The notes under the pieces: generated by a model
The model's database searches: none
What the model was told of the DNA's origin: nothing
The model's input: only the letters and a program-made list of their open reading frames with translations
Made by a program: the position numbers and the translations under genes
In this document: positions 1-64,000 of the stretch, piece after piece
How the letters are laid out: each line of letters starts with the position of its first letter
Position numbering within the stretch: the stretch's first letter is position 1
NCBI RefSeq assembly: GCF_020497125.1
Contig: NC_059075.1
Location: 29,052,003 to 29,116,002, forward strand
DNA from: Mauremys mutica
Taxonomy: Eukaryota; Chordata; Testudines; Geoemydidae
Direction: 5' to 3'
DNA: 64,000 bases

Positions 1-2030
1 ACGTAGTTCTATTGGGACAAATTCATCCTGGTCCATTAAGTTCAGCTGCATTGTGTCCATTTATAAGACATTGCTGAGCTTGATTCCCTTCACTTACACT
101 AGTGTAAATCAGGGGTAAGTTCACTGAAGTCAGTGGAGTTACACCAATGTAACAGTGGTGTAAGAGAAGAATTCTAGCCCTTATTTGCAATGGCGTTGAC
201 ATATTTTTATTCTTGCTTCACAAAGTGGAGTCGTGAAACAGTAATTTTGCTTAACTAGGCTGAATTTGTGCCAAAAACATAGAGAAAAAAATTAATCTCG
301 CATCCCTGCGCTCCCTCATTCAAACCTGTGTATAAAATACATAACTAGAGCTGGGCTTAAGACTTCACATCTGGAGCCCAAGCACTGCAATATTTGAGAT
401 GTTCAGCTCCAGGATTTTGCTTTGGCCCATCATAAAGACAGCGACCAATTTGCAAAATTTGGATCTGGATCCAGATTTGGATTTCAAACACCCCCACAGA
501 CTGGGAGGTGTTCAGATGAGACATTTTGATTTAGGCCCATCTCTCTCCATAATTAGAAACAGAGTGTGACACTAAAAATTGACTCAAGCTATCGACGCAG
601 CAAAAATGTTTATTAGCGTGTTGACATATGACAAATCTAACTTACAGAAACAGCCACTATTCACAGGCCCTCCTGCAGCTCTGCTCATTAACAGGCTCAC
701 TAAAAAACTAAACCCATTTTCATCTTTCCACTCTAGTTCTTCTTTGTAAAGAGGCAAGACTGTGCCACCCTTACAATAAAGGATTCTTTATTCACTTCCC
801 TGCACGCGCTCTTAAATGTTCCAATGTGCTTCATTATCACATAGAAACACAATAGAAACGAATGTCTCAAAGTGTCTTTCATTATTACATCTCACGAAAC
901 ACGAAAAAAAAAACCCCATACAGCAAATAATTCACTCACATGACAGGATAATCCCACACGCCAGGTTGAAAGAAATGTCGCTTCCCAGCAGAAGGCATCT
1001 GACTGACATTTGTACCCTTTGTGGCCCATCAAACCTTCAGGGCTTCAAGTCGCATGGCTGTCAGGGCGCTGACTATGTTTAAGCTTTGAGTGACTTTTTT
1101 GCTTGTCTTTGTTGCAATATTGGTTTTATTAATGTGCTTTAATCTCGGATAGGGAAGGCCCAGCCCTGGGAGTCAGGAAACCTGGGGGTCTACAACCACC
1201 GTTGTCACACACTTGCTGTGGGACCATCAACATGCCACTTAGGACCTGACTTTCAGACGTGCTGAGCACCCAATAGCTCCCCTTGATTGCAACAGGAGCA
1301 GCAGGTGCTTAGGCCTTTGAAAATCCAGCCATTAACCGCTCTCGTCCTGTTTCTCTCTCTTTAAAATGGGGATGATGATACTTTCCCGACCCTGCTGGGG
1401 CGCACTGGGGCTAAATCCATTAATACTGTAAAGTGCTTTGGGATCCTCAGATGGCAGGTGCTGCAGAAACATTCATACTAATTGATTGTATTTTCTATAA
1501 CTGTGTCTCCTATAGTAGCCACTTGTATAGAAATGAGTAAAACAATTAAACCTGCAAGTGTTCCTGGGCTTCACTTATTCCACTGAGGTGCCCCATGGGG
1601 GGGGGGTATTTGCAAAGCCACACTCGCCTCCCAGAACGCTGCTAACTTGCCTCCAGCAGCAATGGGGGCGGAGGGGAGGGGGAGGAGAGGGGAAGCGTGT
1701 CAGTTTCCAACCTGCAATGATCTCGTAATGAGTGTGGGAGAAAACCCCTGAGCCTCCCAAGAAGAAATCCCCGATCGAGTGTCATCAGCCGAGCCTAGGA
1801 GGGAAGAAAAAGCACCGAGCCAAGTGCCAAACACACAATGGGCTCGCTAGATGGGTATGAAAAATCACTGCAGCAGCAGCAGGCAGGGGAGAGATTAAAT
1901 TCACAGGCGAGCCAGGAGCCTCTGGCTTTGCTCTCATATTCCTCCCCCACCCCTTCCCTTTTGCATGTGCAGCGCCTCTCCAGCCCTGTCGTCCTCCCTG
2001 CTCCCTCCCCATGGGCTCTGCACAGCCGAC
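1..2030. other. Upstream flank of PRIMA1, no gene seen
   Basis: I see no exon or conserved coding stretch here. Open frames are short and lack family motifs. Positions about 95-180 and 1240-1335 carry small worn repeats built around a GAAGTCAGTGGAG-like core, which recurs many times in this window. The MIR-like SINE at about 1140-1540 is listed separately. The sequence becomes GC-richer after about 1.6 kb, leading into the promoter region. Confidence 0.6.
1140..1540 (+). repeat. MIR-like (CORE-SINE) relic
   Basis: The order of blocks matches the MIR layout: 'ggagtcaggaaacctggg', then 'cacttgctgtgggacc', then 'aaaatggggatgatgatac' and finally 'gtaaagtgctttgggatcc'. The middle (about 1240-1335) is taken up by a short MITE-like piece. 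This is an old, worn copy; the boundaries are approximate. Confidence 0.6.
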
Positions 2031-2044
2031 CTCTCTCTCTCTCT
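2031..2044 (+). repeat. (CT)n microsatellite
   Basis: Seven CT units lie just upstream of the likely first exon. CT-rich tracts are common near TATA-less promoters. No function is shown here. Confidence 0.8.
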
Positions 2045-2149
2045 AGCCTGCTGTTTCTTGGGGCTCTGGTGATGGACAGCTGAGGATCTGGTACCCAGAG
2101 GAAGTGGCAAGGCACTAGACACCAACCCTACTACTTGCAGGAAGGGAGC

Positions 2150-3109
2150 TCTGTGCGGACGGGAGCAGTTGATCTCTTCGCTTTTGGAGAGGAGAGGGGC
2201 TAGAGGGAGCGGATTTCACAGCCGATTTCGCTTGGGCTCCAGGGCACCTTGTCTGGCACTTTTACTTTGGGGAGCCTGCAGTTTTGTTGCAATTGCAGAG
2301 AGAGAACGAGGGAGGGATTGCTCCGAGACTCGGACTATCCTCTGGGGCTTCGCGTCCTACCTACAGCCATTGAGACCAAGTGGCGTTTTGCAGGCTGGAG
2401 CCCAGGTTCATTTTCGGGCGGTGGGCTCCCTCCTCGGAGCCAGAGAGACACACACAGGACTGGCCGGGCTGCTGCTGCTGCTGCTTTTTGCTGGGCAAGC
2501 TCCTGTTCTGAGAAAGGAGCCCCTCACCTCCGCCCCTCCTCCCCCCGATGAGAGGCGGCTGGGCTCCAGGGATCCGGCTCAGCAGCGAGCGGAGGCAACG
2601 CCAGGGGGGAGCCAGGCGGCGCGCCAGCTGCGACTGATCCTGCTGCAAACTTTTCTGCCTGCACCCAGTGCCCCGCCACAGCATGTAAAGGAAGCGCCAG
2701 CAGCGTCCTGCTTCACCTGAGACCCAGAGCCCAGCCCCCAAGGTAAGGAGGAAAACAGCAGCGATCTGGGTGCTTGCCCTGCGCGGCAGGAGCTGCGCTA
2801 CGAGCATCACCGACACCCATTCTCTTGGGGCGGGGGTCCCCGCCGCTGGCACGCCCGAAGGGGCGGGGAGAAGGGGAAGCTGGGGAGGGGGGTGCACGTC
2901 TTGTTGACCCGGGAAGCCAGGACTTGCTTGTAGCTGCGAAGCTTTCCAAAGGCCCCTCCCGCGCCTTTAGAAATAAAGTTGGGAAGCTCTCGGGGAGGGA
3001 GGCGCCGTGCTCTGCGGGTGGGAGTGCGATCGGAAACGCCTTTGCTGTGCGCTCTCCCCGTTCGGTTACACAGGTCGTGAGCCGACGAGCCCCTTCGCCC
3101 AGAGGAGTG
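2150..3109 (+). promoter_or_regulatory. PRIMA1: CpG-rich promoter region of PRIMA1
   Basis: The stretch is clearly richer in G+C and CpG than the AT-rich flanks and contains GC boxes (GGGGCGGGG-like) near 2827-2836 and 2860-2868. No convincing TATA box stands before the first exon, so a CpG-island promoter with dispersed starts is inferred. A (GCT)6 run lies at 2468-2485. The transcription start cannot be fixed from sequence alone. Confidence 0.55.
2160..2742 (+). other. PRIMA1: Probable non-coding exon 1 of PRIMA1 (5' UTR)
   Basis: A strong donor, CCCCCAAG followed by GTAAGGAGG, ends an exon at 2742. The next good acceptor, TTACACAG at 3066-3073, lies 36 bases before the PRIMA1 start codon. 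This gives a 331-bp first intron inside the CpG-rich region. An untranslated first exon fits what I recall of the mammalian gene. The left edge is arbitrary. The long open frames across this GC-rich region show no recognisable protein and are taken as chance. Confidence 0.5.
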
Positions 3110-3202
3110 ATGCTGATCAGAGAGCTGCTGCTGCTCCTCCACGGCTGCTGGCCTTCCCTGCTGCTGCACTGTGCCCTCCACCCCCTCTGGGGCTTCATTC
3201 AG
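3110..3202 (+). CDS. PRIMA1: PRIMA1 exon 2: start codon and signal peptide
   Basis: Codons 1-31 of proline-rich membrane anchor 1, the protein that ties cholinesterase tetramers to the outer face of neuronal membranes. The exon encodes a hydrophobic leader with a leucine run (residues 5-10) and the block LLLHCALHPLWGF (about 18-30), which I recognise from mammalian PRIMA1. The ATG at 3110 is chosen because it opens the leader. There is a purine at -3 and no in-frame ATG between the acceptor at 3073 and this point. The exon ends in phase 0 at ATTCAG followed by GTAACT. The untranslated part of the exon probably starts at 3074. Confidence 0.93.
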
Positions 3203-3888
3203 GTAACTCCAACCTTGCCCCAGCCCCGGGCACCTTTAACTCAGAAGTTGGGTCGGAGGGGGCAGGCAGCACAGATGAACCTCTGGCGTTATTTACTGAT
3301 GCCCCGTGACCGTAGCCCGGAGTGGGAGAAGGGAGAGGACTCTCTTGAGCTGGAAATAATCACTGCTGGTTGGGGTCCTGGATCCTGGGGCTTCCTGCCC
3401 CATACTCTCCTGGTGGGGTTTGGGAATAAGTGGTGTCTGATAGCTTCATCTCCTGGATTAGGAGAGTGTTTAGAGACAGATACATGTTCCTGTACTGTTA
3501 AAAAAGATGAAATTGGAGATCACTGTCACCCAGAGCCAGAGAAAGAGACTCTAAGACTTCCTGTAAAATCCAGAGTGCCATTTAGATCTCTGAATGCTGC
3601 ACTCCCCCCACCTTTAAAGTCTGTCTGTCGTCACTGCTGAAAATGGTCCTTAGTTTACAGGTCAAAATGGTGCATTTAGAACAACTTCTAATTGCTTGGG
3701 TTTGACTCAAAAGTGGGCGGTTTTAAATGGCTTTTTATATTTTTGGCATCTCAGACATACCCCACTTTTAAATTTTCCTTATTTTCATATACTTCTGAAT
3801 ATCTGAATGTTCTACAGAGAACTTCAGTGACCTCTCAAACAGTTCAGCGTGCACATGGTGATATATACGAATGTTAAACAACAATACT

Positions 3889-4078
3889 AGAGAGACAAAG
3901 TGGGTGAGGTAATATCTTTTATTGGACCAACTTCTGTTGATGAGAGACAAGCTTTTGAGCTTACACAGAGCTCTTCTTCAGCTCACCTCACTGACAGAAG
4001 TTGGTCCAATAAAAGATATTACCTCACCCACCTTGTCTCTCTAATACCCTGGGACCAACATGGCTACAACAACACTTC
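3889..4078. mobile_element. Fold-back retroposon, copy 1 (TSD 13 bp)
   Basis: Two 49-nt arms, 3889-3937 and 3994-4042, are inverted copies of each other with one mismatch. The right arm runs on into 'ggctacaacaacact'. Near-identical 13-bp direct repeats flank it (3876-3888 and 4079-4091, one difference, ending AACAATACT). Such long duplications point to target-primed retroposition. The space between the arms, read on the minus strand, contains CTGAAGA, then AGAGCT...AGCT, then CAAAAGC, a worn hammerhead-like core. Family name unknown to me. Confidence 0.75.
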
Positions 4079-4212
4079 AAAAAACAATACTGTCATTCAT
4101 TACTTACAGCGATTTGTAAACTCATCCAGGGACATACTTTGTGTCCATCTCTGTCTGCAAAGAAAGTCACACTTGGTGCTGACTTAATAATAAATATTAA
4201 AATTATATACAT

Positions 4213-4226
4213 AGAGAGAGAGAGAG
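4213..4226 (+). repeat. (GA)n microsatellite
   Basis: Seven AG dinucleotide units in intron 1. Confidence 0.8.
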
Positions 4227-7200
4227 GGAATGCACATGTGCGTGTATTTTATATGATGAATGAAATCCTGGCCCCAGTGAAGTCAATAGGGACAACTCAC
4301 ACTCATTTCCATGGAGCCAGGATTTCTGCATGTATAAAATAGACTATGTACACACAGAGAATTGTTCAGATTTTAATTTTTGCAAATTGTTGACTTTGGA
4401 AACTGATAGTCGTCCATGTAGCAGGGAGGAATAGCCCAATATATGTAGCTGTTGCTTGCCTAGTTATAATTCCAATTTCTTTCGATTACTGCTGATTACA
4501 GAGGGACATAGAGGCCTTTCTAGGGAGTCTAAGTGATCAACATCCTAGAGAATCTTGTGTCTGTAGAACTCGAGTTGTTCTTTCTGAACAAGATGTGGTT
4601 GACCTTTTTAAACATGTTGACAGTGAGCGGGTTTAGAGTGTAATTACTATAGGTGGCAATATGTACAAAACAAGGAACACATTGGGGAAGTGCTGAAAGC
4701 CTCATTCTGGTAATTTTTGGCATGGTGTCTGAAGTGTCTCTGAACTGAGAATTCACTGGATAAAAGCTGAATCAGCTTTGTCCATTCGCAGCCTCTGACT
4801 GTTATGTGGTGTGACCTTGATTGTAATGTGGGGTGACCAGTGACCTTTCTGCAGATGGACTCGGAGAAAACAGCAGACTACAATGGACAGTGAGCTTCCA
4901 ATTCAGGCAACCAGGAAACCAGCAAAACTAACTAAAACACATCCCTTTGATATTTTACACTTTATTTATAATATATGTCTTCAAAGCAGTAATTGATGAG
5001 CTAGTCGAGTACTGTTTCAGCACAGAGCAACTGCAGTTTCTTTTTTGGCGAAAACATAGCAAAGACTTAATGTCCTTTACTCTCTGTTCTAAACTTAGTG
5101 GACTCCGAAAGATTACACTGAGATTTTTTTTATTTGTTTTAACATTTGTCTCTTATAAGATTTGTGAGCTCTCCAACTGCAATAAATAATTTATTCATTC
5201 TGCTGGCTGTCCTGCTCTAGAATTCAGATGGCTAAACTAGTTTCTGTAATTGAAAGTGTATATAGTTAAGGAAAATGCAATGACGTGAAAAGAGCAGCAT
5301 TTTGAAAACCATCTCCTTCAAAAGATCAGGCAGTCACCAAAATTTGCATGAGCACCCTTCACACAAGTCACTCAGGTGATTTAATTAAAAATAAATCAAT
5401 AATATTTTAAATAGGTTGTGAAACAGGCAAACCAGAGTTGCCCAGCCTTCCTCTGCAATAGTTTAGAAATTCTACTGCCTGATTCTTGATTGATAACTGC
5501 AATATTTTTAGTGTTTTGTATGAGTCCAGTCAATCAATCTGCTCATATTAGAGTTTTTACTTGCCCACCCCACCCAGTGATAAAAGTATAAGGCTCACAT
5601 ATGCATATAGTAACGCAAAGATCATGCATGGAATAGCCAAGAGTGCCCTTAATGAGGCATGACGTTTGCACATTCTTTGTATTAAACCTTAAACTGAGCC
5701 ATGCGGTATCCATATATGATCCTAGCTCTTTTACCAATATGAATTCCCTTCCATCAAGATTAGACTCAAAGGGAAAATCATCCCAGGTACAAGTTCTCAT
5801 AAGTAAATGGGCCAAGATTTTGGGTCATATTCAACCCTGGTGTAACTTCATTTACTAAGAAGGGATGAATTTGATCCATAATCTTTAGCTAAATAAGCCT
5901 AGCCTCATAACTTTGCCCAGACTAACCAGAATAATTCTGTAGCAACTTTTCTGCTTTTCAGGAAATTAATGAAACACTCTCAGGAAAAAAAGTAGGACAT
6001 ACCCAGAGAGCCTGGGTTCCATGAGCAGGTTGTCAATACTGTTCCAGTTAGGTTACCCACACCTGAGGGAAGTGGAAGAGTTGCCAGAAATAGTGAATTG
6101 CAGTGGTGCAGGTCCAGTCCAAGTCCAAATTTTCCTCTATAGCATTTTCCAGACTTAACCTTTTTCATGTGGAGCACACAGCTAAAAGTCTTTTCCAGGC
6201 CCTCACTGTTCTCTCACTGTCATGCCCCCTTTCTCTCTCCATTCTGTCAATGATATCCATCTGACTTTCTCATTTATCTTCTGTTCCCACCACTCTCTTC
6301 GCTCTTCCTTGCATGCTGCTCTTGGCACATGGACTACTTTACCTGAACTAATCTGTCAGGGTATTACCTCTTCTCATTCCCTCCCCAAGACCTATTTCAA
6401 AACATCCACAAGAAATCAGCCAGATAAGGGTGGCTAGGTGAGGAGCAGTTGATGTTAATTTATTTAAAAAAACAAAAACAAAATAAAACAAAAACCACCA
6501 AGCCTCACAATACTATTAAATGATTTGGAAGCATCAAGTTGTACATTTTGCTGGCCCATCTATTTGCATGAATTATTACTGCTGCCCTGGTCCTCTCTCC
6601 CTTTAGCTTCCTGTTGTTTGCTTTGCTCAATTGTTGGGACTTGTTTTAAATTAGGTTATAAGCATGTCAGGGCAGTGACCACGTTGTTCTATTTATTTGT
6701 ATAGAACCTAGCGCCATTGGGCCCCAATTCTGCTTGAGGCCTTTGAGGGCCACCATAATACAAATAATAGAAAATAATAAACGGGCATCATAAATTAATG
6801 GGGACAAAATCTTATCTCAGAAAATCTGTCTCACTGATGTAAATCTAGAGTGACTCTGTTGTGGCTTCAGTGGAGTTATTTGGGATCTACACCAATGGAA
6901 ATGATATCAGACTGCTAGACAACTGTCATGACAGAAAGTTATTGTCACATCAAGTAGGCAGTAAGGGTTCTTGATTCTCTATTAGTTGATAGCACTTTTT
7001 TTTTCGGTCAGACTATCATCCTTGCACTTGATTCAGAATGTCTCATAGAGACCATCAATTGGGGACTGCACTGTAATCCTCTATTCTCAAATGTGGAATC
7101 CATCCTGCTTTATGTAGTGTGCAGATGAATTGCTGTGATCACGTATTGTCCCACTGAAGTCAGTGGGGCTCTGCACAGGTGCACCTTTGCACCCCCGTGC

Positions 7201-10200
7201 TATGCAATGCAGAACTGGGAACAGACTTTCTGTAGAAAATCCTTGATTAAAAAGAAACAACCTCACAGACATGGACTTTATATAACTGACTATACAAGCA
7301 AGCAATTGCTTTCCAATTTGAATGTATTTATACCACTTTTTGTTTGCTTTTCCATGCAAACAGATTTTTATTTACCTGAGTATTAGGAAATGTCTGACCT
7401 TTATGCAAAATACATTCACGTAAATTGTTCAAACAATTATGAATAATGAAAACATTAATAAAAATCAGCTCTGTCCATAGGTAATTTGAGAATGGAGAAA
7501 GGAGTAAATTCTTTGCCACTGATAGTTCACCTAGTTCTAAGTCCAGGCAACCTGAGAGGCTGACCTGACACATTACTGAATGTATTGAGAAAACCAGATT
7601 CAAAACAAAGAATTCATTTTTTTAGACAGGCCAATGAGACAAAACTTCTCAGCCATGTCCACCAATAGGAAGTGTCACTGAAAGCTCAAAGGACAAGGAA
7701 ACAAATCCTGGTCAAAAAATATCTACAGACACTCGTGACCCCTTGCAAAGGCAATCTTTGGGCAATAAACTGAATGGAAGCCATACTGATATTTGTCTGA
7801 TAATTCCTTGTTTATGAAGTGTTTCTGAAGTTTTTCTGTGGCTAAATTAACATTTGACAAAATGAACAAATGGTAAAGTTTGAGACAGGTCCGTAATTAG
7901 CAGAATCTTCCATAAAAGGTCTAGACTTTTTCAACATACCTTTCACTCCTGTCATCTTCTGTAAAGGCAGCTGACCTTGAATTGTACACATTAGATACAG
8001 AAAAAGATCTATTAGGTCATGTGTTTCATCAGTCTCTGCCAGTGCAGGATTATTCCCTACAGTACATTTTCTACATTTAGGTTTAAAAGACTCACGTAAT
8101 GGCCTTTCATCAGAAGACTAATCGACATCATCAGAAGTAAAGATTTTCCTGAGAATGAGCCAACATTTTTCATATTCTTTTTCTTAATTCTATCTCATTA
8201 CTTCTAGTTAATCCCCTTGTAATAATATTTAACTAATCCTCTCCTATTATAAGGCTTTCACTCCTCTCTGGTTAGTCCTCTTTCAGCTAACCTATACATC
8301 TTTAGAGTTTTTAAAGATCTTTCCCTTTAAGACAACCCCTTGAGTAAGGGTGAAATCTACAATGTTCATCATAATTCCTGAAAATTTCCAGATGCTCTGC
8401 TGTGTGACAAAGCAGCCAAGGGAGTAAAAGCCCACCCCTTTGAATCTAAGCCATTTGCTGAGAATAAATCAGTGTGAGGAAATATAGCCAATATGGACTA
8501 AGGCATCAAAAAATACCCCAAAAACTAAACAGAAATAGGATGCTCCACTGCAGTATGGCTGGACACATATAGGGTTAATCTTGTCTGCAAAATAATTGAG
8601 AAAAATGTCCACTGGCTTCTGAGGACATGCTATTACCAGTCCACAGTAAGACAGCCTCTGGGGATTTAAAAGGCAGTCAATAGTTCTAAAAATAGACAGA
8701 GCCTTTTGGTCTTGGCTGATATTAAATTAGAGTAATAAGTCAATCTAGCCTTCCCATACCATCACTATCATCGTATGTTTATACACAGAGCTTCTTCTAG
8801 GCGGTAAATGAAGAGTTTGCTCCGAATCCCTCTAGTGTTATTCCATCCCATCACTAGTCACCTCCATTTTCCCTGGCTCCCAAGTAATTTTAGTGACCTA
8901 AAGTAAGCACCAAATTGAATACCAGGACAAGGGACGATATCGTTATGAGTTGATAGCCTCCTTAGTTAGCTGACAGTGCGCATTGGAATGATATTGCCCC
9001 ACAACCTCCCTGATGAGTATAAATTTTATCACTATCAACCAAAGCCATGAAAGACCGCAGGTCACAGCCCAGCACAGGTCAGCAGAGTTCAGCATTGTAG
9101 CAAGCTAGTGTTTTGGCTATTGCTGAAACTATCAATACAACAATACTATATATAAGCAGTGTAAGAATAATGAACATGACATATAGATTCTTCAGAGGCT
9201 TGTGAACTCTGGGAGCTCAATTTAGAGAGAAAAAGAAGCCTGCTTAGCAATCAGATTTATCACCAGTTCTGGAGGATTATACAGTTGAGTCACTTTGATT
9301 CATTAGAGTGTTCAAAGAGTCCATGTAAGTTCCTGGAAACTTTTTGGGATGGTCTATAACGGTCTCTTTATTACTTCCTGATTGTAAGGGAGACAGTTGG
9401 AAAGTATTTGTGATTAAATCTGTTTTTTCCTATATTTGGTAATAGATTTTGATAAGTTGTTTAAGGTACTGAATCTTCTGAGGCCTGCTATTCGGAGCCT
9501 CTCTCCAACTCATCACTTTTTCTTTTCCCTTTTGCACTCACTGCTGTTTGAGCTACAAAATACTATTTCCAAATAACCAAAGCCACAGGGTGTATTTAGG
9601 TATACAGTGCACGTGGACTGTAGTGTGTGCACCAGTGGTACATTTGTTAAAACTGCAGTTTTTGTATATGGCCAGAAATAGGAGTACAATGTATGTAACT
9701 TTAATGTGGCCAGAAGATGGCATACACCACACTTTCCCTTTGCAAGGATCAATGCATTTTATTATAATCAAATGACAGTTAATCAAAAATTATTCAATAG
9801 ACCATTACTAATATTACTTCCACATAGTATCCTCTATAAAACCCTGGTTCAGTAAAGCACTCCTATTCAAGACTGCACTTATGTACATGCTTAAATACTT
9901 CACAGGGACTTAAATGCTCTCCTAAATCAAGGTCTAAAAATGCATTTTAGACATTTTTTCTTAATTTCTGAGTCTTATCTCCTCAAAATAGGATCTTGCA
10001 TAGATTCTTATTTTAAATATGAGTTTAAATTAATTTCAAAAGAAGTTGACTTTGAGACCTCTAGAACTAAATACTCATTGCAAGTTATTGGGATGCTTGC
10101 ATAATTTCACTTTTACCAGAGGTTCACCTCTCTTGCTTAATCTTTCTACATTTTCTGTGGTCTCAGATGAGTCATTTTAGGGTTTGTCTATATTTTTAAA

Positions 10201-10680
10201 GTTGATAATTGTATAAATATTAAATTACTATTGTAATGTATCAAGATGCTGAGTATATTTTATACCAGGGGTCACCAAATTAAAAACACGAGGCAACTGA
10301 TGCCTACAGGATCCCACAATGGCCCATAGCCACCTTTATCATTAGCACAGAGTGCATGTCACACAGGCTATAGGTCACAGCATGTGGTATTCCATCTTGA
10401 TTGAAATGAGTGTGTGATTCATGTGGTCCTCAGATAGACAAAGTTTGGGCTGTCTTGTCTTATGTTTACAATAGCCAGAAGTGAAAGGGCTAACACAATA
10501 GATACTGGACATAAAGAAAAGGTTGTTTTCATAGTACAGAAAAGAGATCTAATTTGGCCCTCAGTTCTGCCATAAATCACCATCATCACCATCCTGGCAA
10601 ATCCCAACAGGACTTGGCCTCCTTGCAAACTGAGCACCATCTGGGTCAATCTCTGGCAAAGTTGCCTAAGGTGGTGTGGT

Positions 10681-10797
10681 TAGGGTTAGCAAGTGTGAAA
10701 AATCGGGACAGGGAGTGGAGGGTAATAGGAGCCTATATAAGAAAAAGACCCAAAAATCAGGACTGTCCTTATAAAATCGGGGCATCTGGTCACCCTA
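10681..10797. mobile_element. hAT-type MITE, 117 bp
   Basis: The element starts TAGGGTTAGC and ends GTCACCCTA, and is bounded by a perfect 8-bp direct repeat, GGTGTGGT (10673-10680 and 10798-10805). The inside carries 'aaaatcgggaca' and 'ataaaatcgggg', a palindromic arrangement. An 8-bp target duplication is the hAT signature. Confidence 0.75.
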
Positions 10798-10805
10798 GGT
10801 GTGGT

Positions 10806-12075
10806 TGTATACTCAATCTATGTCCACCGCTGGCAACATCTTGTCATGCCACCGAAGCTTTTGATGCCCACATGATTGCAGGGCTGTCCAGAGGATTCAA
10901 GGGGCCTGGAGTCTGCCGCCGAATTGCTGCCGAAGACCCGGCACTTCGGCGGTGGGTCCCGGGGCGGAAGAACCCCCCACCACAGGTCTTCGGGGCACTT
11001 CGGTGGCGGGTCCCGGAGCAGAAGGACCCCCCGCCACTGAATTGCCGCTGAAGACCCGGCACTGCGGCGGGGGGGGGGGGGTCCTTCCGCCCCGGGACCT
11101 GCCACTGCAGGTCTTCAGGGCACTTCAGCAGTGGGTACCGGAGCAGAAGGACCCCCCGCCGCCAAATTGCAGCGGAAGATGCTCCAGGGGCCCGGGCCCC
11201 GCAAGAGTTTTCCGGGGCCTTCGGAGCCAGTGAAGGACCCTGCTCCAGGGGCCCCGAAAAACTCTCATTGGGGCCCCTGCGGGGCCTGGGGCAAATTGCC
11301 CCACTTGCCCCCCACCCCTTTGGGCGGCCCTGCATGATTGCTGGCTGTGTAGCAGCGTTCCTTGATATACACACTTAGGAATCCTTTGGTTTTCCATTCT
11401 TATAATATGTCCATACAGAGAAAGCTGCCAAAACTGAAACAGTACTGATGGAGGCAGTTGCTGGGTTTGGCTTGGAATAGCCTCATTTCTGATCTTGTCC
11501 AGCAACTTGATATGATGCAGCTGACAAAGACAATGAGAATAGAAAACCTCAAAATAGTGTTCTTCAGCCTTCCTCAGCACCCGTATTTCACTTCTCTACA
11601 ACAGAGCTGGTATAACTGTAGTTCTATAGATCCGCGGCACCATAGCCGGCTTGCTATCACGATGTATCCAGATAGAACACAGAAGGGCCCAAAACATGGC
11701 AGCAGCTGCTGATATACAAGTGTCCAAATATTTCAAGCATCCTCTAGCACTGTCTGTGATGCTGCCCAAATATTTGACTGTTGCCATCTGTTCAATGTCC
11801 CACCCGAACAGGTTAATACTGAAGTGGCTGTTATCTGGAGATAGAGGCTGATTGATGGTAACAGCCAGGGAATTAGTTTTATCTGGATTAATAACCAACC
11901 AGATCAGCCATCAGCTGCAGTGATCTCACCAAACTAAGACAACAAGAAATTGAAGCAGAATGGCGATCAGCTCAATGCCACAGACAGCTGTCACCTCGAG
12001 CTTTCCATCAATCACTCGGTATCAATATTGAACAACAATGGTGACAGACCACAGCCTTGCCAAACTCCCGAGGAG
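10806..12075 (-). pseudogene. Non-LTR retrotransposon reverse transcriptase relic
   Basis: Read on the minus strand, three stretches fit the C-terminal half of a LINE reverse transcriptase. The first is RQGCGLSPLLFN (near 12050). The second is NPDKT...KYLGSI...IYRTTVIPALL (11600-11890). The third is a block resembling the RIRNE...LYGHIIRM region (about 11380-11560) that follows the RT domain in several clades. Frames are broken and stop codons interrupt them. A hAT MITE sits inside (10879-11332). RTE-like affinity is possible, but I cannot assign the clade. It is a dead fragment. Confidence 0.6.
10879..11332. mobile_element. GC-rich hAT MITE, 454 bp
   Basis: It begins CAGGGCTGTCCA and ends TGGGCGGCCCTG, with a perfect 8-bp target duplication CATGATTG (10871-10878 and 11333-11340). 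The interior is rich in CCGCCG and GACCCGGCACT repeats and a G run (11069-11081). Several chance open frames exist on both strands because of the base composition; none resembles a transposase. Confidence 0.85.
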
Positions 12076-12386
12076 ATAGGAAACCATGCCATGTGCATGC
12101 CATTGACTTAAATGCAGCTTTCCGTTCCATTACAGAGCTCTTCTATCAATAACATTCTCTTCCCAAAGACGCCAAGTCACCTCATCAGATCTCACCAATT
12201 TGCTTGTACTTTTTTTTTACCTACTTCTGCCGTAAGGAAAAGGAACCTAATTCTGTCCACAGAAGCTAATGGGGTTGTATGTGTGTGCCTGAGGGCAGAA
12301 TTTGGCCCTAGGCATCTTGTAATGTTTATTAACTCTCTTTAGCTTGAGATACGTTTCCAGGAAATAATTCATATTTTTCTTTACAG

Positions 12387-12537
12387 ATCATTCAAGGTGA
12401 ATCCCAGAAGTCATGTTCCAAGTCTATAGCAGAGAAGGTTACAGAGAGTTGCCAGCAAATCTGCCAGTGTAGACCACCTCCTCCATTACCACCACCCCCA
12501 CCACCTCCACCACCTCCTAGGTTGCTTGTGGTCCCAA
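12387..12537 (+). CDS. PRIMA1: PRIMA1 exon 3: proline-rich attachment domain
   Basis: Encodes residues 32-81 and the first base of codon 82. It holds cysteines 41, 53, 57 and 59, followed at once by PPPPLPPPPPPPPPPRLL (61-78). In PRIMA1 this proline-rich attachment domain threads through four C-terminal WAT helices of cholinesterase, and the upstream cysteines form disulfides with catalytic subunits. The proline tract matches my memory of the mammalian protein residue for residue. The acceptor is TTTCTTTACAG; the donor is GTAAGT at 12538. A second GT four bases later would shift the frame and meet a stop in the next exon, which settles the donor. About five residues (near 44-48) seem extra compared with mammals. 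Confidence 0.96.
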
Positions 12538-13944
12538 GTAAGTAAAGATTGGTACTGCTGCCGTATGTCAGAGGGAGGAGTGGACAATGGGGGGCATTTG
12601 GACAGATGGAAAGTGAAAAAGTGCGAGAGAGAGCACAATTAAACTTGGTTGTAATTTTTCACTTAGTGAATGGGAAAAAAGTTCTTGGTAAAAGTAGAAA
12701 TGTATTTTCTGATTAATTAATAATGTACTGTTTTTGTAGAGGAGCCAGAGAAAATCCTTCCCCTCATTAAGCTTTGTGTTCCCTTGCACTCAATGACTCA
12801 CTAATGATCTAGCCTCAGGGAATGTATTCCCCACCTTGTTTTCTATATTTTCCCCTCGTTTGCATGATCATTTTAAAATATTTTATGACTCACTTGTTAC
12901 TGGGTCTGCAGCTTAGAGATCTTTATGTAGCTTCCCTTACGTAAACCACAAACAAATCAGCCTCCATGAATAAGCTAAAAGCCAAACAATATGACTGGAG
13001 TCAGTTTTTGCTCAATTGAAGTCAATAGAGCTATGCCAGTTTAAACCAGCTGTCAGGCTGGCCTGTTGTTCGTAACTTGATTATTTAAAAGTACAGTAAC
13101 GGTGAGAGACATGTCAAGAATGAAAAGCCCAAGCAAGCAGACTGTGCTCTCAGCCACATATATATGAAGTGCAGAGACACAAAATGCATATCCTCAGCCC
13201 CAACCAACTGGTGCATTCAAACTCCAAGTAAATGGGAGGAAATGGGTACATTTTACCAGGCCCCGGTCACAAGGCCATCACTCGTGAGGGAAAAAAATCA
13301 GGCTAAATTGTAGATGTTTGAGTTCGACTAAATGTTATTTATATAATCTCGGTGAGTATGTTTGTACCTTTTTCTCTATCGGTGTGGGTTGGGATGGAGG
13401 CTTGTGTAGGCCCAGTGAAATGTTGCTCATGCACACCCATTATGCCATTGCTATTACAAGCTATAGGCAGGAGTAGTAGTTGGAGGCCACTTCTCCCATC
13501 ACATACAGGTTTGTGGACCACTGGGCCCATACCATGAAAGGATACAATAGCTCAGCCCACCCACGCCACATTGTTTCTGCACTCCCACAGAGATTTTTCT
13601 AGAGTATGGAGTGTGAATCTCTTGAATGGTCTCTACAGCTTGCACCATAGTACAGTAGAAATGTGCTGTTTCCACTGTTTTGGGAGTCTTACATTGCCAG
13701 GAATAGGGTGGTCAGGCAGAGGGAATGAAAACAATGTGGATCCCCAGCCAGGAGGTGTGAAAATGGAGAGTGCTGCCTCTGTGAACTCCGGATCTCCAGA
13801 CTACATGAGGTTGAGTGAGAGGGTAGGGCAGGTGGTGGCATACCTAAGGCTGGGGCACAACGGGCCCCTACTAACCCTGCAAAGGTTCCACAATAATATT
13901 TAATAGGAACTGAATCTAACTTTTAACTGAGTTTAATTTTTACA

Positions 13945-14368
13945 TGAATCATTTCTGTGCTGTGGAACTCCCCTCATACACTCTCATGTAACGTGTCATC
14001 CCTCAGCCTGATTACCTGAGAGCTCCACATCAATCAACCAGAGCTCAGCCAATAGATGAAGGTCTAACCAGGTGATCTCAAGGCCAGGGATACAGGCTTC
14101 CAATGAGAGCAGCCATTCCGAGTCTGCTCAACGTCGCTACCATGGAGCAGCTGCTTGGTAATTCTGACAGACTGCCCCAGTCCCAGCCTGTGACTGCTCC
14201 TGCTCTAGCCTTGTTCCAGCCCATCTCTTGGTTCTTGATTTCTGCTCTGACCCCTGGCTCCATTCCAGAGCCCGACCACTAGGTCTCACAGCTGCTGCTC
14301 CAACCACTAGACCTGATTGCTGTTGCCTCAACCACTAGGCATGACCATCCACGTCTCAGTTTCTGATA
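13945..14368 (+). repeat. 5' LTR of the gypsy element
   Basis: It aligns by eye with 18811-19179. Shared blocks include TGA(A/G)TCATTT at the start, CTCCACATCAATCAAC, AAGGCCAGGGATA, TTCTGACAGACTG, and CCACTAGG near the end. The two copies differ at many sites, so the insertion is old. The copies also differ by short insertions near the 3' end. Confidence 0.65.
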
Positions 14369-14445
14369 GTTTGTGCAGACTACCTCCTTTTGTGCTGGCT
14401 CCAGCAGCTGAGATGGAGACCCCTGGAATGTCCATCACCGAGACA

Positions 14446-14995
14446 GAAACATAGAAAATTAGGGTTGGAAGAGACCTCAGGAGGTCATCTAGTCCAACCC
14501 CTTGCTCAAAGCAGGACCAACCCCAGCTAAATCATCCCAGCCAGGGCTTTGTCAAGCCTGACCTTAAAAACCTCTAAGGATGGAGATTCCACCACCTCTC
14601 TAGGTAACCCATTCCAGTGCTTCACTATCCTCCCAGTGAAATAGTGTTTCCTAATATCCAACCTAGACCTTCCCCCTGCAACTTGAGACCACCACTCCTT
14701 GTTCTGTCATCTGCCACCACTGAGAACAGCCTAGCTCCATCCTCCTTGGAACCCCCCTTCAGGTAGCTGAAGGCTGCTATCAAATCCCCGCTCACGCATC
14801 TCATAAGTCTGTCCTCATAAGTCATGTGCCCAGCCCTCTAATCATTTTCATTGCCCTCTGCTGGACTCTCTCCAATTTGTTCACATCCTTTCTGTAGTGA
14901 GAGCCCCAAAACTTGATGCAATACTCCAGATGTGGCCTCACCAGTGCTGAATAGAGGGGAATAATCACTTCCCTCGATCTGCTGGCAATGCTCCA
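14446..14995 (-). mobile_element. CR1 LINE fragment (RT C-terminus and 3' end)
   Basis: The minus strand encodes [16 protein letters not shown] and [11 protein letters not shown] (14830-14980), then YLKGG and DGARLFSVV (14700-14780). This is the typical end of the CR1 ORF2 reverse transcriptase. The 3' end, on the left, has GGTTGGAAGAGACCTCAGG and the AACATAGAAAAT terminus. It is 5'-truncated, as most CR1 copies are. It sits between the gypsy 5' LTR and gag start, so it is younger than the gypsy insertion. Confidence 0.88.
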
Positions 14996-14998
14996 GAG

Positions 14999-15850
14999 AT
15001 GACAGAGTTGGTCCAGAGCCTTTGGAATCAAGTTGCCCAGTTGCATCTGGAGAATGCCTCCCTCTGCTCACAGATCCTGGCAGCCACAGTAACCCTAATA
15101 CAGCCAGCTACAATATCTGAAGGTTCCATTGCCAGAAAGATTTGATTGAAACCACCAATAGTTCTGTGGTTTTCATAACCAGTGCTGCCTTTTGTTCCTG
15201 ATGCATCCTACAATCTATCCCACTGATCAGACCAAGCTGGGGCTTATCAGTTTATTGACTGCTGAAGCCCTGTGGGGGCCTCACTGCTCCTGGAACAGAC
15301 CAATCTAATCAACAAGTTCATCCAGGCCTTCTCTGTAATATTTGAGGATCCAAATCACACCTGTACCACCAAGCCCACCCTGTAGTTTCTCCAGCAAGGC
15401 CATCAGCCCGTCTCAGCCTATCTGCCCGTTTTCAGCATCTGGTCCCCAATACAGAGTGGAATGAGGCAGCACAGTTTTACTATTTCTGCCAGGCTCTGAA
15501 CTATGACATGAAAAGATTAATTGGCACAGGTTGAATCTCCCATTAGTTTGGACTCATATATTGAGCAGTACCTCCAGACTGACAGTTGTTTGTTCCAGTG
15601 ATGCCAAGAATAGAAGAGGTAATACCCACAACTCCAGCCTCGTCCTGTTTTGTTCCAGCCATCCCATCGAGCTATCCCAGAGCTGGAGCCTATGCAGATT
15701 GATGTGACGCAAAGGTATCTCACAGATCAGGAGAAGGCATATCGACCGCAGAACCATCTTTGCCTGTATTTTGGGAGGCAGGGCCACTTTTCCATGAGTG
15801 CCTCCTTAAATCTAGACCTTGGGCAGACCTGGGGAAATGATCATGTCCAG
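14999..15850 (+). pseudogene. Gypsy gag remnant
   Basis: An ATG at 14999 opens a glutamine and leucine-rich start typical of chromoviral gag and soon meets stops. At about 15761-15806 a degenerate CCHC zinc knuckle can be seen: the first cysteine and the GHF histidine remain, while the other two cysteines have been lost. The region cannot encode a working capsid protein. Confidence 0.55.
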
Positions 15851-15949
15851 CACCATTAGAGGTGGACATAACCTCAGAGTTGAGTCCTCCATGCAAGTCC
15901 CCTCTTGGCAGTCATGAATTGTCATCCTCCAAACCATCAGGTCTTGCTG

Positions 15950-18780
15950 TCTCTGGGTCCCAGCTACATCTGGGGTGAATTTCACCCAACTTGAACTAGT
16001 GGATTCTGGTGCATCTAGTAATTTAATAGATGTTGGATTCACTAAGGCAACACAACTTCTGGTGAAATGGAAGCCCACTCTGGATCTAAACTGAAATCTG
16101 AGATCAGAGACTCTGCATTTCAGATTATGTCACCTTGCTTTCTGATCATGCTTGGTATTCCTTAGTTCTCAGTGCATGATCCACACATCTCATGGAAGAA
16201 GCTCAAGATATGATTTGAGTTGAGCTACTGCTGACAATCATGTCTAGGTGAGTCAAGGGCCAAGGAAACAAGAACCAGTGCTGAGAAACCTACTGCCTTC
16301 TGTGCCCAGCAGATTCAAGGAGCCAACAGCTCATTAATCCCTGTGAAATATCAAGAGTTTGTTGACATATTTGATTAAAGGAAAGCTAATATTTTGGCCC
16401 TGCACAGACCTACAATTGTCCCATCCATCTCCACCCAGGGGCTAAAATTCCATTTGGCTGGATTTACTCCTTATCAGAGCCAGAATTCAGGGCCCTACAA
16501 GAATACCTTGACAAGAATCCTGCAAAGAACTTCATCCGTCCAACCACATCTCCTGCTGAGGCCCCAGTTTTATTTGTGAAAAAGAACCTTGTACCTTGTA
16601 CCTTTATATGGACAAGTAGGATTTGCCACTGATCAAAGAGCTGTTGGAAAGGATCTGTTCCACCAAGGTATTTACCAAACTCAATCTTCATGGGTTTACA
16701 ACCTAGTCCATATCTGGGAGAGCAACAAATGAAAAACAGCATTTTGCACCCATTATGGACATTTTGAATATCTGATTATGCCTTTTGGTCTCTCCAATGC
16801 CCTAGCCACATTCCAGCACTTTGTCAATGATATTTTCAGGGATGTTTTAGACCAGTTCGTGGGGATCTACCTAGATGACCTCCTCATCTTTTTGGAAAGT
16901 CAAACCCTTCATGATCAACACTTCCAGATGTAAGCTCGAATGTCTCCAAGTGTACAGCCTGCATGGAAAACCCAAGAACTGTGAGTTTGACAGCTTTTCT
17001 CTTGACTTCTTAGGCTGTGTCATTTCTTCTGATGGATTAGGTATGGACCCCTGCAGCATGTACACAATTGTGGACTGGGCAGCCTCAAGGAATGTCCGTG
17101 ATGTCCTGTGCTTCCTGGGGCTTGCCAATTTTTACCAAAAAATTATCAAGGACTTTTTGAAGGTGGTGACCCCAATTACCCTGCTGCTCCAGAAGAATAC
17201 CACATTTACTTGGATTCAGGAGGCCCAAGTTGCCTTTAATAGATCAAAGGAAGCATTTATATCAGCACCCATCTTGGTACATCTGGACCTGGCAAAATCC
17301 TTCATTGCTGGAGGAGACACCTCCAATTATGTGATCAGAGCAGTTTTGTCACAACAGCACAGGCACCAGAATGTACTCCTCTCTTGTGCATTTTATTCCC
17401 AGAAACTCATGGCCATGAAAGAAAACTATGAATTCTGTGACAAAGAACTAGTGGCCATCAAGGCTGCTTTTGAGGAATGGCATCACCAAGATTCACATTT
17501 CCTGGTCCAGATATATACAGATCATAAGAACTTGGACTACCCGTGAACTTCAAGGGCTCTTAACCAGCATCCAGTGGTCCCTTTTTTTTATTCAGGTTCA
17601 GATGAACACTAACCTGTCATCCATATACCCAGAATGGTAAATCATATATACTGGACTGCAAGGGTGAGTACTTGGACAAGAAAAATAAGGGTTCTGAACT
17701 TACCAGAGTATGAAACCCTGCCGTTTCACCCATGTGATGATGAACAATGACTTGCTTTCTTTTGTGAAGCCCTTCCTATCCCACAATCCATTTGTAGTAA
17801 ATGTCAAGCTTATGTCAACCTGTACAGACTTAGGTCCTGACTCAAAATTCTCTTCCAAGAATAGGTTTCTCACATTTAGGGACTAGATCTATGTCCCTAA
17901 TGGTGAACCACGTCCAGCAATACTCCAGGTCTGCTACAATTTGCCCCTGGCTGGCCATTGGAAAATATTGCGGCTGTTCTCTCGATATTTCTGGTGGCCA
18001 AAACTACATCTGTATGTTAAGTCCTATATTGACTCCTATGATGTCTGTGCTCAGATGAAGATTCCCCCACACTAACATCTTGGTGCTCTGATTCCACTGC
18101 TGATTCCCTCCTTCCCTTCACCAAATTCACATACAATAATTCTGACCACTGATCAACCTGCCAGAGTCCTTTTTATGACAAATATGGTTTCCACCCTTGG
18201 TTTCACCCATCCGTGCCACAAGCCTCCTAGGTACTTGCAGTTTCCAACCTTTTCAAAGACCTTCACTGCATCCAGGAAGAACTGAAAACCCACCTAGAGT
18301 TAGCCAAAAGAGATTAGAAGCATTACATTGACCTCCATCAGTGGGCAACCCCTCAAATTGCAGTTGGAGATAAAGTATGGCTCCAACACAATACCTTGAC
18401 TCTACTCAGCCTTCAAGGAAGTCAGATTACTGATATCTTGTCCAATTCTGGGTGATCCAGCAGATCAGCCCTGTGGCCTTCAAACTCCAACTGCCTAGGG
18501 CGATGAAAATGCACCCAGTATTTTACATCTACTTGCTGAAAAATTACACTGACCACTCCTCCCTCGGATGAGTACAACTGCCATATCCACCCATCGTAGT
18601 CCAGGGGCCTGAGGAATATCTAGTGAAGCAGATCTAGGCCTCCAAAATTCTCTCAAGGAAAACCCATGTACTCTGTTGATTGGGAGGGTTATGGGAGCCA
18701 GACAAAAATATACATGCACCTGACCTGCTTCAAGAATTCCATTGGTCACACCATGATAAACTTGGCTCAAAGACACCTGG
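15950..18780 (+). pseudogene. Gypsy pol remnant (PR, RT, RNase H, IN, chromodomain)
   Basis: Motifs in order: aspartic protease DSGAS (16002-16016), RT catalytic YLDD (16868-16879), the RT connection block ending in FLGLANFYQK (near 17115), an RNase H start with the usual DASD changed to GDTSN (near 17320), TDHKNLDY (about 17517-17540), an integrase zinc-binding relic with FWWPK (near 17990), and chromodomain residues WEPDKN with ELLQEF-like sequence (18690-18740). One frame is open from 16875 to 17546; elsewhere stops and frameshifts are frequent. Not functional. Confidence 0.75.
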
Positions 18781-18810
18781 TAGGCATCTTTTGAAGAGGG
18801 GGTAATTTAA

Positions 18811-19179
18811 TGAGTCATTTGTGAGCCTAATGAGTGCTCTCTGAGCCTTAGGCTGATGAGCCATCCCTGAGTATGATTGCCTCGGGGCTCCACATCAATC
18901 AACTAGGGCTCAGCCAATCCACAGGCAAAGGTCTATCCAGGTGATCCCAAGGCCAGGGATATAGGCTCCCCATAAGAGTAGCCACACCAGTCTGCTCAAT
19001 GTTGCTACCTCACCAGGAGTATCCCCTGCTGCTTGGTGGTTCTGACAGACTGCTCCTGTTCCAGCCCCAGCTGCTTCCTGCTCCAGCCTTGTTCCAACCC
19101 CACTCTTGGTTCCTGATTCCTGCTCTACCCCTGGCTCTGGTCCCTGGCCGAACCACTAGGCCACTTCTTAGTTCTGACA
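18811..19179 (+). repeat. 3' LTR of the gypsy element
   Basis: Preceded by a purine-rich tract (GAAGAGGGGG, 18793-18802) that would prime plus-strand synthesis. It starts TGAGTCATTT and ends TTCTGACA, matching the upstream LTR over most of its length with scattered differences. Confidence 0.65.
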
Positions 19180-20689
19180 CCAAGAAGTTCCGAGGCAGCA
19201 CCCAGAAGCAGACTCTCCTTGCAGTGTAGTTCCCTTGAAAGGTGGAGGCAGGGTTAGCCCCACAAAACAGACACTATGTTGACTGGGCTAGGTGAACAAT
19301 GTGGAGGAAAATCTCTTGTGACATCCCCAAGCTCCTTCATGGGTTTTCTCCACATAAGGGCTGTTTTAGGGCCTTTGCAGCAATGTTTAGATTCTCCTCC
19401 TAGATGCTTTTAGTTCCTTCAGAAAGGAGTTCCATATTCCAGAGTATCTATCTAATTTGTCTATATTTTTGCAAATTAGTCTCTCCAAAAAGGCAACCTG
19501 CACTATTAATTCCTACCATTGCCTTTAATAAACTCCCTGGGAGGTCAGTGTTGCAATGTACCCTTCAAGTTATTACCTGAAGGGAAATGTAACCATTCTG
19601 TAGTGTCTCTTGACTATTTATCACTCAATTTATCAGTCCCCAAAGGTTCTAATGGTGCCTTACTTCCCAAATCCCTCTTCTAATGCAAAGACCACCAACT
19701 CTTGCACTTGGGGGTGAGAAGGCATTCACTGAACATGTGAAGAAGGGTATTTCATAAGTTTATTACTGCAGAGGAGAAAAGGAGCAGAATTTTCCAGTGT
19801 ATCTTCAGCTAGGAGAGTGTCTTGTATCTCTGCCATGCCACAGGAGTCTAAGGCAACAAAATAATAGTGCTTTGAACCCTTGGAAAATATACTGTCTACT
19901 GACAACTTGAAAAAGGGAGATCAAGGTTTTAAATATCAGGAAGAATCTTTGTCAGCATTTGATAAGACACTGTGTACATTTATACTCACTGTTTCCCTGA
20001 GCGACCTAACCCCAAATGACTAATTTTTTAACAAGTTATTTTGTTTTAAATGTATCAAAAAAATTGCACGTCCCATTCCCTAGTACATTTTAGACTAGCA
20101 AAAGACTAAACCAAAACCTTAAGTGCCATGAATTAACGTAAGTGTCCAGCAATCCCTCTATTGCAACAGTGTGCAAATATTCTTGTTAAATATCAGTGTT
20201 ATGGATGTTTCCTCTGAACAACTGTAGTGCCCCCTCTCCACCTGGTTACCTTTTTTAATGCCAATCTGCTTACAGGTGTTGATGGACAGGTCTGGGTTTT
20301 TCTGGATCCCACCACCCACTTAGCAGGGTGTATCGTCTTTATTTTTTCCTATGAATTTATTTGGCCATGCCTTCACCCACCTTGCTCCTTCCTGGCAGGG
20401 TTACCAGAGCAGCTTGGGAGGAAAATTTTAATTACAGGGTAATTCCCACTTACTCGCCAGATAGTTGGAGACTTCCAAGAAATAACACAAACACATACAA
20501 TATATTCAACACAATAATTATATTAAACAGGAGACAAATAAACATAACAGGGTAAAACACTATTTTTAGGGTCACCAGTGCCCATGCTGATAATACCCAT
20601 GACTTTCCCCAGTCACGTAACCTGATGCAGCAAATATAAGATTAGTGTCCCATTGGTACACATACTTTGTTGGGGTCCTTATTGATTTA

Positions 20690-21596
20690 TGGCCACAAAA
20701 TTCTTCTCCGCAGTGGTCTAGCAGTGTGCTGACTGGGTTCAGTACAGCCCAAAGGACTCACAAGTAGGAGGAGGTGGTAAGTCCCTTTATAGGTTTAATA
20801 TGCAGCAGGTTATAAAATCCCCAAACCCTCACTCCCTGGCTTGAGGACACAGTTCAGGGAGTAGGGGGTCCCCAAAACAAGTTCCCTGACTGACTAACTA
20901 AAAGATGGTGCACTCACAAACTCCATGAATGATCCTCAGGTTCAGAGATGACTCTGGACTCCTCAGTCACTGCAGAGGGGCTGATCTCTATTGACAGGGA
21001 TCCTCTTCAGACAGGAGTCAGGCTGCTTGTGGTCCCAGGATTTCCCCTCACCACAAAGGGGTGCAGAGCTCAAGGTGCAGATTACACAACTATACTAAAA
21101 TCCAAACTGTAGTTTTCTAGCTCAGCATCTAGACACACTCACAGCAGGCAGCAGCCCTGGAGCAGCAGCCAGAGCAGAGCTGACCATGTGGTGACTGGTT
21201 TCACCTAGGGAGCTGGAGGGCTAACTCAGCCTGGCTGGGGAAGTTTCCCAGTAACACTCTACAAACTGGGAGTCATCAGAGGGAAAAGCCCAGCTGAGGG
21301 ATCTTGCTGTCAGGTCCCTAGAGGCCAGTTCTCAGGGGGTCCCTGCATGCAGGCCTGGGACTCACCAGCTCCCCACACAGCCAGTCCAGCCTTGCCCTAG
21401 CTGGCTCCAGACTAACTCAAAAATGGCTTCTCCCCTTTCCCGATCTCCCTGGGAAGGGCATCTCACTCCCTGTTGGTTGCTGGGCAGACTCTGAGTCTGC
21501 CTTGGCTCCCCCTCCCTACCAGGGACAGGGTGCCTCTCCCTGTGCGGCCAGCAGACAGAGCCCCAGGAATCTAGGTAATCTCCTTGGGGGGTTACA
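20690..21596 (-). repeat. Probable LTR fragment, minus strand
   Basis: Read on the minus strand it begins TGTAACCCCCCAAGGAG, an LTR-like start, and continues through roughly 0.9 kb of fairly GC-rich sequence without coding motifs. I could not find the other end or a target duplication, so the class and the left boundary are uncertain. Confidence 0.35.
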
Positions 21597-22573
21597 CAAC
21601 ATTCAGGGAGAGAGGACAGTATAGGGACAGGACAGGCAGTTATTAAATGGTTGATGCTAGAATTGCACAGTGTGCAATCACTGTGAAATCATTAAAGTTG
21701 AAAGACTAGAGAGGCCTCAGCAAGAAGCATCAGCCCAGGGAGATTACAAGATCTTTATGTTTACAAGATAATGAGTCTGAACCCTCAGGCACTTTGAAAA
21801 GATTTAGGTCCTGATTCTCAAAGCTCTTTATCAAGCTTCCCACGCAAAGGCTACAAACTGCTAGATACAATTCTTAAAAGCACTTTGCAGTAGAACTGTT
21901 AGTTGCTAGAGGTTTAAGTAACTCCCAAATCATTCTAAAATTGCTATTGTGGTTTGAGACTACTTGTGAAAGTTCAGTAAGTACTAAGTTCTTTTGTACA
22001 TTCAGTTATTGTGGGCCTTGAATGTCCTTATTATGGTTAATAGTAGGAGTGTTTGAGGGGATGATGTGAGCATTAGATTTGCATTTAGTGTCTGTTTAGA
22101 CATTTGGGTATCAGATCAATGTGGCAAATGTTAAGCTCCGCCTACCATTTTCTTATTGAATAATTACATTAACTATACGTTTTGTGCAGTCAGTTTGTAA
22201 ACGTAGTGACCAAATGTCAGACATAATTACAGGCAAATGTTGTATTTTCTCTGATGGAATAATGATCAGTTAATTCCCTCCACAGAAAATCAGGGCAAGG
22301 TTTCTAGCACAGCTTTACAGACCCAAAGAGTTAAGATAATTCAGATAACGTTCACTGAGCAGAAACTAAAACACACCTTTCGGCAGTCCTTGAATATTGT
22401 GGAAGCATGGGAGATTCTCAGTGATGCATTGCTGTAAAGATAACACTTCATTTGAGATGCTGGGGGAAGAATTCACAAATCGAGGACCAAGGCTTTAAGT
22501 CCCAGCTGCTACAAAATGCTCAGTGAAGTCAATGGGAGTTTTTCTTGAGTAAAACTGACTAAAAAACAAGGTT

Positions 22574-22793
22574 GTTGTAGTAATCAGGATTGTCCCAGGA
22601 TATTAGAGAGACAAGGTGGGTGAGGAAATATCTTTTATTGGACCAACTTCTGTTGGTGAGAGAGAGAAGCTTTTGAGCTTACACAGAGCTTGTGTTCATG
22701 TTTGGAGAAGAGCTCTATGTAGCTCGGAAGCTTGTTTCTCTCACAACAGAAGTTGGTCCAATATAAGATATTACCTCACTCACCTTGTCTCTC
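22574..22793. mobile_element. Fold-back retroposon, copy 2 (TSD 14 bp)
   Basis: Same family as copy 1. The left end keeps the fuller terminus (GTTGTAGTAATCAGG...GTCCCAGGATATTAGAGAG). The arms pair through CTTTTATTGGACCAACTTCTG and its complement near 22750-22775. Flanking direct repeats of 14 bp, TAAAAA(A/G)CAAGGTT, lie at 22560-22573 and 22794-22807. The + strand has a worn hammerhead-like core (GGAGAAGAGCTC...AGCTCGGAAGC, about 22712-22740). Confidence 0.75.
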
Positions 22794-24183
22794 TAAAAAG
22801 CAAGGTTCACATTGTGATTGACTCCTGCAAGAGTGTGCAAGGAAGAGAAAGGGGGCAAAAAGGTTCTTTGTTCTGTTTGCACCCCTTATTCAGCATCAGC
22901 AACATCCGCTGTCCCTCGACTAGCTACCCCCAAAAGAGGTGGCACGGTATCACCACCACACATGCCCCAGTAGTAGAGCCAGACAGCCCTATAAGGGAGT
23001 GTGAGTGTATTGGTTTGGCTGATGTTCAGTTAGTTAAACACCCACTAGTTAACAATTAGCTGAAATAATTGCTAATGTGTGAACTGAAGCCATGTATGCC
23101 AAGGATTGATTTGTTGACACTTGCATGTGCATAAATGGTTAGCTCTTTACAGCTCATGAACTCAGCAAAAGTCTGTCCCAAGCTCTCAGATGAGATAACA
23201 ATACCATCAATTCAGTGCTCAAAGCCAAAATGAATTACATCATTGCAGGGGACTCCACATCTCTAGGCTATAATTGTACTATTTTGGTTTTCAACAGGAA
23301 ATCTTCTCCTTTCTCTCTGGAACCCCTGGAGTTGAATTTCCGGCCACAATTATGGGCCTAATTTACTAATGAGTTGAGCTAGTGAAAATCCTATTTAAAA
23401 AAAAGACATCCAACCACAAACGCTTCTAGAAATGGAGCAGCTTTTTCGCATCTGTGTCAGCCCAAACATACAGTTCAGTTTGTGAAAGCTTGCACAGTTC
23501 ATTCAGTGGGCCTTGAGGAAGGCTAAATAGATTTGGCCACATTAGTACAGATTGTCACAATATGCATTTGTAGCCCAGGTGGATCTGAAGGGCAACTCTT
23601 AGGCTGAACCCCCTCCAGCGTCAGAGGAAGTTTCAATGCAGAGCTCCAGCTAAATATTGTAGTTTGGGCTGCTCAGTCATTTATAGCATAATCCTTCTTA
23701 CTAGTCATTTCCTGTAGAGAAAAACTGCAAGATGAAATCTAAATTACTGTGAGGCAAAAGACTGAGGAACAGTTTGGTTTATGCTTTTCCACCTGCCTAA
23801 GTCCTCGCAGAGGCCTCTGATGGGAGAGAGTCCTCCCGGAGGTGGGAGGGATATTGCAATTGCAGAAACAAGTTCAATCTCCTCCCTGCTAGAGGACCCA
23901 GTGGGGACTCCTGCATCTGCAAGAGCAGGAGGTGCTGCGGAGAGAAAAGGCCTGCTTAGGGCAGTCAAGTAAGTAATGATCCAGCATATGCCCTGAGCAG
24001 CCATCTACAGAGCCTTGACTTTCAACTAAAGCTTCCTTTCCCCAGTGAAACACCAAGGTCCCAGTGTCAGTCATCTCTTAGGGAGAATCCCTCTGGGGTG
24101 CAGGGGAATTCACCTCCCTACACAGCTTGGGTGAATCTGACTCCATAGTTATTCTGACCATAACTGTATTGTTTTCAATAGTG

Positions 24184-24825
24184 TGTGACAAAGTTCCTCC
24201 TCTACCTTGGTGGATCCTGCGCTTATTGGCAGATTTGCTCATCTCAGTGATCTTCCCCACAGTCTGGGTCAACTCCTCCTGTGTCTGATCAGGAATTGGG
24301 AGGTTTGGGGGGAACCCAGGCCCACCCTCTACTCCGGGTTCCAGCCCAGGGCCCTGTGGATTGCAGCTGTCTATAGTGCCTCCTGTAACAGCTGCATGAT
24401 AGCTACAACTCCCTGGGCTACTTCCCCATGGCCTCCTCCAAACACCTTCTTTATCCTCACCACAGGACCTTCCTCCTGGTGTCTGATAACGCTTGTACTC
24501 CTTAGTCCTCCAGCAGCACACCCTCTCCCTCTCAGCTCCTTGTGCCTCTTGCTCCCAGCTCCTCACACACACTTCCTCTCCTCTGGCTCCCCCTGGCCTG
24601 ACTGGAGTGAGCTCCTTTTTAAACCCAGGTGCCCTGATTAGCCTGCCTTGATTGGCTGCAGGTGTTCTAATCAGCCTGTCTGCCTTAATTGGTTCTAGCA
24701 GGTTCCTGATTACTCTAGTGCAGCCCCTGCTCTGGTCACTCAGGGAACAGAAAACTACTCATCCAGTGACCAGTATATTTGCCCTCTACCAGACTCCTGT
24801 ACCCCACTGGTCTGGGTCTGTCACA
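24184..24825 (-). mobile_element. Solo LTR, 642 bp, endogenous retrovirus-like
   Basis: It starts TGTGACAAAG and ends GTCTGTCACA, with inverted TGTGAC/GTCACA termini and a 4-bp direct repeat AGTG on both sides (24180-24183 and 24826-24829). On the minus strand a TATA-like TTTAAAAAGG lies near 24615, so the LTR probably reads leftwards. No internal viral genes are next to it: a solo LTR left by recombination. Confidence 0.7.
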
Positions 24826-26000
24826 AGTGTCATTAAAATATTAAACCCAGCCCAGCAAAATTCTGATTTTAATGAACAGTTTTGAGCTAGAGGCTAATTT
24901 GATATAAGAGCACGTATCAGGGAAATCTCAGATTTACATTTTAGCAGAGACTGGCCTCCAAAAGAATTTCAAGCAAATACATTGTTACTTTAATAGAGGG
25001 ATGATGTTATTCTTTCACCTTGCACCAGGCACTGCAGGGATGAACACATCTACCACCTGATAAGATTTCTGAAGTGAGACTTAATGGTGCAGAACTGTGG
25101 CACGGTAGGAAGGATGGGTGGGTCAACATAAACTCATGCCACTAGAAAGTCCCGGTAGCGATAATTAAATTGAGAGAATATATTTTGCCAAAGGCTGGTC
25201 TAACGAGAAGACCTAAACAGTGATTTCTAAGTATAAGCAGAATGCTAAACCAAAAAAAAGCCATTTCACTTTGGGTAACACAGCTGTGAATTATAGACTT
25301 ATGTTGATGAGCGGTGTTCGTATTTTACAAAACAAAATTAACATCCTATTTTCTCCAGAATATATTTCCTTTACTCTGGGGATTGACAGCTCCAAGAAAT
25401 GGTAACAGGATTCAGAGACTTTAACATCTAGAGCTAAAACCCAGCCCAGGAAACAGTACTCACAGGGTATGGTGCAATTAGCTTGGTGACCTTAAACCAT
25501 GGATCAGGTTTCCACATGACAAAAACCACCATCTCCATTGGCACTAAATTCTGCCCTTGCTGGCAGATCCAGCAGAGACAATAAAGACTGAATAGGCGAA
25601 GAGGCCAAACTCCTTGTAACCACATGTGGTTCTTACCCTATTCTAAACGGAATCTCCACCCCCAGTATTTAGCCCAGACTGACCCCCCTTCCTGATGTTT
25701 GATATTATTGGCAACTCAGATTACAACCAAACAGATGCTTCAGGTTAAGATTTATCCCCATGCTTGTTTTTTCCCCCCTGTGGTTTTCTGTACAAGACCT
25801 CTCTGTTCCAGACCCTACTTTTCTCTTCTGGGGAGGTGGGGGGGACGGGACTCTAGGCCTGTTGATATCCTGGTTGGAGCAAATAAGAGCCACCTACTAG
25901 TATAATTCAGCAGTTATTTCACTGCACCATCATGAAGTGTTCAAGCACCTGCCATTAGGATGCCACAACGGGGGAGCCTTACTCCCTGTGTAAGGTCCGA

Positions 26001-26204
26001 GGGCCAGATTTGTAAAGGTATTTAGCTCCTGAAAGATGCAAATAGCATGCAGTGAGATTTTCCAAAGCACCTAAGCAGGTTAGAGGCATAACTCCCATGA
26101 AAGCTATGGAAATTAGGTGCCTAACCTGCTTAAGCAGTTTTGGGGACCCTACTGGGCACCTAACTGCATCTTTTGTTACCTAATTAGCTTTGAAAATCTG
26201 GCCC
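26001..26204. mobile_element. MITE with GGGCCAGATTT termini
   Basis: Inverted ends GGGCCAGATTTGTAAAGGT and the complement of GCTTTGAAAATCTGGCCC. The arms continue imperfectly (GCACCTAA...TTAGGTGCC), making the element almost wholly palindromic. Related ends occur at 29920-30077. Confidence 0.65.
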
Positions 26205-26493
26205 CTAGTCTCTGACTTCCTAGGGATGATCTCTCCAGGACATATTGACGAGGCACTTTGTGAGGAAACTTGCATGTTATATCTGTTATGAGTATGGAAT
26301 ACTTTGGTCTCCAGAGCTTTCAACCTGTCCGCTCCCACCAGCACTAAATTCACTTAACACTGAATATTTTCTTTTGCAAACTATACTTCTACCTAGAGAT
26401 GGTCCAAGGTGATTGCACTGGCATCTGGTTCAAGTTTAGGCTAGTGATTGAAGTTTGGTTGACACATTACGATTCAGCTTTAGATTCAGTTGT

Positions 26494-26777
26494 GAGTTTG
26501 TCTACATGAACAATTAGTGTGCGAAAAGCTGGGGTGTAAATCCACCTCGCACTAGCCTGTCACACACTAACTGCCTGTGTGGACCCTGCTGCAATGCACT
26601 GAAGGTTCCCTAGTGTGCCTTGATCTACTTCTGTTGCAAAGCAGGGTAGATCAAAGCACACTAGGGGAACTTCTAGTGCGTGGCAGCAGGATCCACATGG
26701 ACAGTTAGTGTACAGTAGGCTAGCACAGGGTAGGTTTATACCCCAGCTTCCCATGTATTGTTCGTATAGACAAGCCC
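26494..26777. mobile_element. Fold-back MITE, Harbinger-like ends
   Basis: Long imperfect inverted arms extend over nearly the whole element: TTTGTCTACATGAACAAT at the left pairs with ATTGTTCGTATAGACAAG at the right, and AGCTGGGGTGTAAATCCACC with the complementary block near 26732-26751. GGGCTTGTCTACA-type termini recur at 33743-34002. Confidence 0.65.
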
Positions 26778-29700
26778 TGGGACAAAAACTTGTCAAATTT
26801 TTTACTTGGGTGGAAGATACATCATTATTTATTGCATTATTGATCTTAAGTGCATGGCAGATGATAGAAAAAGCAGAGAGTACAACTACATAATTTGAAA
26901 AAATCCCAGGTGAACAGTATTAAAAATATGGAGTGTGCCTTTAAAACAGCAAAGGATAGTGGGAATTCTTTTTCCATACAAAAAGCCCTCAAAAGGTTCA
27001 GATTCAAATTCTTCTCTCACTTACAGGGATGTGAATGCAGAATATCTTGTACTGGAATACACTCAGAATCACATCACTGAAGTTGGACTAGATTTGGTGT
27101 GGATTTACACTGGTATAAACAGAGTGGAAATTTTTGTCTTCAGGCTTTACTTTGGGTTAAGCCTAGAACTGGAAACACTAGGCTGAAAGCTGCTCTATAC
27201 TGCAAACAGGCAGTGATACAGATCAGCCTATAGAAAGTCTGGTACAGAGGCCTGAGACCGTCAAGCAAAAATGGCATATTAAATAAAACCTGAGCACCAC
27301 CACGTATTTGGGTCTCATGTGTTATAGAAAAAAACTATTTTACAAGTGTTTTAGAATTTTAAAAAATGTTTTTAGCATCAAACTTTGGTATCCTTCCACC
27401 TGTAAAGGCAGGTGCCTTAATTATTATGAGTCCAACTGTATAGGATACAGAAGAAGTTATAAATAGCTCTAAAGTTGACCCATAATGGCTTTTTCATACA
27501 TAAAAATGCCATGCATTCAAAGTCCTTTATTTGAGGATCTTCAAGGGTGAGAAGTTGGGTCTCATTTGGAAGATGCAAAGTTTTCCCCTCAGTAGCATAA
27601 GGCTCCCTTTCTATCCTTGCAGGGCTATAAGATATTAGACATTTTATGTATAGAACAGCTGTCTCAGGCCCAGGACAGAATGCTGCTAATCCTCACCTCA
27701 GCAGGAGGAAATTCCGTATTTGGTGGGGAAAGAGGAAAGATTTCTCAGGCAGGTGGATTCAGAATAAACGGCAGCAGCTTGAACTGTTCAGGCCTTTGGG
27801 ATTTTCTGCTGAATCCTAGGGAGATGGATTAGTGGGCAGGCAGCAGATGAGGCCATGAAAGGTACATGACAATACATTTATCATGTGGTTCTGCAATTGA
27901 TCATGTGGCTAACATCTCCACATTTATGGGGTTTGTGTAACACTATCTCTCTATCTAAAAGCCTTGTTAGTTCATGTTGTCCATCACCTTCCCTGTTCAG
28001 GATTGTTCGGTACAGTAGAATTTGAAGTGTTTTGTGCAGTCCAGTTTATAATTAGTCAAGTGATAAGTCACCCCCTTCTTTACAGCTATTAGGATCTTAC
28101 AGATGATTTTTTTTAAATCTTTGGTAGCAGCTAAATCCATATTCATAAAACTTATTTTATCTTGAAAATGCAGCTTTTTATAAATTTTACATTATTTTGG
28201 AGGTAGGAACATAGGGCCTGATTGTGCACCGCTAAAGTCATGGGAGTTCTGTTATCAATGGCAGAAGATGCAGTCTTCAACCATTTTCAGATTGAATAAC
28301 CCCGACAGAAGGTGTATCGAGCATTAAACTGATTCTATACTGGAACTATACTCTTTCTGCTTTGAGGTATATATTTCAGTGACTTGGATCAAATGTCTGT
28401 CTTTTTACTAAAGTTACTTGGCTAAGATGAAGGTGTTTGTTCCCCTGTGTGAATGACAGTCCATTTGTTCACGCATTTCACTCTACTGATTAAGAAGTTA
28501 AAACTCTTCAGTGAAGTTATTGATGAGTAATCCCGAGGCTGTCTAACAAGGCCAGCAATGGAGTGCCTCATTTCGACAATTCAGGAGATACTTCTTAATT
28601 GGCACAAATCCCTGTGGAAAAAGAAAGGAAGCACCTGCTCTGTTCACAGGACCCCCACCCCTGGAAAGCATTATTTAAAAAAAAAATTGTAAAAAGCATG
28701 TATTTAAAATAACTATATAAGGGTAATTTTTAAGCAGCTATCATAGAGCAGGGAAGCTCTGATAATAATATCAACATAATCTCTCCAATAACAATTTCTC
28801 AAATAACAGTAATTTATGACAGTTACAATTATTGCTGTCACTAATAACTTCATATTTATACTAGTAAATATCATGTTATAATTAAATATATATCCTGGCA
28901 AGTAATAATGAGCCATTAAACAATGCAGTATTTTACATCTCTGAAGTGCAGCTTTAAAATGGACTAGTGTTTCATCAGTCCATGGGTTAGAATTGCTTTA
29001 CACTGAATCTCTTCCTTGGAAAACACCCCAGTTAAGCAGGGCATTTACCAGGGAGTTGGTGGAGCAAATTCTATTGTACTGCCACTGGGGTTACATTGCA
29101 CACCTTCCTTTCAGGCTGGAAGCAGTATTTAATCTTATTTTATAGCCCATATTTAAGGAAATGACTTTATCAATGGAGCAAAGCAAAGGTCAGACTCTTA
29201 GTTTATCTTGGCAGGCTTTGGACACGGTACAATAGCTCAGCCTATTAGGGCCTGATCCTGCAATGTGCTGATTCTCTTCAATTTCTATTGATTTCAGTGG
29301 GAGGTAAGGGTGATCAGCACCTCTACAAAAGCTCTCAGATGCTTGAAGATGCTCTGGTTTTTAGATAAGAATGGTTGGTGGGAATCCTGGGGGTGTGCAG
29401 AGGTAGAGCAGTCACTGCCTACATTCTTTCTTCTACAACCCTGGGCCTATGCAGTACCCAGTTTCTCGACCTTAAAATGTTCATGGAGGTAGCTACTTTT
29501 AAATGGAAAATAAAGACTTTATATCGGGGCTTTTGGCATGGTGCAATGGCTTGATATTTTAATATGATTCAATTGCTGTTTTAACTATACTAGGTTTTAT
29601 GGACTTGCATATGAAACCATTAACAGATAGGTGCCATGGAAATACAATGTAATACTATTAGGATTAATTACATCTCTGGTTCATTGAACATTTCAGGTTT

Positions 29701-29849
29701 CACGTCCATTTCACTGTAGCTGGTTTGTCATTTAGCTGCATTTCTCTTAGCTAAAATATAGAAAAATTACTTTAGATGGTACCTGAATGCACTTTGGAAA
29801 AGTATCTTGAATGTGCTATGCATTGGCATTGTTAACTGGCCACTTTTAG

Positions 29850-30180
29850 AGAGATGTGAGGTAGGAAAGTGCTATTCTCCCCATTTTACAGGTGGGGAAT
29901 TGAGGCCCAGAGAGACTAAGGCCAACTTTTAAAGGTATTTAGACACCTAACAATGCAGATAGTGGGATTTTCAAAGGGATTTTGAAACCAATGGGAGTGA
30001 GGACCTCGGTGCTTTTGAAAATCACACTAAATGCCTAACTGAATCTTTAGGCAAATAATACATTTAAAAGTTGGCCCTACATAATCTGTTCAAGGTCATA
30101 CAGGAGGTCTGTGGCAACAGAGGGACTTGAACCAGGGTTTTCAAAGTCCCAGGCTAGCATGTAAACCACAGAACACAGCA
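29850..30180 (-). repeat. MIR-like SINE split by a MITE
   Basis: On the + strand CCCCATTTTACAGGTGGGGA (29880-29899) and CTGTTCAAGGTCATACAGGAGG (30087-30108) with GACTTGAACCAGGG (30124-30137) are the reversed 3' and middle parts of a MIR-like SINE. They are separated by the MITE at 29920-30077. Confidence 0.6.
29920..30077. mobile_element. Small MITE inserted in a MIR-like SINE
   Basis: Inverted ends GGCCAACTTTTAAAGGTATTTAG and the complement of AATACATTTAAAAGTTGGCC. No transposase. It interrupts the SINE described at 29850-30180. Confidence 0.65.
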
Positions 30181-30601
30181 ATGTGTTTTGGAGGTTGTTC
30201 ATTACTGAGCAATGCCTATTACTGCAATTCAGAGTCTGGAGTAAGTGTTCTGGGCCGGAGTAGCCATTGTGCACACCTGATTGCATGATACAGGGAGCAT
30301 GAGGCCTACTATCTTCACCCATGCCTTTTGCTATCTGCACAGCAAAGCTCAGTTGCTCCTGAGGAGTGAGTACAGAGCACCACTTCAGACCTTCCTGCTG
30401 TTTTGTTACAGTAAATTGTACACAAAGCCCCAGCGTCCTGGTTATGCAATTGCTTTTGCCTCATAATTGGGCTGAATTGAGTCGATAGTGTGGGGTGCTG
30501 ATTTCTGGTACCACTATACAGTGTAAGAAAAACAAAGACGTCATTGAACTACAGCAAGCCATGCATGTCTCTAAAAACTTACAGCGTTCTAATCTCTAGT
30601 T

Positions 30602-30912
30602 CAGGGGTCGGCAACCTTTCAGAAGTGCTGTGCCGAGTCTTCATTTATTCACTCTGATTTAAGATTTCGCGTGCCAGTAATACATTTTAACATTTTTAGA
30701 AGGTGTCTTTGTATAAGTTTATAATATATAACTAAACTATTGTTGTATGTAAAGTAAATAAGGTTTTTTAAATGTTTAAGAAGCGTCACTTAAAATTAAA
30801 TTAAAACGCAGAGCCCCCTGGACTGGTGGCCAGGACCCAGGCAGTGTGAGCGCCACTGAAAATCAGCTCGTGTGCCGCCTTTGGCACGCGTGCCATAGGT
30901 TGCCTACCCCTG
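30602..30912. mobile_element. hAT MITE, 311 bp
   Basis: Ends CAGGGGTCGGCAACC and GGTTGCCTACCCCTG form the terminal inverted repeat. The flanking 8-bp repeats, CTCTAGTT (30594-30601) and CTCTAGTC (30913-30920), differ at one base. The centre is AT-rich and non-coding. Confidence 0.88.
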
Positions 30913-32169
30913 CTCTAGTCAATGTATAGATGCAACTGGATATGTGGGGGGTAATATGGATACGTGCTAAAGTGGGAAAGATCTCTAGGAAAGCTCCTCT
31001 CCTGTCAGCAGTGATCTCTAATTTGGAGATGAACCTCTGTCTCTTCCATTATTGTTCTTATTCTTTCATATTTGTTAAGTGCCACGGTGTCTAGTGCTGT
31101 GCAGAAAACAGAGATGCTTCCCCAGGGAGCTTACCTGCAGTCTAAAAATATGTCTCCACACAATGATTTGTATCAAGAAGCCTACTTCTAAAAAGCCACT
31201 TCCTGTCTTAAAATTGTTCCTGTCTATAATGAGTCGTGTGAGGTCTCAGTCCAATTCACAGTGGACAGGTGGCATGCCATGGAAATCACCAAAACAGCTG
31301 GCACTCATTTTCACCCTCGTTAGCAATCTCATCAGAGAGGCCCAGGACTGAAAATAGCAGGGAGACTGAACTAGCCTCTCACAGAGGTGATCCCCAAGCA
31401 GAGCTGGGGCGCACTGTCAGGACAACGTAGGGAAACTTGAACTACAGTTACCCATGCAGTACTGGTTCTGTGAACAGTGAGGATCAGCCTCCCAGGCTGT
31501 CAGTCTGGCACCTTTCACATGCGTTAAATTTATCCTTTAAAAAATTGTGTGTGCACCTCCGTGTATTGTTGTGTTTATTTTTAGATCCTGCCTAGGGGAC
31601 TTGTGCTGACAAAAATAGAACTGGGAAAATATATAAATACAACTGTTTGCTGAATAGTGACTTGTGGTAACACGTTAATACATTTTTAGGAAGCAAAGAG
31701 CCAAAATTACAATTGCATGTTTAGTGAGAAGGTTTTAATGGCTCTTCTTCATTATGCTCTTCTCACTTCTGTGGCGTGAACAATGCCCATAGTTTGATGG
31801 GATCACAGGATAATACCATCCATTGATTCTCAGTAGTGAAGAGGGGTATATGCGTTTTCCTAGTATGTGACTTGCCATTTAAATATGAGAATGTGTATGC
31901 GTGCAATGAAGTAGATGGCACTGTATGTGCTACCTCATGTACTATATCTCAGTTGCTTTACTGTTCTAAAGCACTGAGAATTACTGTCCCTGGGTCAGCA
32001 ATGTGTTACTGTTCTTTTGCATTAATACTGTTACCCAACTGTTGTGTTTATCTAATAGTTAAGTGCCAGGAAAGTCAGAAAAATAAGGAAAAAAGAGTTT
32101 ATTAAAAGTAATAATACTTAACCCAGGCAGGTACATAGATCAATAGAAAGCACGTACACAATGGGGTGA

Positions 32170-33225
32170 ACATCATTTATCCTCATTTTACAAATGGGGA
32201 AAATAATAAGAATACCTACCTCTTCTATCGTACCTTTGATCAGTAGCTCTCAAAGCATTCTACAGCAGAGATAAGTATCATTATCTCCATTTTACAGATG
32301 GAGAAACTGAGACACAGGGTTTGGCTACACTTGCAGCTGTACAGCGCTGGGAGTTAAAGCTGTCTTCGTACAGCTGTGTAGGGAAAGCGCTGCAGTGTGG
32401 CCACACTGACAGCTACCAGCGCTGCAGTGTGGCCACATTTGCAGCATTTGCAGCAGTGTTGGAAGTGGTGCATTATGGGCAGCTATCCCAGTGTTCAAGT
32501 GGCTGCAACATGCTTTTCAAAAGAGGGAGGTGGGGTGGAGTGTGACAGGGAGCGTGGGGGAGACAGAGAGAGTGGATTTTTGGAGCTGACACTGTATCAG
32601 TTCCCTGCCTTGCAGCACCAACCTTCAATCATTTTAAAAGTTTCGACCCCTTCCCCCACGCCTCTCTCATTCACTAAATGCAAATAGCCTTCAGACCAGA
32701 TAAGCAGCTGCTCCAAAACGGACCTCCCCTCCCCTGCTCCGGGCTGCTTCTCTCCTCAAGCAAACACTAGCTGTGGAGATTCATCCCCCTGCCTGCCTCT
32801 GCTCGAGCAAACAGGAGCTGTGTTTGTTTTTTAGATAAGCAGCTCCGGGAGCCCCGAGTTCACAACAAAACAAAGAGAGGCATCACAACAAAACAAAGAG
32901 AGTTATCTTTACTTAAAAAGCATTATGGAAAGGTTCCGGAGGTCAGTTACAGCGTAGTAAGATTAATCACTGTTTACACTGGCACCCCAGCGCTGTTCTC
33001 TTTATTCCTCTCGTCGAGGTGGAGTACAGCCAGCGCTGTAGCCTGGGAGATACAGCGCTATATGTGCCTTGCCCGTGTGGACGGGGAGTAAGTTACAGCG
33101 CTGTAAAGCCACCACCAGTGCTGTAACTCTCAAGTGTAGCCAAGCCCACAGAGAGGCAGAACTGGAAATAGAACCTAGGTAACTTGAGTCCAGTACTCTA
33201 TCCACTAGGCAATGCTGCCTAAGTA
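32170..33225 (-). repeat. MIR-like SINE interrupted by a Harbinger-like element
   Basis: CCTCATTTTACAAATGGGG and CATTTTACAGATGGAGAAACTGAG (to 32316) are followed, after the insertion, by GAGAGGCAGAACTGG...AACCTAGGTAACTTGAGTCCAGTACTC (33151-33210). Joined in order they give a normal reversed MIR-like layout. Confidence 0.65.
32317..33147. mobile_element. Harbinger-like MITE, 831 bp
   Basis: Ends GGGTTTGGCTACACTTGCAG and CTCAAGTGTAGCCAAGCCC form inverted repeats. A 3-bp repeat, ACA, flanks it (32314-32316 and 33148-33150). AGCGCTG motifs recur inside. A three-base target duplication suggests PIF/Harbinger, although that group favours TWA. A sister copy lies at 55702-56405. Confidence 0.7.
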
Positions 33226-33412
33226 ATGAGAGATTAAAGTTTGCATTTTGAAACTTGGGGGCTAAAGTTAAGTTCCTATACCCATATTCAGGCACTAAAA
33301 TAAAAATGTCATTAATTTTTCAGGTTACTGCATGCCCTGAACTTCCGGAAACCAGGCCACTTTTATTTACATGCCTGAATTCAAATTTAAGAGCAAAACA
33401 TCAGGCATTTTT

Positions 33413-33501
33413 GGCCTGATTTTGAAGGGCCCTGGATACCTGTTGGTCTGATTGATTTCCATGAGAGCTGCTGAGTTTTCAGCACTTCTGAAAATCAGGC
33501 C
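33413..33501. mobile_element. Short MITE with GGCCTGATTTT ends
   Basis: An 89-bp palindromic element, ends GGCCTGATTTTGAA and TTCTGAAAATCAGGCC. Worn relatives are at about 1245-1330 and 63246-63335. Confidence 0.6.
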
Positions 33502-33742
33502 ACCAAGTTGGAAATTTTAATCTAAATAACTTGATTACACAGCAAGTCAATGACAGAGCAGATAACAAAACACTGATCTGATTCCCACGGCCTACGCACT
33601 GGACCAACCTGTCCCCTCTCTGCAGTACCCTGTACCAAACATAGTGTCACCATTGCATTACTCCAGTTTTACACTGATGCAACCATGATGGAAAACTGGG
33701 TAATACAGTGATAAATCAGGCCCATAGTCTTCATTAGACTTA

Positions 33743-34002
33743 GGGCTAGTCTACACTGGTAACGCTTTAACATGGCTTGTGTGATCGCGGTGCAGCATTG
33801 GGAGAGAGCTCTCCCAGTGCTCTAAAAAAACCACCTCCATGAGGGGCATAGTTACCAGTGCTGGGAGCACGGCTCCCAATGCTGGGGCACTGTCTACACT
33901 GGCACTTTACAGCGCTGTAACTTGCTGCACTCAGGAGGGTGTTTTTTCACACCCCTGAGCAAGAAAGTTGCAGCGCTGTAAATTGCCAGTGTAGACAAGC
34001 CC
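33743..34002. mobile_element. Harbinger-like MITE, 260 bp
   Basis: Ends GGGCTAGTCTACACTGG and CCAGTGTAGACAAGCCC, with TTA repeated on both sides (33740-33742 and 34003-34005). TTA is the preferred target of PIF/Harbinger transposases. AGCGCTGTAA occurs inside near both halves. Confidence 0.8.
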
Positions 34003-34924
34003 TTACTAAAGCTATTGTATTTCTGTGATGAGGCAACTGAATCCTGGCTCTGAACTTTGCTGATGTACATTCTAATTTGTTCTGGACAGCAATCAGTGGG
34101 GAGTGATCTAATCAGGAGAAAAGCCGAGGCGGTCCAGTTGCTGAGAGAGAATTTGATGGATAGGTATGGACTATTCTCAGCGAGAGCCTGCTGATTAGGA
34201 AAGTGTCTGACGGAGGAAGATCTGGGGGTTATAGCTGATAGCGAACTCAACATGAACATCCATTGTGAAATTGCCGAAGATAAATGCCATAGCAGAATAT
34301 AAACACAGAAGTACAATATTATGTGACCCTCCCTAAAAGTCACTTCTTCCATGAGGCCTATATTCCATAATACTTCCCCAAACAGTTTGCTGGAAAATGG
34401 CCTTCACTTCACTCTCCCCACAAATCACCTCAAAACCAGCAAAATTACCCATCAAACCCCAGAACTGGAAACTAACAAGAGACGTGGGGCCATATTCAGC
34501 TACTCTTAAGTGCACTGAGTAACACCTCACTCCTCAACTAGTTCCCCTAGTTTCAATCACTACCCAACATGAGTAAGGGAGGCAGAATCTGACCCTTACA
34601 TTGTAAGCTCCTCGGTACTATACTATCCGTATTGTAATACATCCATAAGGACAAAAGATAATCTGAACGGAAATAAAATCTTACTCTCCAGTAATTCTAA
34701 AACAGATTAAATAGTCACCATAATTGCCTAGCACCAGACCCACCGTACACCAGGCAAGGCAACACATTACTTCCTTCTGTCTGGTCTAGGCATTTATACT
34801 GTGATCACTGTCATGGGATCAGAGTCCCTATTTGCATCTAGGCCCCAAGTCAGTAGAAGTTTTCTGCCTCCACTCCTGTAATGTAATTATGGACAAATAC
34901 AATGTTTGCCTCTCAATGACAAGG

Positions 34925-35145
34925 GGAGGCCGTGAGGTTCAGAATATAGGACGCTGGCTGTGAGTCAGAAGACATTGGATCTGTTTCCTTGTTTTGCTTC
35001 TAACCTGCTGTATGACTTTGGGCAAGTCACTTCACCTCTCTGTGCCTCCGTTATCTCCTCTGTAAAACGGGGCTAATGATCCTTAACCTTTGTTTGTAGA
35101 GGGCTTTCAGATCTACAGATGAAAAGCGCTATACAACCATATATC
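34925..35145 (+). repeat. MIR-like SINE
   Basis: The MIR order is clear: GTGAGTCAGAAGACATTGG, CTGTATGACTTTGGGCAAGT, CACTTCACCTCTCTGTGCC, TCCTCTGTAAAACGGGGCTA, GAAAAGCGCTATACAACC. Confidence 0.75.
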
Positions 35146-35554
35146 ACAGCAATATGGGGGTTTACTGAAATGTGTGGTTAAACCTGAATCCAAACATCTT
35201 TGGGATTCGTCAACCTCTAGAATACAGTTTTTACTAGTTTCCATGTCTCTGCACTCCCCCCGTTCAGGATACTACATGCATCTGTGACTCTTCACCCAGC
35301 ACTTACAGTCCCACTTCTTCCAATCTTATGCTGAACTATTCACCTCCTTCCTTGCTGTTTGCAATACTCCTGCAGAACCACTCCTTTCAGACCCCTCTTG
35401 CAAGCTCCACTTCCTGGAACTAAGCATGTTCCTCACTTGAAAATATTTTTAGAAAGAAAAAATAAAAGCCAAAGAAAAAAGGGAAAACGGAGAGTGCAGA
35501 AAAACATCTACAGTTCAAAGTCATGGGGATAGGACTTTCTCAAGCATCATCCCC

Positions 35555-35600
35555 ATGGGACAGGGGCAAGACCCTTGGGGGACAGGGGCAAGACCCTTGG
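35555..35600 (+). repeat. Short tandem duplication
   Basis: GGGACAGGGGCAAGACCCTTGG occurs twice with a few intervening bases (about 35557-35600). A local duplication inside a GC-rich patch of intron 2. Confidence 0.6.
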
Positions 35601-36729
35601 CGGGGAAAGGGCGGGGCATTGGGGGTCCAGTTACCAGCAATTAGAAAGGTGGCAACTCTAAGCACAGTGTAACAAACAGAAGTATCTCCTGCAAATTTCC
35701 ACCAGTTGTATTTAAACAAGCATTACCAGGACATTTCCTGGTCAAGAAATCAGGCTGTAAATCTCACCAGGACAGACTTTCTGGTGAACTTGTCACTATT
35801 TCCTGGCTATGGTTGGGTTGGACATATAGTATGAATAGTCCATCTCATGGGATTTCTGATTTGGCTTCAGTCCAAATCTACAGAAAGTTCAGAGGTGTGT
35901 GATAAAGTAAAGAAAGAAAAATGAACATTTTTGAATCTCACAAAAGTTTGGCTTTGGTTGGGTTCAAATTTTGAGATAAGTTTAGTCTGGTTCTTATTTT
36001 ATCTGAACTTGTTTGTTGCAAAGCTCACCCAGTAGCATCCATACCCCAGAGATGAGCATAGCTGGCAGGATGATGATGCATGGTGATATTTCCGATTTGC
36101 AGGATTCCTCTGGGCTGGCTGCTTCCCCAACTGCCATGTTCTTGATCATATAATCTTGGGGAGTGGGCTCAAGTGAAGCAGAGTTATGACACTATGATGC
36201 TGAGGATTCACAATTGCCGAAATCCTTGCCATGATGTTTGGACATGGCTCAGTGGATATGAACCTTTCTGGCGTGGACTTTTATTTTATTGTCTTTTATT
36301 GACCCTTACATCCAAGCCTACTTTATATTCCTGTGCCAGGCGCATCAAATCAGTCCTTCGTGTTAATGATGACAGACACTCAAGAATGGCTTTTTGTTTG
36401 AAATCTGTCTTTTGTCTGCACAACTTGCCCATCTCGCTGTATTGGGGATATTTTATCATTTGATTCAGGGGAGCAGATTCTCTTGCAATCAAAGGTCTCT
36501 CAGAAATTTCATATTTTATTGAGCCCACTGACCTTGAGGCATCTCTTAATATTATTGTAGTGTTCAGAGTCTTTTGCTGTGATTTTGCTGTCTTTTGCTG
36601 TGATTCTGTTTCTTAGCGTGAGAACAGTAATCTGAACACTAGGAACCGAAGAGATCAAATCCTGACTCTTGACACCCCATAGTTCTGACTTCCACTCACT
36701 CCCCTTTTGAACTAGGACTTTTTATTTAA

Positions 36730-36850
36730 ATATCCCTTGCCTCAGTTTCCCCATCTGTAAAATGGGGATTGATAGTATCTGCCTCATACTGATACCATTA
36801 GGATTAATTAGCTAGTGTTTTCAAAATGGTTTGAAGAGAAATACCATGGG
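36730..36850 (+). repeat. MIR-like SINE fragment
   Basis: CTTGCCTCAGTTTCCCCATC and TGTAAAATGGGGATTGATAG, followed by ATTAGGATTAATTAG, are the 3' half of a MIR-like element. Confidence 0.7.
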
Positions 36851-37348
36851 TTATTATTGCCATTTGCAAGTAGTATCCCAGAGCAGTCACCTGCCAGGCT
36901 GTGAAAAGGATTGGAATCTAACAAACCTGGCTGAGCACCTTGTGACATTATCAGCATCACCTTTAGTATTCAATCTGATGTGATTCTGCATGTCTCTCTT
37001 GGCAGATCAAGTGTCGCCTGATGTATTAGGGGGAAAGAACTGTGAAGTGAAGTTGATGAGGTGACACCCTGGACCTGCCAGAAAGGCACTGAAGCACATC
37101 CATTAATATTTTATTACTCGTATCTTAAAAATGGATAATCTTAAACATACATTTAGATGCTTACATCTGAAATATTTTTCTTCAACTTTTCAGCCCACAT
37201 AAAAACACTTTTGGCAAGAAAATAAAAATAAAAAGGAGCAAGAGAAAGTACTTCTCAAATATACTGTAGGTAGGACAAAACCTTACTAAATCCTCTGGAG
37301 TCATTCAGAATGGCACAGAAGCTACAAAACTATTGACAGTAGTTTGAT

Positions 37349-37374
37349 ACACACACACACACAATGGGGGGGGG
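37349..37374 (+). repeat. (AC)n with poly-G run
   Basis: About seven AC units are followed by AATGGGGGGGGG. Simple repeat in intron 2. Confidence 0.8.
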
Positions 37375-38097
37375 TTCCTCCCAATGAGCACATTTAACTC
37401 TAAGATTAATAGGCTTTTTATTTGTTTGTTAAGGGAACAATGGAGTCCACTCTGGTTGTGTGTGTTTGGAGGGGGTTAGCCTTAAAACATATAGATATAT
37501 ATGTATATTTTGAAACGTTTTAGCATTGTTTTCCATGGCCTGCTTTGGTTTGGAAGTGAATGTTTACTTGAGCTTTGATTTAGCCCAGTATAATCCTTCT
37601 TTGAAAGGACTGTGAGATCTTATGAATTAAACAGTTTAGGCTCAGGGGTTCCAAAGCAAAACATGGGTAATACTCCTGCTGTCACAAATTATTTAAAAAA
37701 GTAACACTGGAAGATCTGTATTTGTAACAAATTTCATTCCAGTGCACTTTGTGAAAGGTTGTTTTCCCCCATGTTGGCTGACTTTCTCTGCAAGAGCAAA
37801 TTTGGATACATACTGCATGTTCTTATTACATGAACTTTCCAACCACATTTCTAAATTTTTCCATATAACGAAATACAATAAACAACTCAAGGACTCTTGA
37901 GCTAACATTGAGTCACAGAACGTATTATAACACTGCCATTATTACAAGAGGTTAAATAACCCCAAATAAAAAAAACTGAATCTGAACAGCCCAGATCTTT
38001 GAGGAAGTTCAGGTTTAGATCCAGAGCTGAATTTTGCAGCTTGGAACCAGTTCTGCAAATGTTTATACACCACCTATGGAAATATGAACTATTCTGG

Positions 38098-38174
38098 GCC
38101 TGATCCTCAGCTGATATAAGTCAGCATGGCTTAATGGAGCTATGCCAGTTTACACCAGCTGAGGATCAGGCCCT
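38098..38174. mobile_element. Short palindromic MITE
   Basis: Ends GGGCCTGATCCTCAGCTG and CAGCTGAGGATCAGGCCC are exact inverted copies; the 77-bp element is almost intact. A worn relative sits at about 59065-59145. Confidence 0.75.
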
Positions 38175-38191
38175 TTATTCCTAGACACTCA

Positions 38192-38980
38192 GGGCCTGAC
38201 TCTCATTTATACCTAGGCCTACTTAAGGCCATTTTATACTGCTAGAGTGATATGCAGCGGTCTAAGGCCTGGTCGACACTAGGAATTTACATCAGTATAA
38301 CTACCTCTCTCTGGGGAGTGAGAGACATAGCTATACCAGCCTAACCCCAGTGTGGACAGTGCTAGCCGCCACCTCTCAGGGAGGTGGATTAGCAACACCA
38401 GCAGGAGAACCCCTCCCGTTGGCATAGGTAGTGTCTACAGGGAAGTACTACTGCAGCACAGCTGCACTGGAGCAGCAGCCAGAGATGACTGGTACCTGCT
38501 GATAGTGGCAGGGCACGATTTAAAGGTTTGCCTCCCCAGCTTGAGTCACACACTCCAGGCATAGAATACCAGGGTTGGAAGGGACCTCAGGAGGTCATCT
38601 AGTCCAACCCCCTGCTCAAAGCAGGACCAATTCCCAGACAGATTTTTGCCCCAGATCCCTAAATGGCCCTCTCAAGGATTGAACTCACAACCCTGGGTTT
38701 AGCAGGCCAATGCTCAAACCACTGAGCTATCCCTCCCCTTACTCTCAGCAGCCCCTCCCTTTAGCTCCCAACTGTTTGCTGCTGCCTCTCCCCGCCACCA
38801 CAGCTTTCAGCTTGCCAGCTCCAGGAGCTGCCACACAGGGAGGGTGGCCACCCGGCAAACCTTGGCAGAAATCTGGGGAGGCACGTGACCCCCGCATGCC
38901 CCGCCCCACCTGTCGTCTCTGGAAGCAGTGCCTCTGTATCGCTTTATACTGTAACTATAAATGAGAATCAGACGTGGTCC
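38192..38980. mobile_element. Nested stack: MITE in MITE with SINE on top
   Basis: GGCCTGACTCTCATTTATACC (38192) and TATAAATGAGAATCAGACG (about 38956-38974) look like the ends of an old MITE. Inside, GGCCTGGTCGACACTAGG (38268) is the left end of a second, Harbinger-like MITE whose right end I could not find. The SINE at 38561-38738 lies within that. Confidence 0.5.
38561..38738 (-). mobile_element. tRNA-derived SINE with a CR1-like tail
   Basis: On the minus strand the head reads like a tRNA gene, with an A box TAGCTCAGTGGTTTGAG (complement of 38713-38729) and a B box GGTTGTGAGTTCAATCC (complement of 38676-38692). The tail reads GACCTCCTGAGGTCCCTTCC and ends ATTCTAT, the 3' end of CR1. This join of tRNA head and CR1 tail is known from turtle Pol III SINEs, which borrow CR1 machinery. 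Its internal Pol III promoter looks well kept. Confidence 0.85.
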
Positions 38981-40914
38981 TGAATTCAGCTTTTTTAAGA
39001 GCAGAATTTGAATGGTAAACATTTATCCAGGGGAGTTCTCCTTCTCTTTTGTGCTTTCTTACATCAACAAATTACATGTATAGGACCTAGATCCCAAAGG
39101 CCACTGAAGTCAATGGGAGTCTTTCCATTGTGCTCCATGGTTCAGGCTCTTACAATTTAATCCTGATCTCACCCCAGCTTTACTAAACATAACACCACCA
39201 AGACAAGTTCGGTATTCATTCACACCAGCGTACATCGGAGTAACCCCATTCATATAAACGGAATTGCAGCAGATGTGCAGTAAAAAAAACAAATTTAGCT
39301 CATGACTTCAGTAGAATTATTTCTGATTTACACCAGTACAACTGGGAGCAGAAATTTGGAAAGTGTGTCAGGAAACCATAGGAAACACTATGGCTGACAT
39401 TTTCCACTCTGGTTTCTGATTTCATGAGACCAGTTTTGTGTGTGCAACTTTCATATATGTGCCAACAGGACAGCTGGGCAGATAAATGAATAATTTGCAT
39501 GCAAATATGTGGGATTTGCACACATGCAAAATGGAGTGCACCCACTTGGTTGGTGCAGTCTGCTGCACATATAAAAATGGGACCACCCAATCACCATGCA
39601 GCTGTTTGAGAGTGCAGTCCTATAAAATGATCAGCAATTGAACAGGTATAAACATTAGCAGATGTTGTTCCTTTAAACTAGTTTTAAATGTCAGCATGGC
39701 TTGAACATTTTGAAAGGTAATAGGAAGTGCAAATTAACAGAAAAAAGTGCAACCCCACAGAGCAATTTAACAGAAAAGTATGGCATCCACTGTCATGAAA
39801 TTATAATCTGGTCAGATTAAATAACCAATTGATTATAGTTTTATTGAGTACATAAGAGTGAATGATCAGAAGGCATAATTTATATATGCTGGCCTATATC
39901 AATTCAAGGATCTGAAAGTCAGTGGAAGTTCTTCCAGCCTGTTCAAGACTAAACTTTATAAGAAGCCAGTGTAAGGCATTTAGAATAAGATTGATTCACT
40001 AAGCCAGCCTGGCACAGCTGTAAAGATACGAATTGCGACATTCTAGGAGAAACAGAATCCTTGAGCTAATTTGATCAGAAGACACACAAAGTAAAAAAAT
40101 GACAGTAATTCAGCCTTGAGAAGGTAAGGACACTCACTAGGGATTCTAAATCATTCTTACTGAGCAGCAGTGTCAGCCTGGTAATATTTTGTAAATTATG
40201 TAGAGAGTTGCATTAGTAATGGGACCACAGTGCATATCCATTAGTAAATCTGAGGTCAAGATAATACAGAGTTTAAGGCTTTGACCATGTACAGTATGGG
40301 CTAAACTCATCATTGTATTTCAAGGGACAGGTATTGTTGTTGGTGTCTATGTATGTATACACGTTATTTTGCACTCATATGGCTCATTTTGTCAGAATAC
40401 AAGTTGTGCTATATAAATAACCCTCACAACTAGAGAGACGTCTAAACTAGAACCCTGGACCCTTCATCCCTGACCATTTAAACTTCCCCAGACTTCAGAT
40501 CTGAATGTTATGGCTCTGTCTTATCTTTAGTCCAAACACCCCTGTGGAGTAGGTGAATGCGGGGCGGGGGAAGGCATGAGGAGCCTGAGCTAAATCTAAG
40601 GACACGAACTCCCTCCCCAAATTTTAGGTTGGGAAAGGGGGTTCTGAATTCAAACCAGGATTCCACTTTCACAGTTGTCCCCTTTCACTATCATGAGATG
40701 AACCAACTCCCCTCCCCCTCCCAGAACAGTCTCGAATTTCAGTGTTCAAAATCCACCTTTCTGTACATCACTTCTCCTAACATCCCTGTGATTTGACACA
40801 GGGCCATAGATTCTGACACGTCAGGATCTGTCAATCATATTTAACACTCCCTCAGTTATCACATTCATCAGTTATCTGACCTTCAGTCCATCACATTAAG
40901 ACAATCCCTGATGT

Positions 40915-41045
40915 AAGGTACTGTTTATCCCACTTCACAGACGGGATACCAAGAAACAGACAGATTATTTGAATTGACCAAGGCTATTTGACAATACGAC
41001 AGTAAAACCAACAAGGGATTTCAAACTCCTGCTCTATATTGGCAA
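40915..41045 (-). repeat. MIR-like SINE fragment
   Basis: TTATCCCACTTCACAGACGG, AATTGACCAAGGC and TTTCAAACTCCTGCTCTA follow the reversed MIR order. Worn copy. Confidence 0.45.
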
Positions 41046-42754
41046 TGGGGAAATACATATCCTCCATCCTACACCAGGTCCCTTTCAGTTCCAACCTGCC
41101 TAAGAAAACATTCCAGTTCCTTAGAGGCAAATGAAAGTGCCTTTTAAACAAAATATACACAGTATAATTCAAAGCATATTAATTCAAAGCATATGGCCAA
41201 ACCTGGCCATCCTTATTCAGACAATAGAAGTTCTGCAGGCATAAAGACCGCATGATTCAGCCCATAGTGAATGTACACTGCTAAAAACATGCACATTTTC
41301 CTTAGAGATGACTATTCTAGCACGCTTGACTTTTCTGTAAGAGCAAAATAAAAGCAAGAGTAAAACAACAATCAGTTGTGATTTATACTAAAAGCGTTCT
41401 TCCTCTTTAAGGCATGGAGTCATTTTTGTTGTAAAGAGGTGAGAGAGGCTACATTCGTCCTTTATACATCATGTCAGTGCACAACTGCCAGTTGTTTGGG
41501 TCTGATTCTGTAAAAAGACCCATTTGCACGCACCTATAGTCCTGAGAACATCTCATGGGACTCTGTGTGGGAATGATGTTAGTGCATGTGGATCTGTTTT
41601 CAGGATCAGACCCATCTTGTGTTTTATTGGGATAGCTGTGTCCTCAGAACATGAGCAATAGAACTGACAGGCAGAGAATAAGCAGTGTTCTGATTCAGTG
41701 ACTTCCTCCATTAGCCTTGCGTATGAGTAGACTGATGACAGTTGTGCAGTGCTGGAATGTAGTACAGCTTCAAAGTCATATACTCCTCTGCATCACACTC
41801 ACATGGAACATAGTATTCCTTCCCTCCTTAAAGTTTGATTACATTACATTCACATTTAGTGCACATTCCCACACTCAAACATAATTAGCTTACAGTCAGT
41901 GTTGTAACAGTGAATACAGTATAACCTTCATGCAAAACAAATAACAGGAGCATTAGAATTACAAAACCTAAGCATTATAAAGTAATAGTAATGACCAGTT
42001 AGGGTAATTTTTATAAATATTCCGTTAGCCTCACAACTACCTGCATTCCATTAGGGACAGTATTAGCATGTGACAATTTAGCTTATACACAATGACTTTA
42101 ACTCTGACCCAGAAGACATATCTAGAAACTGTTTCAATGCTGTGGCAGGATGTTCTGCTCCTAGCAGTTTAGCAAGGATTTGAGGAGGTCATAAATCAAC
42201 TCTGAGATTTGTTAAGTGAAAATTGAAACTTCATTGTGATTCTGTGGAAATTTCCTTTCCAAAGACAACCTTCAGCTTCTAATAATCATTGAAGAGTTTG
42301 AGACTGACCATTCACACTAACATTCTGTAGCTGGGTTAGTCTTCCATGGTGTGTTAATTTTTGGTGGGAGCCAAATGAATACAAATACTCACCGGCTGCG
42401 AGTATAAAATTAGAACTGGAGCTGAGACTTGGAACATTTCCTTGCAGTGTTCTACAAAAAGAGTTGCAAGGATAATTTGGTCAAGCAAAGAACTTGTGTG
42501 TGCTTTTTCTGACAGTGAACTATTTTGCGCAGTTCCTTTGATCTAATTGTACTTATTTTTATAAGCTTGTTTTCATAAGGCCAGATCCCATTACACCAGT
42601 GTTAAATCTGAGGTAATACCACTGAGTCAGTGTGTTTACTTTGGATTTATGCTGCTGTAACTGAGAACAGAACTTGGCCCATGAAGAATAAACCTAATAA
42701 TACTTTGTATTTCATATATTCATAGATTTTAAACCCATAAGGGATCATTGTTAT

Positions 42755-43913
42755 TGTGACAGGTTGGATCACAGACACCCCCTTGGGAGCTGCCAACTGA
42801 TGTGCCAAGACTATCTCTACTCCTGTCTTCCCTGCCAGCTCAGGACTTCAGCACCCTGTCTTGCTGAGCCAGACACTCCCGTCAGCTTCAGCACAGACCC
42901 AGGGTCTGAATTACTTGCCCCAAAGCGGCAGGTTACCTGAAAGCAGCTAACAGAAGTGTGCTTGTCTTTAGCACTCAGATGCCCAACTCCCAATGGGGTC
43001 TAAACTCAGATAAATCAGTTTTACCCTGTATAAAGCTTATGCAGGGTAAACTCATAAATTGTCTGCCCTCTATAACACTGATAGAGAGAGATGCACAGTT
43101 GTTTGCTCCCCCAGGTGTTAATACACACTCTGAGTTAATTAATAAGTAAAAAGTGATTTTATTAAATACAGAAAGTAGGACTTAAGTGGTTCCAAGTAGT
43201 AACAGATAGAACAAAGTAAGTCACCAAGCAAAATAAAATAAAAAGCGTAAATCTATGTCTAATCAAACTGAATACAGATAATCTCACCCTCAGAGATGCT
43301 TCAGTAAGTTTTTTCCTCAGACTGGACACCTTCCAGGCCTGGGCACAATTCTTCCAGGCCTGGGCTCTTGTTCCAGCTCAGGTGGTAGCTAGGGGATTCT
43401 TCATGATGGCTCCTCTCTCTCCCCTTTCTTCTGTTCCACCCCTTTATATATCTTTTGCATAAGGAGGGAACCCTTTGTACCTCTGGGTTTCCACCCCCCC
43501 TTACTGGAAAAGCACCAGGTTAAAGATGGATTCCAGTTCAGGTGACATGATCACATGTCACTGCAAGACTTCATTGCCCACTTTCTAGCACACACATATA
43601 CAGGAAGACTCACAGGTAAAACACAGCCATCTGCAGACAATGGTCCTGGTTAATGAGAGTCATCAAGATTCCAAACCGCCATTAATGGCCCACACTTTGC
43701 ATAATTACAATAGGCCCTCAGAGTTATATTTCATATTTCTAGTTTCAGATACAAGAGTGGTACATTTATACAAATAGGATGATTACACTCAGTAGATTAT
43801 AAGCTTTGTAATGATACCTTACAAGAGAGCTTTTGCATGAAGCATATCTCAGTTACATTATATTCACTTATTATTACATTTTTATAAAACCATATAGACT
43901 GCACAACGTCACA
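42755..43913 (-). mobile_element. Solo LTR, 1159 bp, endogenous retrovirus-like
   Basis: It starts TGTGACAGG and ends AACGTCACA (TGTGAC/GTCACA inverted tips) and is flanked by GTTAT on both sides (42750-42754 and 43914-43918). On the minus strand a TATA box TATATAAAGG lies near 43448 and an AATAAA poly(A) signal near 43163, the right order and spacing for an LTR read leftwards. No gag, pol or env is present. Confidence 0.82.
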
Positions 43914-43924
43914 GTTATCTAGTG

Positions 43925-44593
43925 CAGAGGTGGGCAAACTATGGCCCAGGTACCGCATCCGGCCCTTCAGATGTTTAAATCCGGCCCTTCAGCTCCCGCC
44001 AGGAAGCAGGGTCTGGGATTGGCCCTGCTCCAGCTGGGGAGCAGGATTGGGGTCTTGCCCCACTCCACACGTTTCCCGGAAGCAGCGGCACGTCCCATCC
44101 TCTGGCTCCTACATGTAGGGGCAGCTAGGGGGCTCTGCATGCTTACCCCCACCCCAAGTGCTGCCCTTGCAGCTCCCATTGGCTGGGAACCGCAGCCAAT
44201 GGTAGGTGCAGGGGCAGTGCCTGCGGACAGGGCAGCGCGCAGAGCTGCCTGGCTGTGCCTCTGCATAGGAGCCAGAGGGGGGACATGCCACTGTTTCTGG
44301 GAGCTGCTTGAGGTAAGCGCCACCTGGAGCCTGTCCACTCCCTCCTTCCATGCCCCAACCCCCTGCCCAAGCCCTGATCCCCCTCCCACCCTGCAAACTC
44401 CTTGGTCCCAGCCCAGAGCACCCTCCTGCACCCCCAACCCCTCATCCACAGCCCTACCCCAGAGCCCACACCCCCAGCTGGAGCCCTCCCGCCCTCCCTC
44501 ACCCCAACTCCCAAATTCATGAACATTCATGGCCTGCCATACAATTTCCATACCCAGATGTGGTCCTCAGGCCAAAACGTTTGCCCACCCTTG
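43925..44593. mobile_element. hAT element, 669 bp, non-autonomous
   Basis: Ends CAGAGGTGGGCAAACTATGG and GGCCAAAACGTTTGCCCACCCTTG form the inverted repeat, with a perfect 8-bp duplication ATCTAGTG (43917-43924 and 44594-44601). The interior is C-rich on this strand and gives long chance frames on both strands, none resembling transposase. A relative is at 48092-48873. Confidence 0.88.
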
Positions 44594-46111
44594 ATCTAGT
44601 GTGGCCACAGGACTTCATTGAATTAAGTCTTGCTTCAAGTCTAATAGCTATAGTTGAACTAAAGCATATCTTTTAGAAAGACACCCAATCTTGGTCTAAA
44701 AATTTCCAGTGATGGAGAAGCCATGGCAAGTTGTTCCAATGGTTAAATACCCTCATTGGTAAACATTTGTGTCTTATTTCTAGTCTGAGTTTGTCTAGCT
44801 TCAGCTTCCACCCATTTGATCTTATTATACCTTCATCTGCTAGACTGGACAAGTCCTCTTAAAAATGTCTTGTTCCAATGTAGGTACTTATAGACTGTGA
44901 TCAAATCACTCCTTAACCTTCTCTTTGCTAAGCTAAATAGATGGAATTCCTTGAATCTCTCCCTATAAGGCATGTTTTATAATCCTTTAATAATTCTTAT
45001 GGCTCTTCTCTGAACCCTCTCTAAGTTTTCAATATCTTTCTTGAATTGTGGACATCACAACTGGACATAGAATTCCAGTAGCCATTACATCCGTGCCAGA
45101 TACAGAGGTAATAGAACCTCCCTACCTCTACTCGATATTCCTGTTTATCCATCTAGGGATCGTGTTAACCCTTTTAGCCACAGCTTTGCACTGGGAACTC
45201 ATGTTCAGATGATTATCCATCATGACCCCCAAGTCAAGAGTCAGTGTTTCCCAAGGTAGAGCCTGCCATCCTGTAAGTATGATTTACATTATTTGTTCCT
45301 AGATATGTGACTTTACAATTGACATTTTTACAATTGTATTGAAACACATCTTGTTTGCCTGTCCTCTCCCTCTGCCCACCCCCACCGAAGCCCAGAGGCC
45401 TCCCTCCCTCACCAGTTCCTCCCCCCCAATCCTGGACTGCCCAAGCACCTCCAGCCTCCGAGCGCTGGGTGGGCGGCGCATGCCCCTTCCCCCACAACCT
45501 GAGTGCCAGGCGGGCAGCATGCAATACCCCCCCCCGACCCCACCCCAGAGCGCTGGTCGGGCATTTTCCATCCTATGATTTGTAGTTTGAATGACAAAGG
45601 CAGTTGTCATTCACAGCTGATGATCTGACCCATAGATGATGGGTCTGGTTCCTCTTTCGCACCAGTATGACTCCGATGACTAATTCACACTGTTGGGACT
45701 ATGAGGAGAATTGGGTCCAATGTGCAGAGTGACTGAATACAACTTGGGAGAGTATCACAAGTCTCTTGACTTACTTTGCATTGGTGAATGACAGGACCTA
45801 CAACAATGTGTGTTTTAGCTAATTCTGGATAATAGTAATGAGCCACTTTATATAATTGAAAGTGATCCTCTGTCCACTCAAGAATCAAAGATACTGTGGA
45901 GATTTTGATTGTTATATTAATTAGAGATGAGCCTGAGCCACAAAGTCCAGATCCAGATTGAGATCCAAACTTTCAGGTCTTTGGACCTGAGCTTTTGGGA
46001 CCAGCAAAGTTAGGATCCTGATTCTGATTTAATGTAAAATGACATGAGAGGAGAATCAGGCCCATAAATTCCCCTGTAGTTAATGGAGTTCCATCAGCAT
46101 GAGACCAATAT

Positions 46112-46387
46112 GGGTACATCTACACAGCGAGTGTCAAGCCATGGCAGCCAGTCACAGAGTCCAGGTGAACAGGCTTGGGCTCATGGGAGCACAAGCTGCT
46201 GCACTAAAGATAGCTGTGTAGGTGCTGCAGCTCAGGCTGGAGCTCACCTTGGCTTCAGTGCCTGAGCTCCAGCCAGAGCCTCAACATCTATGCAGCTATT
46301 TTTAGCGTGGTAGCAGAAGCCCAGGTCTGTCGACCCGGGCTCCGAGACGCATTGCCACAGGCTGCAGCTCACTGTGTAGCCGTGCCC
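46112..46387. mobile_element. Harbinger-like MITE, about 276 bp
   Basis: Ends GGGTACATCTACACAGCGAG and CTCACTGTGTAGCCGTGCCC are imperfect inverted repeats; AGCTCAGGCTGGAGCTC and GAGCTCCAGCC inside add to the palindrome. No clear target duplication. Confidence 0.6.
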
Positions 46388-47083
46388 TCTGAGATCCTAC
46401 TCAGGCACCTTTCTCACAGTTTTAGGGTGTTTGGCTCCAAGTTTTTGTTCAGACGACCTCTAATATTTGGCCAGATTCAGCTCCCAGTCAGAGCAGTGTA
46501 AATGTGAAGAGACTGTACTGAGTCCCATGAAGTCTTTTCACATATGCACCAGTGTGAGAACAGCATTTGGCTCACTGATTCTTTTAATGACAAAATAAAC
46601 CATCCAAGTTGGTTCAAATAATAGATATCGCTGATTTTTATGATTAATTTGAAAGTGCTGGTAGGAATTAGGTAGCAATCATTTGAATTAATCTTATACC
46701 TTACTGGTTTCTAAACTAACTGTAATGGCTCAGAAAAAATGTCCTTTGCTCAATGAAGACCTTTGCTCAGTGTGCAAAATAAACTCAAACAAAAACCTCA
46801 AACACATAAGGAATGAGATGCAGAATAATAGTGAAAACAGTACAGTGTAATTACATGAATAATAAGCACGCCCTCATTTGGAATGCTGCATTCAGTTCTG
46901 TTCACCCCATCTCAAAAAGGATATAGCAGAAAGAGCAGAGGCCATTCAGAAATGGACAATGAGAATGATTAGAGACATGGAAAAAAACTCTCTCATGAAG
47001 AGACACTGTAAAGATTGGGACTGCTTCCTTAGGAAGGAGACAAATAAGAAGGTAACATGGTTAAGAGATACAAAATAATGAAT

Positions 47084-47465
47084 GTTCCTTCTAATTTTTT
47101 ACATCCATGTGCAGAATTAATTTTGTTATGTGCACCAATATGGAGGTGATGTGTGTGGGGAGTGGGGGGCCAAGGGTTTGGGAGTGTGGGAGGGGGTTCA
47201 GGGCTGGGGCAGAGAGTTGAGGTGTGGGGGGGTGAGGGCTCTGGCTGGGGGTGCAGACTCTGGGGTGGGGCTGGGAATGAGGGGCTTGGGCTGCAGGCTG
47301 CCCCAGGGCTGCGACAGGGAAAGAGAACCGCCCCCCCAGCCTTCTTTCGCCACAGCAGTCCGGGGACGAGGAAGAGGTGCCTCTCCCAGGCTGCAGCAGC
47401 TCCGGGCTGGGGCTGAGAGAAAGGCAGTCTCCATGTCCGCACGGCCTTTGATAGCCTGGAGGAAA
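47084..47465 (+). mobile_element. GC-rich repeat inserted in the CR1 element
   Basis: Begins near GTTCCTTCTAATTTTTTACATCC and contains GTTATGTGCACCAATATGG, then G-rich sequence and a CCCCCCC stretch. It separates ATAATGAATG from GAGAAGGTAGATCAGG, which adjoin in CR1. The ends and any target duplication are unclear. Confidence 0.5.
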
Positions 47466-47619
47466 CTTAGATGAGAAGGTAGATCAGGAATTTCTATTCA
47501 GCCTTCCTCATAATAAGAGAAGGGGATGAGACTTTCAATGAAATTGAAAGGTGGCAAATTCAAAAGTGATGAAATACTTTTTCACACAACAACATTCAGT
47601 TCGCCCGGGACAGTTAGCC

Positions 47620-47835
47620 TGAGGAAAGATGAGTAGGATGCTAGTTTTGGACTCTGGAGACCTGGATTCACTTCCCTTCTCCACCAGAGACTTTGTGTGA
47701 TCTTGGGTAAGTTACTTGGGGATAAGAGTACTGCTCTACCTTACAAGGTTGTAGTGAGGATTAATATATTAAAGATTGTGAGATGCTTAGATGCTACAGT
47801 AGTCATATAAATACCTAATCTAGATAGACAATATC
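47620..47835 (+). repeat. MIR-like SINE inside CR1
   Basis: GACTCTGGAGACCTGGATTC, TGTGTGATCTTGGGTAAGTT, and GGATTAATATATTAAAGATTGTGAG in order fit a MIR-like SINE. It lies between GTTAGCCTG and ATATCATTGAGGCCAAGAGC of the LINE, so it seems to be inserted in it. Confidence 0.6.
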
Positions 47836-48091
47836 ATTGAGGCCAAGAGCTTAGCAGAAAAGGATTGGACATTTCTAAGGAGAACCAGAATTGTAATAGT
47901 AAGGATTGAAAAAATAAAATCCAAAGAATTTTGGAAGGGATATAAGCTTTCATGCCTCATGGCATAAATTGACCTCTAACTAACAGAGACAAAAAGAAGC
48001 TTTCTTTTGCGGATGTCCTGCAGGGTTTCTTGCACGTTCCTCTGAATCATCTGGGGCTGGCCACTGTCAGAGAAAGGGAATCAGACTAGAT

Positions 48092-48873
48092 GAGAGGTGG
48101 GCAAACTACTGCCCGCAGGCCACATCCAGCCCATGGGACTGTCCTGCCTGGTCCTTGAGCTCCCGGCCAGGGAGGCTAGCCCCCGGCACCTCCCCTGCTG
48201 TCCCCCCTCCCCTGCAGCCATGCCACCATGCAGGCAGTGCTCTGGGCCGCAGAGCAGCGCACTCCAGCAGCGTGTCTGACTCCAGCTGGGCAGCATGGCT
48301 GCCAGACATGCTGCTCTGAGAGGCATGGTAAGGGGGCCAGGGGGATTGGCTAAGGGGCAGGGGGTCCCAGAGGACAGTCAGGGAATAGGGAGCAGGGGGA
48401 GGTTGGATGGGGCGGAGGGTCGAGGGATGGTCAGGGGACAGGGAACAGGGGGGTTGTATAAGTATGGGAGTCCCCGGGGGCCTGTCAGGGGCAGGAGTGT
48501 GGATAGGGGTCAGGAGACGGGGAACAGAGGGGATTGGATAGGCATGGGGTCCTGGGGGGGCCTGTCAGAGAGTGGGGGTGTGGATAGGGGTTGAGGCAGT
48601 CAGGGGACTGGGAGCAGGGGGGTTGGATAGGGGGTGAGGTCCCAGGGGGTGGCTAGGGGTGGGGGTCCCAGGAGGGGGCGGTTAGGGGACAAGGAGCAGG
48701 GCGAGTTGGATGGGTCAGGGGGTCTGAGGGAGGCAGTCAGGGGGCGGGAAGTGGGAGGGGGCAGATAGGGGGCAGGGCCAGGCTATTTGGGGAGGCACAG
48801 CCTTCCCTACCCAGCCCTCCATACAGTTTGGAACCCCAATGTGGCCCTTGGGCCAAAAAGTTTGCCCACCCCA
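48092..48873. mobile_element. hAT element with internal minisatellite, 782 bp
   Basis: Ends GAGAGGTGGGCAAACTACTG and GGGCCAAAAAGTTTGCCCACC match the element at 43925. A perfect 8-bp duplication GACTAGAT (48084-48091 and 48874-48881) flanks it. The interior holds a G-rich tandem array, listed separately. Confidence 0.88.
48330..48780 (+). repeat. G-rich minisatellite
   Basis: Irregular units of about 50-85 bp repeat the phrase 'GTCAGGGGACAGGGAGCAGG', 'GGGGTTGGATAGGGG' and 'GGGGTCCCAGGGGG'. Runs of three or more G are dense on the + strand. The units differ by indels and substitutions. Confidence 0.7.
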
Positions 48874-49484
48874 GACTAGATGAACCGATGGTCTTCTCCA
48901 TTATGGCAGTTCCTATGGTTCTTATCATCAATAAATATATGAAGATGATGATTCACTCAGTGTTGGCAGTAATATTCACTATCTCATTTCATCTTCTGTA
49001 TTTTTCCATATTAAAAAATAATACTATAGTGGAACCACCGAAATGTGTGGTGGATGGGCACTTGGCCAAGCCTTGTTGCCACATTTTCATATTGCTGGAT
49101 CCCCTCTCCCTATTATTTGTTACCCTCACTCATCATGTCACGTCTAAAAGCCAAATCCTGACCCCCTTTTTCATGTTGTGTAGCATTGACTGAGTTCTGT
49201 GGGACTACTCACATCTGCAAGTACTGCATAGTGGTGATAGAATGGGGCCCTTAGATTGTAAGCTCCTTCAGGCTGAGACCTTGCGATGTCTTCTTTGAAA
49301 TGCCCAGTCCACTTTGGGGTGTGATAAAATAATAAATAATATTAAAAATAGTTTACAAATATTTGAAGTTGACTCCTGCCCCATCTCATGACACAACTCT
49401 CATGTTCACTGCTTAGTGAGAACTAGTTCCATAGAATTTATAGTAATAAAATAGAAATTCAACTGCTGAGGACATGAGTTGAAA

Positions 49485-49680
49485 GATGCATGATATAGTA
49501 GACTCAGTGCAGGGCTGGGAGCTGGGAACCCTAGGCTCCTCAAGTTACTTAAACTGAGGAGAAAACTCTGAGTTTTGTCTTCTGTTAAACAGAGTTGATA
49601 TTTACCTATCTCACAGTTAATATCTGTGAAGTATTTTGAAGATGAAAGTGCTATGCATTAATATTAATGGAGAACTGTCG
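49485..49680 (+). repeat. MIR-like SINE relic
   Basis: CAGTGCAGGGCTGGGAGCTG, CAAGTTACTTAAACTGAGGA and GAAGTATTTTGAAGATGAAAG in this order resemble a very worn MIR-like SINE. Low certainty. Confidence 0.4.
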
Positions 49681-49749
49681 TCTGTGGTAAGGGTAGCACT
49701 TCCTCAATGGCACCAGTTGATGAACTGACCAGTAGAGTTACCAGCCGGC

Positions 49750-50101
49750 CAGAGGTGAAAGTACGCCGGTATGGGCCAGTACGGCGTACCAGTAAGAGCC
49801 GGTAGGCCATGCTGGACTGGACCAGCTTCCCCAGGTTGGTGCTTTAAAGGGCTGCTCGAGCCCTGCTGCCTACCCGGGGGCTCAGGCAGCGGGGCTCAGG
49901 TGGCGCTTTAAAGGGCTGGTAGCTCCAGGGGTAATTTAAAGGCCCCAGGACTCCCAGCTGCAGCCGGAGCCCCGGGGCCTTTAAAACTGGATTTAAAGGC
50001 CCCACCTCTTCTGGTTAAGGCCCCACCTCTTCCAGTTGAGGCCACGCCCCCGCTCAGGACTTTGACTTACTGGTAAGTCCTTTAAGTCACTTTCATTCCT
50101 G
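49750..50101. mobile_element. hAT MITE, 352 bp
   Basis: Starts CAGAGGTGAAAGTACGCCGG, ends AAGTCACTTTCATTCCTG, with perfect 8-bp duplication CAGCCGGC (49742-49749 and 50102-50109). Repeats such as GGCCCCACCTCTTC occur twice inside. No transposase. Confidence 0.88.
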
Positions 50102-50526
50102 CAGCCGGCTGACTTTATCATTTTGATTTCTTTGTTACATCTAGTGTCTTTCTTATGAATCTCTGTGCAGCCCTCTTAGGATGAATGTGCCCTACAGATC
50201 ATGTCATTGCAAAAAATCTGATCACAACAGTTTTGAGGGAAGGGTTTGATTCACATTTGTAAAATGTCAGTGACTGATATAATATTAGGCTCAGAGAGTG
50301 AAATGCACCAGATAAAATCAGCATGTTCAAAAGACATTAAGAAGTGTCTGGTGCTACGTTTTGTTGAGTTGTTTATTTAACTGAACAATGGAAACCTAGA
50401 TGTTCCCATTGACTGATGCATTGCTAGTATTTATTTATGGAGACATGAATTATAATGTTGGTTAGATCACAAGTGCAATGAGTTCAATGATCTCTTCCTA
50501 GTCCCAGCTGTATTGGCACAGAGGAT

Positions 50527-50720
50527 GTCATAGCTTCCAAAGCCAGAAAGGACAACTGTGATCATCTTGTCTGACCTCCTGTATAGCACAGGCCATAGAA
50601 CTTCCCCAAAATAATTTCTAAAGCAGATTATTAGAAAAATATCCAATCCTGATTTCATAATTTGCTGCCCTATAGACAGTTGGAAGGATTACACTTTTAT
50701 CAGTAGATGTTGGTAAACAC
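50527..50720 (-). mobile_element. CR1 LINE 3' fragment
   Basis: CATAGCTTCCAAAGCCAGAA and TCTGACCTCCTGTATAGCAC with CATAGAACTTCCCC form the reversed 3' end of a CR1 subfamily, the same one seen at 42718. It fades out rightwards. Confidence 0.7.
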
Positions 50721-51951
50721 AGATTTCACCATATCACCAACCGTTGGAAAAATATTTCCATCGATAATTGAAATTTTCAGATCAGAAAAATAAGGAAAAG
50801 GCTATTTGGGAATTTAGAGTTTGTTTTAAGGATATTTACTTGCAATTTTGACATATGATGTTGACAATTTGTGTTTTAATGACCACAATGCTTTGACTTT
50901 TTGAATCTCAACGTCTACTATAATTAAACAGTTATTGTCTAACATGCCCATATTTTCCCACAACCGTGAACAACTGAAATTGATAAAAATCAGAAACAAT
51001 GATTAAAACCCACAATTTTGTGCCATTGTGAAAATTTACATTGATAAAAATTGAAAAAAAAAATGCTTAAAAATAAACATTGATGCCTGTCAAAATCAAT
51101 TTAAAAAAAAACAACAAATTCTGCCAAGCCTACCTATAGACCTTCAGCATGTTTCTATCCTCTCAAGCCACAAGGGAAACAAATGTGCTGCAGAGGTTTA
51201 TCTCTGAGTTAAATGTCTCCCATGATTACTTCTGGTCCAGTTTACTCCTTGTTGTGGGCAGTGCCTATGGGCACAATCTAGCCCTTAGAAATAAATACAC
51301 TTTTCTTCTTTTAATTTATATTTTCATAAGCACTGCATAAATTAATGGATATTAATTAAATGCATTAAAAAAGTGACAGTACGGTAGAAAAAAGTTTGAG
51401 TAAAGTCCTGTAAAAGCTATTAGTAACTGTAATACAATTCCTGCGTTCTTTTAAATTAATTCACCATCCTCCATCCAAGGTTAATATGATAGCAGCTCCA
51501 TCCCTGATTGTAGGTACTGCTACTTCTCCCAGATAAACCTTTCCTAATTTTGTTTAAAAGCCTGAACTTATCAGCATGATGTTTCTCTGTAAAACTAAAA
51601 CTGATCCTGCCGTAGATGGGCAATCACCAAGAGAAAAGACATTGCTCTCTGGCAGCAGAGCTGTACCTTTCTCTTTGTATCTGAATGCAATGTGGTGGAT
51701 GATGGAGCAACACAAAGAACCGTGGCCAGCACTTGATGACTTGCTGCGTCACGTGGTTCTCAAGCAATATCCATCCAGTACTCAGCAAGTAGGGTTTACT
51801 GCTCAGAAAACTGGTCCCAGATGTGAAATAACCTCTTTGTACATGTCTCAGGCCCTGGCGCAGTTCTATATTCAGGCTGAATGAAGCCTATCTGATTATA
51901 AACTACTTATCGGGGGGGATTCATGTATGTTTTTCACATTATCTTTTACAG

Positions 51952-52081
51952 CTCCCAAGTCTACCTTTTGCCCCACTGAAGAGACCTGGTGGCCAGGCCT
52001 GGTTATAATCATTGCGGTATGCTGCGCCACACTAGTGTTCCTTTTTGTAGTTGTCATCATTTGCTACAAAGCCATAAAAAG
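51952..52081 (+). CDS. PRIMA1: PRIMA1 exon 4: transmembrane segment
   Basis: Encodes the end of codon 82 to two bases of codon 125. CPTEETWW (88-95) precedes one hydrophobic span, about residues 98-119 (LVIIIAVCCATLVFLFVVV and on), followed by the basic stop-transfer YKAIKR. The block is nearly identical to the mammalian protein as I recall it. Acceptor TTATCTTTTACAG; donor GTAAGACTG at 52082. If the donor is not used, translation stops at the TAA at 52083-52085 straight after Arg125. The protein is a type I membrane protein, so the enzyme-binding part lies outside the cell. Confidence 0.96.
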
Positions 52082-54091
52082 GTAAGACTGGGGGCACCCT
52101 GATTGTGCCTAGGGCAGATCAAGTCCTCAAAGTGCTTTTAGATATCTGGCTGCCATCTTGCGTCCTGGTTTTCTTTCCCTAATGCAGCCTGTGACATCAC
52201 TGCAGTTAATAGCCTGTCTGTGTTTTCATTATAAAGCCAGTTTTTATAACCTGACTCTCTTCCTATGTAAAGGATGAATTTCAAAGCACAAATATTCAGT
52301 CCTGATGATGATTAAAATCTGTGAAATTCAGATTCGAATGGGTATTTCCTCCATAGTTTGGGTGCTGGGATATGTATCTAGGTTTTGGTCTGGCCCAGCA
52401 TAGAAGTAGGAGCCAGCTGTCATGTTCAGGTCTGGATCCAAGTCCAAGATTTTCCCCAGAATTCAAAGGTGTTCAGATTTGAGGTTACTGTCCACCACTA
52501 ATAATAATAACAATCGCTTAGACAGATACAGTACCCTGCAACCCAAACCCTAAGACACTTCATTTGGGGCTCTTAAACTATCCCTAATTCAGGGCTCCAA
52601 ATTGTCACCCTGAGACCCAAATGCATAACTGGGTGTCCTCATTTAATTCCATGTACACACTGTGTGTAGCAATCACTTCAGTTGCTACTAGTACAACCTG
52701 TAGCTGCCACTGGTACAGGCTAGATCTAGTTGGAAAACAAAAAAACCACCCCCTGACCACCCAAAAAAAAAATCACTTTTGTCTCATTTTCCAAGGAAAA
52801 TGTGGAGTTTTTGGTGAAAAAATCAAAAGTTGAAAAAATTTGGCCAAAACCTTCTGGTTTAAAACCAAAAATTTAGATTCAGAAATGCTTTCATGGTGCC
52901 TCCCGCTCCTGCTTTCCTCTATGGGCTAGACTCCCAGGCTGGATTATGTTTCCCATGGTAAACCACAGTCTTCCCTCTTACTGAGCTATCACGGTGCCTC
53001 AGTGGAGTCACTGGCCATGGACATATGATCTGGCCAGGAGACCCAGCCCATAGAGAAGAATGGGAGCATGAAGCATTACGGCAGCATTTCTGAATGGGAA
53101 TTTTGGGGGGCTTCTTGGCTGAAAACTGAAAAAGACATTTTTATACTTTTTGACAAAAGTAGAAGTTTGCTGCAGAAAAAAGATACTTTTGTAAGATATT
53201 TCATTTAGTCAGAAACCCGATGTTTCATCAAAAACAGATGGAAAATCATCCCAGATACAGACATCTCAATGTTGGAACATTGTACATGTTTTAAGAGCAT
53301 CCACAAAACCTATCCAGCGGATCAAGACAAGAAATGAAGAATAATGTAACCACTTGCAGCCAAAGGGAGGATGAGGATTCAGAGGGCAGAATGAAATGTT
53401 CTGTAGCTAACTTACTTTATTAGTGAGTAGACAGAAATCAACTTTTCTTTTTATAGTTTAGCCAAAACCTGTATTTTTATCAATTTCAAGGACTTCTAAA
53501 ACTTCCAGCTTAAATAGCTGAACTGTTTTAAAATGAAAATTTGCGGAGGACTGGATGGCTAATGGAATTGATAATTGGTAAAAAGTTCTCCATGGTTCTA
53601 ACCCAACCTCAATAGACTGAAAACTATTAGTCTCTCATGACTGTTCAGTGGCTTCATGTGAAAGAGTTCAGAGCTGCTGCGTGCCTCCAGAAAGTCAGTG
53701 GAAAGCCTATGGCGCATCTTGTTGCAGGGAAGAACAATATAGCTACCAGATAAAGACAACCTAAGCTGGAAGAACTGACAGGCATTTTCACTTCTCTGAG
53801 CCAAATGCTAGTTTAGCTGCTGAGTCTTATGCTGATGATTACATTATTGACAAACACTAAGCTGAGAGCTGCTCAAAGGGGGGATGAATGTCTATAAAAG
53901 AGAATCTCATTAACTGAAATTGGGTATTTTTCAGAGTAACTAGAGCATTTGTCCTCTGCAATGAATCCTTTCAGTAAAGTTATGTTGAATGGATGCCCTA
54001 GAGCTGTTGGCAATATTCCCCAAGAGTTGTTGCCTTGATCCTTTTTGAGGAATATTTATTAGTAAGCCCTAGGAAATGAGACAAAATATGA

Positions 54092-54175
54092 CCTGAAGAG
54101 CTCTGTGGAGCTCAAAAGCTTGTCCCTTCCACCAACAGAAGCTGGTCCAGTAAAAGATATTACTTTCAACATGGA
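54092..54175 (+). repeat. Fragment of the fold-back retroposon family
   Basis: CTGAAGAGCTCTGTGGAGCTC, then AAAAGCTTGTCCC, CCAACAGAAGCTGGTCC and GTAAAAGATATTAC match one arm of the elements at 3889 and 22574. CTGAAGA and the stem GCTC/GAGC are intact; the GAAA box is changed. Confidence 0.7.
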
Positions 54176-54729
54176 GAATCATCTGTTATGATTAAACAGC
54201 TTGTTTTTTGGAAAGTCTGAGAAATCCCCAACTGTATTCCCTGTTCCTGTTTCCATTACTCTCATCTGTCCAGATAGGAGAAACAATATTTTGGGATAAG
54301 CAAAAGGAAGTTAAGGGAATGAACCTAGGTGGCCCTCCGAGGCAGGTTACATTCTAATATGTTCTCTGTTCCTAGCAGTGTCTTTTCAGTCCGTAGTGAC
54401 ACTTTGTACATGTGTTTTGTCTTGGTCTGTGTATTATGAAAAGCATGCTACTTGCCTTTCGAAAGCTGCTAGTCCCTCCAAGCCTCCCTCCCCACTCTGT
54501 ATCATTATTCATCTTCCGTTACTCTTCACTTGGCACCTTCTTTAACATCACACCCTATACCTGGAACTGAAGCCCACTTCTTGTGCACCAACCAATCTCA
54601 TTCCCATACACACCTGTCTTCATGAAGCCTTCCAACACTGGCGCAGCCTGCTTCCTTTCTCATTTGACCTATGGAGCCTATATTTCTGTGGCTAAATTAG
54701 ATTGTGAATTCACTGAGGCATGAACCTCC

Positions 54730-55540
54730 TTTCTTCAGATAGAGGCACAGAAATCAGAACCACTCCAGTTCCAATCCTTGCTCTGACACTGACTTTCTCT
54801 GTAGGCTTGAATGAGCGACAAGAGGCTACTGGTGCCCTAGTCTCTCTGAGTTGAACGGGAGTAGCTGTGGAGTGGATGCACTGCAGCCAGGCACACCGGG
54901 AGAAGTTACCCTATGAGTTTCTAAGCAGTGCATGTTGGTGTGACTGCTACATGAGCGCTCTCCACTCCATGCCTGGCTGGTACAGAGGACACCATGGTTA
55001 TGGCCCTCCCTCCTCATGCCAGTTCAGGCAGTTAGAGCCTGTACTGGCACTAAGAGAGAGCATAGCCTTTGTTCCCGTCACAGTGTAGCTGATCCCCCTA
55101 CAGTCAAGTTGGAAAAAGCAGAGGCTCCTTGTACTGTTTCTCCTTGTGTACCTGAGATGGTATTAGGAACAATCTGGCCCTTAACAGCTCAGTTTCCTCA
55201 TCTGTAGACAGGGCCAGCTTTAGGACGTGCTGGGCCCAACTTGAAAGAGCTGCCGCCGAAATGCCGCCGAAGACAGTGAGCGGCCACTGAAGATAGCAGC
55301 GGCAATTCAACGGCAGCTCAATCGGTTGCCGCTGTTTCCGGCGGCACTTCGGCAGAAGGTGTGGGGCCCCTCTTCCAGACGCTGTGGGGCCCGATTCCTG
55401 GGAATCGGGGGAATCACCCTAAAGCCAACCTTGTCTGTAGAACAGGCATAAGAAAATTTACCTACTTCCCAGGGGTGTCATGGGGATGCATTACCTGATG
55501 CTTATTAATGTATTTGAAGGGTACAAGTGTCAAGTATTAT
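54730..55540 (+). repeat. MIR-like SINE pieces, partly split by a hAT MITE
   Basis: AGATAGAGGCACAGAAATCAG and TTGCTCTGACACTGACTTTC (54738-54799) and, further on, CAGTTTCCTCATCTGTAGA (55190-55208), then ACAGGCATAAGAAAATTTACC (55442-55462), follow MIR order. The last two are separated only by the hAT MITE at 55209-55433. Confidence 0.55.
55209..55433. mobile_element. hAT MITE, 225 bp
   Basis: Ends CAGGGCCAGCTTTAGG and CCTAAAGCCAACCTTG; perfect 8-bp duplication TCTGTAGA (55201-55208 and 55434-55441). The interior is GC-rich with GCCGCCGAAATGCCGCCGAA. Confidence 0.9.
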
Positions 55541-55701
55541 TATAATGTCATATGTTCTTTAAAATCTTGCACATGCTTATGGCACTCTAGCATTCCTAGA
55601 TTGTTAGTTCTTTGGCAGAGGGGTCATGTTTGTAAAACACCAGGAAGAGTAGAATCTTGGTCCTGATTGGGGCGTCTGGGCATTACAGCTATATTAATAT
55701 G

Positions 55702-56405
55702 GGGGTTGGCTACACTTGCAGATGTAGAGCGCTGGGAGTTAAACCAGCCTTCGGAGACCGCAGCAGGGAAAACACCGCCATGTGTTTACACTGTCAGTTG
55801 CAAGCGTGGCCACATTAGCAGCTCTTGCAACGCCACAAAGATCAGTGCATTGTGGTAGCTATCCCAGTGTGCAAGTGGCTGCAGCGTGCTTTTCAAATGA
55901 GGGGGTGGAGTGTGACTGGGAATGTGTTGTGTGTATGTGGGGGGAGAGTGTGTCAGCATGCTGTCTTGTAAGTTTAGACAGCAGCAGACCCCCTCTCCCC
56001 CCCCGCATCTCTCTCTCACATACACTCACAGCATTCCACAATAATGGTTTGCTTTGTCCCGGAGCAGATAAGCATGCCGCCTGTCAGAAACAGAGCTTTG
56101 AAAGGGGATATCCGCATGCCTGCAACCAAGTTCAAAACAATGACCAGAGTGGCCACTTGACTTCAGGGGATTATGGGATGTTTCCAGAATCCAATCACAG
56201 CGCAGTAATGCAACACATTGTCCACACTGACACCCGGGCATTTCAGCCGGGCACAGCAAGCTTTATGCTTCTCGTGGAGGTGGATTACCAGCTCTCCAGC
56301 TGCAGAGTCCAGGTGCTCTATGTGCCTTGCCAGTGTGGACACCTCAGAAGTTAGGACACCCGGGGCTGATTTAATGTGCTCTAACTTGCAAGTGTAGCCA
56401 AGCCC
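55702..56405. mobile_element. Harbinger-like MITE, 704 bp
   Basis: Ends GGGGTTGGCTACACTTGCAG and ACTTGCAAGTGTAGCCAAGCCC; ATG flanks both sides (55699-55701 and 56406-56408). Same family as 32317-33147 (shared GAGCGCTGGGAGTTAAA, TATCCCAGTGT and CAAGTGGCTGCA). Non-coding despite long chance frames. Confidence 0.72.
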
Positions 56406-57523
56406 ATGGACCATTGCTGCTATTATACACTAATAAGTCTTGCCATTGTAACACCAACAGACCCCGGTTGTCGGCGGGCGGGATCAAGCCTCGACCTCTG
56501 GAGCTTAATGCATTAGCCTCTACAGCATGAGCTAAAAGCCAATTGGCTGTTAGCTAAGGCTGTAGAGCAGACTCATTTAACTCTCATTCTTTCTAAGTGG
56601 TCTGGGTGCCACTAGATGGGACAGAACACCACGCCCAGGAGGTGCGTGGGTTACACTATCACCATACATACCTTGTTTTGTGCAATTAGCACAAAATTAA
56701 AAAATTCTAGCTAACCCATCAGTTACAGGCAAAAAAGAGAAAAGTCTACATAAAAAACATCACAGCAATGTAACCTCTGATTCCTTAAAAGAAAAGCCTA
56801 TGTGGCATGAGATCAGTCACCACAGTGCAGCCCACTATGAATAAAAAATACAGATATATATTTCCCTCAAAGTGTGAATAAGGGAAAAGTCAGTAGCAGA
56901 CCCACTAGCATCGCTGTGCCAGTGGACATTGTTCCAAGTAATCTTACTGCAAGAACCTTCTGGAAACGTGGGCTCACGTTTGGTTGGGCCCACAAGTGAA
57001 GTGAGTTGTACAGCCTTCACCATCAATGGTTGCTATGTCATGTTTGTCTGTACCATGCAGTTTGACATGGTTAGCAGTATTGGTGCTAAGAGGAAGCTGA
57101 GCAATGAAATAACAGGAGTCAGATGGGTCTCAGGTGCAGTAAGAGTTAAAAGTTACATGCAGGAAAGCTTGGACAGAGATTTATTTGCACAGCGCTTGGT
57201 TCGACTGTATTAGTCCCTCACTTTCATAAGAATCAAATTTAAAGCAGAAAAAAAGAAGAAAAATCCTGTTGTATTGAGACTTAAATCTCATTTGGTGGTT
57301 TCAAAGGGCCAGATTCAATCAAACTCAGTCTGGTGTCTGCCTGTTTCTGTGAGGAGAAGCGGGGGAGTGACCATTCTCAATGCAACAGTAACTCAACAAC
57401 ATTTTTACTGAATCTGGCTCAAAACTGTCTCTCTTGCTTTTGTTTTATTTTTAATGCTGGAAGTTCATGAGAGTATCAGCTTTAACTTTACAATTCACAA
57501 CATACAATACAATGTATTAGTGC

Positions 57524-57871
57524 CAGGGCCGGCTCTACAGTTTTCGTCGCCCCAAGCAGCGCACCGAATTGACGCCGCGGACGGTGGGGGCAGTCCGTGT
57601 GCCCTTAGGGCGGCAGGCACGTTTCCTCGGCGGCAGCAATTCGGCGGCGGCTTCTATGTTTAGCTGAAGCCGCCGCAGACAGCTAAACATAGAAGCTGCT
57701 GCCGAATTGCCGCCGCCGCAGAAACGCGCCTGCCACCCTAAGGGCACAGGGACTGCCCCCGCCGTCCATGGTGGCAATTCGATGTGCTGCTTGGGGGCAA
57801 AACAACAGGGACTGCTACCCCTTGCCGCCCCAAGCACCAGCTTGGAATGCTGGTGCCTGGAGCCGGCCCTG
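57524..57871. mobile_element. Palindromic GC-rich hAT MITE, 348 bp
   Basis: Ends CAGGGCCGGCTCTAC and GGAGCCGGCCCTG. The two halves are inverted copies: CAGCTAAACATAGAAGC at the centre pairs with GCTTCTATGTTTAGCTG, and the CCCTAAGGGCAC blocks pair too. Flanking 8-mers ATTAGTGC and ATCAATGC match at six positions, a worn target duplication. Confidence 0.8.
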
Positions 57872-58674
57872 ATCAATGCTTTTCATGTGAAAAATTATTG
57901 CCAGAGTCAAATCTGCATGTGGCTCTCTCTTGGCTTCCATTAAAATCAGTGGACTTGCACCAGTGTAAACTTGATGTAAGGAAGATTGTAATCAGTTCCT
58001 CTGTTTTCATTTCTAATAGCACAGGGTATCAATCAGCTTTAATGCTTAGAACACCAGTGAGATGTGCCAGACAAATTATATGCTTAAAAAGACATGCTAG
58101 ATCAATTATATGCTTAGAAGGACATATATGCGACAGATTTCCAAAGGGGCCTCAAAAATTGTGAGTGCAGATTGGATTTCTTGTACATAGTTTTTCACAG
58201 CCTAGTTGTGCACCTGAGAAATGTATATTTGTGCATGCAAATAGTATTTGTGCATGCATATTGTGATGTTCAACACCCAATGATTGGCTATCAGTACCCT
58301 ATCTGTATATGCACGAATTCTTGGCATGCACTGAGCACCAGGAGAGCTCACACACTGATGTGTCATGCTTGTAATGAGGTTATATATTTTGTGGCAGCAC
58401 CCTCATATTTTAGACAGAAAGGACACCTCAGGAATGTAAAGTTGCTATTTAGTTTCTTTTTATTTTCTTGCTGACAGAGTGGTAGATACTTTCTTTCATG
58501 AAAGATATTTATCATCTGACATTATTCAATGTCATCTGAAAATTATTTAAGAACTGGCCAAATTTAAGGACTGGCCCTTACATACCAAGAGCAGCCATAA
58601 CCTGTAACATCTTTCATTCAGGAATTTCTAAGAAATGTACAGAACACTAGTTTGAACTCAGAACAATACATGTA

Positions 58675-58770
58675 GTAGATGTTGTTCTATGCGTTTTGCT
58701 GATGGGGAAACTGAGGCACAGAGCATTTAAGAGACTAGCTAGTCACACAGCCAGTAATTATTGGTGATGT
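58675..58770 (-). repeat. MIR-like SINE fragment
   Basis: GATGGGGAAACTGAGGCACAG followed by AGTCACACAGCCAGTAATTA is the reversed 3' half of a MIR-like SINE. Confidence 0.65.
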
Positions 58771-60487
58771 ATTATAACAGCTATACCAGCATATCTGAGA
58801 AAATGAACAGTTCAAATTCAAAAACATTTGTAGTTATTTTTCTAGTATGTCTCTGTAAAGTCTTGTCACTCCTGCCCTTTCCCTTGAATGGGTGCGGGTG
58901 CATCCTGTTTAGTAAATGCAGATGAGTCAAGAAAAATCAGTAAATAGCTTAGGATGCAGGGAGAGGGAGAATGGACATTTGACCCTCCTGGAGTTACTCA
59001 AATTGCTGGTTGAACTCAAGATAATTCAATGTGAGCTTGTTGTCTAAGCAGTGCTATGTGGCCCACATCCTCAGCTGGTGTAAATCAATGTAATTTCAAT
59101 GAACTCAGTGGAGCTATGCCCATTGAAATCATCTGAGGCTCTTGTTGTCTCTTAAACTCATTTCTACGTTCCCTTACAATGTAAGCACTTAGATCATAGT
59201 ACAACAGTAAGATTGGGGGGAGGGGCAAAGAGGGGAAATAGACAAGTAAGGAGGATGAGATGAGGGAAGGAGGGAGGGTGATGCATTACATAATCCTATT
59301 TCTGTAACTCACTAGTATGTCATCATCTTACTAAAAGAGGACTAAGATATTTATATAAAAGTAAAAAAAAATACTCCTGACTTCTTATGTAAAGTTAAGA
59401 GACAGCAGCTATCTCCTGAGACGTGATGGGAATAGCCAGCCTGAGCATCCCAAGTCTCTGTGCCATCGGATGCTCCAGGTATTGGACTTCCTAGAAGATT
59501 ATTTCAGATTATTTTTCTGTGTGTGAAAAGTCTGCATTAAAAATCTATAGCACATCCTCACTCTCTGAGATGACCTTTCAGCAGCCCATTTTGTCCAAGG
59601 AAGTGACTTCTCAGGTCTGCTGGATTTGTGGTAGGATGAATAACTCTGTTCTCAATTGTATATCAAAGGGTTTGCGGACAAAAAATACTCTTGCTAAATC
59701 AGCAGGAAAAAGCAGGCCCATATTGGTTAACAATTTCACATAACAGATGTTTTGCTCATTCTTGTAGCTTAGCAAAGTTACAACAGTTACATATACGCTC
59801 CATAGCACAGGGGAAAGATACCCTAAATACTTACATATGCATTTCCTTAAATAACTGGCACATTCACCTTCAAATCATATTCTAATAGAACAAAACACTA
59901 TGTTGAAATAAAGTGACTGGTCATATTTAAACTGACAAACAAGAAAATTTATAAATTAGGTATTCCAGAGGGTCTAATATCCAACATATGACATTAAATA
60001 CCTTACATGCTGCAGTACCCAGGCACTGGGTGGCTTCAGGATGTACTAAATAATCAAGGGAACCTTGAACTGCCTTTCTACATTTAGCTAAATGAACCAG
60101 TGGTACTCACAGGAAAAGCACTGCTTGTTATGGGTTGGACTGAGTAAATGACATAGACTAGGGGCAAGACGTATTCTCTTGGTAGAGGCAGAATGTATGC
60201 TAAAATGCAATGGAAAAAATATGTATCATCTATTAGAATAGCTTTTAGTAGGTTGATGAGAGAGTTAAAATTAATCAACAATGTGGCCAATGCAGGAATA
60301 TCATTAGTCAAGGTTTGGAAGAAGCTCAAGCTAACTCATCTAGCTAGAAGACTGGGACATAGGATTGTGATGATGGACATTGTGTAAGCAGAAGACAAAC
60401 CCTTTATGAAAGCAGCTTCAATGTACACTGCCACCCAGAACCCCATTTCCAGGACCCAAAACCAGATCCCTCCAACATGGAAGGGAG

Positions 60488-60749
60488 CAGGGGCGGCTCC
60501 AGGCACCAGCACGCCAAGCGCGTGCCTGGGACGGCAAGCCACGGGGTGCGCTCTGCCGGTCGCCACGAGGGCGGCAGGCAGGCTGCCTTCAGCGGCATGC
60601 CTGCGGAGGATCCGCTGGTCCCGCGGCTTCGGTGGACCTCCTGAAGGCAAGCCACCAAATCCGCGGGACCAGGGACCTCCCGCAGGCAAGCCGCCGAAGG
60701 CAACTTGCCTGCCGTGCTTGGGGCGGCAAAATACCTAGAGCCGCCCCTG
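60488..60749. mobile_element. GC-rich hAT MITE, 262 bp
   Basis: Ends CAGGGGCGGCTCCAGG and CCTAGAGCCGCCCCTG; flanking GAAGGGAG (60480-60487) and CAAGGGAG (60750-60757) differ at one base. The interior has inverted GC-rich blocks (CCGCGGCTTCGG and related). Confidence 0.85.
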
Positions 60750-60807
60750 CAAGGGAGTCAGTCCATAGAAAATGCAGTTCCTCAAGGAGTAGTACTTTGA
60801 CTCGGAG

Positions 60808-60866
60808 ATGAATTTGGAAGGAAAAGGAAGTGGAAAAGGAATTTGGAAGGATTTCGAAGTGGCCAG
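60808..60866 (+). repeat. Imperfect tandem duplication
   Basis: GAATTTGGAAGGA is repeated about 30 bp apart, each copy followed by a GAAGTGG-containing purine-rich stretch. A local duplication. Confidence 0.6.
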
Positions 60867-61194
60867 AAAATCAAAAAAACAGTAAGTCCTAGAAAACATA
60901 TTATAGCCTGAGTACCTCAAGTTTTTCCACACAAAGTTCATCTATAATTTTATGGTCATCATAAATGGATTGGCTGAGTGCTCTGCCATCTTTAATCACA
61001 GCACGAAGGCCAATGAATGTGTTGCTTGGCTTGTATTTCTAAGCACAGTACTATGGATTTAGTCTCCTCTTGCACCTGGTAGTGAGGTTTGTGGTGGACC
61101 CACTGATCACATACTAAATATTCTGAACAACTAGTCTTACTCTCGGCATGAAACTTCATGCAGTGTCATTTTTACCTGTGAAGAAATGTGAGAA

Positions 61195-61290
61195 AGACAA
61201 GGTAATTTTGGTAATATCTTTTATCGGACCAACTTCTACTGGCGGAAGGGACAAGCTTTCAAGCTACTCAGAGCTCTTCCCCAGGTCACC
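61195..61290 (-). repeat. Fragment of the fold-back retroposon family
   Basis: Contains GTAATATCTTTTATCGGACC and AACTTCTACTGG, then GACAAGCTTTCAAGC and GAGCTCTTCCCCAGG. On the minus strand the hammerhead-like core reads CTGGGGA, stem AGAGCT/AGCTT, then an intact GAAA. One arm only. Confidence 0.7.
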
Positions 61291-61940
61291 TGTTGTTGTG
61301 TTATTTCATTTTGACCAAAATTTACTGAACCTGAACTTAACCAAATTGAATTAAAATTGAGTATTGTCTAAAAAGAAAATTATCCTTACTTCCAGCAATC
61401 CATGAAATTTGGCTATTAACACACGTCGGACCCACATCTTTGCTAACCCAACCTACGTTTATCATATTTCATGTGTAGACACATTCATTCCACTGTGAAT
61501 AAGAATGTTGTTGTCTTAATGTAAATTAAGGCGGAATCCAACCCTTAATTTACATAAAAGCTGTGTGTGAAGGGGACTGGATATCTCAGGGCATTGGGTA
61601 ATGGTATAAATACCTTTTAGCTCTAAATTGTTAGTTCAAATCCAGACTATGGGCTCTACTGTGCAATGACTTTCATGGGATTACTTGTGAGAGTGTGTTG
61701 CATAACCAAGCCCTAAAGGCGTAATCCAAATCCCACTGGACTCAATGAGACCCATTCCATTGACTTCAATGGCACAATGGGGTCTTAGTCTGCACGTACT
61801 GAAAGTTGGTGCCATCTGATGGCTGTTTAATAGTCAATGTGACATGAGTTTGGTGGTCCTGGTACATAAGTGACTGTCTCATCAAAAATCACTGCTACCA
61901 CTTGTTAGCAGTTTCATTGGACAGATTAAGGATTGAATGG

Positions 61941-62176
61941 TGTCAAGTATCAGAGGGGTAGCCGTGTTAGTCTGGTTCTGTAAAAGCAGCAAAGAATCCT
62001 GTGGCACCTTATAGACTAACAGACGTTTTGCAGCATGAGCTTTCGTGGGTGAATACCCACTTCTTCGGATGCAAGCAGACCTTGCATCCGAAGAAGTGGG
62101 TATTCACCCACGAAAGCTCATGCTGCAAAACGTCTGTTAGTCTATAAGGTGCCACAGGATTCTTTGCTGCTTTTAC
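61941..62176. mobile_element. Fold-back retroposon with a perfect 96-bp palindrome
   Basis: Arms 61980-62075 and 62081-62176 are exact reverse complements with a 5-nt spacer. The left unit runs further, to TGTCAAGTATCAGAGGGG and GTAGCCGTGTTAGTCTGG. A perfect 12-bp duplication, AGGATTGAATGG, flanks the element (61929-61940 and 62177-62188). Each arm has a hammerhead-like core: on the + strand CCGAAGA (62088-62094), stem GTGGGT/ACCCAC with loop ATTC, then GAAA (62112-62115). The perfect arms imply a recent insertion or gene conversion between arms. Confidence 0.85.
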
Positions 62177-62564
62177 AGGATTGAATGGCCATAGCAAATG
62201 AAAAAGGGTAGAGTTTGAAGCACATCAGCAGTCCTGTGTGGGGAAGTTGGCTCTGCTGCTGCCTGCACAGTATCTGTTCTGTGAATCAGCACTGGACTCT
62301 GTCCTCCAGGACTGTCAGTCTGGAATTTGTATAAACACTTCATTTGTGCATAGCTATTTGGGGAGGGGGGAGCGGGAAGAAGTAGGCTACATCTTCTATT
62401 TGTCTCCTTTAAGATTACACAAACTTACACAAACATGTGGTTAAGGACAAAGAGTGCTGCCATAAAAAGGAAAATGTCACTTTTTTTCCCCATAACCCAC
62501 TTCCCAATTTGCACCTGTGTAGTTAAGTGGAGACTCAGGATCATAGTAATGTTTTGAGGTTAAT

Positions 62565-62872
62565 AGGGAGTGTTGCCAACTCTCATAATTTTACCTGGGG
62601 ACCACAAATGGTGTTTTTCTTAAAGCCCCAGCTCCTGGAATCATGTTAATACATGGGAATAGTGGCTTTCTTTCTTTTTTTAAAGTAAGTTTGTAGCGCT
62701 CATGATTGTGGAGAAAACCTTGAAATCATGACATGAGTGTACCCTAAAGACTCCAAAATCAGAAGGCAAATAAGACCCCAATATGTTATTTTTGTAATAA
62801 TCTCATTTTTAAGCCAATCTCAGGTGGTTTGGGGGCCCGATGATTTTTGAACACTTGGGGTTGAGAGTACTG
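62565..62872. mobile_element. Worn MITE with GTTGCCAACTCTCA end
   Basis: The left end AGTGTTGCCAACTCTCATAA and the right part GAACACTTGGGGTTGAGAGTACTGG are imperfect inverted copies. The centre has AAGCCAATCTCAGG and ATCATGACATGAG. Boundaries approximate. Confidence 0.5.
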
Positions 62873-64000
62873 GCACAGCTGAGTGCCTGAGATACACTCA
62901 GCACAGTTTGTAGGAAGAGCCAAGATGGCATTTAACCTGATCTTTCCCTGATCCTGGGTTCAGTCCAGTCCCTGGTATGATTACAGCAATCTCAGAGCTA
63001 CTCTTCATTACAGGCAGGATCCTGCTCCAGCAGTCAATGATCACTGAGATACCCTAGCCATACTTCTTTTTTCCAGGAATACTCCTTGACATGGGAAAAG
63101 CATGACACAGAATAATGACTTTGGTTCTCCACCACCCAGGGATTCCCTTTACACAAAGGAATCTTGAGAGAGCCACTTAAGCTGGTTTAATAGCTGGGTT
63201 TTTTGCCACTGAAGAGGTACAGAACATCTGGAATGGAGCCACTGGGGCCTGATTTCTCAACAGCCTGAGCAACTGCAGCTCCCACTGGTTTCAGCTGAAG
63301 ATGGGGATGCTTAGAACGTCTGAAAATCAGGACCACACTGTAGAATACCATGGTCCTGAATTTTCTCTCAGTAATGCTGCTTTTACATCTGTGCAGGTCT
63401 GTTGACTACAGTGAGGTCCTGTGCATTTTACAAGCCTGAATACAGTCATATTTGCAAGGACACTAGGATCCTCTTAATTTACACATATCCCAGTTTAAAC
63501 CAAAATGTGCTGATAAAGAGCCCAATGGCATTGTTTAGGGACAATCCTAGGAATGGGTGGTATGGAGCCACACTACCCCAAGGGGAACACAGCCTCTGCC
63601 GGCCTACTGTTACAGCCCTTTACAGGATCAACTTTCTATACTCCCCCCTATGCTGCTGACTGGTTATACTGGCCAGTGCATAAGGTGTGTGAAGCCAGAG
63701 TGTCACCTCATGCCCACTGTTCCTTTGGGAGCACCAAGAGAAAAGGAGCCCATGTGATCCTCAAAGCACAAAGGCTGCAATTCTGCCTGGCCATTATATG
63801 GGTGTGAAATTATGATGATTTGGAACCCACAACCACCATCAAATTGTACAGTAGCTACCTATGTAGCCACATGATCTTATTTTTGTTACCACATCTTCCT
63901 TCCCCTCTACAGTATGTACTCCTAACTATTTTACAGTGTTACTGTATTGCTAACAGCTGATAGTTCTCTCCTCAGGAGCGATCCTACTGTATTGGCAGAA

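Follow-up and report, generated by a model that had tools for sequence, protein, structure and literature searches.

The window analyzed in this work, a stretch of 64,000 nucleotides from the genome of the turtle Mauremys mutica, contains three fold-back elements whose inverted arms sit between short direct repeats. This arrangement raises the question of which class of element inserts in such a form, and of how its two arms are made. The units of the fold-backs at 3889 (A1) and 22574 (A2) were assigned to family A, and the unit of the fold-back at 61941 (B) to family B. The inverted arms between direct repeats, as given in a preliminary description of this DNA, were recovered in the three copies with duplications of 12-15 bp (Table 1). 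For A2 the length varies between 12 and 15 bp depending on where the arm end is placed, some bases being readable as arm; the 14 bp given earlier falls within this range, which at its widest is 15 bp with one mismatch. Among 2100 random pairs of window positions with matched spacing, 5 scored as high as the weakest of the three flanking repeats or higher. The inverted-repeat listing of the window has 14 entries; a flanking repeat scoring at least 10 was present at four of them (A1, A2, B and 10998-11110), and in 2 of 150 random pairs. The inverted repeat at 10998-11110 is located inside a GC-rich repeat array.

Table 1. Fold-backs, single copies and hammerhead-like motifs of the 64-kb window.
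Feature	Positions	Strand	Remarks
A1 inverted arms	3885-3944/3987-4046		92% identity (window inverted-repeat listing)
A1 left target duplication	3876..3888	.	13 bp, one mismatch vs 4079-4091
A1 untailed arm	3889..3984	-	decayed hammerhead-like core (GAAA to AAAA) and body; outer end = site 2 (TAGAGAG)
A1 tailed arm	3987..4078	+	body and tail; begins downstream of the hammerhead core
A1 tail	4044..4078	+	absent from the A1 untailed arm
A1 right target duplication	4079..4091	.	13 bp, one mismatch vs 3876-3888
A2 inverted arms	22603-22655/22744-22796		94% identity (window inverted-repeat listing)
A2 left target duplication	22559..22573	.	15 bp, one mismatch
A2 tailed arm	22574..22701	-	tail ~22574-22602
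A2 untailed arm	22703..22796	+	without tail
A2 right target duplication	22793..22807	.	up to 4 nt shared with the arm end
A3	54095..54165	+	truncated single copy of the A unit
A4	61186..61286	-	single A-unit copy, end near site 2, without tail; no convincing target duplication at its flanks
B inverted arms	61978-62075/62081-62178		100% identity (window inverted-repeat listing)
B left target duplication	61929..61940	.	12 bp, perfect
B tailed arm	61941..62075	-	tail ~61941-61977
B hammerhead-like motif, tailed arm	62037..62068	-	complete by the relaxed descriptor; core U4 replaced by C
B untailed arm	62081..62176	+	outer end = site 2 (GCTTTTAC)
B hammerhead-like motif, untailed arm	62088..62119	+	relaxed descriptor; same sequence as in the tailed arm
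B right target duplication	62177..62188	.	12 bp, perfect

Copies across the genome were measured in the assembly that holds the window. In family B, duplications of 11-15 bp with a score of at least 9 were found in 21 of 22 fold-backs; none of 462 mismatched flank pairs reached that score. In A fold-backs picked with A1 they measured 9-16 bp where detectable, with a score of at least 8 in 19 of 41 copies and in 6 of 400 controls; and in head-to-head pairs of the coding relatives considered below they measured 12-15 bp in the 11 pairs that were readable, while none of 110 controls reached a score of 9. No duplication could be detected in 22 of the 41 A1-picked copies and in 10 of 17 A fold-backs picked by their core, which we put down to age. 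The variable length that had been predicted for retroposition was thus observed in A, B and coding-pair copies, and one fixed short duplication throughout the genome was seen in none of them.

Fold-back or MITE-type DNA transposons that depend on a transposase would likewise leave inverted arms flanked by duplications, and a MITE-like element is present in the same window (57524-57871) beside an imperfect 8-bp repeat. However, the extreme ends of the fold-backs do not form an inverted-repeat pair, a tail is found on one side only, the duplications vary between 11 and 15 bp, and the coding relatives that share these ends carry a PLE-type (Penelope-like element) endonuclease end; this origin is therefore extremely improbable. 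A hAT or other cut-and-paste MITE was rejected as a candidate, given that the two extreme ends do not carry terminal inverted repeats and that the duplication is not fixed at 8, 3 or 2 bp. The same evidence upholds the earlier view of these elements as retroposons and not DNA transposons.

The coding relatives provide the connection with PLEs. The frame of one copy, L050, aligns over 206 aa, at 83% identity, with a turtle protein that has a Pfam GIY-YIG domain, the frame itself having no Pfam GIY-YIG match. It has 43 protein relatives, six of which were scanned: P0003 and P0004 match PF01541; P0038, P0040 and P0043 match PF00078 (RVT_1); and P0005 matches neither, the two domains falling on different proteins within these six. 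The coding relatives group, then, with proteins carrying GIY-YIG or RVT_1 domains. From 27,643 candidates, 150 genome matches were scored; the coding copies among them have open frames of up to 917 aa, and at four places they stand in tandem with a spacing of 2970 bp, a pattern not seen in the short units. Their 3' unit is identical to the B unit at 99 of 126 aligned bases (79%) and to the A unit at 75 of 114 aligned bases, the latter a gapped and weak match. The B unit and the coding copies have the same two ends and the same pairing of arms. A search for an autonomous partner with matching termini had been proposed; coding copies that share the B ends and bear a GIY-YIG-type endonuclease end were found, and no transposase-bearing relative with the same ends appeared among the relatives examined. 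Family A is tied to PLEs by architecture, no coding partner of A itself having been found. As a whole, the inverted arms, the 30-40 bp tail, the variable duplications (about 8-15 bp being expected of PLEs), the tandem (pLTR) arrangement of coding copies and the end-sharing coding relatives support the Penelope-like reading, and the terminal inverted arm with its tail agrees with membership as non-autonomous PLEs.

The main result concerns the two arms. The outer end of one of them lies at a first site of the element RNA (site 1, tailed arm), and that of the other at a second site about 30-40 nt upstream (site 2, untailed arm). One tailed and one untailed arm were present in the 22 B fold-backs measured, in 52 of 55 distinct A fold-backs, and in the 11 coding head-to-head pairs readable at both ends, out of 12 picked by eye from the 150 matches, one being unreadable. 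It should be noted that the end classes were defined after inspection of the data, and that for the A1-picked A and B-picked B samples the query itself holds the two-arm layout; a second tail would not reduce the match, but a tail missing from both arms would. The pairing was found in 40 of 41 A fold-backs picked with A1, and in 15 of 17 picked with a 60-bp core query that excludes the tail, the other two (L090 and L091) not being classifiable. These two and L043 are the exceptions in family A, and one aligner does read L043 as tailed plus untailed. Both sites occur as ends among the 23 single A copies picked by the core (13 tailed, 10 untailed), which gives a chance expectation of 0.49 for a mixed pair; the binomial tail for the core-picked pairing is 2.4e-5 (15/15), or 9.4e-4 if the two unclassifiable copies are counted as misses. 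Across 41 A fold-backs the median tail length is 30 nt and, with L043 set aside, the values lie between 17 and 40 nt; two B copies have tails of 38 and 39 nt. L147, a coding copy taken as single, proved to have an inverted tailed arm on its 5' side once more of the upstream sequence was read; this arm adjoins a stretch of at least 10 bp that repeats the 3' flank.

The untailed outer end falls in a narrow zone, at reference positions 85-103 in 22 of 22 B copies and 90-108 in 40 of 41 A copies. The statement that one arm is truncated at its outer side is true for the three window copies, but the genome copies show a fixed second end, and random truncation was ruled out by the clustering of outer ends in both families. 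In the same way, from the earlier idea of a unit with an added, shortened inverted copy, the inverted arm stands and the random shortening does not; two cDNAs of one insertion fit best.

A different explanation for the second arm is self-priming, in which one cDNA or antisense RNA folds back at its end and is copied outward, so that the second arm is a shorter version of the first. Such self-priming, with an antisense template, has been put forward to account for the head-to-head PLE arms of a rotifer, in a paper whose available text also describes palindromes at the inverted junctions (PMC3846280), and the B arms are mirrored in a hairpin-like way with 1-8 nt between them. Nevertheless, such a process predicts either a random end of the copied arm or run-through of the tail, and not the narrow zone observed, where 10 of the 23 single A copies likewise have their 3' end. 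Furthermore, the tail corresponds to the segment that separates two independent reverse transcription start sites in the anole element, as described in the portion of that report available to us (PMC11167929). In 8 of 17 core-picked A fold-backs (7 of the 15 classifiable) the untailed arm extends further 5', by at least 5 nt, so that in these neither arm contains the other, although inner arm ends are blurred by the palindromic hammerhead region; the tailed arm extends further in 6 of 17, and both lie within 4 nt in 3 of 17. On this evidence we regard self-priming as rather unlikely. Arm divergence was considered as a test of self-copying and discarded as uninformative: 13.0% within one copy and 13.1% between different copies do not tell one template from two.

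The junction between the arms was also considered. A hinge preference was present in the A1-picked sample and absent from the core-picked one. The hammerhead lay in the untailed arm alone in 30 of 41 A1-picked fold-backs, an excess that we put down to the A1 query because the core-picked sample has no such skew. Hammerhead stem I as the annealing point of two cDNAs, suggested by the A1-type hinges, was not general in the core-picked sample and was set aside. Some apparent hinges could also stem from deletions that occurred later in the centre of a palindrome.

Judged by its sequence, a minimal hammerhead-like motif in which U4 is replaced by C is kept in family B, and the same replacement is present in the coding unit. 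The relaxed descriptor matched the window only at the two B arms (shuffles gave 0.03 per window), the strict core with U4 was absent from the window, and Rfam returned no hammerhead match. All 21 B fold-backs tested carry the motif in one or both arms, as do 36 of 39 coding end pieces (L115, which lacks the element end, is not counted). It has a two-nucleotide linker in place of stem III, that is, no real helix III. Both B arms extend 5' past the predicted cut (reference 39) in 22 of 22 copies, with inner ends at 0-12, so the copied RNA would have been uncut there. A short non-coding unit with a hammerhead-like motif could instead be a retrozyme-like or SINE-like unit moved through a circular RNA, for which the hammerhead would be needed to form the circle; metazoan retrozymes, moreover, may rely on PLEs, according to the part of the source consulted (PMC8969392). 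Against this, the missing helix III is contrary to the classical type I hammerhead, both B arms run beyond the predicted cut, the B unit ends are common to coding PLE copies, and no tRNA gene was found in the window with ARAGORN (bacterial code, a weak test). We consider this origin quite improbable. Metazoan retrozymes with type I hammerheads resemble the turtle units in being short, non-coding and hammerhead-bearing with duplications of >4 bp, and differ, in the description available, by the classical motif, where the turtle units have a minimal one, head-to-head arms and a tail (PMC7229834).

The explanation that we favor, and consider probable, is that a PLE bearing a GIY-YIG endonuclease supplied the machinery that inserted these non-coding fold-backs, with both strands of one staggered cut priming at two RNA sites and the cDNAs being joined head to head. 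The endonuclease would make a staggered cut at the target, and each of the two 3' ends would prime reverse transcription of the element RNA, starting at site 1 on one strand and at site 2 on its partner; these sites may lie within an AC-rich stem-loop region of that RNA. Both cDNAs would extend toward the RNA 5' end, in family B past the predicted hammerhead cut and hence on uncut templates; they would then be joined at their RNA-5' ends, and fill-in of the staggered ends would produce the target duplications.

Several of these parts have counterparts in known systems. In the anole PLE, according to the available text, both target strands are cut and extended, and reverse transcription starts at two neighboring internal sites, one on either side of the tail (PMC11167929). 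This element, Poseidon of Anolis carolinensis (PAc), resembles the turtle units in its minimal hammerhead core with a 2-nt linker for stem III (a hammerhead-like motif in the turtle units), in a stem with the reverse transcription start 12-19 nt 3' of it, and in a 30-40 bp tail between the two start sites. Of the corresponding PAc region, the turtle units retain no more than about 130 nt, and A and B read AAG at the PAc start-codon position. In the in vitro assays covered by that text there was no start-site difference between strands, i.e. no fixed rule of one site per strand. Penelope of Adineta vaga shares with the turtle units an inverted pLTR at the 5' side, a tail (31 bp) that may be present on one inverted pLTR, and target duplications, of 8-10 bp in the cases given and with none at some insertions (PMC3846280, in the part available); its tail is optional, whereas the turtle tail is on exactly one arm in nearly all fold-backs measured. 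Compared with that element, most turtle copies examined are short and non-coding, and they are numerous (401 to 4297 first-look genome candidates; 2 A-profile and 6 B-profile matches in 20 regularly spaced 10-kb chunks). No match to the A or B units was found in the viral contigs or prokaryote genome contigs scanned. In Testudo graeca, 139,606 Penelope elements amount to 30.0 Mb (assembly paper), by our arithmetic a mean of 215 bp each, and in M. mutica PLEs are listed third (assembly paper); the available portions of these turtle papers give Penelope totals only and do not describe copy structure.

The element class and its parts were already known, and the near-obligate pairing of a tailed with an untailed arm appears to be new. 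No description of this rule was found in the literature searched, a scope outside which the PLE survey, PLE-hammerhead and small-hammerhead-variant papers lie. The broader proposal, that PLE integration is a built-in two-cDNA reaction with one fixed priming site per strand and fused products, is one to which we give even chances. The insertion mechanism of PLEs is largely unknown, and two-armed copies with a one-sided tail are a clue to it. The M. mutica genome has many young copies in which both ends can be read base by base, which makes the one-site-per-strand rule testable in hundreds of insertions, as it is with purified protein. Were the proposal true, PLE insertion would combine the cutting of both strands with asymmetric priming, a rule that we did not find described in the literature searched, and the "optional" tail of PLEs would not be optional but the mark of which strand primed at which site.

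The three palindromes and the direct repeats flanking them were borne out as they had been described. Among the 14 inverted repeats listed in the window, a flanking repeat scoring at least 10 was present at the three fold-backs and at one further element in a GC-rich repeat array, and the weakest of the three scores was matched by 5 of 2100 null pairs of matched spacing from the window. The first two fold-backs and two single copies make up family A; the third represents family B. The open frame listed in the table is presumably a remnant of an LTR-type retroelement, judging from where PF17919 and PF17917 occur.

Fold-back families and other elements in the window
Feature	Position	Strand	Remarks
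Family A fold-back A1	3889-4078		
Nested direct and inverted repeats	10944-11214		GC-rich stretch
Open frame, two RNase H-like RT domain matches	16875-17546	+	PF17919 9e-21, PF17917 1e-15
Family A fold-back A2	22574-22793		
Inverted-repeat element	33742-34003		Ends AGGGCTAGTCTACACTGG; no clear duplication
Family A single copy A3	54095-54165		
Palindromic MITE-like element, hAT-like	57524-57871		Ends CAGGGCCGGC/GCCGGCCCTG; adjoins imperfect 8-bp repeat (6/8)
Family A single copy A4	61186-61286		
Family B fold-back	61941-62176		

Nearly every fold-back measured joins two arms head to head, a tailed one ending at site 1 and an untailed one ending at site 2. The 2.48 Gb assembly containing the window was searched with A1; the best 40 scored loci of 4297 candidates included A1 itself, and the other 39 were fetched and measured together with A1 and A2. 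All 41 copies carried two opposite arms. The untailed arm ended at reference 90-108 in 40 of them and the tailed arm at 121-132, the exception being L043, with ends at 99/127 in one measurement and 127/128 in another. Duplications scoring at least 8 were found in 19/41 copies versus 6/400 mixed flanks, with lengths of 9-16 and a mode of 13 (n=8).

A second sample of family A was picked with a 60-bp core query lacking the tail (40 loci, 36 newly fetched and 4 obtained earlier). It comprised 23 singles (13 tailed, 10 untailed) and 17 fold-backs, of which 15 were tailed plus untailed, with end classes defined after the ends had been seen; the other two were unclassifiable, the short arm of L090 being cut at 47 and the ends of L091 lying at 116 and 122. 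Under independence the expected pairing is 0.49, giving binomial tails of 2.4e-5 (15/15) and 9.4e-4 (15/17). Duplications scoring at least 8 occurred in 7/17 fold-backs, 3/23 singles (whose 5' ends are unmapped) and 9/600 null comparisons. Over both samples, which have A1, L010 and L011 in common, 52 of 55 distinct fold-backs were tailed plus untailed.

For family B, 20 of the best 40 scored loci (401 candidates) were fetched; the measurements also took in the window copy and L048, a locus from a grid chunk. All 22 were tailed plus untailed; the query itself contains this layout, and a second tail would not reduce a copy's score. Duplications scoring at least 9 (11-15 bp) were present in 21/22, the remaining one scoring 8, as against 0/462 mismatched flanks. 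The arms share their 5' end point within a few nt and are separated by 1-8 nt, except that one short arm begins 12 nt in.

The autonomous partner with matching termini to which the preliminary description looked has a counterpart in this genome: B shares its ends with coding copies, and some of their protein relatives carry GIY-YIG or RVT_1. In L050, a grid chunk, a 217-aa frame lies immediately upstream of a B-like unit. This frame has no Pfam GIY-YIG match of its own, but shares 83% identity over 206 aa with a database protein, P0003, that has one (1.3e-6); RVT_1 is present in other relatives. Twelve head-to-head coding pairs were chosen by eye from the best 150 scored of 27,643 candidate matches. 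Outer ends were readable in 11, all tailed plus untailed (in L115 the right end was not found). Their duplications measured 12-15 bp as scored, some bases possibly being shared with the ends; 9 were perfect and 2 had one mismatch, and 0/110 mismatched flanks scored at least 9. The variable duplication lengths claimed from the window hold for genome copies of A, B and the coding pairs.

Sixteen coding copies were taken as single, 10 being called untailed (one of which, L144, continues into tail-like sequence), 4 tailed and 2 neither. Three of the tailed ones have one flank in common and appear to be copies of a single insertion. Three "single" copies were followed further toward the 5' side: in L147 an inverted tailed arm lies there, adjoining a flank repeat that matches; the inverted arms of L148 are 1.5 kb long (99%), its other outer end lying beyond the stretch examined; and L146 showed no inverted copy of the unit. 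Upstream of the coding copy, at about 1758-2226, L146 holds an array of imperfect repeats, rich in inverted matches. In the coding copies L132 and L137, the T run at site 2 reaches about 25 and 15 instead of the usual 8, as if reverse transcription had stuttered at the untailed start site.

Toward the tail, the unit consists of a hammerhead-like core, a body of about 60-90 nt and the two possible outer ends. By eye, GUUGGUCC in the body of family A pairs with GGACCAAC in the tail, the stem halves of family B are GUUAGUCU and AGACUAAC, and 2 of 8 pairs are altered on both sides between the families. Site 2 is located in the loop of this stem. Site 1 lies beyond the stem, by 19 nt in A1 and 25 nt in B, which compares with 12-19 nt in the anole PLE, where the two halves of the stem AUGGCC/GGCCAU are found at frame positions +51 and +94 and reverse transcription starts at +111 to +118; according to that paper, the anole tail is the stretch between its two start sites (PMC11167929).

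The fixed outer ends, the pairing and the duplications would all follow if the two strands of a single cut each started reverse transcription independently. We infer cutting and priming on both strands, as well as the order of events and the joining. What the turtle copies display are the ends, the pairing, the duplications and the ends common to B and the coding copies, and both-strand cutting and priming have been demonstrated in vitro for the anole PLE (PMC11167929). Self-priming, by which the second arm would arise as a copy of the first, seems unlikely to us, since it predicts neither a fixed inner end nor arms of which neither contains the other. In the core-picked fold-backs the untailed arm reached further 5' in 8 (including L091), the tailed arm in 6, and the two lay within 4 nt in 3.

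The hammerhead descriptor, composed after the motif had been seen (C-Y-GANGA, stem II, GAAA, a short linker ending in UH, stem I), matched twice in all over the two strands of the 64 kb, in the two B arms, versus an average of 0.03 in 60 dinucleotide shuffles. The strict core CUGANGA had no match in the window, and Rfam gave none for the motif. Core position U4 is C in B and in the coding unit, and stem II shows a compensated change between them (GUGGG/CCCAC versus GUGAG/CUCAC). A looser scan, which also recovers the anole motif, gave 16 sites in the window: the B arms ranked highest and A4 third, tied with a site at 7961 that belongs to none of the elements; the remainder scored lower, at shuffle level. 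Canonical CUGAAGA is found in A copies where it survives, GAAA being mostly lost, and CUGAUGA in one single copy (L059). At the C-G preceding AAA in A arms, the C position reads 37 C/10 T/1 G and the G position 18 G/26 A/3 C/1 T, a pattern we read as CpG decay.

The literature already records PLEs in turtles, as well as inverted pLTRs, tails and minimal hammerheads. The literature searched, which covered the relevant PLE and hammerhead papers in part, contained no statement of near-obligate tailed plus untailed pairing. The best-matching relatives of the coding copies are turtle proteins, from which a turtle host is deduced. Many of the 150 scored matches tie in score, their open frames reach 917 aa, and 2970-bp tandem copies occur at at least 4 places (for instance at C1:48597776/48600746); judged from these sequences, the equal scores, long frames and tandem copies would be a sign of recent activity in the turtle. 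One review considers Penelope unreported in amniotes (PMC5753468); later papers and the present data show that Penelope is not absent from them.
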